Shown here piece by piece: positions 1-52,712 of a DNA stretch of 52,712 nt. Below the pieces are notes generated by a model. It did not search any database and was not told the DNA's origin. It saw nothing but the letters and a program-made list of their open reading frames with translations. Positions within the stretch are counted from its first letter, which is position 1; each line of letters begins with the position of its first letter. The DNA lies in the NCBI GenBank assembly GCA_018268515.1, contig JAFDWK010000065.1, positions 1-52,712 of the forward strand. Direction: 5' to 3'. The translations under genes and the position numbers were made by a program. This stretch comes from Actinomycetota bacterium. GTDB taxonomy: Bacteria; Actinomycetota; Actinomycetes; Actinomycetales; Microbacteriaceae.

Positions 1-62
1 CCCGACCGGATCCTCTTTCTGAGGTCACCGATTCGGCGTGTCCGAGTGCAAGGAGCATGATG

Positions 63-272
63 ATGTCCGTGGCTCCCGGCATCTACCAGCACTTCAAGGG
101 CGCCCGGTACGAGGTGCTCGCCGTCGCCAGGCACAGCGAGACCGAGGAGCAGCTGGTCTTCTACCGCAAGCTCTACGACGACTACAGCTATTGGGCGCGG
201 CCCCTCGCGATGTTCGAGGAGCACATCGAGCGGGACGGGTACAGCGGCCCGCGGTTCGCCCGCATCGCCTGA
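63..272 (+). CDS. DUF1653 domain protein
   Basis: A protein of about 69 residues that is essentially a single DUF1653 domain. It has the family pattern PGIYxHFKG near the N-terminus, then YEVLAVARHSET and the ending GPRFARIA. Three ATG codons lie in tandem at 57, 60 and 63. The Shine-Dalgarno AAGGAG at 50-55 is best spaced for the ATG at 63, so I chose that; the longest form starts at 57. The family is small, cytosolic and without a proven function. The gene converges on the ferritin-like gene, leaving about 12 bp between the stops. The family call is firm; no specific role can be read from the sequence. Confidence 0.85.
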   Translation: MSVAPGIYQHFKGARYEVLAVARHSETEEQLVFYRKLYDDYSYWARPLAMFEEHIERDGYSGPRFARIA

Positions 273-284
273 CCGGCGCTTCCG

Positions 285-1169
285 CTACCGACCCGTCCGG
301 AGCTCCGTCGGATCCAGGCTCGGGCCGAGCAGCGCGACGCTTCCTCGTAGCGCACCGGCCGGGCGGCGCGGCGGCTTGAGCGCGGATCCGGCGAAGCGGC
401 GGAAGGTGCCGAGCGCTCGCACGCCGTAGCCGACCGGGTTCCGACCGCAGGCGCGGAGGGCGGCGGCGTGGTCGACGCAGAGCACCGCGGTGGCGCCGAT
501 CGCGACGACCCACCAGGAGAGCCCGGCGAGCGCGCGCACGAGCAGGGGCGAATCGGCGAAGCCGACCCGCAGGCGGTCGACCTGGAACCGCAGGTGCTCC
601 CGCTCATCCGTGCGGATGCGCTCGCCGATCCCGCGCAGGATCGGATCCGGTGCGGCCTCCGCAAGGGCCTCGAAGTACTCCACGGCGACGGTCTCCGCGA
701 TCAGGAACAGCGCGATCTCGGTGCGCAGCCCCAGGATCCGGCGCAGCCGGGTGAAGGCGAAGTCCGACCAGTGCGCCCGCAGCGACGGCGCCGCCATGCG
801 CCGCAATCCCACCCCGAACAGTGCGGAGTGCCTCTGCTCCTCGGCCACGAGCAGCTCCAGAGCCCGGGTGTAGACCGGATCGCCGGCGGCCCTGGCCTTC
901 GCCAGCAGGCGCACGCCGTCGCCGCCCTCGCCGAGCTCGAAGCGCTGGAACGAGCGCACCAGCGCCTCCCGCTGCCGGACGGTCAGGGTGACCGGCGTCG
1001 ACGGATCCCACTCCCGCTCCAGCCGACGCTGCCGCGCCGGGTTCGCGGCGAAGTAGTCCACCCAGACGCGGAAGGGCGAGGCGTCCGGGATGAGATCCTC
1101 CGTGAGATCGGCAGCCGGTGCGGCGCCATCGGCCCGCACCGGCGCGCTCGGCATCGTCATCGTGTTCAT
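285..1169 (-). CDS. Ferritin-like diiron-type protein
   Basis: A 294-residue protein that looks like an all-helical ferritin-like diiron carboxylate protein. Candidate ligands in order are a Glu in RFELGEG, Glu and His in AEEQRHS, Glu residues in AETVAVEYFEA, and Glu and His in DEREHLRF. This gives two ExxH-type motifs, as expected of a two-iron site. A hydrophobic stretch (LSWWVVAIGATAVL) follows the last ligand pair. I start it at the ATG at 1169, which is preceded by GGAG with good spacing; an in-frame ATG at 1217 would lie inside the operator. It is divergent from the DUF2975/XRE pair, so that XRE protein is a likely regulator. It could be an oxygenase or a storage-type protein; the sequence does not decide. 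Confidence 0.7.
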   Translation of the reverse strand: MNTMTMPSAPVRADGAAPAADLTEDLIPDASPFRVWVDYFAANPARQRRLEREWDPSTPVTLTVRQREALVRSFQRFELGEGGDGVRLLAKARAAGDPVYTRALELLVAEEQRHSALFGVGLRRMAAPSLRAHWSDFAFTRLRRILGLRTEIALFLIAETVAVEYFEALAEAAPDPILRGIGERIRTDEREHLRFQVDRLRVGFADSPLLVRALAGLSWWVVAIGATAVLCVDHAAALRACGRNPVGYGVRALGTFRRFAGSALKPPRRPAGALRGSVALLGPSLDPTELRTGR

Positions 1170-1183
1170 CTCAGCTCCGTTTC

Positions 1184-1218
1184 GATGGATATCTATTGAG
1201 ATTCGATAGATATCCATC
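1184..1218. promoter_or_regulatory. 13-bp inverted-repeat operator between divergent genes
   Basis: A perfect inverted repeat with arms GATGGATATCTAT (1184-1196) and ATAGATATCCATC (1206-1218) and a 9-nt spacer. The same DNA also shows a direct repeat TTCGATRGATATC starting at 1181 and 1202, a 21-bp period that would put both copies on one helix face. It sits between the ferritin-like gene and DUF2975/XRE. The XRE protein encoded at 1714-1932 is the obvious candidate binder (inference). Confidence 0.75.
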
Positions 1219-1224
1219 CATAAT
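1196..1224 (+). promoter_or_regulatory. Sigma70-type promoter of the DUF2975-XRE pair
   Basis: TTGAGA at 1196-1201 and CATAAT at 1219-1224 are separated by exactly 17 nt. The predicted transcript start is about 1231-1232, coinciding with the GTG start codon at 1232, so the mRNA is probably leaderless. The -35 box lies in the spacer of the inverted repeat and the right arm fills the -35/-10 gap. A protein bound there should block RNA polymerase. Confidence 0.65.
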
Positions 1225-1231
1225 CGATGCT

Positions 1232-1714
1232 GTGAGTCAAGTGGTCATAGTTCTCGTCCGGGTCTTCATCGTCGTGCTCGTGCTCGGCACCCTCGCCGCC
1301 CAGATCCTCCTGATCCCCGCCCTGGCGGGCGAGCTCGGTGCGCTCTCGGCCCTCCCTGCGGCGTCGGTGCCCTACGCGATCGGCGGCATCGCTCTCGGGT
1401 TGTGCCTGGAGGTCTGCCTGCTCGCCACCTGGATGCTGCTGTCGATGGTCCGCCGTGACGCGATCTTCAGCGAGAGCGCCTTCCGCTGGGTGGATGCCAT
1501 CATCGGCGCCGCGGTGGCGGCCTTCGCGCTCGTCGCGCTGTTCGGCACGCACGCCGTGACCGTGCTGCAGCCGCGGCTCGAGGTGCCGGGCATCGCCCCG
1601 GTCGTCGCGGCGACCGCGGTGAGCGAGGCCATCTTCGTGCTGCTCGTCGTGGTGCTGCGCGGCCTGCTGCGCAGCGCGACGAACCTGCGCACCGAGCTCG
1701 CCGAGGTCATCTGA
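1232..1714 (+). CDS. DUF2975 family membrane protein
   Basis: A 160-residue integral membrane protein with four hydrophobic segments. The first is an N-terminal helix (VVIVLVRVFIVVLVLG), followed by two central ones and a last helix near AVSEAIFVLLVVVLRGLL. The size and four-helix layout, plus the XRE gene immediately downstream, match DUF2975 proteins (the YoaS/YozG-type pair of Bacillus). The GTG start at 1232 fits a leaderless transcript from the promoter at 1196-1224. The stop overlaps the next start by one base (TGATG), so the two are translationally coupled. The function is unproven; a role in sensing or modulating the partner regulator is an inference. Confidence 0.8.
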   Translation: MSQVVIVLVRVFIVVLVLGTLAAQILLIPALAGELGALSALPAASVPYAIGGIALGLCLEVCLLATWMLLSMVRRDAIFSESAFRWVDAIIGAAVAAFALVALFGTHAVTVLQPRLEVPGIAPVVAATAVSEAIFVLLVVVLRGLLRSATNLRTELAEVI

Positions 1715-1932
1715 TGGCCATCATCGTCGACATCGACGTGATGCTCGCCCGCCGGAAGATGTCGGTCGGCGACTTCGCCGACGCGATCGGGATCACCCCG
1801 GCGAACGTCGCGGTGCTCAAGAACGGCCGGGCGAAGGCCGTGCGCTTCACCACGCTCGACGCCATCTGCCGCACGCTCGACTGCCAGCCCGGAGACGTGC
1901 TGCGCTGGGTGCCGGACGAGGGCTCCGCGTAG
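1714..1932 (+). CDS. XRE-family (Cro/CI-like) small regulator
   Basis: A 72-residue single-domain DNA-binding protein. The helix-turn-helix lies around MSVGDFADAIGITPANVAVLKNG, and the ending (DAICRTLDCQPGDVLRW) is typical of YozG-like XRE proteins. No effector domain is present. It is coupled by a 1-nt overlap to the DUF2975 gene, the usual pairing for this family. It probably binds the inverted repeat at 1184-1218 and so controls its own operon and the divergent ferritin-like gene. The family call is strong; the target is inferred. Confidence 0.88.
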   Translation: MAIIVDIDVMLARRKMSVGDFADAIGITPANVAVLKNGRAKAVRFTTLDAICRTLDCQPGDVLRWVPDEGSA

Positions 1933-1983
1933 GCTGATCCCGGCCCGCACACCAGCGGACCGGAGGTGTGAGGAGGCGGCGGC

Positions 1984-3081
1984 ATGACCCCGCAGGATCC
2001 CGATCCGCCGCGGCCGCAGACCGCGCTGACCCGGGTGTGGGTGCGCAGCCACTTCCTGCTGGCGCGCTCCTCATCGCGGCGCTGGCCGATCGCCCTGCAG
2101 GCGGCGCTGTCGATGTTCCTGCCCGTGATGCTGTTCACGCTGCTCGGGCAGCCCGGGGTGGGCATGATGGCGGCGAGCGGGGCCTTCGCCGCGATCTACC
2201 TCGTCGGTGCGGCGCCCGCGGTGCGGATCCGGCTGCTGCCGGTCATCGGGCTGGCGATCCTCGGCTGCGCGGCCCTCGGCACGGTGCTCGCGCCATGGCC
2301 GGTCCTCGCCGCGATCGGTCTCGTCGTCGTCGCCGTGGTGATGGCGGCGCTGCACTTCGGGTTCCGCCTGGGCCCGCCGGGGCCGGTGTTCTTCGTGCTC
2401 GTCTACGGGCTGGCCACGCACCTGACCGTGGTGGCCGGCGGACAGCGGCTGGTGGATCCGATCCTGTTCCTCGGCGCGCTCGCCACGGGCATCGTCATCG
2501 CGTATGGGATCGCGGTGGCGGCGTTCCTGATCGGGCGGGCGCGGGGCGTCGCGCCGGGGCCGGTGCGCACCCAGATCGCGCGGCGGCCGCGGCTGGACCG
2601 GGATGCGCAGGCCCTGCTGCTGCGGGTCGCGCTGGTCGCGATCGCCGGCACCGTGCTCAGCATGCTGCTCGTCGATCCGCAGCGCGCCTACTGGACCGTC
2701 TGCGCGGGCATCGCCGTGATCGGCGTGAACGTCGGCCGGCGGGTCGCGTTCATCCGCGGGAGCCAGCGCTTCTTCGGCACCCTCGTCGGTGCGGGCCTGT
2801 TCGCGCTGCTCGGGTTCCTCCCGATCCCCGCCCTCGTGCTGCCGTTCCTGCTCGGCGCGCTGCAGTTCGTGATCGAGATCCTCGTGGTGCGCAACTACGC
2901 GATCGCCCTCGTGTTCATCACGCCGCTGGTGCTGTTCATCATCTCCTCCGCCGCAGGCGCGACGGGCGGTCTGCCCGTGGATCTGATCCTGGAGCGCGTG
3001 ATCGACACGCTGATCGGTGCCGTGCTCGGTGCGGCGTCGGGCATCGTCCACCCGCGGGCGACCGACCGGGCGCGGCACTGA
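1984..3081 (+). CDS. FUSC-family membrane protein (putative aromatic-acid/drug exporter)
   Basis: A 365-residue inner-membrane protein with two blocks of hydrophobic helices, at roughly residues 40-180 and 215-345. A basic loop (RARGVAPGPVRTQIARRPRLDRD) separates them. The second block (PQRAYWTVCAGIAVIGVN...GSQRFFGTLVGAGL) carries the FUSC signature. Family members are thought to export aromatic acids or toxic compounds, but no substrate can be inferred here. ATG at 1984 is chosen from the preceding GAGGAGGCGGC. It is probably monocistronic, with the next gene about 150 bp away. Confidence 0.8.
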   Translation: MTPQDPDPPRPQTALTRVWVRSHFLLARSSSRRWPIALQAALSMFLPVMLFTLLGQPGVGMMAASGAFAAIYLVGAAPAVRIRLLPVIGLAILGCAALGTVLAPWPVLAAIGLVVVAVVMAALHFGFRLGPPGPVFFVLVYGLATHLTVVAGGQRLVDPILFLGALATGIVIAYGIAVAAFLIGRARGVAPGPVRTQIARRPRLDRDAQALLLRVALVAIAGTVLSMLLVDPQRAYWTVCAGIAVIGVNVGRRVAFIRGSQRFFGTLVGAGLFALLGFLPIPALVLPFLLGALQFVIEILVVRNYAIALVFITPLVLFIISSAAGATGGLPVDLILERVIDTLIGAVLGAASGIVHPRATDRARH

Positions 3082-3235
3082 CGAGTGTCACCCCGCCCAA
3101 TCCACGGAGGAGTCGTCGGCGCCCCGGACGGGCGTGACCGGCTCTCCGGGCGGGGTTGCCACGCTCCCGGACGGGGTTGACCGGCACCCGTGCGCAGGAG
3201 TAAGCACGGAACATCCCGACACCCGGAGGTGATCC

Positions 3236-4042
3236 GTGAGCGCAGACAGCGCGCCCGCCTTCCTCGCCCTGCACCACGGCGATGGCTTCGTGCTCCCCAA
3301 CGCCTGGGATCCGGGATCGGCGCGGATCCTCGCGCAACTCGGGTTCCCGGCGATCGCGACCACGAGCGCCGGAATCGCCTGGTCGCTCGGCATGCCCGAC
3401 GGCGGTGCGCTCGACCTCGACACGATGCTCGCGCACGTCGCCGCCATCGTGCGCGCGGTCGATGCGCCGGTGACCGCAGATCTGGAGGCCGGCTACGCAG
3501 ACACCCCCGACGGGGTCGGCCGCACGGTGATGCTCGCGGCTCAGGCCGGCGCGGTCGGGGCCAACCTCGAGGACGCCGCTGCCGGAGCGCTGTTCGACAT
3601 CGACGTCGCGGCCGATCGGGTCGCGGCGGCACGGGATGCGGCTCCGCGGGGGACGTTCGTGCTCAACGCCCGCACCGACGCGTACTTCCTTCCCGGCGCC
3701 GCGGATCCCTTCGCCGAGACGGTGGAGCGGGCGTTGCGCTACGTCGAGGCCGGCGCGGACTGCGTGTTCGTGCCGGGCGTGAACGACGAGCAGACGATCG
3801 GCCGCCTCGCCCGGGAGATCCCGGTGCCGCTCAATGTCGTCGCCGGCCTCGCGGCGCACGTCATCCCGGTGCCGCAGCTCTTCGCGCTCGGGGTGAAGCG
3901 GGTGAGCCTCGGCGGAAGCCTCGCCCGGGCCGCCCTCACGGCGCTGGAGCGCGCCGGCCGGGAACTGCTCGACACCGGCACGCTCGGCTTCCTCGACGGC
4001 GCGCTCGGCTATGCCGAGGTGCAGCGCCGGTTCGCGGGGTAG
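3236..4042 (+). CDS. Isocitrate lyase/PEP mutase superfamily protein
   Basis: A 268-residue TIM-barrel enzyme of the PEP mutase/isocitrate lyase superfamily. Visible family features are LPNAWDPGSARIL, the substrate-loop TTSAGIAWSLG, the metal-binding acidic run TADLEAGYADTP and NLEDAA. The Lys-Lys-Cys-Gly-His catalytic motif of isocitrate and methylisocitrate lyases is absent. It therefore belongs to the heterogeneous group holding oxaloacetate hydrolases, phosphonopyruvate hydrolases and uncharacterised enzymes. The GTG start follows a near-perfect GGAGGTGA ribosome site. A TTGACC box at 3177-3182 with TAAGCA at 3201-3206 is a weak promoter candidate. The substrate is unknown. Confidence 0.8.
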   Translation: MSADSAPAFLALHHGDGFVLPNAWDPGSARILAQLGFPAIATTSAGIAWSLGMPDGGALDLDTMLAHVAAIVRAVDAPVTADLEAGYADTPDGVGRTVMLAAQAGAVGANLEDAAAGALFDIDVAADRVAAARDAAPRGTFVLNARTDAYFLPGAADPFAETVERALRYVEAGADCVFVPGVNDEQTIGRLAREIPVPLNVVAGLAAHVIPVPQLFALGVKRVSLGGSLARAALTALERAGRELLDTGTLGFLDGALGYAEVQRRFAG

Positions 4043-4117
4043 GCAGTGTCGCTGGGCTCTCCGGCCCGCCAGACGGTGAGTTCCGGGAGAGGCGGCGCCG
4101 CGCCCGGAGAAGAAGAT

Positions 4118-4146
4118 ACCTCCATATGGAGGTTTTCTGCTAGCGT
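4118..4146 (+). promoter_or_regulatory. Perfect 16-bp palindromic operator overlapping promoter
   Basis: ACCTCCATATGGAGGT at 4118-4133 is a perfect 16-bp palindrome. A few bases later lies an extended -10, TGC followed by TAGCGT, at 4138-4146. The palindrome occupies the -35 region, so a bound dimer would occlude polymerase. The predicted start near 4153 would place a small hairpin (GGGCAG/CTGCCC, 4154-4169) at the 5' end of the mRNA. The palindrome is the size and type of a TetR-family site; the TetR encoded at 6245-6850 is the likely binder (inference). Confidence 0.65.
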
Positions 4147-4196
4147 GGCCTTAGGGCAGCAACCTGCCCCAGAAACCACAAGCAAGGAAGGTCGAC

Positions 4197-5021
4197 GTGG
4201 CCCTGCCAGAAACCTCGGTCCAGCTCTACACCCTCGCCGCGGAGTTCTCCGCCGATATGGAAGGCTCGCTCGACAAGCTCGCGGCGATCGGCCTCCGCAA
4301 CGTCGAGGCGTTCGACTTCGTCCGCCGTCCCGATGAGATCCGCGCCGCGCTCGACGCCTCGGGCCTCACCTCGCCGACCGGCCACGCGCCGCTGCTCTCC
4401 GACGAGCTGTGGACGCCCGACGGCTCGATTCCGACCCCGGCGCCGGAGGTCGTGTTCGAGGCCGCCGCGAAGGTCGGCCTGAAGACGGTCATCGACCCGT
4501 TCGTCGCGCCCGACCGCTGGTTCACGCTCGAGGGCGTGACCGACATCGCCGACCGCCTGAACGCGCTCGTCGACACCGCCGCCGGCTTCGGTCTCACGGT
4601 CGGCTACCACAACCACGCGCAGGAGTTCGTCGCCGACTTCGACGGTCAGAGCGCGTACGAGCGTTTCGTCGCGCTCACCGACGAGCGCGTGCAGCTCGAG
4701 CTCGACCTGTACTGGGCGCTCACCGGGGGACAGGACGTGCCGGCTCTCGTCTCACGTCTCGGCGATCGCCTCGTGGCCGCGCACGTCAAGGACGGCATCG
4801 CTCCCGCGAGCAACCCGTTCGCCCCCGGCGCCGGCGAGTTCGGCTCCGACAGCCTCGACCAGCGCCACGCCGGAACCGGTGACGTGCCGCTTGCGGACGC
4901 GCTGCGCGCGGCATCCGCCCTGCAGTACGCCGTCATCGAGTACGACAACGCACCCGGAGACGTCTTCGCCGACATCGCCGCGAGCTACGCCTTCCTCGTC
5001 GAGGGCGGCTTCGCCCGATGA
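4197..5021 (+). CDS. Sugar phosphate isomerase/epimerase (xylose isomerase-like TIM barrel)
   Basis: A 274-residue AP-endonuclease-2/xylose-isomerase-like barrel. Metal- and substrate-binding signatures include the His pair in GYHNHAQEF, Glu/Asp in LELDLYWA, His and Asp in HVKDG, and a C-terminal EYDNAPGD. Family members isomerise or epimerise keto sugars and often work with Gfo/Idh dehydrogenases, as here. The GTG start follows AAGGAAGG. It overlaps the next gene by 4 nt (ATGA), so the two form one operon behind the 4118-4133 palindrome. No GGATCC word occurs here, unlike most neighbours, suggesting a different history. The exact sugar is unknown. Confidence 0.82.
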   Translation: MALPETSVQLYTLAAEFSADMEGSLDKLAAIGLRNVEAFDFVRRPDEIRAALDASGLTSPTGHAPLLSDELWTPDGSIPTPAPEVVFEAAAKVGLKTVIDPFVAPDRWFTLEGVTDIADRLNALVDTAAGFGLTVGYHNHAQEFVADFDGQSAYERFVALTDERVQLELDLYWALTGGQDVPALVSRLGDRLVAAHVKDGIAPASNPFAPGAGEFGSDSLDQRHAGTGDVPLADALRAASALQYAVIEYDNAPGDVFADIAASYAFLVEGGFAR

Positions 5022-6142
5022 GCGCGGTCGGCATCGGAGTCATCGGCGTCGGCGTCATCAGCGACACCTATCTCGAGAACCTCTCCGCGTTCCCCGACGT
5101 CGATGTGCTCATCGTCGGCGATCTGCTCCTCGACCGCGCGCAGGCGCAGGCCGAAAAGTACGGCGTTGCTGCATTCGGCAGCGCCGACGACGTACTCGCC
5201 CACCCCGGCGTCGACCTCGTCATCAACCTGACGATCCCCGCCGTGCACATCGAGGTCTCCCGCAAGGCGATCGCCGCAGGTAAGCACGTGTGGACGGAGA
5301 AGCCGCTCGGCTTGGACCGCGCGGGCGCGGCCGAGTTGCTGCGCGAGGCGGAGGCCGCCGGTCTGCGCGTGGGCTCGGCGCCCGACACTCTTCTCGGCCC
5401 GGCGTTCCAGGCCGCGCGCCGGGCGATCGAGGGCGGCGTCATCGGCCGTCCGCTGTTCGCGCAGACCGTGTTCCAGACCCAGGGCCCCGACCTGTGGCAC
5501 CCGAGCCCAGCGTTCCTCTTCGCGAACGGCGCCGGCCCGCTGCTGGACATGGGGCCGTACTACTTCTCCGCTCTCGTGAGTCTGCTCGGACCCGTCGACC
5601 GCATCGCGGCCGTGGGCACCAAGGCCCGCGAGGAGCGGGAGATCCGCACGGGTCCGAACGCCGGAACGACCTTCCCTGTGGAAGTGCCGTCGACGATCCA
5701 GATCGTGACGGCCTTCGAGCAGGGCGCCTCCGCGCAGAGCCTGCTGAGCTTCGATTCGGCGCTCGAACGCCATGGCGTCGTCGAGATCCATGGCACCGAG
5801 GGCTCGATCGTGATCGCCGACCCGAACCAGTTCGCCGGTCGCATCGCGTACGTCAAGCCGCTGGGCGTCATCCGTGACGGCATGTCGTTCGAGCAGGAGT
5901 GGATCGAGATCGAGCACGACGACGTCGCCGTCGGCCGCGGTCTCGGCGCCCTCGACATGGCACGTGCGATTGCCGCGGGGCGTGCGCACGTCGCGTCCGG
6001 AGAGCTCGGGTTCCATGTGCTCGACATCCTGCTGTCCGCGCAGGAGTCGGCCGCGACCGGCCAGACCGTCGTCGTGGAGAGCACGGTCGGGGCCGTGCCG
6101 CTGCTCCCCGAGGGCTTCGACCCGTTCGCTGCGACCCTGTGA
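5018..6142 (+). CDS. Gfo/Idh/MocA-family NAD(P)-dependent oxidoreductase
   Basis: A 374-residue enzyme. The N-terminal Rossmann fold begins with IGVIGVGVISDTY and is followed by the family signature WTEKPLGLD around residue 90. A C-terminal alpha/beta substrate domain contains DMGPYYFSALVSLLGPV. Such enzymes oxidise or reduce sugars, inositols or their derivatives. It is translationally coupled (4-nt overlap) to the isomerase, which suggests a two-step sugar oxidation/isomerisation. A strong hairpin follows the stop. The donor or acceptor sugar cannot be read from the sequence. Confidence 0.85.
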   Translation: MSAVGIGVIGVGVISDTYLENLSAFPDVDVLIVGDLLLDRAQAQAEKYGVAAFGSADDVLAHPGVDLVINLTIPAVHIEVSRKAIAAGKHVWTEKPLGLDRAGAAELLREAEAAGLRVGSAPDTLLGPAFQAARRAIEGGVIGRPLFAQTVFQTQGPDLWHPSPAFLFANGAGPLLDMGPYYFSALVSLLGPVDRIAAVGTKAREEREIRTGPNAGTTFPVEVPSTIQIVTAFEQGASAQSLLSFDSALERHGVVEIHGTEGSIVIADPNQFAGRIAYVKPLGVIRDGMSFEQEWIEIEHDDVAVGRGLGALDMARAIAAGRAHVASGELGFHVLDILLSAQESAATGQTVVVESTVGAVPLLPEGFDPFAATL

Positions 6143-6155
6143 GGTCGTGCCGGAT

Positions 6156-6202
6156 GAAGACCACGGGTCCGTCAGCGCCAGGCTGACGGACCCGCCGTCT
6201 TC
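6156..6202. terminator. Strong hairpin between convergent genes
   Basis: The stem GGGTCCGTCAGC (6165-6176) pairs perfectly with GCTGACGGACCC (6182-6193) around a 5-nt loop, and GAAGAC/GTCTTC extend it further out. There is no long T tract. It lies between the oxidoreductase (+) and TetR (-) stop codons, so it probably serves both strands. Confidence 0.75.
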
Positions 6203-6244
6203 TGCACGGGCGGCGACGACCAGACGGCGCGAAGAGCGCGGTGG

Positions 6245-6850
6245 TCAGAGGCCGCGGAGCAGCCGATCGAGCATCTCCAGTGCGGCCCCGTGATCGACCT
6301 CGTCGTCGAGCAGCCACTGGATCTGCAGACCATCCGAGGCCGCGACGATCAGCGCAGCGACCTGGATCGGATCGAGATCCGTGCGGATGTGACCGGACTC
6401 CTGCATGCGGATGACCTGCTCCGCGATCTCCTCGCGGAGGCGGGTGAAGCGCTGTGTCGCGAACCGATGGGCGACCGGATGGTTGTCCTCGAGCGCCCTC
6501 GCTACGAGCGTCGAGTACAGCTGCACGAGACCCGGGATCTCGCGGTTCTTCTCGGCTGAGATGCTCATCGCCATCGCAGGGCTCGCGTCTGGCGGCATCG
6601 GCCGCTCGGCGCCCGGCCGGTGCTGCGACTCGGAATACACCGCCACGAGCAGTTCTTCGAGGGAGCCGAAGTAATGAGCCAGCGCGGCATGCGTGACCCC
6701 GACCTCCTGCGCGATCGCCCGCAGGCTGGTCTTCTGCGCGCCGCGGCGCGCGAACACCTCGATCGTCCTGTCCAGGATCTCTTGACGGCGCGCGATGCCC
6801 TTCGCATAGCGCCCCTTGGTGCGGGGCGCGTCGTCGGGGGCGTCGCTCAT
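6245..6850 (-). CDS. TetR/AcrR-family transcriptional regulator
   Basis: A 201-residue protein. The N-terminal TetR helix-turn-helix sits at about residues 20-65 (ILDRTIEVFARRGAQKTSLRAIAQEVGVTH...YFGSLEELL), followed by an all-helical ligand domain. The C-terminus (QIQWLLDDEVDHGAALEMLDRLLRGL) is common in sugar-pathway TetR proteins of actinobacteria. It converges on the isomerase/oxidoreductase operon, whose promoter carries a 16-bp palindrome, so it is the likely repressor of that operon. It too lacks GGATCC words, so it appears to have travelled with them. The ligand is unknown, possibly the pathway sugar. Confidence 0.88.
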   Translation of the reverse strand: MSDAPDDAPRTKGRYAKGIARRQEILDRTIEVFARRGAQKTSLRAIAQEVGVTHAALAHYFGSLEELLVAVYSESQHRPGAERPMPPDASPAMAMSISAEKNREIPGLVQLYSTLVARALEDNHPVAHRFATQRFTRLREEIAEQVIRMQESGHIRTDLDPIQVAALIVAASDGLQIQWLLDDEVDHGAALEMLDRLLRGL

Positions 6851-6920
6851 GTCTCCAGGGTATCGATGTGCCGCGCGATCAGCCTGTGGTCAGCGCGACC
6901 GGCACGCTCCTCGCCGCACG

Positions 6921-7568
6921 TCAGTGTGCCGCGGCCTCCGCCTCCAGGGCGCGGCGGAATGCGAAGTCGGCGTTCGCGAACACGACGTAGAGCAGCAGCC
7001 CCGGCACGAGCGTGCCGAGCACCGGCTGCAGGACGACCGCGGCCGCCGAGAGCGCGAGCAGCACGAGGGCGAACACGCTGAAGTACCAGCGCCGCACGGA
7101 CAGGTAGACCGCGGCCTTAGCGATCGCGCGCGCCGAGGCCTGCGGGTACAGCACCAGCCCCGCGACCGCGGTGGTGCAGGTCGCGAGCGCCCACGCCGCG
7201 ACCACGGCGAGCGTCGGCGCGACCAGCGGCGCCCAGACGGTGCCGGTCAGGATCGCGCCGTCGTAGAGCACGAAGCCGACCACCAGGCCGGTGCCGAGGC
7301 CGAGCAGCGCCGCTGCGGGCCCGCGGCGCCGGTACCCGCTCCAGAACGCGGCGAACGGCCGCGGCGGCTCGTCGCCGCGCAGGCGCCGGAACACCTCGAA
7401 GGCCCCCGCCAGCGACGGGGCGAGCGTGAGCGAGAGGAGCAGCACGGTCGGCCAGGCCTGCAGCGCGTCGTGCGCGACGAACAACAGCACGGCGAGCGGC
7501 AGGTTGGCCAGCACGAGCAGCAGATCCGTCATCAGGATCGTGTACGCGTACCCGAACAGCGACTCCAT
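6921..7568 (-). CDS. YesL family protein (DUF624)
   Basis: A 215-residue polytopic membrane protein with about five hydrophobic segments: residues 10-30, 38-58, a pair around 85-135, and a C-terminal pair around 165-200. The pattern matches DUF624/YesL proteins, which are regularly encoded beside ABC importers and enzymes for pectin or other uronic-acid oligosaccharides. It is the distal gene of the ABC transporter operon, starting 72 bp after the second permease. Its molecular function is not established; the context suggests an accessory role in oligosaccharide uptake. Confidence 0.75.
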   Translation of the reverse strand: MESLFGYAYTILMTDLLLVLANLPLAVLLFVAHDALQAWPTVLLLSLTLAPSLAGAFEVFRRLRGDEPPRPFAAFWSGYRRRGPAAALLGLGTGLVVGFVLYDGAILTGTVWAPLVAPTLAVVAAWALATCTTAVAGLVLYPQASARAIAKAAVYLSVRRWYFSVFALVLLALSAAAVVLQPVLGTLVPGLLLYVVFANADFAFRRALEAEAAAH

Positions 7569-7640
7569 GCCCTCCTTGGCGGAACCGCAGGATCCGCCGG
7601 CGCGAGGGCCGGACCCCCGCGCGATCGCCGGCCGTGACGC

Positions 7641-8549
7641 TCATCCCTTCATCCCGCTCGTCGCGATGCCGCTGATGAAGTAGCGCTGCCCGGCCAGGAA
7701 GATCACCAGGATCGGGATGATCGAGATCACGGATCCGGTCATGATCAGCGCGTACTGCGCCGAGTACTGGCCGATGAACGACTTGAGCCCGATCTGCACC
7801 GTCCACAGCTCGTTGCTGGAGAGGTAGATGAACGGACCCATGTAGTCGTTCCAGGTGTTCACGAACGTGAGCAGGGCGAGCGAGGCGAGCGCGGGCTTGG
7901 ACAGCGGCAGGATGATCCGCGCCCAGATGCCGTAGTCGCTGAGCCCGTCGATGCGCGCGGCCTCGTTCAGCTCGTCGGGGATGGTCAGGTAGTACTGCCG
8001 CATCAGGAACACCCCGAACGCGCCGAACGCCTGCAGCAGGATGAGTGCCGTGAACGTGTTCGTCAGCCCGGCCTTCTGCATCATCACGTACTGCGGGATC
8101 ATGTACGCCTGCCAGGGCACCGCGATCGTCGCGATATAGGCGAGGAACAGGGCGTCCCGGCCCGGGAAGCGCACCTTGGAGAACCCGTAGGCGGCGAAGC
8201 TGCCGGTGATCACCTGAAGGATCGTGATGACGACCGCCAGGAACGCGGAGTTGGCGAGGTAGCCGGCCATCGGGATCTGCGTCCAGATCTCCGCGTAGTT
8301 GCTCCACACGAACGTCTTCGGCAGCCACTGCACGGGCACCGTGAGCACTTCGCTGTCGTGCTTGAAGGACGAGGACAGCATCCACAGGAACGGCAGCAGC
8401 ACGACGGTCAGCAGCACGACGAGCAGCACGTACATGGCGACCGTGCCGAGGCGGGCGCGGGCCCGCCGGGTGCGCCGCCGCGGCGGCTCCGGCGCGGGAC
8501 GGCGCCCGCCGTCGAGCTCCCGGGCGAGGTCGGAGGCGAGGGTGGACAT
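7641..8549 (-). CDS. ABC sugar transporter permease (MalG/UgpE type)
   Basis: A 302-residue inner-membrane permease with six hydrophobic segments. It carries the EAA loop ELNEAARIDGLSDYGIWARIILPLSKP, which contacts the ATPase. The N-terminal basic region (PEPPRRRTRRARARLG) precedes TM1. The start at 8549 overlaps the upstream permease stop by one base (TGATG); reading further upstream would run into that gene. It partners the permease at 8549-9475 to import a carbohydrate. No ATPase gene is nearby, so a shared MsiK-type ATPase elsewhere is likely, as usual in actinobacteria. Confidence 0.92.
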   Translation of the reverse strand: MSTLASDLARELDGGRRPAPEPPRRRTRRARARLGTVAMYVLLVVLLTVVLLPFLWMLSSSFKHDSEVLTVPVQWLPKTFVWSNYAEIWTQIPMAGYLANSAFLAVVITILQVITGSFAAYGFSKVRFPGRDALFLAYIATIAVPWQAYMIPQYVMMQKAGLTNTFTALILLQAFGAFGVFLMRQYYLTIPDELNEAARIDGLSDYGIWARIILPLSKPALASLALLTFVNTWNDYMGPFIYLSSNELWTVQIGLKSFIGQYSAQYALIMTGSVISIIPILVIFLAGQRYFISGIATSGMKG

Positions 8550-9475
8550 CAGCGCTCCCGCCTCTGCTGGATCCGGAACTGGAACACGGTGACGATCAGG
8601 ACGATCAGGAACAGCACGAGCGAGATCGCCGAGGAGTAGCCGAACTGGCGGTTCAGGATGCCGTCCTGGTAGATGAGCTGGGAGAGCACGAGCGTCGCGC
8701 GCCCGGGGCCTCCGCCGGTCATCACGAAGATGAGGTCGAACACCTTGAAGCTCGACACGCTCAGCAGCACGAGCACCAGGAACGTGGTGGGCCGCAGCGA
8801 CGGCAGCGTGATGTTCCAGAACGTGCGCCACCGGCCGGCGCCGTCCATCGCGGCCGCCTCGCAGTACTCCTGCGGGATCGCCTGCAGGCCTGCGAGGAAC
8901 AGCACCATGTAGTAGCCCATGTCGCGCCACACGCTGGTGATGATCACCGCGGGCATCGCCCAGCCGGTGCTCGAGGTCCACCCCGGGGGGTTCGCGATGC
9001 CGATCAGGTGCAGGAACTGGTTGATCGGCCCGTTCACCGGGTCGAACAGCATGTTCCAGACGATCGCGATCGCGACGAGCGAGGTGATGTACGGGAAGAA
9101 GATCGCGACCCGGAAGAAGGCGATGCCGCGCAGCTTCTGGTTGAGCAGGATCGCGAGACCCAGTGAGCAGACCAGGGTCAGCGGCACGTGGCCGATCGCG
9201 TGGAGCAGCGTGTTGCCCAGCGCGACGTGGAAGTTCTGGTCGCCGAACAGGCGCGTGAAGTTCTTGATCCCGGCGAACGTGGGCGGGTTGTCGGCGTCCC
9301 AGTTCATGAACGCCAGCACGAACGCGGCGAGCACCGGCACCAGGGTGAACAGGGCGAAGCCGAGGAAGTTCGGCAGGATGAAGCTCCAGCCGACGAGGAT
9401 GCTGCGCCGGCGCATCCGGCGGCTCGCCACAGAGCGGGGCGGGGCCTCGGGTGGTCGTTCGGTGAGGGTGGTCAT
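8549..9475 (-). CDS. ABC sugar transporter permease (MalF/UgpA type)
   Basis: A 308-residue carbohydrate ABC permease of the CUT1 family. The N-terminus carries an arginine-rich cytosolic leader, then TM1 (ILVGWSFILPNFLGFALF). The EAA loop reads QEYCEAAAMDGAGRWRTFWNITLPSLRP. It lies between the substrate-binding protein gene, with hairpin/REP sequence in the gap, and the second permease (1-nt overlap). GGATCC is rare here (none between about 8577 and 9559), unlike most of the window. The substrate is probably an oligosaccharide released or processed by the nearby heparinase-like and DUF2264 proteins. Confidence 0.92.
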   Translation of the reverse strand: MTTLTERPPEAPPRSVASRRMRRRSILVGWSFILPNFLGFALFTLVPVLAAFVLAFMNWDADNPPTFAGIKNFTRLFGDQNFHVALGNTLLHAIGHVPLTLVCSLGLAILLNQKLRGIAFFRVAIFFPYITSLVAIAIVWNMLFDPVNGPINQFLHLIGIANPPGWTSSTGWAMPAVIITSVWRDMGYYMVLFLAGLQAIPQEYCEAAAMDGAGRWRTFWNITLPSLRPTTFLVLVLLSVSSFKVFDLIFVMTGGGPGRATLVLSQLIYQDGILNRQFGYSSAISLVLFLIVLIVTVFQFRIQQRRER

Positions 9476-9519
9476 GATGTCTGCTCCGGATCAGGGGAGG
9501 ATTGCGGGTGCTGTCGTGG

Positions 9520-9549
9520 CCCTTCGTCTCGCTGCGCTCGCTCAGGGAC
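9520..9549. repeat. REP-like 30-bp element, copy 1
   Basis: A 30-bp element beginning CCCTTCGTCTCGCTGCG and ending CTCAGGGAC. A second copy lies in reverse orientation at 45507-45536, differing at one position. Both are intergenic. A shorter related word (CCCTTCGACAGGCTCAGGGAC) follows at 9569-9589. It resembles the short dispersed repeats of actinobacterial genomes. Confidence 0.8.
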
Positions 9550-9554
9550 GGGGT

Positions 9555-9601
9555 GCGCCGGATCCGGGCCCTTCGACAGGCTCAGGGACCGGATCCGGCG
9601 C
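9555..9601. repeat. Intergenic hairpin around a REP-like core
   Basis: Perfect 13-bp arms GCGCCGGATCCGG (9555-9567) and CCGGATCCGGCGC (9589-9601) enclose a 21-nt core with CCCT/AGGG ends. It sits between the binding-protein gene and the first permease on the transcribed strand. There it could attenuate read-through or protect the 3' end of the binding-protein mRNA, a known arrangement in ABC importer operons. Confidence 0.7.
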
Positions 9602-9612
9602 GGAACGGGTGG

Positions 9613-10803
9613 CTACTGGTTCAGCACCTCGGACTTCACCCGGCTGGCCATCTCGGCGATGCCGTCGTCCACCGACTTGCTGCCGGTCATGATGAGCTGG
9701 TGCTCCTGGTCGAGCACGCTCTGCAGCTGCGCCGCGAGGGTGCCGGTGGGGCCGTCGGGGCGGATCGTGTCGGGCGTGAACGCCTTCTTCGAGATCTCAT
9801 CCTGCGGCATGCCCTTGAGCGCGAAGTACGCCTTGGTGATCTCGTCGCTGTGGTAGGCGGGCACGATGCCGATCGAGGCGACGGCCTTGGCGCCGTCGGG
9901 GCCGGCCGCGAACGACAGGAACTTCTTCGCCGCGTCCTGGTTCTTCGAGTTCTTGTTGATGCCGAACCCGGTCGGACCGCCCATCGTGGTGACCTTGGAT
10001 CCGCTCTTGATCTGCGGGATCGGAGCGATGCCCCAGTCGACCTTGGTGGTTCCGGCGGCGGTGTCGGCCAGCAGCGGCGAGATGAGCCAGGTGCCCATCG
10101 GCACCATGGCCGCCTGGCCGGTCTCGAACACCGTCTTGTACTGGGCCTGCTGGCTCTTCGCCGTGCCCCAGTCGAGGATCGTGCCGTCCTTCTGCATGCC
10201 GAGGGTGAGGTTGTACTGGTTCTTCATCCAGGAGTAGTCGGGCTTGTCGAAGCTCTTGTCCTGCTGCGCGGACGCGTAGCCCTGCACCATCGAGTTCCAG
10301 GTGTGGATGTAGGCGCCGTAGACCTTGCTCGCACCGTCGCCGGTGGTGAGCTTCTTCGCGTCGGCCGCGAACTCGTCCCAGGTGAGGGCGGCGGGGTCCG
10401 CGACGCCCGCATCCTTGAACAGCTGCTTGTTGTAGAAGAGCACGCTGAAGTCCTGACGGTACGGCACCGCGTACTCGTCCAGCGCCGGGATCTTGTCGGA
10501 GGGCAGCGCCTTGACCAGATCGTTCACCGGGACGAACTGCTTCTTCTGCGCGTAGCCGCCGAAGTCGGTGAGGTTCTTGACGGTGATGATGTCGGTCGTG
10601 TCGCCGCCGGCGAGCATGGTCGTGACCTTGTCTTCGTAGTTCGCGGCGAGGATGTCGACGGGCTGGATCGTGATGTCGGGGTTGGCCTTGTGGAAGGCGT
10701 CGAACAGGGCCTTGAACTCGGGCGTCTGCGCGTAGTTCCACACCGAGACGCGCAGCGTGGTCGCGCCGCCGGAGGCGCTGCGAAGGACGGGTGCCCGGAT
10801 CAG
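9613..10803 (-). pseudogene. ABC sugar substrate-binding protein, 5'-truncated (no start or lipoprotein signal)
   Basis: The mature part of a CUT1 extracellular solute-binding protein is intact, from TTLRVSVWNYAQTPEF to the C-terminal VKSEVLNQ, with family blocks such as DIITVKNLTDF, WDEFAADAKKL and FETGQAAMVPMGTW. No ATG, GTG or TTG start, no signal peptide and no lipobox Cys precede it. The homologous sequence begins about 25 nt after the stop codon of the dehydrogenase gene. The frame simply runs on upstream inside that gene, and the first in-frame GTG (10743) lies within the first conserved strand. The likely cause is a deletion (natural or in the assembly) of the promoter, start and signal sequence. 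As read, the protein could not be secreted. Confidence 0.75.
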
Positions 10804-11819
10804 GCCATCAGCTGCAGCGCGTCGACGGTGACCTCTTCCAGCAGGGGGAGGCCGTCGGCATAGCGCTCGAGCTCGTCGAGGGCGGCGTCGGTCATGCGGA
10901 AGAGCTCGGAGCCGAGGGATCCGGCCAGGTGCGGGGTGATCATGACGTTGGGGAGGCCGTAGAGCGCCGAATCCGCGGGCAGCGGCTCGGGATCGGTCAC
11001 ATCGAGGATCGCGTTCAGCCGGCCGCTCGCGCACTCGCGCTCCAGGGCCGCGGTGTCGATCAGGCTGCCGCGGGCGGTGTTGATCACGGTGACGTGATCG
11101 CCCAGGGCCGCGAGCTGCTCCGCCCCGATCATGTGCCGGGTGGACGGCAGCTCGGGCGCGTGCAGCGACAGCACGTCGACGCGGGGGAGCAGCTCTTCGA
11201 GGGTCGTGTGCACGCCGCCCGCGGCGGCGATCTCGGCCGGATCCGCGTACGGGTCGGCGACGAGGACCGTGACGTCCTCGAGCTGCTGCACGATGTCCAC
11301 CACCCGGCGTCCGACCCGGCTGAATCCGACGACGCCGATCGTGAGGCCGAGGTTGCCGAGCCCGCCGAAGCGCTCCGCGCGCAGTCCGTTCTGCCGACGG
11401 GTCTCGGGGTCCGCCGCGATGAACGGGGCCTTCTTGCCCGCGAGGATGATCGCGGCGAGGGTGAACTCCGCCACGGGCACGGCGTTGACCTCGGCGACGG
11501 CGGCGGCGCGGATCCCGCGTGCCCAGAACTCGTCGCTCACCTGCGGGCGGATGGTCCCGGCGCAGTGCAGCATGGCGCGCAGGTTCGGCATGCGCTCCAG
11601 CCGGTCGGCGTCCAGGCGCGGCGCGCCCCAGCCGGTCAGCAGCACCTCGACGGCGGCCAGTCGCTCGGCGAGGGCGGGGTCGTCGAGGTCGTCGGTGAAG
11701 ACCGGATCCGGCACGGTCGCGAGGCGCCGCAGTCGTGCGAGGCGCGCGTCGTCGAACTGGCGCTCGAACACCTCGCGCGACATCACGACGAGAGCGGTGG
11801 GGGCGGTCGTTGCGGTCAT
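10800..11819 (-). CDS. D-2-hydroxyacid dehydrogenase family protein
   Basis: A 339-residue NAD-dependent dehydrogenase of the D-isomer 2-hydroxyacid type. The nucleotide-binding motif is IGVVGFSRVGRRVVDIV. Catalytic-type residues are Arg in INTARGSLID, Glu/Asp in ILDVTDPEPLP and His in NVMITPHLAGSLG. The start MTATTAP at 11819 is preceded by a GGGA-type site; a longer form to 11921 would run through the promoter region. It is divergent from the heparinase-like gene and upstream of the ABC genes on the same strand. A role in catabolising an acid sugar released by this locus is plausible. Confidence 0.88.
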   Translation of the reverse strand: MTATTAPTALVVMSREVFERQFDDARLARLRRLATVPDPVFTDDLDDPALAERLAAVEVLLTGWGAPRLDADRLERMPNLRAMLHCAGTIRPQVSDEFWARGIRAAAVAEVNAVPVAEFTLAAIILAGKKAPFIAADPETRRQNGLRAERFGGLGNLGLTIGVVGFSRVGRRVVDIVQQLEDVTVLVADPYADPAEIAAAGGVHTTLEELLPRVDVLSLHAPELPSTRHMIGAEQLAALGDHVTVINTARGSLIDTAALERECASGRLNAILDVTDPEPLPADSALYGLPNVMITPHLAGSLGSELFRMTDAALDELERYADGLPLLEEVTVDALQLMA

Positions 11820-11900
11820 TCCCGGGGGTTCCCGTCCTTCGTCAGATCCCGACGAAGCAGGGCATTGCATCGTCGCTGAACTCAGTAGATACTCGGACTC

Positions 11901-11933
11901 GTTCGAGACGAAACCAAACATTCAGAGTCGAAC
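11901..11933. promoter_or_regulatory. Candidate operator in the divergent control region
   Basis: Between the dehydrogenase (-) and heparinase-like (+) genes, GTTCGA at 11901-11906 is inverted as TCGAAC at 11928-11933. A CTCGTTCGAG palindrome overlaps the left copy. The flanks are unusually A-rich for this genome (11909-11949). The hybrid DeoR/LacI regulator of the same cluster is the natural candidate binder. The arms are short, so this is tentative. Confidence 0.35.
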
Positions 11934-11961
11934 AAATACAAACACAAGCGAAGGTGCGATC

Positions 11962-14004
11962 ATGACGCCGAACCCCGAAGCGGACGCCCTCTCCCGGGTC
12001 AGCGCGCACGCGGCACCGCCGGACGGCGTGACCGTGAATCCCGCGGAATTCCACGGGCCGCTGTTCGCGCACTGGGGGCCCGCGATGCGTGCAGAAGCGC
12101 TGCGGTCGACACTCGGCGGCGTGGCCGCGGCGGACCTGCGCGACCGGGTGGGGATCCTGCCGATCGACCGTCGCGACCGGTGGGCGCAGGCGGATCCGAT
12201 CACGATCGAACGGATCATGGCGGCGGCCGGGAACGACCGCGGGCGGCCCTGGCCCGATGCGCTCGGCTCGCTCTTCGCCCGGTACGTGCGCGACGGCGAC
12301 CGCGCGACGTACGAGCGTGCGGTGTCGGACCGCCAGGAGCGGCTGACGCGCGCCGTGATCGCGGCGGCGGTCACCGACGACCCCGCATGGATCGACGAGG
12401 CGGGCGACGGCGTCGTGGTGCTGTGCGAGCAGAGCACCTGGTCGCTGCCCGCGCACGACGACGCGCACGCCCGGCGCGGATTCGTGCTGCCCGATGTCGA
12501 CGCGCCGTATCTCGACCTCATCGCCGGGGAGATCGTGGCGCAGCTGGCCGTCGCGGACCGGATCCTCGGTGCGCGCTGGGACGCGCGCTGGCCCGGGCTG
12601 CGCGAACGCATCCGGCGCGAGGCCGAGGCCCGGGTGTTCACCCCGTTCGAGACCCGCGACGACCTGTGGTGGCTCGGGTACTGGCGCGACGTCAACAACT
12701 GGAACCCGTGGATCCTGGGCAACACGCTGCTCGCGGCGGTGCTGCTGCTCGACGACGCCGCCCGGGTGGCGCGGATGCTCGCCCGGGCGCTGGACAGCCT
12801 CGACCGCTACGTCGCGGAGCTGCCCGCCGACGGCGCGATCGACGAGGGCGTCGCCTACTGGTGGAACGGCGCCGGGCGGATGCTGGAGATGCTCGACACC
12901 GTGGCCGCGATCACCGGAGGCCGGCTGGACGCCGCCGGGATCCCGGTGGTGGCGGAGACCCTGCGCTTCCCGATGCGGATGCACCTCGGCGGCGACTGGT
13001 ACGTGAACGTCGCGGACGGCTGGGCGCGCTCGCGCGGGCACGAGCCGTGGCAGCTGCCATTCCGGTGGGGCGGGCTCACCGCCGATGCGCAGGTGGCGGA
13101 CTGGGCCCGGGCCGCCCGCCGTCCGGGCGCCCCCGCGGCGGATGTCGCCGGCGGGCTGCCGCGGCTGGTGCGCGCCCTCGCCGATCCCGCCTGGCGTGAC
13201 GCGGCGCCGGCCGCGCCGCCCCTGCCCGCCGCCGTCTGGCTGCCGTCCGTGCAGGTGCTGGTGCGCCGCGGCGAGGCCGGTTCCGCGACCGGGCTCGCGC
13301 TCGCCGCGAAGGGCGGCACGAACGACGAGAACCACAACCACAAGGACCTCGGATCCTTCCTCGTCGCCGCGGGTGGCCGGCAGCTGCTCGTCGACGTCGG
13401 AAAACCCACCTACACGGCGCAGACGTTCAGCGCCGGGCGGTACCGGATCCGGGCGATGCAGAGCGGCTGGCACAGCGCGCCGGCGCCCTTCGGTCTCGAG
13501 CAGGGGGAGGGGCCGGCCTTCGCCGCGCGGGTGATCACCGCGCCGCAGGGCGAGCCGGGGCCGGCACCGTCGACGGACAGCGGAACCGCCGAGTTCGAGC
13601 TGGAGCTCGCCGGCGCCTATCCGCTCGCGGAGGGCGACTCCTGGCGGCGGCGGTTCCGCTTCGCCGGATCCGGATCGGGATCCGCATCGGGATCCGGATC
13701 CGGGGCGGATCGGATCGAGGTGACGGACCGCTGGCGGCTGAGGGAGGACGGCGCGCACCGCGTGCACCTCATCGCCGCAGGGGACGTCGTGCCCGCGGGC
13801 TCCGGCCTCGAGGTCGGCGCCGACGGGCACCGGATCCGCATCACCGCCGACGACGGCACCGGCCCGGTCGCGCCCGCGCTCGAGGTGTGGGAGCTCGACG
13901 ATCCGGAGCTGATCGCCGTGTGGGGGCCGCGCCTCACCCGGCTCGTCTACGCCGTCTCCGGCCGCAGCGGCACGCTCGCGACGGTGATCGAGGAGCTGTC
14001 ATGA
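11962..14004 (+). CDS. Heparinase II/III family protein (putative polysaccharide/oligosaccharide lyase)
   Basis: A 680-residue protein. The first ~400 residues look like an alpha/alpha toroid (DDLWWLGYWRDVNNWNPWILGN, GVAYWWNGAGRMLEMLD). A beta-rich heparinase II/III-type region follows, with the hallmark NDENHNHKDLGSF at about residues 451-466, where His residues bind metal or act in catalysis. No signal peptide is seen, so it probably acts in the cytosol on imported uronate-containing oligosaccharides. A GSGSGSASGSGSG linker near residues 569-581 is encoded by a 12-bp tandem repeat. It overlaps the regulator gene by 4 nt. The exact polysaccharide is unknown. Confidence 0.8.
   Translation: MTPNPEADALSRVSAHAAPPDGVTVNPAEFHGPLFAHWGPAMRAEALRSTLGGVAAADLRDRVGILPIDRRDRWAQADPITIERIMAAAGNDRGRPWPDALGSLFARYVRDGDRATYERAVSDRQERLTRAVIAAAVTDDPAWIDEAGDGVVVLCEQSTWSLPAHDDAHARRGFVLPDVDAPYLDLIAGEIVAQLAVADRILGARWDARWPGLRERIRREAEARVFTPFETRDDLWWLGYWRDVNNWNPWILGNTLLAAVLLLDDAARVARMLARALDSLDRYVAELPADGAIDEGVAYWWNGAGRMLEMLDTVAAITGGRLDAAGIPVVAETLRFPMRMHLGGDWYVNVADGWARSRGHEPWQLPFRWGGLTADAQVADWARAARRPGAPAADVAGGLPRLVRALADPAWRDAAPAAPPLPAAVWLPSVQVLVRRGEAGSATGLALAAKGGTNDENHNHKDLGSFLVAAGGRQLLVDVGKPTYTAQTFSAGRYRIRAMQSGWHSAPAPFGLEQGEGPAFAARVITAPQGEPGPAPSTDSGTAEFELELAGAYPLAEGDSWRRRFRFAGSGSGSASGSGSGADRIEVTDRWRLREDGAHRVHLIAAGDVVPAGSGLEVGADGHRIRITADDGTGPVAPALEVWELDDPELIAVWGPRLTRLVYAVSGRSGTLATVIEELS
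13666..13701 (+). repeat. 12-bp tandem repeat encoding a Gly-Ser linker
   Basis: Three tandem 12-bp units, each beginning GGATCC, start at 13666, 13678 and 13690, with an extra GGATCC at 13696. They encode GSGS-GSAS-GSGS inside the heparinase-like protein. The unit is built from the GGATCC word enriched throughout this window and may vary in copy number by slippage. Confidence 0.8.
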
Positions 14005-15206
14005 GCGGGCGGGATCCGCTCTTCGCGCTGCAGCGGCGGGAGCGGATCATGGACGAGATCCGCGAACGCGGATCCGTCAGCGTGTCCGTGATCGCCGCGC
14101 ATCTGGGGGTGAGCGAGCTCACCGTGCGGCGGGACATCAACACCCTCGCGCAGCAGGGCCTCGTCACCCGCGTGCACGGCGGGGCGACGCTGCGCAGCGC
14201 GCTCGAGCCGGGGCTCAGCCCGGTGCTCGCCGGGCACGATCCCGCCGTGACCCGGTACACGATCGGCATGGTCGTGCCGTCGCTGGACTACTACTGGCCG
14301 CCGATCGTGCACGGTGCGAGGGCCCAGGCCACGCAGCTGCGCGCCCGCCTGCTGCTGCGCGCCTCGACATACGAGCTGCGCGACAACCGGCGCCAGGTCG
14401 AGGCGCTGCTGAACACCCCGGGCCTGCACGGCCTCATCGTCGCCCCCGACACGTTCGACGAGAACGCGGTCGAGATGCTGGAGTGGCTGGACGCGCTGCC
14501 CGTGCCGGTGGTGCTCGCAGAGCGCCGGGTGCGCTCCGCGGCGGCCGCGCCCCGTCTGGACTCGGTCGTGTCGGACCACACCGCCGGCGCCGCCCTCGCC
14601 GTGCGGCACCTGCACGAGCAGGGTCACGAGCGGATCGGCCTGATCACCGAGACCGAGCGGCCCACGGGGCGCTACGTGCGGCGGGGCTGGGAGAGCACGC
14701 TGCGCGCGCTCGGGCTGCCGGCCGACGTCGCCTCGATCAACGGCGTGCGCTTCGACGCCGCCGGCCGCGAACGCGTGATGGACGATGCGCTGCAGGTGAT
14801 CCAGGACACCCGCACCACCGCGGTCATCGTGCTGCCGGATCCGCAGGCCCTCGCCCTCGAACAGCATGCGCTGGACCGGGGGATCCGGGTGCCGCACGAT
14901 CTCGCGATCGTGGCCTATGACGACGACGTGGCCCGGTTCGGGGATCCGGCGATCACGGCGGTCCGCCCGCCCAAGCAGCACGTCGGACGCGAGGCCGTGA
15001 ACCTGCTCATCGCCCGGCTCGAGGCCGGCAGCGGGCGCCCCGCGTTCCGGGTGAAGCTCAGCCCCGAGCTGCATGTGCGCGAGTCGTCGCTGCGCCCGAG
15101 CATCCCCGACGTCCCCGGCTCCACCGCCGGATCCGTCCGGCCGCCCGGATCCGATGACTCCCAGACCACCCCCGATACCGCCCCTCTCGTTACGGAGACC
15201 CCATGA
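14001..15206 (+). CDS. Hybrid regulator: DeoR-type HTH fused to LacI/periplasmic-binding-like sensor
   Basis: A 401-residue repressor-type protein. Residues 1-60 form a DeoR-type winged HTH (RRERIMDEIRERGSVSVSVIAAHLGVSELTVRRDINTLAQQGLVTRVHGGA). Residues ~85-375 form a LacI/PBP-1 sugar-binding domain (TIGMVVPSLDYYWPPIVHGAR, RIGLITETERPTGRY, AIVAYDDDVARFGDPAITAVRPP). The last ~27 residues are Pro/Ser/Thr-rich and probably disordered. It overlaps both flanking genes by 4 nt, so it is co-transcribed with and likely controls the cluster. Classic LacI proteins carry a different HTH, so this is the DeoR-headed subclass. The ligand is probably the imported sugar. Confidence 0.85.
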   Translation: MSGRDPLFALQRRERIMDEIRERGSVSVSVIAAHLGVSELTVRRDINTLAQQGLVTRVHGGATLRSALEPGLSPVLAGHDPAVTRYTIGMVVPSLDYYWPPIVHGARAQATQLRARLLLRASTYELRDNRRQVEALLNTPGLHGLIVAPDTFDENAVEMLEWLDALPVPVVLAERRVRSAAAAPRLDSVVSDHTAGAALAVRHLHEQGHERIGLITETERPTGRYVRRGWESTLRALGLPADVASINGVRFDAAGRERVMDDALQVIQDTRTTAVIVLPDPQALALEQHALDRGIRVPHDLAIVAYDDDVARFGDPAITAVRPPKQHVGREAVNLLIARLEAGSGRPAFRVKLSPELHVRESSLRPSIPDVPGSTAGSVRPPGSDDSQTTPDTAPLVTETP

Positions 15207-17176
15207 CCGCGTTCGACCCCGCCCGCCTGATCCTCCCGCCGGAGGATCGCGCCCTCTCCCCGCGCACCGGATGGACGCGCGAGCACTGGGCCGCGGTCGC
15301 GGATCACCTGCTGCTGTCGCTGCGGCCGTACTTCACGCCCACCCGCAGCCAGGTGCGCCTGCCCGGGCAGACCAGCAGCAGCGGGGCGGACAGCGACGGG
15401 CTGGAGGGCTTCGCGCGCTCGTTCATGCTGTTCGCGTTCCGGCTGACCGGTGAGCGCGGAGCGGATCCGCACGGCTTCCTGGACTGGTACCGCGACGGGC
15501 TCATCGCCGGCACGGATCCGCAGAACCCGCAGCGGTGGATCCTGCCCGCCGAGCAGGCGCAGGCCGAGGTCGAGGCCGCCTCGATCGCCCTCGGGCTGCA
15601 GCTGACCCGGCGCTGGCTGTGGGACACGCTCGACGCCGCCGCACAGCAGCGCATCGTGGACTGGCTGGCTCTGAACCCGGTGGGCTGGTACCCCGACAAC
15701 AACTGGCTCTGGTTCCGGATCACCGTCGAGACCTTCCTCGCCTCGGTCGGCGGACCGCACGACCCCGCGCGCATCGCCGCCGACCTCGCCCGCATCGAGG
15801 ACTACTACCAGCGGGACGGCTGGTGGGCGGACGGCGCGGTGCGCGCCTACGACTACTACTGCGGCTGGGCGATGCACCTGTATCCGCTGCTGTGGGCCGG
15901 ATCCGAAGGGGCGGACGCGTTCGGATCCGGGGCGCTCGCGCCGGTGTTCCGCGGCCGGCTCACCGCGTTCCTCGACGACTACGCGGCGCTCATCGGGGCG
16001 GACGGCATGCCCGTGCTGCAGGGGCGCAGCCTCATCTACCGCTTCGCCACGGCCGCGCCGCTGTGGATGGGCGCGGTCACCGGCGCCACCCGGCTGCCGC
16101 TCGGCACGCTGCGCCGCGCCGCCTCGGGCCAGCTGCGCGCGTTCGTGGAGCGCGGGGCGATCGACGAGCGCGGCCTGCTCACGATGGGGCTGTTCGGCGA
16201 GTGGCCGGCGATGGCGCAGACCTACTCCGGGGCCGGTTCGCCGTACTGGGCGTCGAAGGGCTTCCTCGGGCTGATGCTGCCCGCCGACCACGCCGTGTGG
16301 ACCGCCGTCGAGGAGCCGCTGCCGATCGAGCAGGGCGATGTGCGGCGCGTGACCCGCGCGGCCGGCTGGCTGGTCAGCGGCACGGCGTCGGACGGCATCG
16401 TGCGCGTGATCAACCACGGCGCCGACCACGCGCTCGAGGGCGACCGCACGGGCGACTCCGCGCTCTACGCCCGGTTCGGGTACTCCAGCGCCACACTGCC
16501 GCCGCTCACCGGTCCGGCGATCGACGACCCGGCCGACAACATGGTCGGCGCCCTCGACGCCGCAGGACGATCGACCCATCGCACGGGCTTTGCGCGCGGC
16601 GTCACCGGCGACGACGGGGTGGCGGCCTTCGCGACCTCGGTGGCCGACGCGCACTGGGTCGACTCGAGCATCGGCGTGCCCGCGTACGACCACGGATCCG
16701 GACGCTCCGGCGTGGTCACCGACGGGCCGCTGCTCGCGACCGCGAGCGTCGTCCGCGGCTCCTGGGAGGTGCGGGCGACCCGGCGCCTGGCCCGGGCCGG
16801 GGTTCCACGGGAGCCGCTGACCGTGCGGGTGAGCGGCTGGCCGCTGACCGGATCCGCCGAGGCCGCGGCGGAGGTGGAGCAGGGTGGGGTCTCGCTCGAT
16901 CTGGACGGACTGCGCTCCGCGCTGTTCGCGCTGTCAGAGGGGGCGACCGCCGCTGTGCGCACCGAGTCCGGCACCTCCCCGATCGGCGCGGTCACCTCCA
17001 TCCCGCGGCTCGACTTCGCGAATGTGGGCGAGGGCGACATCGTGATCGCGGCGGTGCGGTTGGGCCGCGGGGACGAAGCCGCGCCCACGGCGCGGGCTGT
17101 CGCGACCGAGGCGGGGGAGGCACTCGTCGACGTGCGCTGGCCCGACGGGGCGATCAGCGCGGTGCGGATCGGCTGA
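15203..17176 (+). CDS. DUF2264 domain protein
   Basis: A 657-residue protein. Residues ~15-370 match DUF2264 in size and character: an aromatic-rich helical domain with GWYPDNNWLWFRIT, YYQRDGWWADG, YDYYCGWAMHLYPLLW and YSGAGSPYWASKGFLGLMLP. The remainder is beta-rich. There is no signal peptide. DUF2264 proteins are unproven but occur in carbohydrate-degradation clusters, often beside heparinase-like lyases and YesL, as here. A hydrolase or lyase role on an acidic oligosaccharide is inferred. It is the third gene of the heparinase-regulator operon (4-nt overlap). Confidence 0.75.
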   Translation: MTAFDPARLILPPEDRALSPRTGWTREHWAAVADHLLLSLRPYFTPTRSQVRLPGQTSSSGADSDGLEGFARSFMLFAFRLTGERGADPHGFLDWYRDGLIAGTDPQNPQRWILPAEQAQAEVEAASIALGLQLTRRWLWDTLDAAAQQRIVDWLALNPVGWYPDNNWLWFRITVETFLASVGGPHDPARIAADLARIEDYYQRDGWWADGAVRAYDYYCGWAMHLYPLLWAGSEGADAFGSGALAPVFRGRLTAFLDDYAALIGADGMPVLQGRSLIYRFATAAPLWMGAVTGATRLPLGTLRRAASGQLRAFVERGAIDERGLLTMGLFGEWPAMAQTYSGAGSPYWASKGFLGLMLPADHAVWTAVEEPLPIEQGDVRRVTRAAGWLVSGTASDGIVRVINHGADHALEGDRTGDSALYARFGYSSATLPPLTGPAIDDPADNMVGALDAAGRSTHRTGFARGVTGDDGVAAFATSVADAHWVDSSIGVPAYDHGSGRSGVVTDGPLLATASVVRGSWEVRATRRLARAGVPREPLTVRVSGWPLTGSAEAAAEVEQGGVSLDLDGLRSALFALSEGATAAVRTESGTSPIGAVTSIPRLDFANVGEGDIVIAAVRLGRGDEAAPTARAVATEAGEALVDVRWPDGAISAVRIG

Positions 17177-17194
17177 GCGCCTGCTCCCGGTGCT

Positions 17195-17322
17195 CGAGGA
17201 TGGATTTCGCTGCTCCCGGCGTCCGTGCAGCGGCGGAATCCATCCCTGCACAGCCAGGACTTGCCAGTCAGAGATGGAAAACGCGTCTTCCGGTGAGCCT
17301 GTAGGCGCGAAATCCATCTTCG
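17195..17322. repeat. Intergenic element with four alternating copies of a GATGGATTTCGC motif
   Basis: Four copies of GATGGAttTCGC lie in 128 bp in orientations +, -, +, -. They are GATGGATTTCGC at 17199-17210, the reverse GGCGGAATCCATC near 17232-17244, GATGGAAAACGC near 17274-17285, and GCGAAATCCATC at 17307-17318. The outer pair forms arms of about 16 bp (one G:T). TGCTCCCGG also occurs twice (17182 and 17211). It lies between convergent genes, so it may terminate both. It could equally be a small mobile repeat or encode a structured RNA. Confidence 0.6.
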
Positions 17323-17369
17323 GAGCGGCACCCCGTCCGGATCCGATCCGATCCGATCGGCCCGGTCGC

Positions 17370-18242
17370 TCAGGCCGCCGTGGTGAGCCGGATCGCGTTC
17401 GCCCAGGGATCCTCGAAGGCGAGCGTGCGTCCGTCGTCGCGCACTGCGACGCCGAAGTGCGTCATGCGCTCGGCGACGGATCCGAGATCGTCCGCGCCCG
17501 GCAGCACGATGTCGACCCGGCCGAGGCCGAGGGCCGGGGCGCGGCGGCCGGCGCCCGCGCTGTTCCAGGTGTTCATCGCCATGTGGTGGTGGTAGCCGCC
17601 CGCGCTCACGAACAGCGCGGAGCCGCCGAGCTCCGTGGTGGTCTCGAAGCCGAGCCGGTGCACGTAGAACTCGCGGGCCGAGGCGACATCGCCGACCGAG
17701 AGGTGCACGTGACCGACCGTCGCGCCGCCGATCACCGGATCCGCGGTGCCCGACTCGGTGAGATGCTCGCCGAGGAACGCGTTCGGATCCAGGTACAGGG
17801 TGTCCATCTCGATCCGCCCATGCGTCCAGCTCCACTGGGTGCGGTCGCGGTCCCAGTACAGCTCGACGCCGTTTCCCTCGGGGTCGGTGAAGTAGAACGC
17901 CTGGCTGACCAGGTGGTCCGCGCTGCCGGTGAACGTGCCGGGGGCGTGCCGGGCGACCGAGTACAGCGCCGCCGCGAGCGCCGCCTGCGTCTCGAACAGG
18001 ATCGCGGTGTGGAACAGGCCCGCCGCCCGCGGGGCCGCATGCCTGAGCTCGGGGCTGTGCTGCAGGATCACCACGGGGGCGGTGCCGCGGCCGAGTACCA
18101 CCCGGTCGCCCTCGGCCGAGAGCACCCGCAGGGTCACCGCGTCGCGGTAGTAGGCGGTCATCGCGTCGAGGTCGGCGACGAGCAGGGTCACCGGACCCAT
18201 CGCGGTGTCGGCGGCGAGGAGGTCGGAGGAGGGGACGGTCAC
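17370..18242 (-). CDS. VOC family protein, catechol 2,3-dioxygenase (CatE)-like
   Basis: A 290-residue protein made of two glyoxalase/VOC modules (about residues 15-135 and 165-285). Metal-ligand candidates are His78 in GLFHTAIL, Glu127 in PEGNGVELYWDR and His in VGHVHLSVG, followed by a conserved GGYHHHMAMNTW. The tandem-module design and size match CatE-type extradiol dioxygenases of Gram-positives. A substrate other than catechol is quite possible. It is monocistronic, convergent with the DUF2264 gene and about 60 bp from the hydrolase terminus. Confidence 0.8.
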   Translation of the reverse strand: MTVPSSDLLAADTAMGPVTLLVADLDAMTAYYRDAVTLRVLSAEGDRVVLGRGTAPVVILQHSPELRHAAPRAAGLFHTAILFETQAALAAALYSVARHAPGTFTGSADHLVSQAFYFTDPEGNGVELYWDRDRTQWSWTHGRIEMDTLYLDPNAFLGEHLTESGTADPVIGGATVGHVHLSVGDVASAREFYVHRLGFETTTELGGSALFVSAGGYHHHMAMNTWNSAGAGRRAPALGLGRVDIVLPGADDLGSVAERMTHFGVAVRDDGRTLAFEDPWANAIRLTTAA

Positions 18243-18300
18243 GGTATATGCAACGGAATGGATCCCGGATCCATTCCGCCGGGCCCGCCTGAGGCCGTGC

Positions 18301-19563
18301 TCAGGACCGCAGCGCGGTCTCCCAGCGCGTGCCGGCCGTGAGCAGTCGCGGCAGGCCGGCGACGAGGCCGCGGCGGGGCAGTGCGCTCATCATCGCGCTC
18401 TCGGCGGGGAGCCGGCGCTGCTCGCCCCGACTCAGGCGCCGCAGCGCGTGCAGCAGCGCGAGCGGGTGGGACTCGAGCGCGCTGTGCCCGTTCTCGATCT
18501 CGACGAGCACCGCGTCCGGTGCGGTCTCGGCGACGCGCCGTGCCACCGCGGCCGGCGTGCGCAGATCGCGCGAACCGGTCAGCAGCACGGTCGGCCAGCG
18601 GAAGCCCGCCGCGGCCGAGGTCAGATCGAACGGCTCTCCCGAGAAGGGCGGGAAGCGGTCGGCGATCGGAGCGTAGGTGAGTGAGGGATCGAGCGCGGAT
18701 CCGTCCGGATCCGGCCCGAAGCCCAGCTCCCGGAACGCGATCTCGCCGACCAGGTCGAACTCGTAGAAGCCGGGCACGTGCGCCTCCGACTCGGCCTTGT
18801 CGACGTAGGTCTCGAGCGCGGCCCAGACGGATCCGCGTGCCCGGGCGCCACGGCCCGCGCGCGGCGATCCGCTCATGCGCCGGCGCAGCAGCGGCTCGAG
18901 CAGCTCCTCGCCGCCCAGCTCATATGCTGCGCGCAGCACACCCAGCAGGAGTCGCGGATCCGAGCCCTCATCCAGCAGCTCGCGCACCGACGCGGCGATC
19001 CGGGTATCGGCGTCCAGGAACAGCCGGCGGATCATCGCGCGCTCGGCGTCGCGGTCGGCGACCGACTGCAACGCGGAGTCCAGCAGCATCCCGGCGACGC
19101 GGTCGGGATGGCGGGCGCCGAAGGCGGCGGCGACATAGCTGCCGTAGGAGGAGCCGGAGACGTGCGCGCGCCGCACGCCCTCCCGGTCGAGCACGGCCGC
19201 GAGATCGTCGACGACATCGACCATGCGCATGGCCGACAGCGGCAGGCTGTGTCCGTCGACGTCGGCCCGGGAAAGCCCGACCCCGCGGTGCTCCATCATG
19301 ATCACGTCGAGCCCGCGTCGGGTCGCCTCGCGCCGGAACCGGCGATAAGGGAGGACGGATCCGAGTCCGGGCCCGCCCGGGATCACGACGATCGGCGTCT
19401 CCGAGCGCGGGCCGCTGCGCACGTAGGCCAGGTCGAACGCCGGCGCGGTGGGCGTCGCCGCACGCCGCACGCGATGCACCCCGCGCACGGGCGCCGCGAG
19501 CAGCCGGGGCAGAACGCTGGGTGCGCGCTCCTTCCGCTTCGCGGTGCTCGTCGCCTCGGCCAT
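18301..19563 (-). CDS. Alpha/beta hydrolase (proline iminopeptidase-like)
   Basis: A 420-residue alpha/beta-hydrolase. Visible elements are the oxyanion-loop motif GGPG at residues 63-66, the nucleophile elbow GSSYG (Ser139), an acid in SRDLRTPAAV and the catalytic His in IENGHSALESHP. A large helical cap sits between the nucleophile and the acid. The GGPG/GSSYG combination is typical of the prolyl-iminopeptidase (S33) group, including tripeptidyl aminopeptidases, but no secretion signal is present. The basic N-terminus and the GntR gene upstream give no clue to substrate. Confidence 0.8.
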   Translation of the reverse strand: MAEATSTAKRKERAPSVLPRLLAAPVRGVHRVRRAATPTAPAFDLAYVRSGPRSETPIVVIPGGPGLGSVLPYRRFRREATRRGLDVIMMEHRGVGLSRADVDGHSLPLSAMRMVDVVDDLAAVLDREGVRRAHVSGSSYGSYVAAAFGARHPDRVAGMLLDSALQSVADRDAERAMIRRLFLDADTRIAASVRELLDEGSDPRLLLGVLRAAYELGGEELLEPLLRRRMSGSPRAGRGARARGSVWAALETYVDKAESEAHVPGFYEFDLVGEIAFRELGFGPDPDGSALDPSLTYAPIADRFPPFSGEPFDLTSAAAGFRWPTVLLTGSRDLRTPAAVARRVAETAPDAVLVEIENGHSALESHPLALLHALRRLSRGEQRRLPAESAMMSALPRRGLVAGLPRLLTAGTRWETALRS

Positions 19564-19640
19564 GTCTCGATTATGCGCGGCCCCGCGTCAGCGGATCCTG
19601 TCGGGCGGCTATCAGCGGGATCAAGAAGGCGTCGGCGGGA

Positions 19641-20363
19641 TCACGAAGCAGGCGTGGCCATGGCTTCCACCGCGTCGTCGGCCTCGCTGACGATCGCCGC
19701 CATCGCCACGGCCGCCGCCTCGGGATCGCGGGCGGTGATGGCCGCGGCGACGTCCTGGTGCAGGCGCAGCGCGGTCTCGTCGGCGCGGCGGGGCATGAGC
19801 GCGTGCGCGGTGCGCCCGTGCAGCAGTGCGGCGACGACGTCGGCGAGGCCCGCGAGGTAGGGGTTGCCGGAGCCGCGCAGCACCGCCGCGTGGAAGTCGA
19901 TGTCGTGCTGCAGATAGGCGGGCTGGTCGGCGCGGTCGCCGTGCTCGACCATGCCGAGCACGGCCTTCACGATCGCGGCGCGCTGCTCCGCCTCCGCGTG
20001 AGACGCGGCGAGGCGGGCGGCGAGCGGCTCGATCGCGGAGCGCAGCTGGCTGAGCTCGTGCAGCGTGCGGAGCCGGCCGGATCCGTCCAGCCGCCAGCGG
20101 ATCACCTCGGGGGCGTACGGGCTCCACCGGTCGGCGGGCAGCACCTCCACCCCGGCGCGGCGGCGCACCTCGACCAGCCCCATGGTCTCGAGCACCCGCA
20201 CCACCTCGCGCATGGCCGAGCGGGACACGCCCTGCTCGGCCGCGACGTCGGCGGTGAGCAGCCGGGCGCCGGGCGCGAGCTCGCCCTCCACGATGCGCGT
20301 GCCGATCGCGTCGAGTAGGCGGTGATGCTGCGCCGAAGCCGCTTCGCGGGTCCCTTCTACCAT
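19641..20363 (-). CDS. gntR: GntR-family (FadR/FCD type) regulator of the gluconate genes
   Basis: About 240 residues. The N-terminal winged helix (RIVEGELAPGARLLTADVAAEQGVSRSAMREVVRVLETMGLVEVRRRAGVEVL) is followed by an FCD ligand domain with metal-type His residues (DIDFHAAVL, RLHQDV). ATG at 20363 is chosen; 20372 is equally possible, and anything longer runs into the promoter region. It is divergent from GntP-GntK, the standard arrangement for a gluconate repressor released by gluconate or gluconate-6-phosphate. The gene name rests on this context. Confidence 0.85.
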   Translation of the reverse strand: MVEGTREAASAQHHRLLDAIGTRIVEGELAPGARLLTADVAAEQGVSRSAMREVVRVLETMGLVEVRRRAGVEVLPADRWSPYAPEVIRWRLDGSGRLRTLHELSQLRSAIEPLAARLAASHAEAEQRAAIVKAVLGMVEHGDRADQPAYLQHDIDFHAAVLRGSGNPYLAGLADVVAALLHGRTAHALMPRRADETALRLHQDVAAAITARDPEAAAVAMAAIVSEADDAVEAMATPAS

Positions 20364-20438
20364 GCCCCTCATTATGGCGATAGTCCCGGCAAGTACGCTG
20401 CCGACGGCATTCAAAATAGGCATATTACAGAACTGGCC

Positions 20439-20467
20439 TTGATTAAGTCCTACTTATCGCATACGCT
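20439..20467 (+). promoter_or_regulatory. gntP promoter with internal candidate GntR operator
   Basis: TTGATT (20439-20444), a 17-nt spacer, then TACGCT (20462-20467) form a reasonable sigma70 promoter. An imperfect palindrome GATTAAGTCCTACTTATC (20441-20458) fills the spacer, with one mismatched pair. Its position between -35 and -10 suits repression by the divergent GntR/FadR-type protein. The region is A/T-rich compared with its surroundings. Confidence 0.55.
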
Positions 20468-20501
20468 GAGGCGAAATCTCTCCGCCAGACCAAGGAAGCT
20501 C

Positions 20502-21962
20502 ATGGCCATGTCCTCGAATCTCCTCGCCGCCGTTCCCGGGATCCTCTCGGCCGCCGATCCGCTGCCGCCCACGACGACCGCCCCGGAATGGGTGCTGATC
20601 CTCGCGGCGCTCATCGGCATCGCGACCATCGTGGTGCTCATCACCTGGGTCAAGCTGCACCCGTTCCTCTCCCTCGTGATCGGCTCGATCGTCACCGGTC
20701 TCGTGGCCGGCATGTCGGCCACCCAGACGGTCACGAGTTTCTCCAACGGCTTCGGATCCACCGCCGGCGGCGTCGGCGTGCTGATCGCGCTCGGCGCGAT
20801 CTACGGCAAGCTGCTCGCCGACTCCGGCGGCGCGGACCGGGTCGTGGACACCTTGATCTCCAAGGCGAGCACCGCGGCGCTGCCCTGGGTCATGGGCCTG
20901 GTGGGTGCGCTGATCGGCCTGCCCATGTTCTTCGAGGTCGGCCTCGTGCTGCTGGTGCCGGTGATCATCCTGGTCGCGCGCCGCTCGGGCGTCTCGCTCA
21001 TGAAGATCGCGATCCCCACGCTCGCCGGGCTCTCCGCGATGCACGGCCTCGTGCCGCCGCACCCCGGACCGCTCGCCGCGATCAGCCTGATCGGCGCGAA
21101 CCTGGGCCTCACCCTCGCGTTCGGCGTGCTCGTCGCGATCCCGACGGTCATCATCGCCGGCCCCCTGTTCGGCCGCCTCGCCGCCCGCTGGGTGGATGTG
21201 CCGGTGCCGGCGCTGTTCCAGACCGCGGAGGACACGGCCGCCCCCGGCGAGACCGCGGCGGTCAAGGCGCGCAAGCGTCCGAGCTTCGGCGCGACGCTGT
21301 TCAGCATCCTGCTGCCCGTGTTCCTGATGCTGCTGTCGGCGATCACCGACATCATCGCGCCGGCCGACACCTCCGCCGTCAAGGGCATCATCGACTTCCT
21401 CGGCAAGCCCGTGATCGCGCTGCTCATCGCCGTGCTGGTCGGCATGGTCGTGCTCGGACGCGGCGGCGGCATGAGCTCGAAGGAGGTCGGCGCCTCGGTG
21501 TCGTCCTCGCTGCCGGCGATCGCCGGGATCCTCCTCATCGTGGGCGCCGGAGGCGGCTTCAAGCAGGTGCTCGTCGACTCCACGATCGGCACGGTCATCG
21601 CGCACGCCATCTCCGGCATCGGCGGGGCGCTGCCGATCGTGCTGTTCTTCGCCTGGCTCGTCGCGGTGCTGATCCGCATCGCCACCGGATCCGCGACGGT
21701 CGCGACCATCACGGCGGCGGGCATCCTGCAGCCGCTGGTGCACGACCTCGGCCTGTCGTCGGCCGGATCCGCCCTGCTGGTGCTCGCGATCGGCGCCGGA
21801 TCCGTGTTCCTCTCGCACGTCAACGATGCGGGCTTCTGGCTGATCAAGGAGTACTTCGGCCTGAGCATCCCGCAGACGCTGAAGTCGTGGTCGATCATGG
21901 AGTGCCTGATCTCGGTCACAGGTCTCGCCGGTGTCATGCTCATCGGCGTCTTCGTGGGCTGA
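20502..21962 (+). CDS. gntP: Gluconate:H+ symporter (GntP family)
   Basis: A 486-residue permease with about 12 hydrophobic helices. GntP-family motifs include WVKLHPFLSLVIGSIVTGL, GFGSTAGGVGVLIALGAIYGKLL, AMHGLVPPHPGP and the C-terminal ATGSATVATITAAG and SHVNDAGFWL. It imports gluconate with protons. The start at 20502 follows AAGGAAG; an ATG six bases later is a possible alternative. It is followed after 19 nt by gluconokinase and divergent from GntR, forming a complete uptake and phosphorylation module. Confidence 0.93.
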   Translation: MAMSSNLLAAVPGILSAADPLPPTTTAPEWVLILAALIGIATIVVLITWVKLHPFLSLVIGSIVTGLVAGMSATQTVTSFSNGFGSTAGGVGVLIALGAIYGKLLADSGGADRVVDTLISKASTAALPWVMGLVGALIGLPMFFEVGLVLLVPVIILVARRSGVSLMKIAIPTLAGLSAMHGLVPPHPGPLAAISLIGANLGLTLAFGVLVAIPTVIIAGPLFGRLAARWVDVPVPALFQTAEDTAAPGETAAVKARKRPSFGATLFSILLPVFLMLLSAITDIIAPADTSAVKGIIDFLGKPVIALLIAVLVGMVVLGRGGGMSSKEVGASVSSSLPAIAGILLIVGAGGGFKQVLVDSTIGTVIAHAISGIGGALPIVLFFAWLVAVLIRIATGSATVATITAAGILQPLVHDLGLSSAGSALLVLAIGAGSVFLSHVNDAGFWLIKEYFGLSIPQTLKSWSIMECLISVTGLAGVMLIGVFVG

Positions 21963-21981
21963 CCGGAGCGAGGAGAACCTG

Positions 21982-22512
21982 ATGACGATCATGAACACGC
22001 CGCCGACCATCCTCGTGGTGATGGGGGTCTCCGGATCCGGCAAGAGCACGCTCGCCGGGGTGCTGGCGGGCCGGCTGGGCTGGGCCCTGCAGGAGGGGGA
22101 CGACCTGCACCCCGCCGCGAACGTCGCGAAGATGGAGGCCGGGATCCCGCTCACCGACGAGGACCGGCGGCCATGGCTCGAACTGATCCGGGCGTGGATC
22201 GCCGCACGGCAGGAGGCGGGGGAGCCCGGTGTGGTGACCTGCTCGGCGCTGCGGCGCAGCTATCGGGAGATCCTCGCCCGCCCCGGGGTCGAGTTCGTGC
22301 ACCTGGAGGGCACCCGGCATGATCTCGCCGAGCGCCTCGGACGACGGCTCGGGCACTTCATGCCGGCCTCGCTGCTGGAGTCGCAGCTCGAGACGCTCGA
22401 GCCGCTCGGGCCGGAGGAGGCGGGGTTCGTGGTGGACACGGCGCTGCCCGTGCAGGAGGCCGCACAGCAGGTGCTCGACTGGCTCGAGGCGCACGACGCG
22501 TCGGGTCGCTGA
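21982..22512 (+). CDS. gntK: Gluconokinase
   Basis: A 176-residue P-loop kinase. The Walker A motif GVSGSGKST is at about residues 15-23. Typical GntK sequence follows: LQEGDDLHPAANVAKMEAGIPLTDEDRRPWL, the VTCSALRRSYREILA block and HFMPASLLESQLETLEPL. It converts gluconate to 6-phosphogluconate for the pentose phosphate pathway. The start at 21982 is preceded by GAGGAG. It is co-transcribed with gntP, and a perfect 14-bp hairpin begins at its stop codon. Confidence 0.95.
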   Translation: MTIMNTPPTILVVMGVSGSGKSTLAGVLAGRLGWALQEGDDLHPAANVAKMEAGIPLTDEDRRPWLELIRAWIAARQEAGEPGVVTCSALRRSYREILARPGVEFVHLEGTRHDLAERLGRRLGHFMPASLLESQLETLEPLGPEEAGFVVDTALPVQEAAQQVLDWLEAHDASGR

Positions 22513-22544
22513 GACGCCGGCCGGCAGAGCCCGGCCGGCGTCTC
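22511..22544 (+). terminator. Hairpin after gntK
   Basis: Perfect 14-bp stem GAGACGCCGGCCGG (22511-22524) with CCGGCCGGCGTCTC (22531-22544) and a 6-nt loop. It starts inside the gntK stop codon and lacks a T tract, as is common in high-GC actinobacteria. Confidence 0.75.
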
Positions 22545-22586
22545 GCGCCTCGCGGGGCACCGCGTAATTGGATCCGGTACGACACG

Positions 22587-22614
22587 TTGCGGTGTCGCGG
22601 GACGGTGCCACAAT
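22587..22614 (+). promoter_or_regulatory. Promoter giving a leaderless GntR transcript
   Basis: TTGCGG (22587-22592) and CACAAT (22609-22614) are 16 nt apart. The predicted start about 7 nt downstream coincides with the ATG at 22622, and no ribosome-binding site is present, so a leaderless mRNA is likely. A GGATCC word lies just upstream. Confidence 0.5.
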
Positions 22615-22621
22615 GGGCCGC

Positions 22622-23329
22622 ATGGGGAACGTGGGGAGCGTCGAACTGGAGTCGGCCAGGGTGGTCCGGCTGCTCCGCGATTCGATCCTGTCCGGACGGC
22701 GGCGGCCGGGGGACCGCCTGATCGAACGGGACATCGCCGAGGAGCTGGCCGTGAGCCGGCTGCCGGTGCGGGAGGCGATCCTGCAGCTGCTCGGGGAGGG
22801 GCTGCTCACCGCCCGGCCGCGATCCTGGGCCGTGGTGCGGCAGTTCACCGAGGCGGATGTGCGCGACATCGCACAGGTGCGCGACGCGCTGGAGGTGCTC
22901 GTCTTCGAGGTGGCTGCGCAACGGCACACCGCGGAGGGACGCGCACGGGTCGAGGAGGCCCTGCAGCGGCAGTTCGATGCGGCCAGGGCGGGCGAGGTCG
23001 CGCTGGCGCACCACGCGAGCGCCGAATTCCACCTGCTGATGGCCGAGCTCGCCGAGAACGCGACGGTCAACGAGATCCTGCAGATGATGCACGGCCGCTT
23101 GCTGCTGCTGTTCAAGGAGCACGACGACCTCGTCGCGATGGCAGAGGATCACGCCCGCATCTTCGAATCGTTCGCCGCCCGCGACACGGCGACGCTGCGC
23201 CTGCGCCTGCAGCGGCACCTGCGCGCCGGCACCGAGACCGCGCTGCGCAAGCTGGAGGAGTACAACGCGGAGACCGTCGCGATCCGCGCGCGGGCGGCTC
23301 AGGAGGATGAGCCCGTCCCCGGAGCATGA
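22622..23329 (+). CDS. GntR-family regulator (FCD type)
   Basis: A 235-residue regulator. The winged HTH is at residues ~10-70 (VVRLLRDSILSGRRRPGDRLIERDIAEELAVSRLPVREAILQLLGEGLL), followed by an FCD domain with DALEVLVFEVAAQ, HHASAEFHLLMAELA and a distal His in LQRHLRAG. ATG at 22622 is preferred because it sits at the predicted transcription start; ATG at 22613 overlaps the -10 box. No obvious target operon is adjacent; it converges on an SDR gene, so its regulon is probably elsewhere. The family call is certain, the ligand unknown. Confidence 0.85.
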   Translation: MGNVGSVELESARVVRLLRDSILSGRRRPGDRLIERDIAEELAVSRLPVREAILQLLGEGLLTARPRSWAVVRQFTEADVRDIAQVRDALEVLVFEVAAQRHTAEGRARVEEALQRQFDAARAGEVALAHHASAEFHLLMAELAENATVNEILQMMHGRLLLLFKEHDDLVAMAEDHARIFESFAARDTATLRLRLQRHLRAGTETALRKLEEYNAETVAIRARAAQEDEPVPGA

Positions 23330-23394
23330 CATCGCGGGCGGGTGGCGCTGCCGGGCCGGCGGTGCTCCGGCTTCGCGGCGAGTCCGCGGGCCGG

Positions 23395-24246
23395 TCAGCG
23401 CGGCGACATCGGCGTGGTCGTATCGATCGCCTCGCGCAGCGGCTTGCGCATCGGCGCCCAGTAGCGCACCGGGGCGAGCCGCACCAGGGCGTCCACGAGC
23501 CGGGTCTCGCGTCCGATCAGCGTGCGCGCGCGGCGCTGCAGGGTCGCGCGCACGATGTGCTCCGCGGCATCGGCCGGCTCCATGTGGTACATCGCGGCCT
23601 GCGCCGCAGCCGCCCGCCCGGCCACCCCGGGCTCGATCGCGGCGGCATAGCGCCCGTGCAGGATGATGCCGGTGCGCACCCCCGCCGGGTAGATCGCGCC
23701 GACGGTGACCGTCGATCCCTCCAGCTCGTGCAGGAGGGCCTCGGAGAACGCGCGCACCGCGAACTTCGACATCGAATAGGGGATCCGCCCTCCCGGCGAC
23801 GCGAGGGCGTAGATGCTCGCCATGTGCGAGATGTGCGCCGCGGGGGAGCGGCGCAGGGCCGGCAGCAGGGCCTTGGTGATCGACACCGTCCCCCACAGGT
23901 TGACGTCCATCAGCCAGCGCATCTCCTCCATGGTGAGCTGCTCGAGGGATCCGAGCATCGAGGATCCGGCGCACGTGATGAGCGTCTGCAGAACGGGGTG
24001 CTCGGCCTCGATCTCGGCGCCGGCCGCCGCCACGGCGTCGTCGTCTCGGAGATCGACCGGGTGCACCGTCACGGTCGTGCCGCCCGCGCGCAGCTCGTCG
24101 GCGAGACGGTTCAGACCCGCCCTGTCCCGGTCGATGAGGGCGAGGTGCGCGCCGCGGCGGGCGAGCACGCGGGCGGTCTCGGCGCCCATGCCGTTGGCAG
24201 CGCCGGTGATGGCGCTGCTGCGCCCTGATGCGTCGAGAACGGGCAA
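23395..24246 (-). CDS. Short-chain dehydrogenase/reductase (SDR)
   Basis: A 283-residue SDR. The cofactor motif TGAANGMG comes near the N-terminus, then CAGSSMLGS (NNAG-type region), catalytic Ser in HISHMASIYA, and the Tyr/Lys pair in PYSMSKFAV. The C-terminal tail (RYWAPMRKPLREAIDTTT) is longer than in minimal SDRs and may be membrane-associated. I start it at a TTG (24246) because AGGAGG lies just upstream and no ATG/GTG is suitably placed. It is monocistronic and converges on the GntR gene. The substrate cannot be inferred. Confidence 0.8.
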   Translation of the reverse strand: MPVLDASGRSSAITGAANGMGAETARVLARRGAHLALIDRDRAGLNRLADELRAGGTTVTVHPVDLRDDDAVAAAGAEIEAEHPVLQTLITCAGSSMLGSLEQLTMEEMRWLMDVNLWGTVSITKALLPALRRSPAAHISHMASIYALASPGGRIPYSMSKFAVRAFSEALLHELEGSTVTVGAIYPAGVRTGIILHGRYAAAIEPGVAGRAAAAQAAMYHMEPADAAEHIVRATLQRRARTLIGRETRLVDALVRLAPVRYWAPMRKPLREAIDTTTPMSPR

Positions 24247-24439
24247 CGCTCCTCCTACTGCTGCGCCATCGCGTGCGTCCTCGCACGCGTCGGGTGGGCG
24301 CAGGTGCTGATCCCATCCTGCCGCATGCCCTGGGCTCGCGGAACCGCAGGCCCGGAGTGCTGCGCCGGTGATTTCTCGTGCACCCCGCCCTGCTCCGGCC
24401 AGGCCGGAACCGGTACGCTCGATGGCAGAGGAGGTCGGA

Positions 24440-25081
24440 GTGGGAAAGAGCGCGGACGCCATTGCCGAGGGCGTGGCGATCGCTACGTCCGCCGCACGTC
24501 TGACTGTCAAGAACCACATCCTGGTCGGCACGATCGCGCAGGGCGGATCCTTCGACGTCTCCAAGTACATGAACGACGCCCGCGAGGCGCTGCGGGCGCT
24601 CGCCGCGGAGTCGGAGGAGGCCGCCGAGCTCGCGACGAAGCTGCGCAAGCGTGCGCACGGGCGCTACTCCGATCCGCACGGCACGCACGACTACCGCGAC
24701 CGCGATGTGCGCAACCTCAAGAGGCGCGCGCGGCAGTCGGCGGCCGTCGCCGATCGGCTGCGCGACATGGCGGAGGACCCGGAGACCCTGCGGTTCCTGG
24801 TCGAGGCCGCGCGCGCGGCGGCATGGGGCGATGTCGCCGGCAACCTGCAGAGCCGGCTCAGGGTCGAGGCGATGCGTCCCGACGAGGATCCGGACTACGC
24901 GACCATGCGCGAGGCCCGCATGCAGGCGCTGCGCCTGGTCGACCTGCAGGCGCTCGCCTCCGACCAGCGCGCCCGGCGCAAGAACCGGGAGAAGGCGGAC
25001 AAGGCCGCGGACAAGGCCGACAGGGCCGCCGCGAAGGCCGCGGAACGCGAGGAGAAGCGCGCCGCGCGGCAGGCCCGGTGA
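24440..25081 (+). CDS. Hypothetical protein with charged coiled-coil C-terminus
   Basis: A 213-residue soluble protein I do not recognise. The GTG start follows GAGGAGGT; an in-frame ATG at 24422 precedes that site. The N-terminal third (AIAEGVAIATSAARLTVKNHILVG) is mildly hydrophobic and helical. The middle is rich in Arg/Glu helices (RAHGRYSDPHGTHDYRDRD). The last ~50 residues are an Ala/Lys/Glu/Arg helix (DKAADKADRAAAKAAEREEKR), likely a coiled coil or nucleic-acid-contacting tail. No signal peptide or catalytic motif is seen. It sits alone upstream of tRNA-Arg. Confidence 0.7.
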   Translation: MGKSADAIAEGVAIATSAARLTVKNHILVGTIAQGGSFDVSKYMNDAREALRALAAESEEAAELATKLRKRAHGRYSDPHGTHDYRDRDVRNLKRRARQSAAVADRLRDMAEDPETLRFLVEAARAAAWGDVAGNLQSRLRVEAMRPDEDPDYATMREARMQALRLVDLQALASDQRARRKNREKADKAADKADRAAAKAAEREEKRAARQAR

Positions 25082-25216
25082 CGGATCCTGCCGCCCGGAA
25101 GCGCCGACGGCACGCCCGGTTCCTCACTCTCCGCGCGCTCGATTCGCGTTCGGGCCCGCCTCTGGGGTATTGTTTACAAGGCCCGCGAGAGCGGGCGGTC
25201 TTGTGAAAGACCGGAT

Positions 25217-25289
25217 GCGCCTGTAGCTCAATGGATAGAGCATCTGACTACGGATCAGAAGGTTGGGGGTTCGAGTCCCTCCAGGCGCA
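25217..25289 (+). tRNA. tRNA-Arg (anticodon ACG)
   Basis: A 73-nt cloverleaf. The acceptor stem GCGCCTG pairs with CAGGCGC, the D-arm contains TAGCTCAATGGATAGAGCA, the anticodon stem-loop is TCTGA-CTACGGA-TCAGA with anticodon ACG, and the T-arm contains GGTTCGAGTCC. The discriminator is A and CCA is not encoded. Adenosine at position 34 is normally converted to inosine, allowing CGU/CGC/CGA reading. An 18-bp terminator hairpin follows. Confidence 0.97.
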
Positions 25290-25308
25290 CACTGTGTTGA
25301 GACAGTAA

Positions 25309-25349
25309 GAAACGCCCGATCGGATCGTGAAGATCTGATCGGGCGTTTC
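25309..25349 (+). terminator. tRNA-Arg terminator
   Basis: GAAACGCCCGATC (25309-25321) pairs with GATCGGGCGTTTC (25337-25349). Inner bases extend the stem to 18 pairs with one G:T and a 5-nt loop. The flanking AAA/TTT ends are consistent with intrinsic termination of the tRNA transcript. Confidence 0.85.
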
Positions 25350-25410
25350 GCTGTCCGGGGACCGTGCGGGCGCGCGCCACCGCACCCGCCCTGCGCTTCG
25401 ATCCGGCGGT

Positions 25411-26610
25411 TCAGCGGAACGTGGCGTCGAGCGCCGCGCGCAGATCCGCGAGCAGGTCGTCGGTGTCCTCCAGGCCGACCGACAGCCGCAGGTGCCCCCT
25501 CGTGCGGAACGGCTCGGGGTACGCGGCGACCCGGCCTCCGTCCGTCCCGGTGTGCACGATGAGGGAGTCGTCGTGGCCGAGGGAGAAGCCGGAGGTGATC
25601 AGGCGCAGGTTCGCCACGAAGCGGTTCTGCGTGTCGGGATCGCCGTCGACGGCGAAGGCCATCATCGCGCCGAACGCGCCGCGGAACTGGCGCGCCGCGA
25701 GCTCGTGCTGCGGGTGCGATTCCAGGCCCGGGTAGTAGATGTACGCGACCCGGGGATCGTCGGCGAGGAGCTCGGCGATCGCCTGCGCCGACGCGAGGTG
25801 CTGGCGCAGGCGCAGCGGCAGGGTGACGGATCCGCGCTGGATCTGCCAGGCGTTGAACGGCGAGATGATCCCGCCGACGTCGACCATCGCGTCGGCCTTG
25901 ATGGGTTCGATCAGCTCCCGCCGGCCGATGACCGCGCCGCCCATGGCATCGCCGTGCCCGTTGATGTACTTCGTCAGGGAATGCACGACCAGATCCGCGC
26001 CGTCCCGGAGGGGGCGGTAGAACGGCGGCGGCGTGTACGTCGAGTCGACCATGAGGATGGCCCCGACCTCATGCGCGATCGCGGCGATGGCCGCCACATT
26101 CGTCACCTGGGTGGTGGGGTTCGCGATCGCCTCGACGCAGACCAGGCGCGTGTTCGGCCGCAGGGCGGCGCGCACGGCGTCGTGGTCGGTGATGTCGACG
26201 AAGGTGGCCTCGATTCCGTATCGCCGGGGCAGCAGCTCGGTCCACAGGCGCCACGTCGCCTCGTAGGTGACGTCGCTGACGACGACGTGGTCGCCGACGC
26301 GGACGTGGGTGAAGAACACGGCATGCAGCGCGGCGACGCCCGAGGCCAGCGCCACCGCGTCCTCGCCGCCCTCGAGCGCGGCGAGCTTCTCCTGCAGCGC
26401 CTGCTGGTTGACGCCGGTGTTGCGCGTGTAGAGCCGCGGCGCGGTCGCCGACCAGCTGATCTCGCTCGGGTCGTCCGGCAGCTGATAGGAGTTCGCCATC
26501 ACCAGGGGCGTGCGCAGCGCCCTGGTCGAATCGACCTGGATCCCGGCATGGACGGCGAGGCTCGCGTCCGACAGGGTCGCGGGACGGGTGCGGTCGGGGC
26601 GTTCCGCCAT
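25411..26610 (-). CDS. PLP-dependent Cys/Met metabolism enzyme (methionine gamma-lyase / cystathionine gamma-synthase type)
   Basis: A 399-residue fold-type I PLP enzyme. Cofactor-site sequence includes ASGVAALHAVFF, YEATWRLW, the Asp in ILMVDSTYTPP and the PLP-binding Lys in VVHSLTKYINGHGD. C-terminal blocks (TSGFSLGHDDSLIVHTG, HLRLSVGLEDTDDLLADL) confirm the Cys/Met metabolism family. The start at 26610 follows GGAGGAA. It is divergent from an Lrp-type regulator, an arrangement seen for methionine gamma-lyase (mdeA/mdeR-like), which favours catabolism of Met or a homoserine derivative over biosynthesis. Which reaction it catalyses cannot be settled from sequence alone. Confidence 0.85.
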   Translation of the reverse strand: MAERPDRTRPATLSDASLAVHAGIQVDSTRALRTPLVMANSYQLPDDPSEISWSATAPRLYTRNTGVNQQALQEKLAALEGGEDAVALASGVAALHAVFFTHVRVGDHVVVSDVTYEATWRLWTELLPRRYGIEATFVDITDHDAVRAALRPNTRLVCVEAIANPTTQVTNVAAIAAIAHEVGAILMVDSTYTPPPFYRPLRDGADLVVHSLTKYINGHGDAMGGAVIGRRELIEPIKADAMVDVGGIISPFNAWQIQRGSVTLPLRLRQHLASAQAIAELLADDPRVAYIYYPGLESHPQHELAARQFRGAFGAMMAFAVDGDPDTQNRFVANLRLITSGFSLGHDDSLIVHTGTDGGRVAAYPEPFRTRGHLRLSVGLEDTDDLLADLRAALDATFR

Positions 26611-26726
26611 GGCGGTTCCTCCTCGGATCGGGCGATGTTCGTGGACGAGCACGCTGGCCACAGGCTAGCGTGTGCTATAAACATCTGCAATTGCTTATTG
26701 TGCATGAAGTGAAAGAGTGGCGCAGC

Positions 26727-27155
26727 ATGGACGGGACGGATCACCGCATCCTGGCGGAGCTGACCGCCGATGCCCGCATCGCGCTCGTGGACCTCGCGGC
26801 CCGGGTGCATCTCTCGCGCAATGCGGTGAAGCAGCGCATGGAGCGCATGGAGCGCGACGGCGTCATCGCCGGCTACACCCTGGTCCGCGGCGCCGCGGCC
26901 GCGCGACGCGTGACGGCGGTGGTGATGGTCTACCGCTCCGACCGCATGCGCGGCGCCCATGTCGTGACGGCGCTCGAGCGGATCCCCGAGGTGGTGCGCT
27001 GCGACATCCTCTCGGGCGAGTTCGACCTGTTCGTGACGGTGCAGGCCGACACGATGGATCGGATCGGGGAGATCTGGGAGCAGATCGCCGCGCTGCCGGG
27101 CGTCGAGAACACGGTCACGTCGGTCTCGCTGACGCGGGTCATCGACCGGAGCTGA
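26727..27155 (+). CDS. Lrp/AsnC-family regulator
   Basis: A 142-residue regulator with an N-terminal AsnC HTH (ILAELTADARIALVDLAARVHLSRNAVKQRMERMERDGVIAGYTL) and a C-terminal RAM/ACT-like ligand domain (VVMVYRSDRMRGAHVVTALERIPEVVRCDILSGEFDLFVTVQ). ATG at 26727 starts the conserved region. The short A/T-rich divergent region (26611-26726), with TATAAA and GCAATTGC words, probably holds both promoters. It is likely the local, amino-acid-responsive regulator of the gamma-lyase-type gene. Confidence 0.9.
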   Translation: MDGTDHRILAELTADARIALVDLAARVHLSRNAVKQRMERMERDGVIAGYTLVRGAAAARRVTAVVMVYRSDRMRGAHVVTALERIPEVVRCDILSGEFDLFVTVQADTMDRIGEIWEQIAALPGVENTVTSVSLTRVIDRS

Positions 27156-27187
27156 GCGGCGCCGGCGCGCATCGGCGCCGCTCGCGA

Positions 27188-28602
27188 TCACGTGCTGATG
27201 CACACGACCTTGGGCTGGGTGAACTCCTCGTAGGCGAACCGGACGCCCTCGCGTCCCATGCTCCCGTGCTTCGCGCCCCCGAACGGCATGCCGTCGACGC
27301 GGTAGTCGGAGGAGTCGTTGATCATCACGCCTCCCGCCTCGATACGCTCCGCGAGACGCAGCGCCCGGGTCAGATCCGCGGTGAACACGCCCGCGTGCAG
27401 GGCGTATTCGGTCTCGTCGGCCAGGGCGACCGCCTCCTCCTCGGTGTCGAAGGCGGTGAGCACGACGATCGGGGCGAAGGCCTCGTCCTGCCACAGTGCG
27501 CAGGAGAACGGCACCTCCTCGACGACGGTCGGCCAATAGACCGACCCCCCCGGCGATGCCCCGCGAGCACGCGCGCCCCCGCGGTGACGGCGTCGTCGAC
27601 GAGGCGCATCGCCCGGTCCACCGACTCCGGCGAGATCATCGGGCCGACGTCGGTGCGCTCATCCGCGGGGTCGCCGGCGACCAGCCGCGCCGTCCGCGCG
27701 ACGAACTCCTCGCGGAAGCGCTCGTGCACCTCGCGCTGCACCAGGATCCGCTGCGCGCCGACGCAGTTCTGGCCCGCCGCCCAGAAGGCGCCCGAGACGC
27801 ACGCCTCGACGGCGGCGGGGATGTCGGCGTCCGCGAACACCAGGACCGGTGCGTTGCCGCCCAGCTCCATGGCGAGCCGCTTCAGGCCTGCGGTGCGGGC
27901 GATGGCCTCGCCGGTCGCGAAGCCCCCGGTGAACGAGACCAGGCGCACCTCCCGCGCGCCGACGAGCGCCTGCGCGAGATCCTTGTGGCCGTGCACCGTC
28001 GTCACGATCTCGGCGGGCAGGCCCGCCTCGACGAGCAGGCCGACGAGGAACTCGGCGGTGAGCGGCGCGAAGGGGGAGGGCTTCAGGATGACCGCGTCCC
28101 CCGCGGCGACGGCGGGGCCGAGCTTGTGCGCGACCAGGTTGAGCGGGTCGTTGTACGGGGTGATCGCCACGATGATGCCGAGCGGCTCGCGGGTGAACCA
28201 CCCGCGGCGGTTCCCGGATCCCTCGAACGCGTCGAACGGCACGACCTCGCCCGCATGGGACCGCGCGGTCTCGGCGGACAGCGACAGCGTCGTCGCCGCG
28301 CGGCGCACCTCCTTGCGGGCCTGCCGGATCGTCTTCCCGGCCTCGCGCACGATGAGCGCCGCCGCCTGGTCGGCCCGTTCCCGCAGCAGGGCGGCGGCCC
28401 GGTCGAGGACCTCGTGCCGGGCGAACCGGGACAGGGCGCGGGAGGCCCGGAACCCGGCGCGTGCCCGCTCCAGGATCCGGTCCAGGTCGTCCGGGGTGCT
28501 CTGCGCGACGGAGCCGATCGCGCTGCCGTCGAACGGGTTGCGCACGATCAGGGCCGCGGGCCTCTCCGCGGCGCGCGCTTCGATGAGGGACGGCGCGCTC
28601 AT
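27188..28602 (-). pseudogene. Aldehyde dehydrogenase family gene, frameshifted at a C7 run
   Basis: Together the two frames give a nearly complete NAD(P)-dependent aldehyde dehydrogenase of about 470 residues. The N-terminal frame (28602 to ~27552) carries Rossmann-type sequence, Glu in MELGGNAPVLVF and the catalytic Cys in AAGQNCVGAQRI. The C-terminal frame (~27545 to 27188) continues with [27 protein letters not shown] and [21 protein letters not shown]. The break is at seven Cs (27545-27551, G7 on the coding strand); one added G restores the frame as AGHRRGGSVYW. It overlaps homoserine dehydrogenase by 4 nt. A sequencing error, natural mutation or phase-variable tract are all possible. Confidence 0.85.
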
Positions 28603-29654
28603 CGCGTCGCCCCGGCGACGGCGCGCTGATGGGCGTCGATCGCGATGATGTCGGAGAGCAGCGCGTAGGCGGTCTCGATGCGCCCGGCCCCCGGGCCGGA
28701 GACGGTGACCGTGCCGAGCAGGTCCGTGTCGAACGAGACGGCGTTGGTGGGGCCGGAGATGCCGGCCAGCGGATGGGTCAGCGGCAGGGCGACCGGCTCG
28801 ACCGTCGCGATCACCCGGCCCTCCTCGTCGCGGCGGGCGGTGCCGATCAGCTTCCAGCGCGTGCCGCCCGCGGCGGCCTCGGCGAGGTCCGCAGCGGTGA
28901 GGCCGGAGATGCCGCGCCGTTCGACGTCGGCGGTCGTGATGTCCGCGCCGAGGATCTCGTTGGCGAGGATGACGACCTTCAGCTGCACGTCGGATCCCTC
29001 GATGTCGGCGGTCGGATCCGCTTCCGCGTAGCCGAGCGCCTGAGCCTCGGCGACGGCGTCCGCCAGGGTCCTCCCGGTCTCCATCTGCCCGAGCACGTAG
29101 TTGCTGGTGCCGTTCAGGATCCCCTGGACGGCGGAGATCCGCGTGCCCGGCAGCATCTCGGACGCGAAGCGGAGCGCCGGTGTTCCGCTCATCACCGAGC
29201 CCTCGTACTCGAAGCGCACGCCGTGGTCGGCGGCGATCCGGTTGAGCGCGGCGCCCGCGAGCGCGACCGGTCCTTTGTTGGTCGTGGTCACGCTCCTGCC
29301 GCTCTCCAGGGCCGCGCGCACGTGGGACACCGCCGGTTCGCCGTCCACGGGATTGGTGAAGGTCGCCTCCACGACGATGTCCGCCGTGGTGCTGCGGATC
29401 ACGTAGTCGTTCTGCGGCACCGCGACGCCTCCGGCGAACCCGGCGAAGGTCGCACCCGCGCCCATCCTGAGCACCACGCCCAGGTCGATCCCGTCGGACT
29501 GCATGAGCGAGCCGAGGCGCAGATCCGTGATCGCGACGACGCGCAGCGTGAAGCCGAGCTCCGCCGCGAGTTCGTCTCCGCGGGTGTGGATGATCTCGGC
29601 GAGGGCGCGGTTCACGCCGCCGAAGCCGATGAGGGCGAGGTCATGACGATTCAC
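28599..29654 (-). CDS. Homoserine dehydrogenase, short form without ACT domain
   Basis: A 351-residue homoserine dehydrogenase. The Rossmann motif LIGFGGVNRALAEI opens the protein. The catalytic domain has TTNKGPVAL, GILNGTSNYVLGQME, AEADPTADIEGSDVQLKVVILAN and the Lys in that block. Standard actinobacterial Hom proteins are longer and end in an ACT feedback domain; this one lacks it. The GTG start follows AAGGAG. It leads an operon with the overlapping aldehyde dehydrogenase gene, which would fit homoserine oxidation to aspartate semialdehyde and on to aspartate. It is probably a second, catabolic homolog; this is inference. Confidence 0.85.
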   Translation of the reverse strand: MNRHDLALIGFGGVNRALAEIIHTRGDELAAELGFTLRVVAITDLRLGSLMQSDGIDLGVVLRMGAGATFAGFAGGVAVPQNDYVIRSTTADIVVEATFTNPVDGEPAVSHVRAALESGRSVTTTNKGPVALAGAALNRIAADHGVRFEYEGSVMSGTPALRFASEMLPGTRISAVQGILNGTSNYVLGQMETGRTLADAVAEAQALGYAEADPTADIEGSDVQLKVVILANEILGADITTADVERRGISGLTAADLAEAAAGGTRWKLIGTARRDEEGRVIATVEPVALPLTHPLAGISGPTNAVSFDTDLLGTVTVSGPGAGRIETAYALLSDIIAIDAHQRAVAGATR

Positions 29655-29863
29655 GTCGGGCTCCTTCGAAGGTCGGAAGGGGGATGGGCGGGTCGCGTTC
29701 CATCCTGAGCCGGCGCCGTGTCGGTGCACACCTGCCCGATCGTCGGCGTGCACTGCCGTTGTGTCGGTGGCCCCGACGTTCTGCCCGCACCTCGCGAAAC
29801 GGCGGGATCGCACCTCGGGAGCGGTTGTGCGCGGCCGCCGACGGCGGTAATGTCCCGAAACAG

Positions 29864-29905
29864 TTCGTGCGACATCGACACATTGATGTGGTGATATAGC
29901 ACGAA
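29864..29905. promoter_or_regulatory. Nested inverted repeats between homoserine dehydrogenase and amino-acid permease
   Basis: TTCGTGC (29864-29870) is inverted as GCACGAA (29899-29905). Nested inside is an imperfect palindrome centred on 29884-29885, with perfect inner arms CACAT/ATGTG and 8 of 10 outer matches. It lies in the 279-bp divergent control region and is markedly A/T-rich. The Lrp or one of the two IclR proteins of this cluster could bind here. Confidence 0.45.
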
Positions 29906-29933
29906 GAAGTTCGTCTCACCCCACACCCTTCGA

Positions 29934-31469
29934 ATGCGAGACATCATGAGCCCACTTCCCGGGCAGAAGGCGCTGCCCAACGCCCTGCCCCACACCACCG
30001 CGACCCAGGTGCCGCTGCGACGGCTGCAGCGCTCCATGGACGCCCGGCATCTGATCATGATCGCCCTGGGCGGCGTGATCGGATCCGGATTGTTCCTGAG
30101 CTCCGGCTACACGATCAGCCAGGCCGGCCCGCTGGGCGCGATCATCGCCTATCTCATCGGCGCCCTCGTGGTCTACCTCGTGATGGCGTGCCTCGGCGAG
30201 CTCGCGACCGCGTATCCGGTCTCGGGCGCTTTCCACATCTACGCGGCCCGCTCGATCGGCCCGGCCACGGGCTTCACCACCGCGTGGCTCTACTGGCTGT
30301 GCTGGGTGGTAGCACTGGGCTCCGAGTTCACCGCCGCCGGCATCCTCATGCAGCGCTGGTTCCCCGGGGTGCCGGTGTGGATCTGGTGCCTGGTCTTCGC
30401 GGCCGTGCTGTTCACGATCAACGCCATCTCCGCGCGCGTGTTCGGCGAGACCGAGTTCTGGTTCTCGCTGATCAAGGTCGTCGCGATCGTCGCGCTGATC
30501 GTGCTCGGCGGGGCGGCGATCTTCGGCATCGCGCCGCTGTCCAGCACGAACCCCGGTGCCGTGCTGTTCGGCAACTTCATGACACCGCACGGCCTGTTCC
30601 CGGGTGGGTTCGGCGGGGTCGTGATGACCTCGCTCGCGGTGTTCTACGCGTTCAGCGGATCCGAGCTCATCGGCGTCGCCGCCGGCGAGACCAAGGATCC
30701 GGGCAAGAACATCCCGCGCGCGCTGCGCTCCACGGTGCTGCGCCTGCTGGTGCTGTTCGTCGGCTCCATCACCGTGATCGCGGCGATCCTGCCGTACGAC
30801 AAGGCGAGCGTCACCAGCAGCCCCTTCGTGGACGTCTTCCAGTACGTGGGCGTGCCGTTCGCCCCCGACATCATGAACTTCGTCATCATCACGGCCCTGC
30901 TGTCGGCCGGCAACAGCGGCCTGTTCTCCTGCGCCCGGATGCTGTTCTCGCTGTCGGAGGAAGGTCACGCGCCCAAGTCCTTCATGCGCCTCACCCGACG
31001 CGGGATCCCGATCGTGGCGCTCAGCGTGAGCATGGCGCTGGGGCTGGTCTCGCTGCTGTCCAGCGTGATCGCGGCCGAGACCGTGTACCTCGCGCTGGTG
31101 TCGGTCGCGGGCTTCGCGGTCGTCGCGGTGTGGATGTCGATCGTCGCCTCGCAGTTCTTCCACCGGCGCGCCTTCGTCCGCCGCGGCGGCGACGTGTCGA
31201 CCCTGCCCTACCGCACGCCGCTGTTCCCGCTCGTGCCGATCGTCGCGTTCGTGCTGCTGCTCGTCTCCGTGATCGCCATCGCGTTCGACCCGAACCAGAT
31301 CGCCGCGCTGTACTTCGGCCTGCCGTTCGTCGCCCTCTGCTACCTGTTCTTCTGGTGGCGCTACGGACGGCGCGGCGCGGCGCGGGCGGCTGTCGTGTCC
31401 GAGGAGGCACCGGTCGATCTCGTCGAGGATCCCGCCGCCGAGGAACCGATCGCGGGCCAGGGTCGATGA
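29934..31469 (+). CDS. Amino acid permease (APC superfamily, AAT type)
   Basis: A 511-residue transporter with 12 predicted helices. The cytosolic start [30 protein letters not shown] is the classic AAT-family entry motif. [18 protein letters not shown] and the EL(I)[17 protein letters not shown] block confirm it. It imports an amino acid by proton symport; specificity is not readable. Two ATGs, at 29934 and 29946, are possible and neither has a good ribosome site. It overlaps the racemase gene by 4 nt, suggesting uptake of the racemase substrate (perhaps a D-amino acid). Confidence 0.9.
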
Positions 31470-32593
31470 TCCCGGGGCCGGGATGGATCGAGATCGATGT
31501 CGACGCGATCGCGCACAACGTCGCGACGGTCAGGCGGGAGCTCGGCACCACACCGCTGTGCGCAGTGGTCAAGGCCGATGCGTACGGCCACGGCGTCGAT
31601 CTCGTCCTCCCGGTCCTCATGGCGGCGGGCGTCGACACGATCGGCGTCACCGCGAACGAGGAGGCGCACGGCGCACGGCGGCGGGGGTTCCGCGGTCGGA
31701 TCCTGCGCGTGCGCCCCGCGCTGCGTGAGGAGATCGAGGACGCCGCCGCGGCGGACGTCGAGGAGTGGGCGGGCGGGCTCGCGAACGCCCGGGAGATCGA
31801 CGCGGCGGCGCGAGCGATCGGCCGACGGATCCGGGTGCACGTGTCGATCAATGCGACCGGGCTCAGCCGGGACGGCGTCGACCTGGGCGCAGCGAGCGGA
31901 CGTGAGGAGCTGAACGCCATCGGCGCCCTGCCCGGCGTGCATCCGATCGGCGTCTGCGCGCACTTCCCCTGCGAGGACGAGCGCGACGTCGCCGAGGGTG
32001 CAGAGGCGTTCCGGATCCAGTCCGCCCACACCGCCGAGCTGCTCGGCACCGACGCGACCGACGCGCTGGAACGGCACTGCGCGACGTCCTTCGCGGCGCT
32101 GACGGTGCCCGCGTCGAGGTTCGACCTCGCCCGCGTGGGCGCCGCGCTCTACGGCGACACCTCCGCTCGCACCGGCCCTCTGAAGCAGGCCCTGCGGCTG
32201 CTCTCCAGGGTCGCCGCCATCAACGTCTACCCGGCGGGCAGCACCGTCGGCTACGACAGGACGCATACGACGGCCAGGGCATCCCGCCTCGCCGTGGTCC
32301 CGATCGGCTACGCCGACGGCTTCCACCGCGTGCTCGGCGGTCGCGCCGAGGTGCTCGTGGGCGGACGACGGGCACCGGTGGTCGACCGGCACGCGATGAA
32401 CACGGTGCTCATCGACATCACCGACCACCCCGCTGTGCGGGTCGGGGACGAGGTGGTGCTCGCGGGTGCGCAGGGGAGCGACGCGATCACGATGCGGGAT
32501 CTGGAGCACGCCTCGGGTCAGATCGCCGCCGACCTCTACACCGCGTGGGGACGCCTGCTGCCCCGCCGGGTGCGCGGGGGAGAGCCGTCGTGA
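31466..32593 (+). CDS. Alanine racemase-family PLP enzyme, probably broad-specificity amino-acid racemase
   Basis: A 375-residue fold-type III PLP enzyme. The PLP lysine lies in [10 protein letters not shown] near residue 36, and the C-terminal beta domain supplies the catalytic tyrosine in [12 protein letters not shown]. In place of the usual alanine-racemase GRVCMDQ-type motif it has [13 protein letters not shown], closer to the MNTxMVDVT motif of broad-spectrum racemases. [14 protein letters not shown] and HCATSFA also differ from housekeeping Alr. Coupling to the permease by 4 nt supports racemisation of an imported amino acid rather than cell-wall D-Ala supply. Specificity is inferred. 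Confidence 0.78.
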
Positions 32594-32667
32594 GCGGCCC
32601 GAATGCGCCGGGTAGGCTGGCCGGATCCGGGTCGCCAGGTCGCGGCCGGCCGAAGGAGGGAAGCAGG

Positions 32668-33417
32668 ATGTCGGCTCCCTCGTCGCTGTCGCAGGGGCTG
32701 ACGCTGCTCGAATCCGCGGTCGCGCGCGAGCGCTCGGGGCGGACCGGCCACAACGCCTCGCGACTCGCGGAGGCGACCGGCATCGAGCGCAGCCGGGTCT
32801 CCCGGCTGACCACAGAGCTGCGCGCGCTGCACTTCCTCGAACGCGACGAGGCGGGGGTGCTGAGCGCCGGCGACGCCTACTTCCGCACGGCCGCCGCACT
32901 CGAAGAGCCGTGGCTGCGCGCCGCCCGGCAGGAGCTGCGCACGCTGGCCTCGACGCTGCGGATGACGGCACTCCTCGCCGCCGCAGACGGTGCCAAGGCC
33001 CTGCTGCTGCGCTCCGCGACGGGGGTGGGCTCGACCGACGCCGCCGTGCCGTACGGGATCACCCCGATCTGGTGCACGGGCGCAGGCCGCGCCCTGCTCT
33101 GGGACCACTCCCTCCCGTGCCTGGAGGAGACGCTGCGCGAGGTGCGCTTCGTCGGCATCGGCGGCCCCGCTGCCGCACGCACCATCGACGAGGTGCAGGA
33201 TCTGATGGACCGGGATCGGTCGGCCGGGATGATCGTCGCGTCCGACGAGTACGCCGAAGGGGTCACCGAGCTCGCCCTCCCGATCCGCGGGCGGAGCGGG
33301 ATCGTGGCCTCGGTCGCGGTGAGCGGTGCGCGCCGAGGCGCAGGACCCACCCGGGCCGCCCGAACCGCGCTGGCCGAGGTGCGGGATCGCCTGAGCGCGC
33401 TGGCGACCGGTCAGTGA
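32668..33417 (+). CDS. IclR-family regulator
   Basis: A 249-residue protein with an N-terminal winged HTH (SRLAEATGIERSRVSRLTTELRALHFLERDEAGVLSAGDAYFRTA) and an IclR-type effector domain (YGITPIWCTGAGRALLWD, DEYAEGVTELALPIRGRSGIVASVAVSG). The start at 32668 has AAGGAGG upstream; a GTG at 32590 overlapping the racemase stop could give a longer form. It runs with the permease-racemase genes and is a candidate local regulator. Its end overlaps the end of the next, oppositely oriented IclR gene by 7 bp. Confidence 0.82.
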   Translation: MSAPSSLSQGLTLLESAVARERSGRTGHNASRLAEATGIERSRVSRLTTELRALHFLERDEAGVLSAGDAYFRTAAALEEPWLRAARQELRTLASTLRMTALLAAADGAKALLLRSATGVGSTDAAVPYGITPIWCTGAGRALLWDHSLPCLEETLREVRFVGIGGPAAARTIDEVQDLMDRDRSAGMIVASDEYAEGVTELALPIRGRSGIVASVAVSGARRGAGPTRAARTALAEVRDRLSALATGQ

Positions 33418-34220
33418 GCCGCGCGGTCCCCGCCGCCGCCGTCGGGCGCACCGAGCGCGGCCGACAGCGCCTCCGCGGCCGCGACGCACGCCTCCGCGAG
33501 CTCCGCGGTGCGCGGGCGCAGGACACTGCGCTCCCCGACGATCTGCACGCCCGCGGCCACCTCGCCGCGGAAGTCCCAGACCGGGGCCGAGACCGAGTAC
33601 AGATCCGGCTCGGCCTCCTGGTCGACGATCGCGTATCCGCGCGCACGCGCCTCGCGCAGCCGCTCCAGGAACTCGTCGGCGGAGGCCGGCGCGTTCGGGC
33701 CGGGAGTCATGAACGAGGTCCGGGCGAACACCGCGCGCACCTCGTCGTCGGACGCGTCCCACAGCACCGCGCGACCGGCGTCGCTGCAGAACGCCGGATA
33801 GGCGCGGCCGACCCACGATCCGATCATCCCGGATCCCGGGGGGATGCTCTCCACGACGGTCAACGTGCTGTCGCCCTGAAGGACGCCGAGGAAGCACGCC
33901 TCGCCGACGGTCTCGGCGAGGTCGTCGAGCACCTGCAGACCCGCCGTGTGCAGCCGGCGCTCGGTGAGGTCCTGCGCGGCGGCGTACCAGCTCCACGCGA
34001 GGCGGTAGCGCTGGTCCTCCCCCCGCACCACGAGGCCGCGGTCGGCGAGCGCCGAGAGGGTGCGGGACACCTGCGAGCGCTCCCGGTCGAGCGCGTGTGC
34101 GACGTCCTGCACGGAGACGCCGCCCGGGGTGCGGGTCGACAGCGCGGCGAGCGCGGAGAGCACGTCGAAGCCGCGGCCCATGCTCGTCCGGGGCGGGTCG
34201 AGGTCCTCGGCGATCGGCAT
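33411..34220 (-). CDS. IclR-family regulator
   Basis: A 269-residue IclR protein. The winged HTH is GRGFDVLSALAALSTRTPGGVSVQDVAHALDRERSQVSRTLSALADRGLVV. The effector domain has SWVGRAYPAFCSDAGRAVLWD, then DFRGEVAAGVQIVGERSVLRPR. ATG at 34220 is chosen at the start of conserved sequence. It is divergent, by 62 bp, from the homocysteine S-methyltransferase gene, its probable target. Its terminal codons overlap the convergent IclR gene at 33411-33417. Confidence 0.87.
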   Translation of the reverse strand: MPIAEDLDPPRTSMGRGFDVLSALAALSTRTPGGVSVQDVAHALDRERSQVSRTLSALADRGLVVRGEDQRYRLAWSWYAAAQDLTERRLHTAGLQVLDDLAETVGEACFLGVLQGDSTLTVVESIPPGSGMIGSWVGRAYPAFCSDAGRAVLWDASDDEVRAVFARTSFMTPGPNAPASADEFLERLREARARGYAIVDQEAEPDLYSVSAPVWDFRGEVAAGVQIVGERSVLRPRTAELAEACVAAAEALSAALGAPDGGGGDRAAH

Positions 34221-34282
34221 GGCATGAGCGTACTCGACCGTCGGGATCCGTCCGGCGGGTCGAGCAGAGGAAGGGCGGGACG

Positions 34283-35206
34283 ATGACACTGTCGACGAAA
34301 GCCGATCCGGAGCGCGGTTTCGCCGCGGTCACGATCCTGGACGGCGGGATGTCGACCGCCCTCGAGCAGCAGGGGATCGAGGTGGGCGGCGCGCTGTGGA
34401 CGGCGCGGCTGCTCGCCGACGAGCCGGAGCGGATCGCCCGCGCCCACCGGGACTTCTTCGAGGCCGGGGCCCAGGTCGCGACGACCGCGACCTACCAGGC
34501 CAGCGAACGCGGTTTCGTCGCGGCCGGCCTCGACGCCCTCGAGGCTCGGGCGCTCATCGCGCGCGGGGTGACGGTCGCCCGGGAGGCGCGCGACGAGTGC
34601 AACGCTGCGAGACCCGGACTGCTCGTGGCGGCCTCGGTGGGCCCGTACGGCGCCGTGCTCGGCGACGGATCCGAGTATCGAGGCCGGTACGGCGTCGCCG
34701 CGTGGCAGCTGCGCGATTTCCACGGTCCCCGGCTCGAGGCGCTCGCCGCGGCCGGCCCCGACCTGTTCGCGGTCGAGACCATCCCGGACCTCGAGGAGGC
34801 GGTCGTGATCGCCGCGCTGCTCGACGATCTCGGCGTGCCGGCATGGTTCAGCTACTCGGTGCGCGGCGACGAGACCTGCGCCGGGCAGCCGCTGACCGAG
34901 GCCTACGCCGCGCTCGCCGGTTCGCGCACGGTGATCGCCGCGGGCGTCAACTGCTCGGACGAGAACGACGTGCTGGGCGCGGTCGAGACGGCGGTGGGGC
35001 AGACCGGGCGCCCGGCGGTGGCGTATCCGAACCATGGCGGCGTGTGGGACAGCGCGACGAAGACCTGGTCGCGGGCGCGCCCCCTCGACCTCGACCTCGT
35101 GGACGCCTGGATCGCCGCCGGCGCGCGCTACGTCGGCGGCTGCTGCGGCTTCGGGCCGGCGGACATCTCCGCGCTGGCCGGCCGCGTGGCCGGCGACGGG
35201 CGCTGA
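34283..35206 (+). CDS. mmuM: Homocysteine S-methyltransferase (MmuM-like)
   Basis: A 307-residue zinc-dependent methyltransferase barrel. It begins ILDGGMSTALEQQG and has the cysteine zinc ligands in AGVNCSDEN and the C-terminal GGCCGFGP. Other blocks are TTATYQASERGF and VETIPDLEEA. The family transfers a methyl group from S-methylmethionine (or SAM) to homocysteine to make methionine. Its place beside a gamma-lyase-type enzyme and homoserine dehydrogenase fits a methionine/S-methylmethionine utilisation cluster. The start at 34283 follows GGAAGGG. Control by the divergent IclR is inferred. Confidence 0.9.
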   Translation: MTLSTKADPERGFAAVTILDGGMSTALEQQGIEVGGALWTARLLADEPERIARAHRDFFEAGAQVATTATYQASERGFVAAGLDALEARALIARGVTVAREARDECNAARPGLLVAASVGPYGAVLGDGSEYRGRYGVAAWQLRDFHGPRLEALAAAGPDLFAVETIPDLEEAVVIAALLDDLGVPAWFSYSVRGDETCAGQPLTEAYAALAGSRTVIAAGVNCSDENDVLGAVETAVGQTGRPAVAYPNHGGVWDSATKTWSRARPLDLDLVDAWIAAGARYVGGCCGFGPADISALAGRVAGDGR

Positions 35207-35256
35207 CCGGCCCGCGCGACTCCATGCCTCGAGAGCGGAAGGAGCCTCTCGTCCCC

Positions 35257-36135
35257 TCAGCCCTCGGATGCGCCCGGCAGCTGGCGCGCCTCGCGGGTGT
35301 GCGAGTCGATGATCGCCGTGCTCAGCGCCTCGATCGGCGCGCGCGGCGCCGCCGGATCGTCGATGAGGGCGAAGTCGAGCGTGTCGAGCTGCGGCAGACC
35401 CAGCGCGGCGTCGGCGCGCACGAGATCCGGGGGCATCATCCCGCCGGGGAAGACGGCGACCCCGAGGCCCGCCCGGACGCCGGCGAGGATCCCGGTGATG
35501 TCGCGGACCGTGCAGGTCGCCTTCCAGCGTCGTCCCGCCGCCTCGAGCGCGGTGACCGCGGCGGCGCGCGAGTGGCTCGGCCGGGGATACGTGACGAGCG
35601 GGACCACGTCGCCCGGGTCGAGTCGCAGCGACGGGTGCGCGCCCCAGATCAGCTGCTCGCGCCGGACCACCCTGCCCTCCGCGATCCCCGGCTCCTGCCG
35701 CACGTAGACGAGGTCGAGCGCGCCCGCACGCAGGCGGCGGGCGACGGCCGCGGACTGGCCGACCGTGATCTCGACGTCGATGTGCGGGTTCTTCCGGCGG
35801 AAGTCGCGCAGGATCCCGGGCAGGTGGGTGAGGGCGAGGTCATCGGCCGTGCCGAAGCGGACCGTCGCGCGCTCGGCCGGGCCGGAGAAGTAGGCCTGCG
35901 CCTCGTCGAGCACCGCGAGGGTGCGACGCGCGAACGCCAGCATCGACTCGCCGCCGTCGGTGAGGCCGACGCTGTGGGTGTCCCGGGCGATGAGCGAGCG
36001 GCCGGTCTGCTCCTCGAGCCGCCGGACTCTCTGGCTGACCGTCGGCTGGCTGATCCCGAGCTGCCGCCCGGCCTCGGAGAAGCTGCGGTTCTCCGCCACG
36101 GCGACGAAGCACCGCAGCAGATCCGGCTCGAACAT
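35257..36135 (-). CDS. LysR-family regulator
   Basis: A 292-residue LTTR. The N-terminal HTH is LLRCFVAVAENRSFSEAGRQLGISQPTVSQRVRRLEEQTGRSLIAR, followed by a periplasmic-binding-like effector domain (VRFGTADDLALTHLPGILRDFRRKNPHIDVEI). It is divergent from an MFS transporter across a 102-bp region with a matching LTTR box, so it probably controls that transporter and itself. The inducer is unknown. Confidence 0.92.
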   Translation of the reverse strand: MFEPDLLRCFVAVAENRSFSEAGRQLGISQPTVSQRVRRLEEQTGRSLIARDTHSVGLTDGGESMLAFARRTLAVLDEAQAYFSGPAERATVRFGTADDLALTHLPGILRDFRRKNPHIDVEITVGQSAAVARRLRAGALDLVYVRQEPGIAEGRVVRREQLIWGAHPSLRLDPGDVVPLVTYPRPSHSRAAAVTALEAAGRRWKATCTVRDITGILAGVRAGLGVAVFPGGMMPPDLVRADAALGLPQLDTLDFALIDDPAAPRAPIEALSTAIIDSHTREARQLPGASEG

Positions 36136-36177
36136 GCGCGCTCCCGTCCTACAGGATCCTGCTCATTCACAGATCCG

Positions 36178-36219
36178 ATAACAGTTATGTCCATCATTAT
36201 CGTGAGTGATCGTACGATC
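36178..36219. promoter_or_regulatory. LysR-type box plus second palindrome
   Basis: ATAACAGTTAT (36178-36188) is a perfect 5+1+5 palindrome of the T-N11-A class typical of LysR regulators. Twenty bases on, GATCGTACGATC (36208-36219) is a perfect 12-bp palindrome close to the MFS start. Both lie between the divergent lysR-type and MFS genes, suggesting recognition and activation sites. Confidence 0.6.
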
Positions 36220-36237
36220 CTCCGTACCGTTGAGGTC

Positions 36238-37518
36238 ATGTCTTCCGTGTCGGGCGTGGATCATCCGATCACCGAGCCGCTGCCGGTGCTCGCGGCCCGA
36301 CCGACCTTCCGAGCGACCTTCGTGGCTCTGCGAGAGGCGAACTTCCGGCTCTACTTCGTCGGCCTGGCGGCGACCTCCGCAGCGGGATGGCTGGCGCGGC
36401 TGGCCACGGATTCGCTGATGATCGAGCTCACCGGCGACGTCGGGCTCGTCGCACTGGTCGTCGCATCGCAGCTGGTGCCGTCCATCGTGCTCGGGCCGTG
36501 GGGAGGCGTGCTCAGCGACCGCTTCGCGCCGCGGCAGACGGTCGTGCTGACCCAGCTCGTCGTGGTGCTGGCGGCACTCTGCCTGGGCGTGCCGGCGATC
36601 CTCGGTACGGCGGGCGTGCCGCTGATCGTCGCCTCCTCGCTCCTGCTCGGCGTCGCGGCGGCGTTCGAGGCGCCGGCCCGTGCGGTGCTGCTCGTGCAGG
36701 TGGTGGGCACCCGCGCGCTGCCCAACGCGATGAGCCTGAACGCCGCGGTGCAGCAGCTCGCCGGGATCCTCGGCGCGCTGCTCACGGCCGGCCTCGTCGC
36801 GATCATCGGGTCCGGATGGGCGCTCGTGGCGGCGCCGGTCGGGCCGCTCACGGGCATCGTGATGCTGCTCGGCATCCGGCGCTCCGCGCTGCACCCGGCG
36901 ATCAAGGTCACCGCCCGGCGGGGACAGATCCGAGAGGCCATCCGCTACGTGCGGCGCAAGCCGGAGATCCGGACCGCGCTGCTGCTGATCTCGTCGCTCG
37001 CGTTCTTCGCGCTGACGGCGTCGATCCTGATGGCCTGGGCGGCGAACGAGCGCTACGGCCTCGGCACGCTCGGCTACACCCTGTTCCAGACGGCCTCGGC
37101 GGTGGGGGCGCTGCTGGGCAGCCTGCTGGCGGCGCGCCGGCGGCAGCTGCGCCTCCGCGACAGCGCGCTGCTGCTCGCGGGCTCGGGGCTGGTCTGGGCG
37201 TGCTCCGGTCTCGCGCCCGTCGCCGGGCTGTTCGTCGTGGGACTGGTCGCGTCGATGCTGATGCGCACCGCGTTCATGATCGGCAACGACTCGCTCACCC
37301 AGCTCTCCGCCAACGGCGCCATCCGCGGGCGGGTGGTGTCGCTCTACGTCGTGTGCATGACGGGCATGCAGGCGGCAGGGGCGCTCGCCGCGGGCTGGGC
37401 CGTGCACGCGCTCGGCGGCGAGATCACCTTCCTCATCGCCGGCGGTGCGCCCGCTCTCATCGCGCTGGCGGTCGTGCTGACGTCGAGGAGCCGGCAGGCG
37501 CTGCCGGCTCCGGCGTGA
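36238..37518 (+). CDS. MFS transporter (MFS_3 / enterobactin-exporter-like)
   Basis: A 426-residue major-facilitator protein with about 11-12 helices. It begins REANFRLYFVGLAATSAAGWLARLATDSLMIELTG, has the loop motif GGVLSDRFAPRQ between TM2 and TM3, and a central basic loop (TARRGQIREAIRYVRRKPEIR). This layout is typical of MFS_3 exporters of drugs or siderophores. ATG at 36238 begins conserved sequence. The divergent LysR is its probable regulator. The substrate is unknown. Confidence 0.85.
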   Translation: MSSVSGVDHPITEPLPVLAARPTFRATFVALREANFRLYFVGLAATSAAGWLARLATDSLMIELTGDVGLVALVVASQLVPSIVLGPWGGVLSDRFAPRQTVVLTQLVVVLAALCLGVPAILGTAGVPLIVASSLLLGVAAAFEAPARAVLLVQVVGTRALPNAMSLNAAVQQLAGILGALLTAGLVAIIGSGWALVAAPVGPLTGIVMLLGIRRSALHPAIKVTARRGQIREAIRYVRRKPEIRTALLLISSLAFFALTASILMAWAANERYGLGTLGYTLFQTASAVGALLGSLLAARRRQLRLRDSALLLAGSGLVWACSGLAPVAGLFVVGLVASMLMRTAFMIGNDSLTQLSANGAIRGRVVSLYVVCMTGMQAAGALAAGWAVHALGGEITFLIAGGAPALIALAVVLTSRSRQALPAPA

Positions 37519-37530
37519 GCGAGGCGGGTC

Positions 37531-37559
37531 CTTAGCCATCGCATAGCGCTGCCAAAGCG
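37531..37559 (+). promoter_or_regulatory. Three 11-bp-spaced direct repeats upstream of the GT2/two-component operon
   Basis: CTTAGCC (37531), CATAGCG (37542) and CAAAGCG (37553) recur at an exact 11-bp period, about one helical turn. Such direct repeats are how OmpR/PhoB-family response regulators bind as tandem dimers. A regulator of that class is encoded in the operon just downstream (40977-41780), so autoregulation is likely (inference). Confidence 0.55.
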
Positions 37560-37582
37560 TCCGTCCCGGGGTGCTGCCGAGC

Positions 37583-38863
37583 ATGGATCCCATGACCCAG
37601 GATCCGACTCTCGACCTCGACGTCGTCGTCCCCGTGCACAACGAGCAGGACACCCTCGAGCAGAGCATCGCGCTGCTGCACGAGCACCTCCGCGGCGAGG
37701 AGCCGGCGTCCTGGCGGATCACGATCGCCGACAACGCCAGCACCGACGGCACCGCCGAGATCGCCGATGCGCTCGCCGCCCGCCTCGACGGCGTGGTCGC
37801 GGTGCACCTGGCCGAGAAGGGCCGCGGCCGGGCGCTCAAGGCGGTGTGGTCGGCGTCGCCGGCGCGCGTGCTGGTCTACCTCGACGAGGACCTCTCCACG
37901 GATCTGCGGGCGCTGCGCCCGCTCGTCGCACCGCTGCTCAGCGGCCACTCCGACCTCGCGATCGGATCCCGCCTGGCGAACGCTTCGCGCATCGTGCGCG
38001 GCGGCAAGCGCGAGTTCGTGTCGCGCTCCTACAACGCGCTGCTGCGGGCGACGTTCGGGGTGCGGTTCAGCGACGCGCAGTGCGGGTTCAAGGCGATCCG
38101 CGCCGACGTCGCGCACCGTCTGCTGCCCTACGTCGAGGACACCGGCTGGTTCTTCGACACCGAGCTGCTGATCCTCGCCGAACGCGCGGGCCTGCGCGTC
38201 CACGAGGTGCCCGTCGACTGGATCGACGACCCGCAGAGCTCGGTCGACATCGTCGCGACCGCCACCGCCGACCTCAAGGGCATGATGCGCGTCGGATCCG
38301 GCCTCGCCCGCGGGCGGATCCCCGTCGGCGACCTCTATCGCGACATCGGCCGGCACCCGTTCGCACAGCCGAAGACGCCGCTCATCACGCAGCTGGTGCG
38401 GTTCGGCGTGATCGGGGTGCTCTCGACCGTCGCGTACGCGCTGGTCTACCTGGTCCTGCAGGTGCTGATGCCCGCGCAGACGGCGAACTTCCTCGCGCTG
38501 CTCACCACCGCGATCGCCAACACCGCGGCGAACCGCCGGTTCACGTTCGGTATCCGCGGCAGAGCGGGCGCGACCACACACCATCTGCAGGGCCTCGTGG
38601 TGTTCGGCCTGGCCTGGGCGCTGACCAGCGGATCGCTCGTGCTGCTGCATGCGACGGATCCGCATCCGGGACCCTTCGCCGAGGTCGGCGTGCTCACCGT
38701 CGCGAACCTCGTGGCCACCCTGCTGCGGTTCCTGCTGCTGCGGATCTGGGTGTTCCGCGACCCGGCGCGGGGCGCCGGCGGGCAGGCTCCGCCGGAACCC
38801 GTCGAACCCCTCTCCACCCGCCACCACCTCACCACGCTCGCTCAGGAGGCGAACCGCTCATGA
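37583..38863 (+). CDS. GT2 glycosyltransferase fused to GtrA-like membrane domain
   Basis: A 426-residue, two-domain protein. Residues ~10-235 are a family-2 glycosyltransferase (VVVPVHNEQDTLEQSI, ADNASTDGT, YLDEDLSTDLRALRPLV as the DxD-type site). Residues ~270-400 are a four-helix GtrA-like domain. This resembles polyprenyl-phosphate sugar transferases that charge a lipid carrier. ATG at 37583 is used; GTG at 37571 and ATG at 37592 are alternatives. It overlaps the GT39-like gene by 4 nt, which would use the lipid-linked sugar outside the membrane. Confidence 0.87.
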   Translation: MDPMTQDPTLDLDVVVPVHNEQDTLEQSIALLHEHLRGEEPASWRITIADNASTDGTAEIADALAARLDGVVAVHLAEKGRGRALKAVWSASPARVLVYLDEDLSTDLRALRPLVAPLLSGHSDLAIGSRLANASRIVRGGKREFVSRSYNALLRATFGVRFSDAQCGFKAIRADVAHRLLPYVEDTGWFFDTELLILAERAGLRVHEVPVDWIDDPQSSVDIVATATADLKGMMRVGSGLARGRIPVGDLYRDIGRHPFAQPKTPLITQLVRFGVIGVLSTVAYALVYLVLQVLMPAQTANFLALLTTAIANTAANRRFTFGIRGRAGATTHHLQGLVVFGLAWALTSGSLVLLHATDPHPGPFAEVGVLTVANLVATLLRFLLLRIWVFRDPARGAGGQAPPEPVEPLSTRHHLTTLAQEANRS

Positions 38864-40950
38864 ACGCATCCGTGGCCGTCGCGCCCGCGCTCCCCGCCCA
38901 CCCGCCGACCGGCGTGCAGCCGGCCGTGCCGCACGACGCCGCCGAGACGATCGCGCGTGCCCGGTGGGAGGCGCCCGCCTACATCGGCGCCCTGCTGCTG
39001 ACCGGCGTGATGTACATGTGGAACCTCGCCGCGAGCGGCTGGGCGAACGCGTTCTACTCCGCCGCGGTGCAGGCCGGCACGCAGAACTGGGTGGCGTTCT
39101 TCTACGGATCCAGCGACGCCGGCAACTCCATCACGGTGGACAAGCCGCCGGCGAGCCTGTGGGTCATGGAGCTCTCGGCGCGGGTCTTCGGGCTCAGCTC
39201 ATGGAGCATCCTCGTGCCGCAGGCGCTCATGGGCGTGGCGACCGCGGCGATCATCCTGTTCACCGTGCGGCGCCGGTTCGGCGCAGCCGCGGCACTCGTC
39301 TCGACGGGCGTGTTCGCCCTGACGCCGGTGGCCGCGCTCATGTTCCGGTTCAACAACCCCGACGCGCTGCTCCTGCTCCTGCTGACGGCATCGGTGGCGC
39401 TCACGCTGCGCGCGATCGACCGGCAGCGGCTGCGCTGGCTGCTGCTCGCAGGCGTCGCGGTCGGCTTCGGGTTCCTCACCAAGCAGCTGCAGGCCTTCCT
39501 GGTGCTGCCGGTGCTCGCCGGCGTGTACCTCGCCTTCGCCGGGGTCCCGATCCTGAAGCGGCTCTGGCACCTGCTCGCCGCGCTCGGCGCCGTGATCGTC
39601 TCGGCCGGCTGGTGGGTCGCCGTGGCCGAGCTCGTGCCCGCCTCGGCGCGGCCGTACATCGGCGGATCGCAGACGAACAGCTTCCTCGAGCTCACCTTCG
39701 GGTACAACGGCCTGGGACGCCTGACCGGGAACGAGACCGGGAGCGTGACCGGCGGCGGCGCGCGGGCCGCCGGCGGCGGGGCGGGGATGTGGGGGGCCAC
39801 GGGCCTGTTCCGCCTGTTCGAGAACGAGATCGGCGGGCAGATCTCCTGGCTGATCCCCGCGGCGCTCATCCTGTGCGTCGGCGCGCTCGTGCTCATCGGC
39901 CGTGCGCCGCGGCGCGATCCGCGCCGGATCCTCATCGTGATGTTCGCGAGCTGGCTGGTCGTCACGATGCTGGCGTTCAGCTTCATGGCCGGCATCTTCC
40001 ACGCCTATTACACGGTCGCCCTCGCCGCCCCGCTCGCGGGGCTCGTGGGCGCGTCGGCGGCGGTGCTGTTCCGCCGGCGGGACCGGCTGTGGGTGCGGAT
40101 CCTGCTCGCGGTCTCGGCGATCGTGACCGCCGGCTGGGCGTGGGTGCTGCTGGATCGCGCCGTCTCCTGGCTGCCGTGGCTCAAGGTCGTGGTGCTCATC
40201 GTGTCGCTCGCCGGCGCCGCGCTCGTGCTGATCCCGCCGCGGTCGCGGCTGCTCACCGCCTCGACCGTCTCGGCGCTGCTCGTGGGCGCGCTCCTCGCCC
40301 CCGCCGGGTACACCCTCGAGACGATCGGATCCGCGCATTCCGGATCCATCGTCACCGCAGGCCCGTCGGTCTCCGGCGGCATGGGCGGCTTCCCCGGCCG
40401 CGGCGGCTTCACGGGCGGGACGGGCGGGTTCCCCGGCGGGACCGGTGGCTTCCCGGGGCGCGGACAGACGCAGGGCGGTGGTATCGGCGCCGGTGGCTTC
40501 CCGGGCGGCACCGGCACCCAGGGCGGAACCGGCACCCCGGGCGGCACGGGCGGCTCGGGCTTCCGGGGCGGACGCGGCGGCGCGGGCGGACTGCTCGAGG
40601 CGTCGACCGTCAGCACGCAGCTGAAGACGCTTCTCACCGCCGACGCGTCGCACTACACCTGGGTCGCCGCAGCGATCGGCTCGCAGACCGCCGCCGGCTA
40701 CCAGCTCGGCACGGGGGGAGCTGTGATGCCGATCGGCGGCTTCAACGGCAGCGACCCGTCACCGACGCTCGCGCAGTTCCAGGCCGACGTCGCCGCGGGA
40801 CGGATCCACTACTTCATCGCCGGCGGGCGGATGGGCGGATCCAACGGCGGCAGCGACGTCTCCGCGCAGATCGCATCGTGGGTCACGGCGCATTTCACCG
40901 CGCAGACCGTGGATGGTGTGACGGTCTACGACCTGACCGAGCAGAATTGA
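38860..40950 (+). CDS. GT39/ArnT-like lipid-linked-sugar glycosyltransferase with Gly-rich insert
   Basis: A 696-residue, multi-helix membrane protein. After TM1 comes an extracytoplasmic loop with SSDAGNSITVDKPPASLWVM, typical of YkcB-like ArnT/GT39 enzymes, then 10-12 helices up to about residue 490. Residues ~505-577 are a Gly-rich, low-complexity insert with four GGFPG units. A final soluble domain (STQLKTLLTADASHYTWVAA, FIAGGRMGGSNGG, TVYDLTEQN) is extracytoplasmic. It probably transfers a sugar from a polyprenyl carrier to a surface acceptor. It is co-operonic with GT2-GtrA and a two-component system. The acceptor is unknown. Confidence 0.88.
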   Translation: MNASVAVAPALPAHPPTGVQPAVPHDAAETIARARWEAPAYIGALLLTGVMYMWNLAASGWANAFYSAAVQAGTQNWVAFFYGSSDAGNSITVDKPPASLWVMELSARVFGLSSWSILVPQALMGVATAAIILFTVRRRFGAAAALVSTGVFALTPVAALMFRFNNPDALLLLLLTASVALTLRAIDRQRLRWLLLAGVAVGFGFLTKQLQAFLVLPVLAGVYLAFAGVPILKRLWHLLAALGAVIVSAGWWVAVAELVPASARPYIGGSQTNSFLELTFGYNGLGRLTGNETGSVTGGGARAAGGGAGMWGATGLFRLFENEIGGQISWLIPAALILCVGALVLIGRAPRRDPRRILIVMFASWLVVTMLAFSFMAGIFHAYYTVALAAPLAGLVGASAAVLFRRRDRLWVRILLAVSAIVTAGWAWVLLDRAVSWLPWLKVVVLIVSLAGAALVLIPPRSRLLTASTVSALLVGALLAPAGYTLETIGSAHSGSIVTAGPSVSGGMGGFPGRGGFTGGTGGFPGGTGGFPGRGQTQGGGIGAGGFPGGTGTQGGTGTPGGTGGSGFRGGRGGAGGLLEASTVSTQLKTLLTADASHYTWVAAAIGSQTAAGYQLGTGGAVMPIGGFNGSDPSPTLAQFQADVAAGRIHYFIAGGRMGGSNGGSDVSAQIASWVTAHFTAQTVDGVTVYDLTEQN
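40375..40590 (+). repeat. Gly-rich (GGFPG) low-complexity repeat
   Basis: Imperfect in-frame repeats in the GT39-like gene, with GGC/GGG-rich codons encoding GGFPG, GGFTG and GGTG units (residues ~505-577). It separates the membrane part from the C-terminal soluble domain and likely forms a flexible extracytoplasmic spacer. It should be prone to length change between strains. Confidence 0.85.
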
Positions 40951-40976
40951 CCCACCAGCACGGGCAGGAGAAGAAC

Positions 40977-41780
40977 ATGGCCGACATCGGCGCGGAACCG
41001 GACATCGCCTCGATGCCGCTCGGGCTGCCGCCCATCGTGCGGGCCGACGGCTCGCCGGCGCGCGCGCTCGTGGTCGACGACGAACAGGCGCTCGCCGCGG
41101 CCGTGGGCGGATCCCTCACCGCCGACGGCTGGGAGGTGCGGGTCGAGCATCGCGGGCGCAGCGCGCTCATCGCGGTGCGCGAGTTCCAGCCCGACGTGGT
41201 CGTGCTCGACATCATGATGCCCGACATCGACGGCCTCGACACCCTCGAGCGGATCCGGGCCATCCGACCCGAGATCCGGGTGCTGTTCCTCACCGCGCTG
41301 GACAGCCACGACGACCGCATCGCCGGGCTGCGCGCCAGCGGCGACGACTACCTCACCAAGCCCTTCGCGATCGCCGAGCTGCAGGCCAGGGTGCGGGTAC
41401 TGGCCCGCACTGCGGCGGCGATCGCCCGGCCCGCCGAGTCGCAGCTGCACGTCGGCGACCTCGCCGTGGACAAGGCCGAGGCCACGGCGCAGCTCGGCGG
41501 GCGGGAACTCGAGCTCACCCCCACCGAGTTCGAGTTGCTGCTGCTGTTCGCCAACAATGCCGGGAAGGTGCTGCGCCGCGCGCAGATCCTCGAGGCGGTG
41601 TGGGGGTACGACTTCGGCACCGAGTCGAACCTCGTCGAGGTGTACGTGTCGAGCCTGCGCCGCAAGCTCGCGGCGTCGACCGCGCTGAACCTGGAGACGG
41701 TGCGTCTGGTCGGCTATGTGCTGCGGGTCGCCGACGACGCTGCGGGCGGATCCGACCCGTTCCCCGAGCCCGGCGCATGA
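40977..41780 (+). CDS. OmpR/PhoB-family response regulator
   Basis: A 267-residue response regulator. After an unusual ~26-residue N-terminal extension comes the receiver, with the acidic pair in VVDDEQALA, phospho-acceptor Asp78 in VVLDIMMPDIDG, Thr in LFLTALD and Lys in YLTKPFA. A winged-helix output domain follows (LTPTEFELLLLFANNAGKVLRRAQILEAVWGYDF...VYVSSLRRKL). RBS CAGGAG precedes ATG 40977. It overlaps its kinase gene by 4 nt. It probably binds the 11-bp repeats at 37531-37559. Confidence 0.95.
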   Translation: MADIGAEPDIASMPLGLPPIVRADGSPARALVVDDEQALAAAVGGSLTADGWEVRVEHRGRSALIAVREFQPDVVVLDIMMPDIDGLDTLERIRAIRPEIRVLFLTALDSHDDRIAGLRASGDDYLTKPFAIAELQARVRVLARTAAAIARPAESQLHVGDLAVDKAEATAQLGGRELELTPTEFELLLLFANNAGKVLRRAQILEAVWGYDFGTESNLVEVYVSSLRRKLAASTALNLETVRLVGYVLRVADDAAGGSDPFPEPGA

Positions 41781-43369
41781 GGCGCCCCCGCAGCCTGCGC
41801 CTGCAGGTGGTGCTCATCGCCTCGGCGCTGGTCGCGGCGGTGAGCATCGTCGTCGGCGTGGTCGCCGTGATCTCCCTGCACGACTACATGCTCGGGCAGG
41901 TCGATGCGCGCCTGAACGGCGCCGCCGCGCGCGGAGCGGACATCGCCGGCGGGAGCGGGCCGCAGGGCCCCGGCTCCACGCCGAGCACCACGCCGGGGAG
42001 CGGAACGTCTCCGAACGGCCCGGGATCCGTTCCCCGGCCGACGACGCCGACGCGGCCGAACCGCGACGACGTGGTCGGCGCCCCCGGACAGTCGGCCGGT
42101 ACGATCACCGCCGTGTTCCGCGACGGCGCGTTCCAGATCGGCGGGTGGATCGCCTCCGACGGCGTGCGGCACGACCTCACCGACGCGCAGAAGAAGCTCC
42201 TCGCCGCCCGCCTGCCCGCCGGAACCGCGGATCGCACCGCGCCGGTCACCCTGGACCTCGGCGGATCGCTCGGTGCCTACCGGGTCGCCGCGCGCACCAC
42301 GCCCAGCGGCGCCGGCGTGGTCACCGCCCTGCCGCTGGACTCGGTGACGGCGGTGACCGGGCGGCTGACGCTCGTGGTGGCGCTGGTCGGCGCGGCCTGC
42401 ATCGTGCTGGCGATCGCGGCCGCGGCGGTGGCGATGGGGCGGGCGCTGCGCCCGCTGCGCCGCGTCGCGCACACGGCGGCGGCGGTGACCGCGGTGCCGC
42501 TGGACCGGGGTGAGGTGCGGCTGGCCGCGCGCGTCGAGGCCCGCGACATCGCCTCGACCTCCGAGGTCGGGCAGGTCGGCGCCGCGCTGAACGACATGCT
42601 CGACCACGTCGAGGACGCGCTCGCCCAGCGCGAGGCCAGCGAGTCGACGATGCGCCGGTTCGTCGCCGATGCGAGCCACGAGCTGCGCACGCCGCTCGCC
42701 ACGATCCGCGCCTACGCCCAGCTCTCCGGGCGCCCCGACGCCGAGGAGCAGGAGGTGCGCGGCAACGCCGCCCTCATCGACGTCGAGGGGGTGCGCATGG
42801 GCGCTCTCATCGACCAGCTGCTCGTGCTGGCCCGGCTGGACGCGCTGCCCGAGCTGGCGCGCGACGAGACCGACGTGCGGCTGCTCGTCGCCGAGGCTGT
42901 GCTCGCCGCCCGCCTCGCCGGGCCCGACCACACCTGGGTCATGGAGCTGGGGGAGGACCCGGCCCTTGTGCGCGGGGATGCCGGCGACCTGCGCCGGGTC
43001 GTCGACAACCTTCTCGGCAACGCCCGAGTACACACCCCGGCTGGCACGACGGTGCGGGTGCGGCTGGACGAGGTGCGGACCGGTCATGACATCGGATCCG
43101 TCCGCCTCACGGTCTCCGACGACGGACCGGGCCTTGCCGAGGGCGTGCGCGAGACCGTGTTCGAGCGCTTCGCCCGGGGCGAGACCTCGCGGTCGCGCGA
43201 GGGCGGCGGCACCGGGCTCGGCATGGCGATCGCCCGTGCCGTCGTCGAGGCGCACGGCGGCACGATCGCGGTCGGGCAGGGTCCGGGTGCGGCGTTCGTG
43301 GTGACGCTGCCGATCGCCGAGCCCGGCACGGATCCGGATCCTCCCGCGCGGATTACGCTGGACGGGTGA
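41777..43369 (+). CDS. Sensor histidine kinase
   Basis: A 530-residue membrane kinase. TM1 is at residues ~9-34. An extracytoplasmic sensor of about 160 residues follows, with a Gly/Pro/Ser/Thr-rich stretch at 58-95. TM2 is at ~195-220, then HAMP. HisKA has His301 in VADASHELRTPLATIRAYAQLSG. The ATPase has DNLLGNARVHTPAG (N box), DDGPGL (G1) and GGGTGLGMAIARAVVEAHGG (G2). It pairs with the upstream response regulator. The location suggests it senses envelope or cell-wall state, but the signal is unknown. Its stop overlaps the serine dehydratase start by 4 nt (GTGA). Confidence 0.94.
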   Translation: MRRPRSLRLQVVLIASALVAAVSIVVGVVAVISLHDYMLGQVDARLNGAAARGADIAGGSGPQGPGSTPSTTPGSGTSPNGPGSVPRPTTPTRPNRDDVVGAPGQSAGTITAVFRDGAFQIGGWIASDGVRHDLTDAQKKLLAARLPAGTADRTAPVTLDLGGSLGAYRVAARTTPSGAGVVTALPLDSVTAVTGRLTLVVALVGAACIVLAIAAAAVAMGRALRPLRRVAHTAAAVTAVPLDRGEVRLAARVEARDIASTSEVGQVGAALNDMLDHVEDALAQREASESTMRRFVADASHELRTPLATIRAYAQLSGRPDAEEQEVRGNAALIDVEGVRMGALIDQLLVLARLDALPELARDETDVRLLVAEAVLAARLAGPDHTWVMELGEDPALVRGDAGDLRRVVDNLLGNARVHTPAGTTVRVRLDEVRTGHDIGSVRLTVSDDGPGLAEGVRETVFERFARGETSRSREGGGTGLGMAIARAVVEAHGGTIAVGQGPGAAFVVTLPIAEPGTDPDPPARITLDG

Positions 43370-44868
43370 CTGCGTACGTCTCGGCCTTCGACCTGTTCTC
43401 CATCGGTGTAGGACCGTCGAGCTCCCACACCGTGGGCCCGATGCGCGCCGGCGTCGACTTCGCCGCGCGCCTGTCCGCCACCGGGGCGCTGCCGCAGGTG
43501 GCGCGCATCACCTGCTCGCTGTACGGGTCGCTCGGCGCGACCGGGCTCGGCCACGGCACTCCCGACGCGGTCGTCGCGGGCCTGCGCGGCCTCACCCCCG
43601 AGGCCTGCGACCCCGCCGACGTGCGCCGCGCCTGGGCGGACTGGACGGATGGATCCGCTCTCGCGCTGAACGGCACGCACGACATCGTCTTCGTCAAGGA
43701 CGACATCACGCTCGAGCCGCGCACGCGCCTGCCCGGTCACCCCAACGCGATGACGCTGCGCGCGCTCGACGCGGACGGGATCCACCTCGCGCAGGAGACC
43801 TACTACTCGATCGGCGGCGGCTTCATCCGCCGCGACGGCGAGGAGACCGGCCGCGCGCTGGACAAGGCTGCATACCCCTTCGCCTACACGGACGCGGCCT
43901 CGCTGCTCGAGCTGTGCGACGAGAACGGCCTGACCATCGCCGAGCTGGCGCGGCGCAACGAGACCGCGCTGCGCAGCGAGGAGGAGGTCGCGGAAGGTCT
44001 TGACGCGATCTGGGACGCGATGTCCGCCTGCGTCGACGCGGGCCTGCACGCCGACGGCACGCTGCCGGGCATCCTCAAGGTCAAGCGCCGGGCCGGGGCG
44101 ATCCGGGAGCAGCTGGACGAGGTCGAATCCGACGGGCACCCCGCGGTCCCCGGCGAATGGCTCGGGGCGTTCGCCCTGGCCGTGAACGAGGAGAACGCCG
44201 CGGGCGGGCGCGTGGTCACAGCGCCCACCAACGGCGCCGCCGGGATCCTGCCTGCCGTCGCGATGTACTGGTGGCGCTTCCTCGCCGACTCCGGTCTCGG
44301 CGCGGGCAATGCGGTCACCCCCTACGGCGAGCTCGTCGGCAGCGCTCTGCTGGGCTTCGGTGCGGAGGCGTCGCTCGTCGCCGTCGGAGCGATCGAGGAC
44401 CCGGATGCGCGCGCCGAGGCGAACCGCCGCCGCGGCATCCGCCGGTTTCTGCTCACCGCGACGGCACTCGGATCCCTGTTCAAAGCGAATGCGTCGATCT
44501 CCGGCGCCGAGGGGGGCTGCCAGGCCGAGGTCGGATCCGCGTGCGCGATGGCGGCGGGCGGGCTCACCGCGGTGATGGGCGGCACGAACCGGCAGATCGA
44601 GAACGCGGCCGAGATCGCGATGGAGCACCACCTCGGGCTCACCTGCGACCCGATCGGCGGGCTCGTGCAGATCCCGTGCATCGAGCGCAACGCGATCGCC
44701 GCATCGACCGCCGTGACCGCGGCGCGGCTGGCGCTGCGCGGCGACGGGCATCACTACGTCTCGCTGGACGCCGTGGTCGAGACCATGCGCCAGACGGGCC
44801 TGGACATGTCGACCAAGTACAAGGAGACGAGCGAGGGCGGACTCGCGGTCAACGTCATCGAGTGCTGA
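43366..44868 (+). CDS. sdaA: L-serine ammonia-lyase (dehydratase), single-chain iron-sulfur type
   Basis: A 500-residue enzyme with fused beta and alpha domains. It starts [24 protein letters not shown] (beta), and the alpha part has [16 protein letters not shown]. Cysteines in [17 protein letters not shown] and [19 protein letters not shown] are the candidate 4Fe-4S ligands. It deaminates L-serine to pyruvate and ammonia. The GTG start overlaps the histidine kinase stop by 4 nt, an uncommon partner. TetR follows after 9 nt. Confidence 0.94.
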
Positions 44869-44877
44869 GATGAGCGC

Positions 44878-45465
44878 ATGACCACGACACGGCGCAGGGG
44901 GCGGCCCAAGGGGGAATCCGGATCCCGGGACCGGATCGTCGTCGCCGCGGAGCACGAGTTCGGCGAGAACGGCTACGACGGCGCCACGATCCGCGCGATC
45001 GCGGGGCGGGCCGAGGTCGATTCCGCGCTCGTGCACCATTACTTCGGCACCAAGGCGGATCTGTTCGCCGAGGTGATCGGCATCCCGCTGCGCCCCGATG
45101 TCGAGGTGCCCACGATCCTGCAGGGGCCGCGCGACGAGGTGGGCGAGCGCATCGTGCGGTACGTGCTGGAGGCGTTCGAACGGCCGGACCAGCGGCGGCG
45201 AGGCGTGACCATGATCCGGGTCGCGGTCGGGTCGAAGGCCATGTCGCCGGTGCTCGTCGGGTTCCTCGCGCGCGAGCTGATCGGGCGCATCTCGAGTCGT
45301 CTCGACGTGCCCGATGCCGCGCTGCGCGCCAACCTCGTCGCCTCCCAGATCGCGGGCATGATCGTGACCCGCTATGTGGCGAAGCTGCCGGCCATCGCCG
45401 AGGCCCCCGTCGACGAGCTGGTCGCACGCATCGGGCCGACGATCCAGCGCTACCTGTTCGACTGA
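44878..45465 (+). CDS. TetR-family regulator of the adjacent ABC exporter
   Basis: A 195-residue TetR protein. The basic start RRRGRPKGESGSRDRIVVAAEHEFGENGYDGATIRAIAGRAEVDSALVHHYFGTKADLFAEV is the HTH domain, and the C-terminus matches the TetR_C exporter-regulator subgroup. It lies just upstream of an ABC-2 exporter whose promoter carries a perfect 8+2+8 palindrome, its likely operator. A hairpin separates it from those genes. The drug or lipid ligand is unknown. Confidence 0.9.
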   Translation: MTTTRRRGRPKGESGSRDRIVVAAEHEFGENGYDGATIRAIAGRAEVDSALVHHYFGTKADLFAEVIGIPLRPDVEVPTILQGPRDEVGERIVRYVLEAFERPDQRRRGVTMIRVAVGSKAMSPVLVGFLARELIGRISSRLDVPDAALRANLVASQIAGMIVTRYVAKLPAIAEAPVDELVARIGPTIQRYLFD

Positions 45466-45487
45466 CGGGTCCCGCGACACGTCTCAA

Positions 45488-45536
45488 GGGACCGGGTCAT
45501 GCACCGGTCCCTGAGCGAGCGAAGCGAGACGAAGGG
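45488..45536. repeat. Terminator-like hairpin joined to REP-like element, copy 2
   Basis: GGGACCGG (45488-45495) pairs with CCGGTCCC (45504-45511) in a perfect 8-bp stem with an 8-nt loop. The right arm leads into a 30-bp REP-like element (45507-45536) that is the reverse complement of 9520-9549 with one mismatch. It sits between tetR and the exporter genes and probably ends the upstream operon. Confidence 0.7.
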
Positions 45537-45548
45537 CGCTCGGGTTCC

Positions 45549-45593
45549 TTGACGCATCCGGATCCCGGATCCATAATTCATCACATGATGAAT
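45549..45593 (+). promoter_or_regulatory. Sigma70 promoter and TetR-type operator of the ABC exporter
   Basis: TTGACG (45549-45554), a 17-nt spacer and CATAAT (45572-45577) form a near-consensus promoter. The predicted start is at the ATG (45585), so the mRNA is probably leaderless. ATTCATCA (45576-45583) and TGATGAAT (45586-45593) form a perfect palindrome with a CA spacer, overlapping the -10 and start. It is ideal for repression by the neighbouring TetR. Confidence 0.75.
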
Positions 45594-46355
45594 AACGCGG
45601 TGGTGATCGACGGGCTGCATGTGCGGCGCGGCCGGCACGACGTGTTCGACGGCCTCGCGCTGACCATCCCGCGCGGCGAGGTGACGGGGCTGCTCGGCCC
45701 CTCCGGCTGCGGCAAGACGACGCTCATGCGGGCGATCGTGGGGGTGCAGCGGATCCGCTCGGGGAAGGTCGAGGTGCTGGGGCTGCCCGCCGGATCCACG
45801 GCGCTGCGCCGCCGGGTCTCCTACGGCACGCAGGGTGCGGCGGTGTACTCCGACCTCACCGTGCGGCAGAACCTGCGCTACTTCGCCGCCGTGCTCGGGG
45901 TCGGTCACGCCGACACCGACCGTGTCATGGAGCAGGTCGGACTGACCCCCTACGCCGGGCAGCAGGTGTCGGCGCTCAGCGGCGGGCAGGCGAACCGGGT
46001 GTCGCTCGGGGCGGCCCTGCTCGGCGCGCCCGAGCTGGTCGTCCTCGATGAGCCGACCGTGGGGCTGGATCCGGTGCTGCGCTCGGAGCTGTGGGATCTG
46101 TTCCGCCGGATCGCGGAGGCGGGCACGACGATGATCGTGTCCAGCCACGTGATGGATGAGGCACTGCGCTGCGACCGGCTGCTGCTCATGCGCGAGGGGC
46201 GGATCGTGTCCGACACCACGCCGGCGGAGCTGCTGGCCGACACCGGCAAGACGGATCCGGAGCAGGCGTTCCTGGTGCTCATCGCGCGTGACGCGGAGGA
46301 GACCGGGGCACATCCGCATTCCCGGCGGGAGCAGCGAGAGGCGGCGGCATCATGA
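45585..46355 (+). CDS. ABC transporter ATP-binding protein (drug/lipid exporter type)
   Basis: A 256-residue ATPase. Walker A is GPSGCGKTT (residues 38-46), the Q-loop lies in YGTQGAAVYSDLTVRQNL, the signature is SALSGGQANRVSLGAALL and Walker B is LVVLDEPTVGLD. The C-terminal 30 residues are variable and charged. It overlaps the ABC-2 permease by 4 nt, and the pair is a two-gene exporter of the kind controlled by TetR proteins. ATG 45585 (MMN) is preferred over 45588 because it coincides with the predicted transcript start. The substrate is unknown. Confidence 0.93.
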   Translation: MMNNAVVIDGLHVRRGRHDVFDGLALTIPRGEVTGLLGPSGCGKTTLMRAIVGVQRIRSGKVEVLGLPAGSTALRRRVSYGTQGAAVYSDLTVRQNLRYFAAVLGVGHADTDRVMEQVGLTPYAGQQVSALSGGQANRVSLGAALLGAPELVVLDEPTVGLDPVLRSELWDLFRRIAEAGTTMIVSSHVMDEALRCDRLLLMREGRIVSDTTPAELLADTGKTDPEQAFLVLIARDAEETGAHPHSRREQREAAAS

Positions 46356-47086
46356 ACCCGCGACGGATGTTCGCGACGGCGGGCCGGGTGCTCACCCAGC
46401 TGCGGCACGACCCGCGCTCGATCGCGCTGATGGTGGTCGCGCCGAGCCTGCTGGTGGGGCTGTTCGCGTGGCTGTTCACCGACACGAAGGGCGTCTTCGA
46501 CACGTTCGGCGGCGCGATCCTGGGGCTGTTCCCCTTCATCGTGATGTTCCTGGTGACCTCGATCACCACGCTGCGCGAACGGCGCTCCGGCACCCTGGAG
46601 CGACTCATGACGACCCCGCTGGGAAAGACCGACTTCGTGCTCGGGTACGCCCTGGCGTTCGGGCTCATGGCGGTGCTGCAGGCCGTCGTCACGGTGGCGT
46701 TCTCGGTCTACGTATGCGGGCTCACCGTGGACGGTCCGCTCTGGCAGCTCGGACTGGTCGCGGTCGTGGACGCCCTGCTGGGCACGTCGCTCGGGCTGCT
46801 CGCGAGCGCCTTCGCGCAGACCGAGTTCCAGGCCGTGCAGTTCATGCCGGTGCTGGTGTTCCCGCAGATCATCCTGGGCGGGCTGTTCATGCCGCGGGAC
46901 AAGATGCCCGATGTGCTGCACGCGATCTCCGACTGGCTGCCGCTCAGCCACGCGATCGACGCGATCCAGGCCGTCACCGCGGGCACGAGCGGCTGGGATC
47001 TCTGGCGGCCCGTGCTGATCATCGCCGTGTTCGCCGTGGCGTTCCTCGTACTCGCGCCCCTGACGCTGCGCCGGCGCACGGCCTAG
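46352..47086 (+). CDS. ABC-2 type transporter permease
   Basis: A 244-residue permease with six helices. The first (SIALMVVAPSLLVGLFAWLF) is followed by the family block LRERRSGTLERLMTTPLGKTDFVLGYALAFG. The later block FQAVQFMPVLVFPQIILGGLFMPRDKMPDVLHAISDWLPLSHAIDAI is characteristic of ABC-2 exporters. It forms the membrane half of the exporter with the preceding ATPase. Its stop TAG overlaps the convergent HrpB stop (shared CTAG, 47083-47086). Confidence 0.93.
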   Translation: MNPRRMFATAGRVLTQLRHDPRSIALMVVAPSLLVGLFAWLFTDTKGVFDTFGGAILGLFPFIVMFLVTSITTLRERRSGTLERLMTTPLGKTDFVLGYALAFGLMAVLQAVVTVAFSVYVCGLTVDGPLWQLGLVAVVDALLGTSLGLLASAFAQTEFQAVQFMPVLVFPQIILGGLFMPRDKMPDVLHAISDWLPLSHAIDAIQAVTAGTSGWDLWRPVLIIAVFAVAFLVLAPLTLRRRTA

Positions 47087-49674
47087 TCGCGCGCGGCGCG
47101 GTTCTTGGTGTGCCGGGTCGGGGCGGCCTGCCACGGGTCCTCCGGCCACGGGTGCTTCGGATAGCGGCCGCGCATCTCCGCGCGCACCTGGGCGTAAGGG
47201 CCCGACCAGAACGACGCCAGATCGTCGGTGACGGCGAGCGGACGTCCGGCGGGGGACAGCAGGTGGAAGAGCACGGGCACGCGCTCTCCGGCCAGGCGCG
47301 GCGTCTCGGCCCAGCCGAAGCACTCCTGCAGCTTCACCGCGACCACCGGACGTGCGGCGGGATCGTCGTGCGGCGGGTAGGCGATCCGGATCCGGGATCC
47401 GCTCGGCACCTCGAGGCGTTCCGGGACGAGGGCGTCGAACTCCGCGGCGGCGGGCCAGGGCAGCAGCCGGCGCAGCGCCGGGGCGAGGTCGATCCGCGCG
47501 GTCGGGGTTCCGGTCGCGAGGGCGTCGATCTCGGGGCCGAGCCAGTCGTCGAGCGCGGCGGTCAGGGCGGCGTCGGACACGTCGGGCCAGGGTGAGCCGA
47601 GCGCGTGGTGCAGCAGGGCGAGCCGGCGGCGCAGCTGATCCGCGGCCTCCGACCAGGCGAACATCCCGAGTCCCTGCGCGAGCAGCGCGCGTCGCACCGC
47701 GTCGCGGCCCTCCTCCGCGCTCGGGCGCAGGGGGACCGATGAGCGCACGATCGCGCCGATCCGGCGTTCGCGCCGCGCGGTGATCCTGCCGTTCGCGAAC
47801 TCCGCCTCGAGGCGGTCCGTGATCAGGTGGCCGGCCGCCCGTTCGGCCTGTGCCTCCGTGATCGCCGCGGCCGCCCGGATGACCGCGCCGGTTCCGCCGG
47901 CCGCCCGCCCCGCGGCGCGGGCCACATCGGCGACGGCCAGCCAGGCGCTGTCGGCGAGCGGACCCCGGACACCCGCGCGCGTTCCGGAGGCGAGCAGGAA
48001 CGTCGCGCCGTCGGAGGCGCGCTCGACCCGCCGGGCCACGCGGGCGGGGAAGGCGAGGGCGATCACGAGGCCGGCATCGTCGATGTGGCCCACGGCGGGC
48101 GAGGACGACGGCGGCGTCGGATCCGGCGTGGAGCGCGGGGTCGGCGGTGCGAACCGCTGCAGCCGCCGCACCTCCTGCGACCACCGGCGGGCGTCCGGCC
48201 CGCGGCCGTGGCGCAGGGCGACGATCGCCGCCGCGACGTCGGCATCGGGCACGCGCAGGTCTCCGCCGAGCAGGGCGACGACCTCGGCCGCCACCCGGGC
48301 GCCGACTGCTCCGGCTCCCTCGACCAGAGCGCGGGCGAGGCGCGGGTCGACCGGGATCCGGGCCAGTGCGCGACCTTCGGCAGTGGCCCGGCCGTCGGCG
48401 TCGGTCGCGCCCAGGTCGTGCAGCACGGTCTGCGCCTCGGCGAGGGCATCGGTGGGGAGCGGATCGATCAGCCTCAGCCCCGTGCCGCCGGGGGCGCCCC
48501 AGCACGCCAGCAGCAGTGCGGCATCGGCGAGGTCCGCGGTCGCGATCTCGGGGGCCGGCTGGGCGGGCGTCGCCGCGAAGGTCCGCTCGTCGAGACAGCG
48601 CACGACCGTGCCCGGACCCTGACGCGTGGCGCGGCCGGCGCGCTGCACGGCGGAGGAGCGGGCGGCGCCGGCCGTGACGAGCCCGCTCATGCCGCGCGTC
48701 GCGTCGCGTTGCGGGAACCGGGACAGGCCGCTGTCGACCACGAGCCGCACGCCCGGCACGGTGAGCGACGACTCGGCCAGCGACGTGGTGACGATGATCC
48801 GCGGGGTCTCGGATCCGGCCCGGCCGCGGATCACCGCGTCCTGCTCCGCCGCCGGGATCTGCCCGTGCAGCTCGCGCACGTCGAAGCCGGGTGCGTCGGA
48901 GCGGAGCCGGCGCGCGATCTCGGCGACCTCGCGCGCGCCCGGTGCGAAGACCAGCGCATCCGCGGCGGGGTCGTCGCGGACCAGGTCCCGGGCCGCGGAC
49001 GCCGCGGTGCGCGCCACGTGATCGAGGAAGCCCCAGGTGACGCCGCGCTCGTCCAGCCGCGGCACCGGGCTCGGCGCCCAGCGCTCGGTGAGCGGATGCG
49101 CGGGCACGGTGTGCGCGACGATCGGCGCCGGTGCGTCGTCGTTCCCGATCACCGCGGCGATGCGCTCGGCGTCGAGGGTCGCCGACATCGCGACGAGGGT
49201 GAGGTCGTCGCGCAGCTCGCACACCTCGCCGAGCAGGCCGATCAGCAGGTCGGTCTCGAGAGCGCGTTCGTGCACCTCGTCGAGGACGACCGCGTCCACG
49301 CCGTCCAGGCCCGGATCCTGGAGCAGCCGGCGCAGCAGCACGCCCGCGGTGACGAACTCGACGCGCGTGTCGCCGCTCACGGCGCGTTCACCGCGGACCG
49401 TGAACCCGACCCGGGCGCCGAGCGCGGATCCGTCGAGCTGCGCGAGCCGTCTCGCCGCCGCGCGGGCGGCGACCCGGCGGGGCTGGGTGACGATCACACG
49501 GCCGGGGCCGTGCGAGGCGAGCAGGGGAGGGACCAGGGTGGTCTTGCCGGTGCCGGGTGGTGCGCTGATGACCGCGGCGGTGCCGGCCTCGAGCGCCGCG
49601 GCGACCTCATCGAGGGCCGCGGCGAAGGACAGTCCGTCGCCGATCCTGCGGAGGTCGAAGGGCGCGGACGTCAT
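47083..49674 (-). CDS. hrpB: ATP-dependent helicase HrpB
   Basis: An 863-residue DEAH-family helicase. Walker A is APPGTGKTTLVPPLL (residues ~39-53), the DEVH box lies in VDAVVLDEVHERALETDLLIGLL, then LVAMSATLDAERI, IIVTTSLAESSLTVPGVRLVVDSG and QRAGRATRQGPG of the C-terminal helicase domain. HrpB-specific C-terminal sequence includes WPAAAEFDALVPERLEVPSGSRIRI and LQECFGWAETPRL. It is a putative RNA/DNA helicase of unclear cellular role. It is full length and convergent with the exporter. Confidence 0.95.
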   Translation of the reverse strand: MTSAPFDLRRIGDGLSFAAALDEVAAALEAGTAAVISAPPGTGKTTLVPPLLASHGPGRVIVTQPRRVAARAAARRLAQLDGSALGARVGFTVRGERAVSGDTRVEFVTAGVLLRRLLQDPGLDGVDAVVLDEVHERALETDLLIGLLGEVCELRDDLTLVAMSATLDAERIAAVIGNDDAPAPIVAHTVPAHPLTERWAPSPVPRLDERGVTWGFLDHVARTAASAARDLVRDDPAADALVFAPGAREVAEIARRLRSDAPGFDVRELHGQIPAAEQDAVIRGRAGSETPRIIVTTSLAESSLTVPGVRLVVDSGLSRFPQRDATRGMSGLVTAGAARSSAVQRAGRATRQGPGTVVRCLDERTFAATPAQPAPEIATADLADAALLLACWGAPGGTGLRLIDPLPTDALAEAQTVLHDLGATDADGRATAEGRALARIPVDPRLARALVEGAGAVGARVAAEVVALLGGDLRVPDADVAAAIVALRHGRGPDARRWSQEVRRLQRFAPPTPRSTPDPTPPSSSPAVGHIDDAGLVIALAFPARVARRVERASDGATFLLASGTRAGVRGPLADSAWLAVADVARAAGRAAGGTGAVIRAAAAITEAQAERAAGHLITDRLEAEFANGRITARRERRIGAIVRSSVPLRPSAEEGRDAVRRALLAQGLGMFAWSEAADQLRRRLALLHHALGSPWPDVSDAALTAALDDWLGPEIDALATGTPTARIDLAPALRRLLPWPAAAEFDALVPERLEVPSGSRIRIAYPPHDDPAARPVVAVKLQECFGWAETPRLAGERVPVLFHLLSPAGRPLAVTDDLASFWSGPYAQVRAEMRGRYPKHPWPEDPWQAAPTRHTKNRAARD

Positions 49675-49691
49675 CCCTCCAGTCTGCCGCG

Positions 49692-50999
49692 CTATGCGGC
49701 GGCCTCGGACAGGCCCAGACGGGGGTAGAGCAGGCTGAAGCCCTTGGCGAGACCGTCGGTCAGCGCCGGGAGCACATGGCCGCCGTTCGGGACCTCGTAG
49801 TACACGGCCGACATCCCGGCCGCGGACGCCGCTGCGGCGATCCGCTGCACACCGGGGATGTATCCGAGGTCGTTGGAACCCACGGTGAATACGCCGAAGG
49901 TGCCCGGGATCTTCCGGGCGGCGAGGAGGTTCTCGGGCTTGATCGCGTCGTATGCCGCCTGATCGCCGTGGAAGATGTCGGCGAGGACGGTCGAGGGCTG
50001 CTCGGATCCGGGATACTCCTCGCCGGAGATGTCGAGCACGTTGGACCAGAGGTTCGGATACTCCGCCAGGTACGACATGGCGCAGGCGCCGCCGTTGGAG
50101 TAGCCGGCGATCGTGCGATACCGGGGATCCTTGATGACGTTGAGATTGGCCACCGCCCAGTTCACGACGTCCTGGACGATGAACGTCTTGGCCTTGCCGA
50201 ATTTTGCCGTGTCCAGGCAGAGCGGATCCTGATTCGGGTCGCCGATCTGATCCGCCACGACGACGATCGGCGCCAGGCCGTCATGCCGGGCGGCGAACTG
50301 GTCGAGCACACCCGCGACGTAGCTGGGATCGGGCGAACCGGGCTGCCCCATCATCAGGACCACCAGCGGCAGACGCGGGGCGTTCGGCACCAGCGCGGCC
50401 GGGGGCAGGTAGATCCCGGCCGGCCGCGAGGCGAAGCCGGAGATCGCGTTCGGGATGATCTGCGTGCCGACGGTGCCGTGCGTCGGCATGTCGGCCGGTG
50501 GTTTCCAGGTCTTCCACAGCGGCGGCGCCTGGGGCCCGCCGTGCGGCTTCGCGGTGGGAGGCGGAAGCGTGATCGGGTTGCGGGCGACGATGCCGAGAAG
50601 GGAGCCCAGGGTGCGGTCGAGGCCGATCGCGGCGTTGATGCCGAGCGAGCCGACCGCGATGAAGACCAGCACGGCGCACGCGGCGATGACCTTGCGCCAC
50701 CAGCGCGATCGCCACATGTTCGCGATCGCGAGGCAGACGCCAGCGAGCGTGCCGGCGAACCAGAAGTACACGACGTGCTTGATGGGGATGCCGAAGGCGT
50801 GGTTGATCCGGATCACGATGAACCAGATCAGGACCGCGAGCAGGAGGCCGGTCAGCAGCGCGCCGACACTGGTCACCAGCCAGCGCAACGTCGGCCGGCG
50901 GATCAGCAGGTAGAGGAACAGGGCACCGGCGACGACGGAGAGGATCGCGACCGCGGGGCCGCCCACGATGTCGACGCGCAGCAGATCGTCAATCATCAT
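49692..50999 (-). CDS. Membrane-anchored putative esterase (alpha/beta-hydrolase, esterase D/mycolyltransferase-like)
   Basis: A 435-residue protein with an N-terminal block of four membrane helices (residues ~12-125) and then an extracytoplasmic alpha/beta-hydrolase domain. The nucleophile elbow is IAGYSNGGACAMSYL, the catalytic His lies in VPNGGHVLPALT and an acid is probably in VGSNDLGY. LPLVVLMMGQPGS is the first core strand. It is similar in design to actinobacterial membrane-tethered esterases and mycolyltransferase-fold proteins. Starts at 50999 or 50996 are equivalent. Cell-envelope ester chemistry is plausible; the substrate is unknown. Confidence 0.8.
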   Translation of the reverse strand: MMIDDLLRVDIVGGPAVAILSVVAGALFLYLLIRRPTLRWLVTSVGALLTGLLLAVLIWFIVIRINHAFGIPIKHVVYFWFAGTLAGVCLAIANMWRSRWWRKVIAACAVLVFIAVGSLGINAAIGLDRTLGSLLGIVARNPITLPPPTAKPHGGPQAPPLWKTWKPPADMPTHGTVGTQIIPNAISGFASRPAGIYLPPAALVPNAPRLPLVVLMMGQPGSPDPSYVAGVLDQFAARHDGLAPIVVVADQIGDPNQDPLCLDTAKFGKAKTFIVQDVVNWAVANLNVIKDPRYRTIAGYSNGGACAMSYLAEYPNLWSNVLDISGEEYPGSEQPSTVLADIFHGDQAAYDAIKPENLLAARKIPGTFGVFTVGSNDLGYIPGVQRIAAAASAAGMSAVYYEVPNGGHVLPALTDGLAKGFSLLYPRLGLSEAAA

Positions 51000-51106
51000 C
51001 TCGACGTGCGGATCCGTGGGGCATCGAGGCGACGACGGGACCGGACTCGTGCACCATGTGTCCAGTCTGCCGCGATGACGGCCGCCGCGGGGTCACGGAT
51101 CGATAT

Positions 51107-51147
51107 GAGAACGGCGCCCGCTCCCTCGGGATGCGGGTGCCGCTCTC
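51107..51147 (-). terminator. Hairpin downstream of the flotillin gene
   Basis: GAGAACGGCGCCCGC (51107-51121) and GCGGGTGCCGCTCTC (51133-51147) pair at 13 of 15 positions around an 11-nt loop. It lies just past the flotillin stop (51157) on the minus strand and before the esterase gene. Confidence 0.6.
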
Positions 51148-51156
51148 GGGACGGTG

Positions 51157-52712
51157 TCAGTCCTGCTCCGCGGCCTCCCTCGCGGCGGCGCGGGTGGCCG
51201 GCGCGGTCGTGTGCACGCCCGGGGCGCCGCCTGCGTGCGAGAGGGGGTGGTGCGGCTCGGACTGGGCGAGCCCCGCGCCGAGACCGCGGCCGACGGCCTG
51301 GCCCTGGATGATGCCGGCGAGGTCGAGTCCGGTCGCGGCGTGCACGCTGTCGAACACGCTGCGCAGCGCCTTGGCGTTGTCGCCGCCCACGACGCTGGAG
51401 GCGCCGTCGTCGCCGGATCCGCCGATGATCGACACGCTGCCGATCGTGGCGTAGCCCTTGGCGAACTCGGCCATGATCGACGGCAGCACCTCGAGCACGC
51501 GCTGCGACAGGAATGCCTCCTGGTTGGAGGCGATGGCCTTCGCCTCGGCCTCGACCGCGGCGGCCTTGGCCTCTCCCTCGGCGCGGATCGCGTCGGCCTC
51601 CGCCGTGGCGCGCAGGCGTCGGGCGGTGGCTTCGGCATCGGCCTGGGCGCGCAGGGCGTCGGCGTCACCGGTGGCCTTGGCGACCGCGGCGGCCGCCTCG
51701 CCGTCGGCGCGGGCCTTGTCGGACTGCGCCTGCTGCTCGGCGATGCGCGTGGACGCCTCGGCCTGCTTGACCTGCTCGATCGCGGCGGCCTCGGCCGCCC
51801 GCTCGCGCGTGTACAGGTCGGCCTGGGCGCGGGTCTCGGCCTCGTAGCGCTGGGCGTCGGCGACGCGCTTGACGTCGGCGTCGAGCTGGGCCTGCTTGTT
51901 CTCGGCCTGCTGCTGCAGCACCGCCTGCTCGGCCTGCGCGCGGGCGAGCTGCTCGGCCTGCTCGGCTTCGGCGCGGGCCCGGCCGACGCCGGCGGCGGCG
52001 TTGGCGGTGTTGGTGTCGAGCGCGGTCTGCTCGACCAGGTTCGCCTCCTGGTTGGCGATGTACTTCTGGTTGATCGCGCGGTCGGCGTTGGTCTGCGCGA
52101 TCTCGGCCGCCTGGCGCTTGGCCTGGATCTCCGGCGCGCCGAGCGACTGGATGTAGCCGACCTTGTCGGTGATGCCCTTGATCTGGAACGAGTCCAGGAT
52201 GAGGCCCTGCTCGGCGAGCTCCTGCGAGACGTCGGCGGCGATCTGGTCGGAGAACTTCTTGCGCTCCCGCATCAGCTCGACGACGGAGAGCGTGGCGACG
52301 ATGCCGCGCAGGGCGCCCTCGAGCTGCTCGGTGGTGAACTGCTCGATGGCCTTGTCCTGTGAGGCGAAGCGCTCCGCGGCACGGCGGACGAAGAGCGGGT
52401 CGGATCCGATCTTCACGATCGCGACGCCGTCGACGTTCAGGGTCACGCTGTCCAGCGACTGCGCCTCGGCGTTCAGAAGCACCTGGCGCGAGCGCAGCGA
52501 GATGATCTCGTGGCGCTGCGTGATCGGGTTGACGAGCGACTTGCCGTTGACGATCACGGTGACCGGGGACTCGGTCATCTCGGAACTCGTGGATCCGTCG
52601 GGCAGCAGGGTCGCGCGCTGCACCTTCTGCTTGCGGCCCGAGATCACCAGCGCCTCGTCGGCGCGGGCGACCTTGATCCAGCTGCGCGCGAACAGCAGCA
52701 CGATGAGAAGGA
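51157..52712 (-). CDS. Flotillin-like SPFH/band-7 protein (5' end beyond the window)
   Basis: At least 514 residues. Reading to the window edge continues a membrane helix (LLIVLLFARSWIKV), so the true start lies outside. An SPFH domain follows (DEALVISGRKQKVQRAT, EQFTTEQLEGALRGIVATLSVVELMRERKKFSDQI). A long Ala/Glu/Gln coiled coil comes next (roughly residues 215-385 of the visible part), and then the flotillin C-terminal region (LSQRVLEVLPSIMAEFAKGYATIGSVSIIGG). It organises membrane microdomains. The tail after GLAQSEPHHPL is disordered and variable. Confidence 0.9.
   Translation of the reverse strand, partial: LLIVLLFARSWIKVARADEALVISGRKQKVQRATLLPDGSTSSEMTESPVTVIVNGKSLVNPITQRHEIISLRSRQVLLNAEAQSLDSVTLNVDGVAIVKIGSDPLFVRRAAERFASQDKAIEQFTTEQLEGALRGIVATLSVVELMRERKKFSDQIAADVSQELAEQGLILDSFQIKGITDKVGYIQSLGAPEIQAKRQAAEIAQTNADRAINQKYIANQEANLVEQTALDTNTANAAAGVGRARAEAEQAEQLARAQAEQAVLQQQAENKQAQLDADVKRVADAQRYEAETRAQADLYTRERAAEAAAIEQVKQAEASTRIAEQQAQSDKARADGEAAAAVAKATGDADALRAQADAEATARRLRATAEADAIRAEGEAKAAAVEAEAKAIASNQEAFLSQRVLEVLPSIMAEFAKGYATIGSVSIIGGSGDDGASSVVGGDNAKALRSVFDSVHAATGLDLAGIIQGQAVGRGLGAGLAQSEPHHPLSHAGGAPGVHTTAPATRAAAREAAEQD

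What the first reader, a model, noticed from the sequence alone, without database searches (positions are those of the whole stretch)
1..52712. Extreme over-use of the palindrome GGATCC in all three reading frames
By eye I count about 22 copies between 13.3 and 17.4 kb (about one per 190 bp) and about 12 in the first 3.7 kb. The composition-matched palindrome GGTACC occurs 3 times in the same 13.3-17.4 kb. In coding DNA the word appears as Gly-Ser (GGA TCC), as xGG ATC Cxx and as xGG GAT CCx, and it is also intergenic. The enrichment is therefore not one favoured dipeptide. Rare codons GGA and GAT seem to be chosen mainly where they complete the word. This looks like DNA-level selection, comparable to HIP1 in cyanobacteria: a protein-binding, structural or repair/uptake word. 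No cognate methylase is seen here.
Basis: partly seen in the sequence, partly recalled or inferred. Interest (0 to 1): 0.78.

Follow-up and report, generated by a model that had tools for sequence, protein, structure and literature searches.

The report
Dialect-switching genome word in Microbacteriaceae
This bacterium's genome is peppered with thousands of copies of one short DNA word, kept there at the DNA level; relatives use different versions of the same word, which points to an unidentified DNA-reading machine.

Summary
Confirmed. GGATCC occurs 148 times in the window and 8,244 times in the 3.71 Mb genome. In window genes it occurs 132 times against 28.6 in synonymous-codon shuffles, in all three frames. 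In Microbacterium it is bimodal: 19 of 295 genomes have at least 1.5 per kb, one has 1.0, 275 have 0.66 or less (by eye). The 19 form two clades; genus g35 is also high.

The fuller word is CGGATCCG. Most other Microbacterium carry CGGATGCCG, enriched in many genera of the family but not at such density in 292 genomes of other families. A third form, CGGAACC(A), marks G302 and G265. G126 has two forms.

Completing codons are nearly forced: Gly before TCC is GGA in 73% of cases, 8.5% elsewhere. Four of eight M. foliorum phages carry the CGGATGCC form. GGATCC over-use in B3 mycobacteriophages is in print, unexplained.

It works like HIP1 or uptake-sequence dialects; membership is unproven.

The parts
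1..52712. 148 copies of GGATCC (61 of them inside CGGATCCG) over the whole window; every start is listed
   Evidence: codon shuffle 132 vs 28.6 in genes
13666..13701 (.). four copies within 36 bp (starts 13666, 13678, 13690, 13696) inside one called gene
18260..18272 (.). two copies at 7-bp offset outside called genes, just upstream of the gene at 17370-18242 (-)
45560..45572 (.). two copies at 7-bp offset outside called genes, just upstream of the gene starting at 45585 (+)
43330..43341 (.). two copies at 6-bp offset (GGATCCGGATCC) near the end of a called gene

Best explanation
CGGATCCG (core GGATCC) is the local dialect of a genome-wide recognition word of Microbacteriaceae. Shown: it is enriched at the DNA level in all frames; it is kept preferentially between species that use it; at least three dialects share CGGA...CC (CGGATGCCG, CGGATCCG, CGGAACC(A)); dialects follow clades in the sample treed; and some phages carry the form usual in Microbacterium. 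Inferred: a sequence-specific DNA-binding machine that handles DNA inside the cell (recombination, repair, or sparing DNA from degradation, as Chi does) reads the word. DNA carrying it is favoured, so near-miss sites are pushed to the full word until most attainable sites are filled.
For: Codon shuffles and density outside genes. Near-saturation at attainable sites: Gly before TCC is GGA 73% vs 8.5% elsewhere in this genome and 93% vs 6% in G365; Asp in G|GAY|CC is GAT 82.5% vs 16.7%; in the pool of low-GGATCC Microbacterium Asp in G|GAY|GCC is GAT 66% vs 18%. Retention between species: clade A GGA in the word 0.67 vs 0.225 outside, clade B 0.62 vs 0.36; in CGGATGCCG-type species GAT in GGATGCC 0.64 vs 0.36 and GGA in GGATCC 0.22 vs 0.23. 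Aligned low relatives differ from the word by several kinds of base change. Dialects and clades. Family-wide spread. Phages: Hyperion, Marcie, Owens, Clownery carry the CGGATGCC form, 0 of 200 shuffles as high; a Pipefishvirus mycobacteriophage has GGATCC 38 vs 10.0 in all three frames.
Against: No reader protein was identified. No strand polarity, unlike E. coli Chi. Four of eight M. foliorum phages, Cece, Min1 and a Curtobacterium phage show no clear enrichment, and the dialect of M. foliorum itself is inferred. In CGGATGCCG-type species some letters inside GGATCC are also kept better (GAT 0.56 vs 0.375, CGG 0.63 vs 0.37), and GAT is raised in the GGATCC context of low relatives (44% vs 19%), so part of the effect is shared context. 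Some Microbacterium (G209, G348) show no strong word. Gaps are near exponential with an excess of close pairs, not even.
Confidence: 0.4

Rival explanations
1. Uptake-sequence dialects: Microbacteriaceae take up free DNA and prefer DNA carrying their dialect, so biased transformation and recombination spreads the word, as DUS does in Neisseriaceae.
For: Dialects follow clades, share a core, differ by one inserted base in one case, two coexist in G126, and there is no strand polarity. The Neisseriaceae paper reports like features: a dialect that is another with one T inserted, two dialects in one species, a shared core, some genomes with none (passages read). The channel gene ComEC is present in 54 of 54 genomes tested.
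Against: ComEC is equally present in genomes without the word. Four Microbacterium phages carry the word, which transformation does not explain. No receptor was looked for and no competence is shown here.
Confidence: 0.27
2. HIP1-like drive: a DNA methyltransferase marks the word, and methyl-directed repair or a similar process keeps fixing near-misses in favour of the word.
For: A CcrM/RsrI-like adenine methyltransferase is present in 135 of 150 family genomes. Excess of CGGATGCCG is higher where it is present (median ratio 5.4, n=134, vs 2.6, n=15; p=0.003, not corrected for kinship). Cyanobacterial HIPs track methyltransferases (read).
Against: Many genomes have the enzyme and no CGGATGCCG excess. 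By PF01555, G268 has no match of the shared enzyme's strength yet 986/986 copies of CGGATGCCG, and G396 and G342, both fragmented assemblies, lack such a match yet are GGATCC-rich. Residues that varied with dialect inside the genus did not hold up in 60 further family sequences, though a few other columns differ weakly. PF00145 and PF02086 are absent from many high genomes. Two dialects are not palindromes.
Confidence: 0.23
3. Ordinary codon or mutation-context bias of a high-G+C genome.
For: Several other 6-mers exceed codon shuffles by 1.5-2 fold here and in relatives, and GAT is raised in the GGATCC context of low relatives too.
Against: All three frames are affected, sister species of like composition lack the excess, and the aligned differences include transitions and transversions.
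Confidence: 0.03
4. Site of a restriction-modification system (GGATCC is the BamHI site).
For: Only the identity of the site.
Against: Such sites are expected to be avoided (as PMC4841201 also says, passage), and here the word is enriched. Of 20 Microbacterium genomes taken as high (G349 included), 12 have one PF01555 match only and G342 none; 13 of 20 lack PF00145. Other methylase families were not searched.
Confidence: 0.03

Closest known systems
DNA uptake sequence (DUS) dialects of Neisseriaceae (PMC3630211, passages read)
   Same: Family-bound short word, thousands of copies, clade-following dialects with a shared core, one dialect differing by an inserted base, two dialects in one genome, some members with none.
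   Different: Different phylum and sequence; one dialect is a palindrome; some phages carry the word; no receptor or competence shown.
HIP1 and alternate HIPs of cyanobacteria (PMC4390886; abstract, sections 12 and 19, and part 1 of 2 of section 18 read)
   Same: Highly iterated word around GATC, replaced by another word in some lineages.
   Different: Two of the three dialects are not palindromes; no methyltransferase of the families searched tracks the dialect.
GGATCC over-use in subcluster B3 mycobacteriophages (PMC4841201, passages read)
   Same: The same 6-mer, genome-wide, over four times expectation, unexplained by its authors; reproduced here in 25 kb of Phlyer, 38 vs 10.0 in codon shuffles (that Phlyer is B3 is recalled).
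   Different: A phage of Mycobacterium; flanks not mainly C...G (7 of 41); no dialects described in the passages read.
Chi sites (PMC8022716, passages read)
   Same: Short over-represented word with lineage variants; a plausible role on DNA inside the cell.
   Different: No strand polarity in the stretches tested.

Membership tests
HIP-type word | Over-represented at the DNA level, not by codon usage | tested here: met
HIP-type word | Palindromic | tested here: not met
   CGGATCCG is; CGGATGCCG and CGGAACC(A) are not
HIP-type word | Cognate methyltransferase present where the word is frequent | tested here: inconclusive
HIP-type word | Word is methylated | not testable with these tools
   needs long-read data
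DNA uptake sequence | Abundant word with clade-following dialects sharing a core | tested here: met
   compared
DNA uptake sequence | Uptake of DNA depends on the word | not testable with these tools
   needs transformation assays
DNA uptake sequence | Sequence-specific pilin receptor | not tested
   only ComEC was searched
Chi site | Polarised to the leading strand | tested here: not met
   G106 117:132 over six stretches (one of them 9:29), G302 83:75 over five; replichores were not mapped
Chi site | Recognised by a RecBCD, AddAB or AdnAB type enzyme | not testable with these tools
Restriction-modification target | Cognate accessory methylase in genomes with the word | tested here: not met
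   none of PF01555 (beyond the shared enzyme), PF00145 or PF02086 is common to the high genomes tested; other families not searched

The most novel reading that the evidence does not exclude
Microbacteriaceae carry a self-marking DNA word, read inside the cell by a family-specific protein, whose dialect changes between clades and which some phages copy in order to pass as self. The unexplained GGATCC over-use of B3 mycobacteriophages could then record a natural host that uses the CGGATCCG dialect or one like it.
Probability: 0.25. Interest if true: 0.92.

Novelty: new variant of a known kind. Interest (0 to 1): 0.82.

Why it matters
Genome-wide words with a switchable dialect are known from few lineages. 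This one runs through a family with hundreds of sequenced species, appears to have changed at least four times (clade A, clade B, genus g35, G265) if CGGATGCCG is the older form, and is carried by some phages of a standard laboratory host. That makes the open question of what creates and keeps HIP-like words testable. It also warns that GGATCC counts in these genomes cannot be read as codon bias, and it may explain a published oddity of mycobacteriophages.

Tried and rejected
Single-lesion mutation route (Vsr-like): rejected, because the states aligned with the word in low relatives differ from it by several substitution classes. PF00145, PF02086 and accessory PF01555 methylases as cause: absent from many high genomes. 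Covariation of residue 87 of the shared methylase with dialect: seen inside the genus, not upheld in 60 family sequences. ComEC as discriminator: 54 of 54. Even spacing: not found. Foreign-looking genes lacking the word: no clear trend by codon typicality, 2.16, 2.49, 2.62 and 1.88 per kb by quartile.

Literature. One search listed 20 papers; one of them (PMC4841201) reports GGATCC over-use in B3 mycobacteriophages, which I missed at first and opened. One search found 79 papers holding CGGATGCCG; I saw 15 titles and opened one (PMC12089995), where it lies inside a detection probe; the other 64 were not seen. (15, 12 and 10 papers listed) showed nothing on this word in Microbacteriaceae by title and start of abstract. 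PMC11984167 states that PacBio methylation motifs of Microbacterium sp. Clip185 were sent to REBASE (passage); I could not see them. PMC2843746 was checked by term search only, no hit. The searches served the comparisons.

Not tested: GGATCC or CGGATCCG outside the family (one search counted CGGATGCCG only), and only four genomes of other families in the same order were in that sample.
Full report
OBSERVATION. GGATCC occurs 148 times in the 52,712-base window. In window genes (my own caller) the word occurs 132 times against 28.6 (sd 4.8, maximum 45 of 500) when synonymous codons are shuffled, and in every frame: 58 vs 4.6, 39 vs 16.4, 35 vs 7.6. In 309 kb of the same genome: 564 vs 128.8 in genes, and 2.94 per kb outside called genes against 0.32 in a pool of relatives. 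A second high genome, G440, agrees (2.08 outside); a third, G365, has only 0.71 outside against 2.09 inside genes. The whole genome has 8,244 copies in 3.71 Mb. In the 309 kb sample it has the highest maximal-order Markov z of all 6-mers.

DISTRIBUTION. Of 295 genomes of the genus, 19 have 1.5 to 2.4 copies per kb, G349 has 1.0, and 275 have 0.66 or less, by my reading of the table and its rounded genome sizes. A tree of concatenated cell-division genes of 41 genomes puts the 19 in two separate, well-supported clades of 10 and 9. Genus g35 is also high (5,698 and 6,148 copies).

THE WORD IS LONGER AND HAS DIALECTS. In high genomes the fuller word is CGGATCCG: in coding DNA 211 vs 26.0 in this genome and 68 vs 3.2 in G365. 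The low Microbacterium are not bare: their top 8-mers are CGGCATCC and CGGATGCC, 3.8-fold over codon shuffles, that is CGGATGCCG read on either strand. Whole-genome counts show hundreds to over a thousand copies per orientation in most of the 295 genomes, against 14-93 for the reversed control, while the 19 high-GGATCC genomes have 30-193 (by eye). Across the family it exceeds its reversed control fivefold or more in 72 of 149 genomes, the window's own left out. In 292 genomes of other families it never exceeds about 76 per Mb by my reading, against 660 in G106; a few there still stand well over their control (G605 105 vs 10, G709 129 vs 17, G627 128 vs 22), and only four come from other families of the same order. 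So the dense word looks like a property of Microbacteriaceae, and CGGATGCCG is probably the older form (inference). Some Microbacterium have little of either. Of those sampled, G302 (CGGAACCA 65 vs 4.2) and G265 (CGGAACC 59 vs 8.5) use a third form; G126, of another genus, has both CGGATGCC (84 vs 11.7) and CGGATCCG (31 vs 5.8); the sister group of clade A has a mild CGGATCC excess (86 vs 26.5); G209, G348 and, outside the genus, G051 show no strong word in 100-120 kb. G153, sister of clade B, shows none in 40 kb but genome-wide has 714 CGGATGCCG against 73 reversed. A scan of centres between CGG and CCG gives a like picture by clade.

MAINTENANCE. Where the other letters are in place, the completing codon is nearly forced. 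Glycine before TCC is GGA in 73% of 310 cases against 8.5% elsewhere (odds about 26-fold over GGC), and in G365 in 93% of 91 against 6% (about 200-fold). Asp in G|GAY|CC is GAT in 82.5% of 177 against 16.7%. In the pool of low-GGATCC Microbacterium, mostly of the CGGATGCCG type, Asp in G|GAY|GCC is GAT in 66% of 240 against 18%; but GAT is also raised in their G|GAY|CC context, 44% of 112. Between species, GGA inside GGATCC is retained in 67% vs 22.5% outside (clade A) and 62% vs 36% (clade B), but 22% vs 23% in CGGATGCCG-type species; there GGATCC does give GAT (56% vs 37.5%) and CGG (63% vs 37%) some benefit, and GGATGCC gives GAT 64% vs 36%. In clade B the old form seems to be fading: GAT inside it 15% (n=13) vs 44%, GGC 33% (n=73) vs 74%, while TCC is unchanged (66% vs 66%). 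These pair counts are not independent. Aligned low relatives of clade B carry GCATCC, GGCTCG, GGATCG, GGCTCC, CGATCC and GGACCC where clade B has the word, so no single lesion makes it; direction of change is inferred. One synonymous change, GGCATCC to GGGATCC, turns the old form into the new (follows from the sequences).

WHAT READS IT. Not found. Of three methylase families searched, one enzyme is common to nearly all genomes, an adenine methyltransferase related to RsrI and CcrM; the neighbouring genes in two genomes suggested no partner by eye. It is present in 135 of 150 family genomes. CGGATGCCG excess is higher where it is present, but many genomes have the enzyme and no excess, and G268 has the word without a PF01555 match of that strength. 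Residue covariation with dialect inside the genus failed in 60 further sequences, where other columns differed weakly between word-rich and word-poor genomes, uncorrected for kinship. Other methylases are patchy. ComEC is in 54 of 54 genomes, with or without the word.

POLARITY AND SPACING. In G106 GGATGCC lies 117:132 on the two strands over six stretches, one of them 9:29, and in G302 CGGAACC lies 83:75 over five; replichores were not mapped. E. [quoted passage not shown] Gaps between copies are near exponential with an excess under 25 bp, and counts per window are over-dispersed.

PHAGES. Eight stretches from phages isolated on M. foliorum were tested by codon shuffle. Hyperion, Marcie, Owens and Clownery, two pairs with unlike terminases, carry the CGGATGCC form at about three times expectation (0 of 200 shuffles as high); Brahms, Sharkboy, Quenya and Zooman have 4-8 copies against 2.4-4.3 (9, 48, 78 and 10 of 200 as high). 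Cece (M. radiodurans), Min1 (M. nematophilum) and phages of Curtobacterium, Arthrobacter and Gordonia are not enriched. That M. foliorum itself uses CGGATGCCG is inferred from the genus. A 2015 paper reports GGATCC over four times expectation, genome-wide and unexplained, in B3 mycobacteriophages (PMC4841201, passages); in 25 kb of Phlyer I find 38 vs 10.0 in shuffles (maximum 19), in all three frames, with flanks not mainly C...G (7 of 41). Phage copies weigh against a purely transformation-driven word and for a role on DNA inside the cell; they also show that GGATCC over-use is not confined to Microbacteriaceae and their phages.

KNOWN COUNTERPARTS. It behaves like the DUS dialects of Neisseriaceae: thousands of copies, clade-following dialects, a shared core, one dialect differing by a single inserted base, two dialects in one genome, some genomes with none (passages). 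It behaves like HIP1 in being a DNA-level word around GATC that can be replaced by another. It is filed under neither: methylation, uptake and the receptor could not be tested, and two dialects are not palindromes.

VERDICT. A real and strong dialect word of Microbacteriaceae; I found no report of it in the searches, whose lists I saw only in part. That it is maintained at the DNA level is shown; that an intracellular DNA-handling machine reads it is my best inference (0.4), with uptake (0.27) and methylation-coupled drive (0.23) close behind.

Noticed in passing
window 3709-7589: A 3.9 kb stretch without GGATCC, covering genes at 4197-7568; the one at 6245-6850 has the lowest GC3 of the window genes listed (0.87). 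Possibly a recent arrival.
   Followed up: no
L263-L268 and L350-L354 (phage stretches): GGATCC is below codon-shuffle expectation in these phages, an Arthrobacter phage included: general avoidance of the site, in contrast to Phlyer (L355).
   Followed up: partly
G051 and G121 (genus g52): CGGATGCCG is rarer than its reversed control (6/8 and 5/5 vs 27/30 and 28/27), and the shared methyltransferase is absent in both.
   Followed up: partly
G001, G085, G148 (g2) and G050, G120 (g51): The shared methyltransferase match holds one in-frame stop in all sampled members of two genera; decay, or a match running past the true end, was not sorted out.
   Followed up: no
G000 stretches outside the window: A short tandem array of units like CCCCCACCGGATCCGGGATC in this genome.
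   Followed up: no
named cell-division loci L186-L255: CGG-AAGAA-CCG is about 15-fold over expectation in these loci; perhaps one conserved site in an orthologous gene.
   Followed up: no
G605 and G709: Two genomes of another family stand 8-10 fold over the reversed control for CGGATGCCG, at low absolute counts.
   Followed up: no
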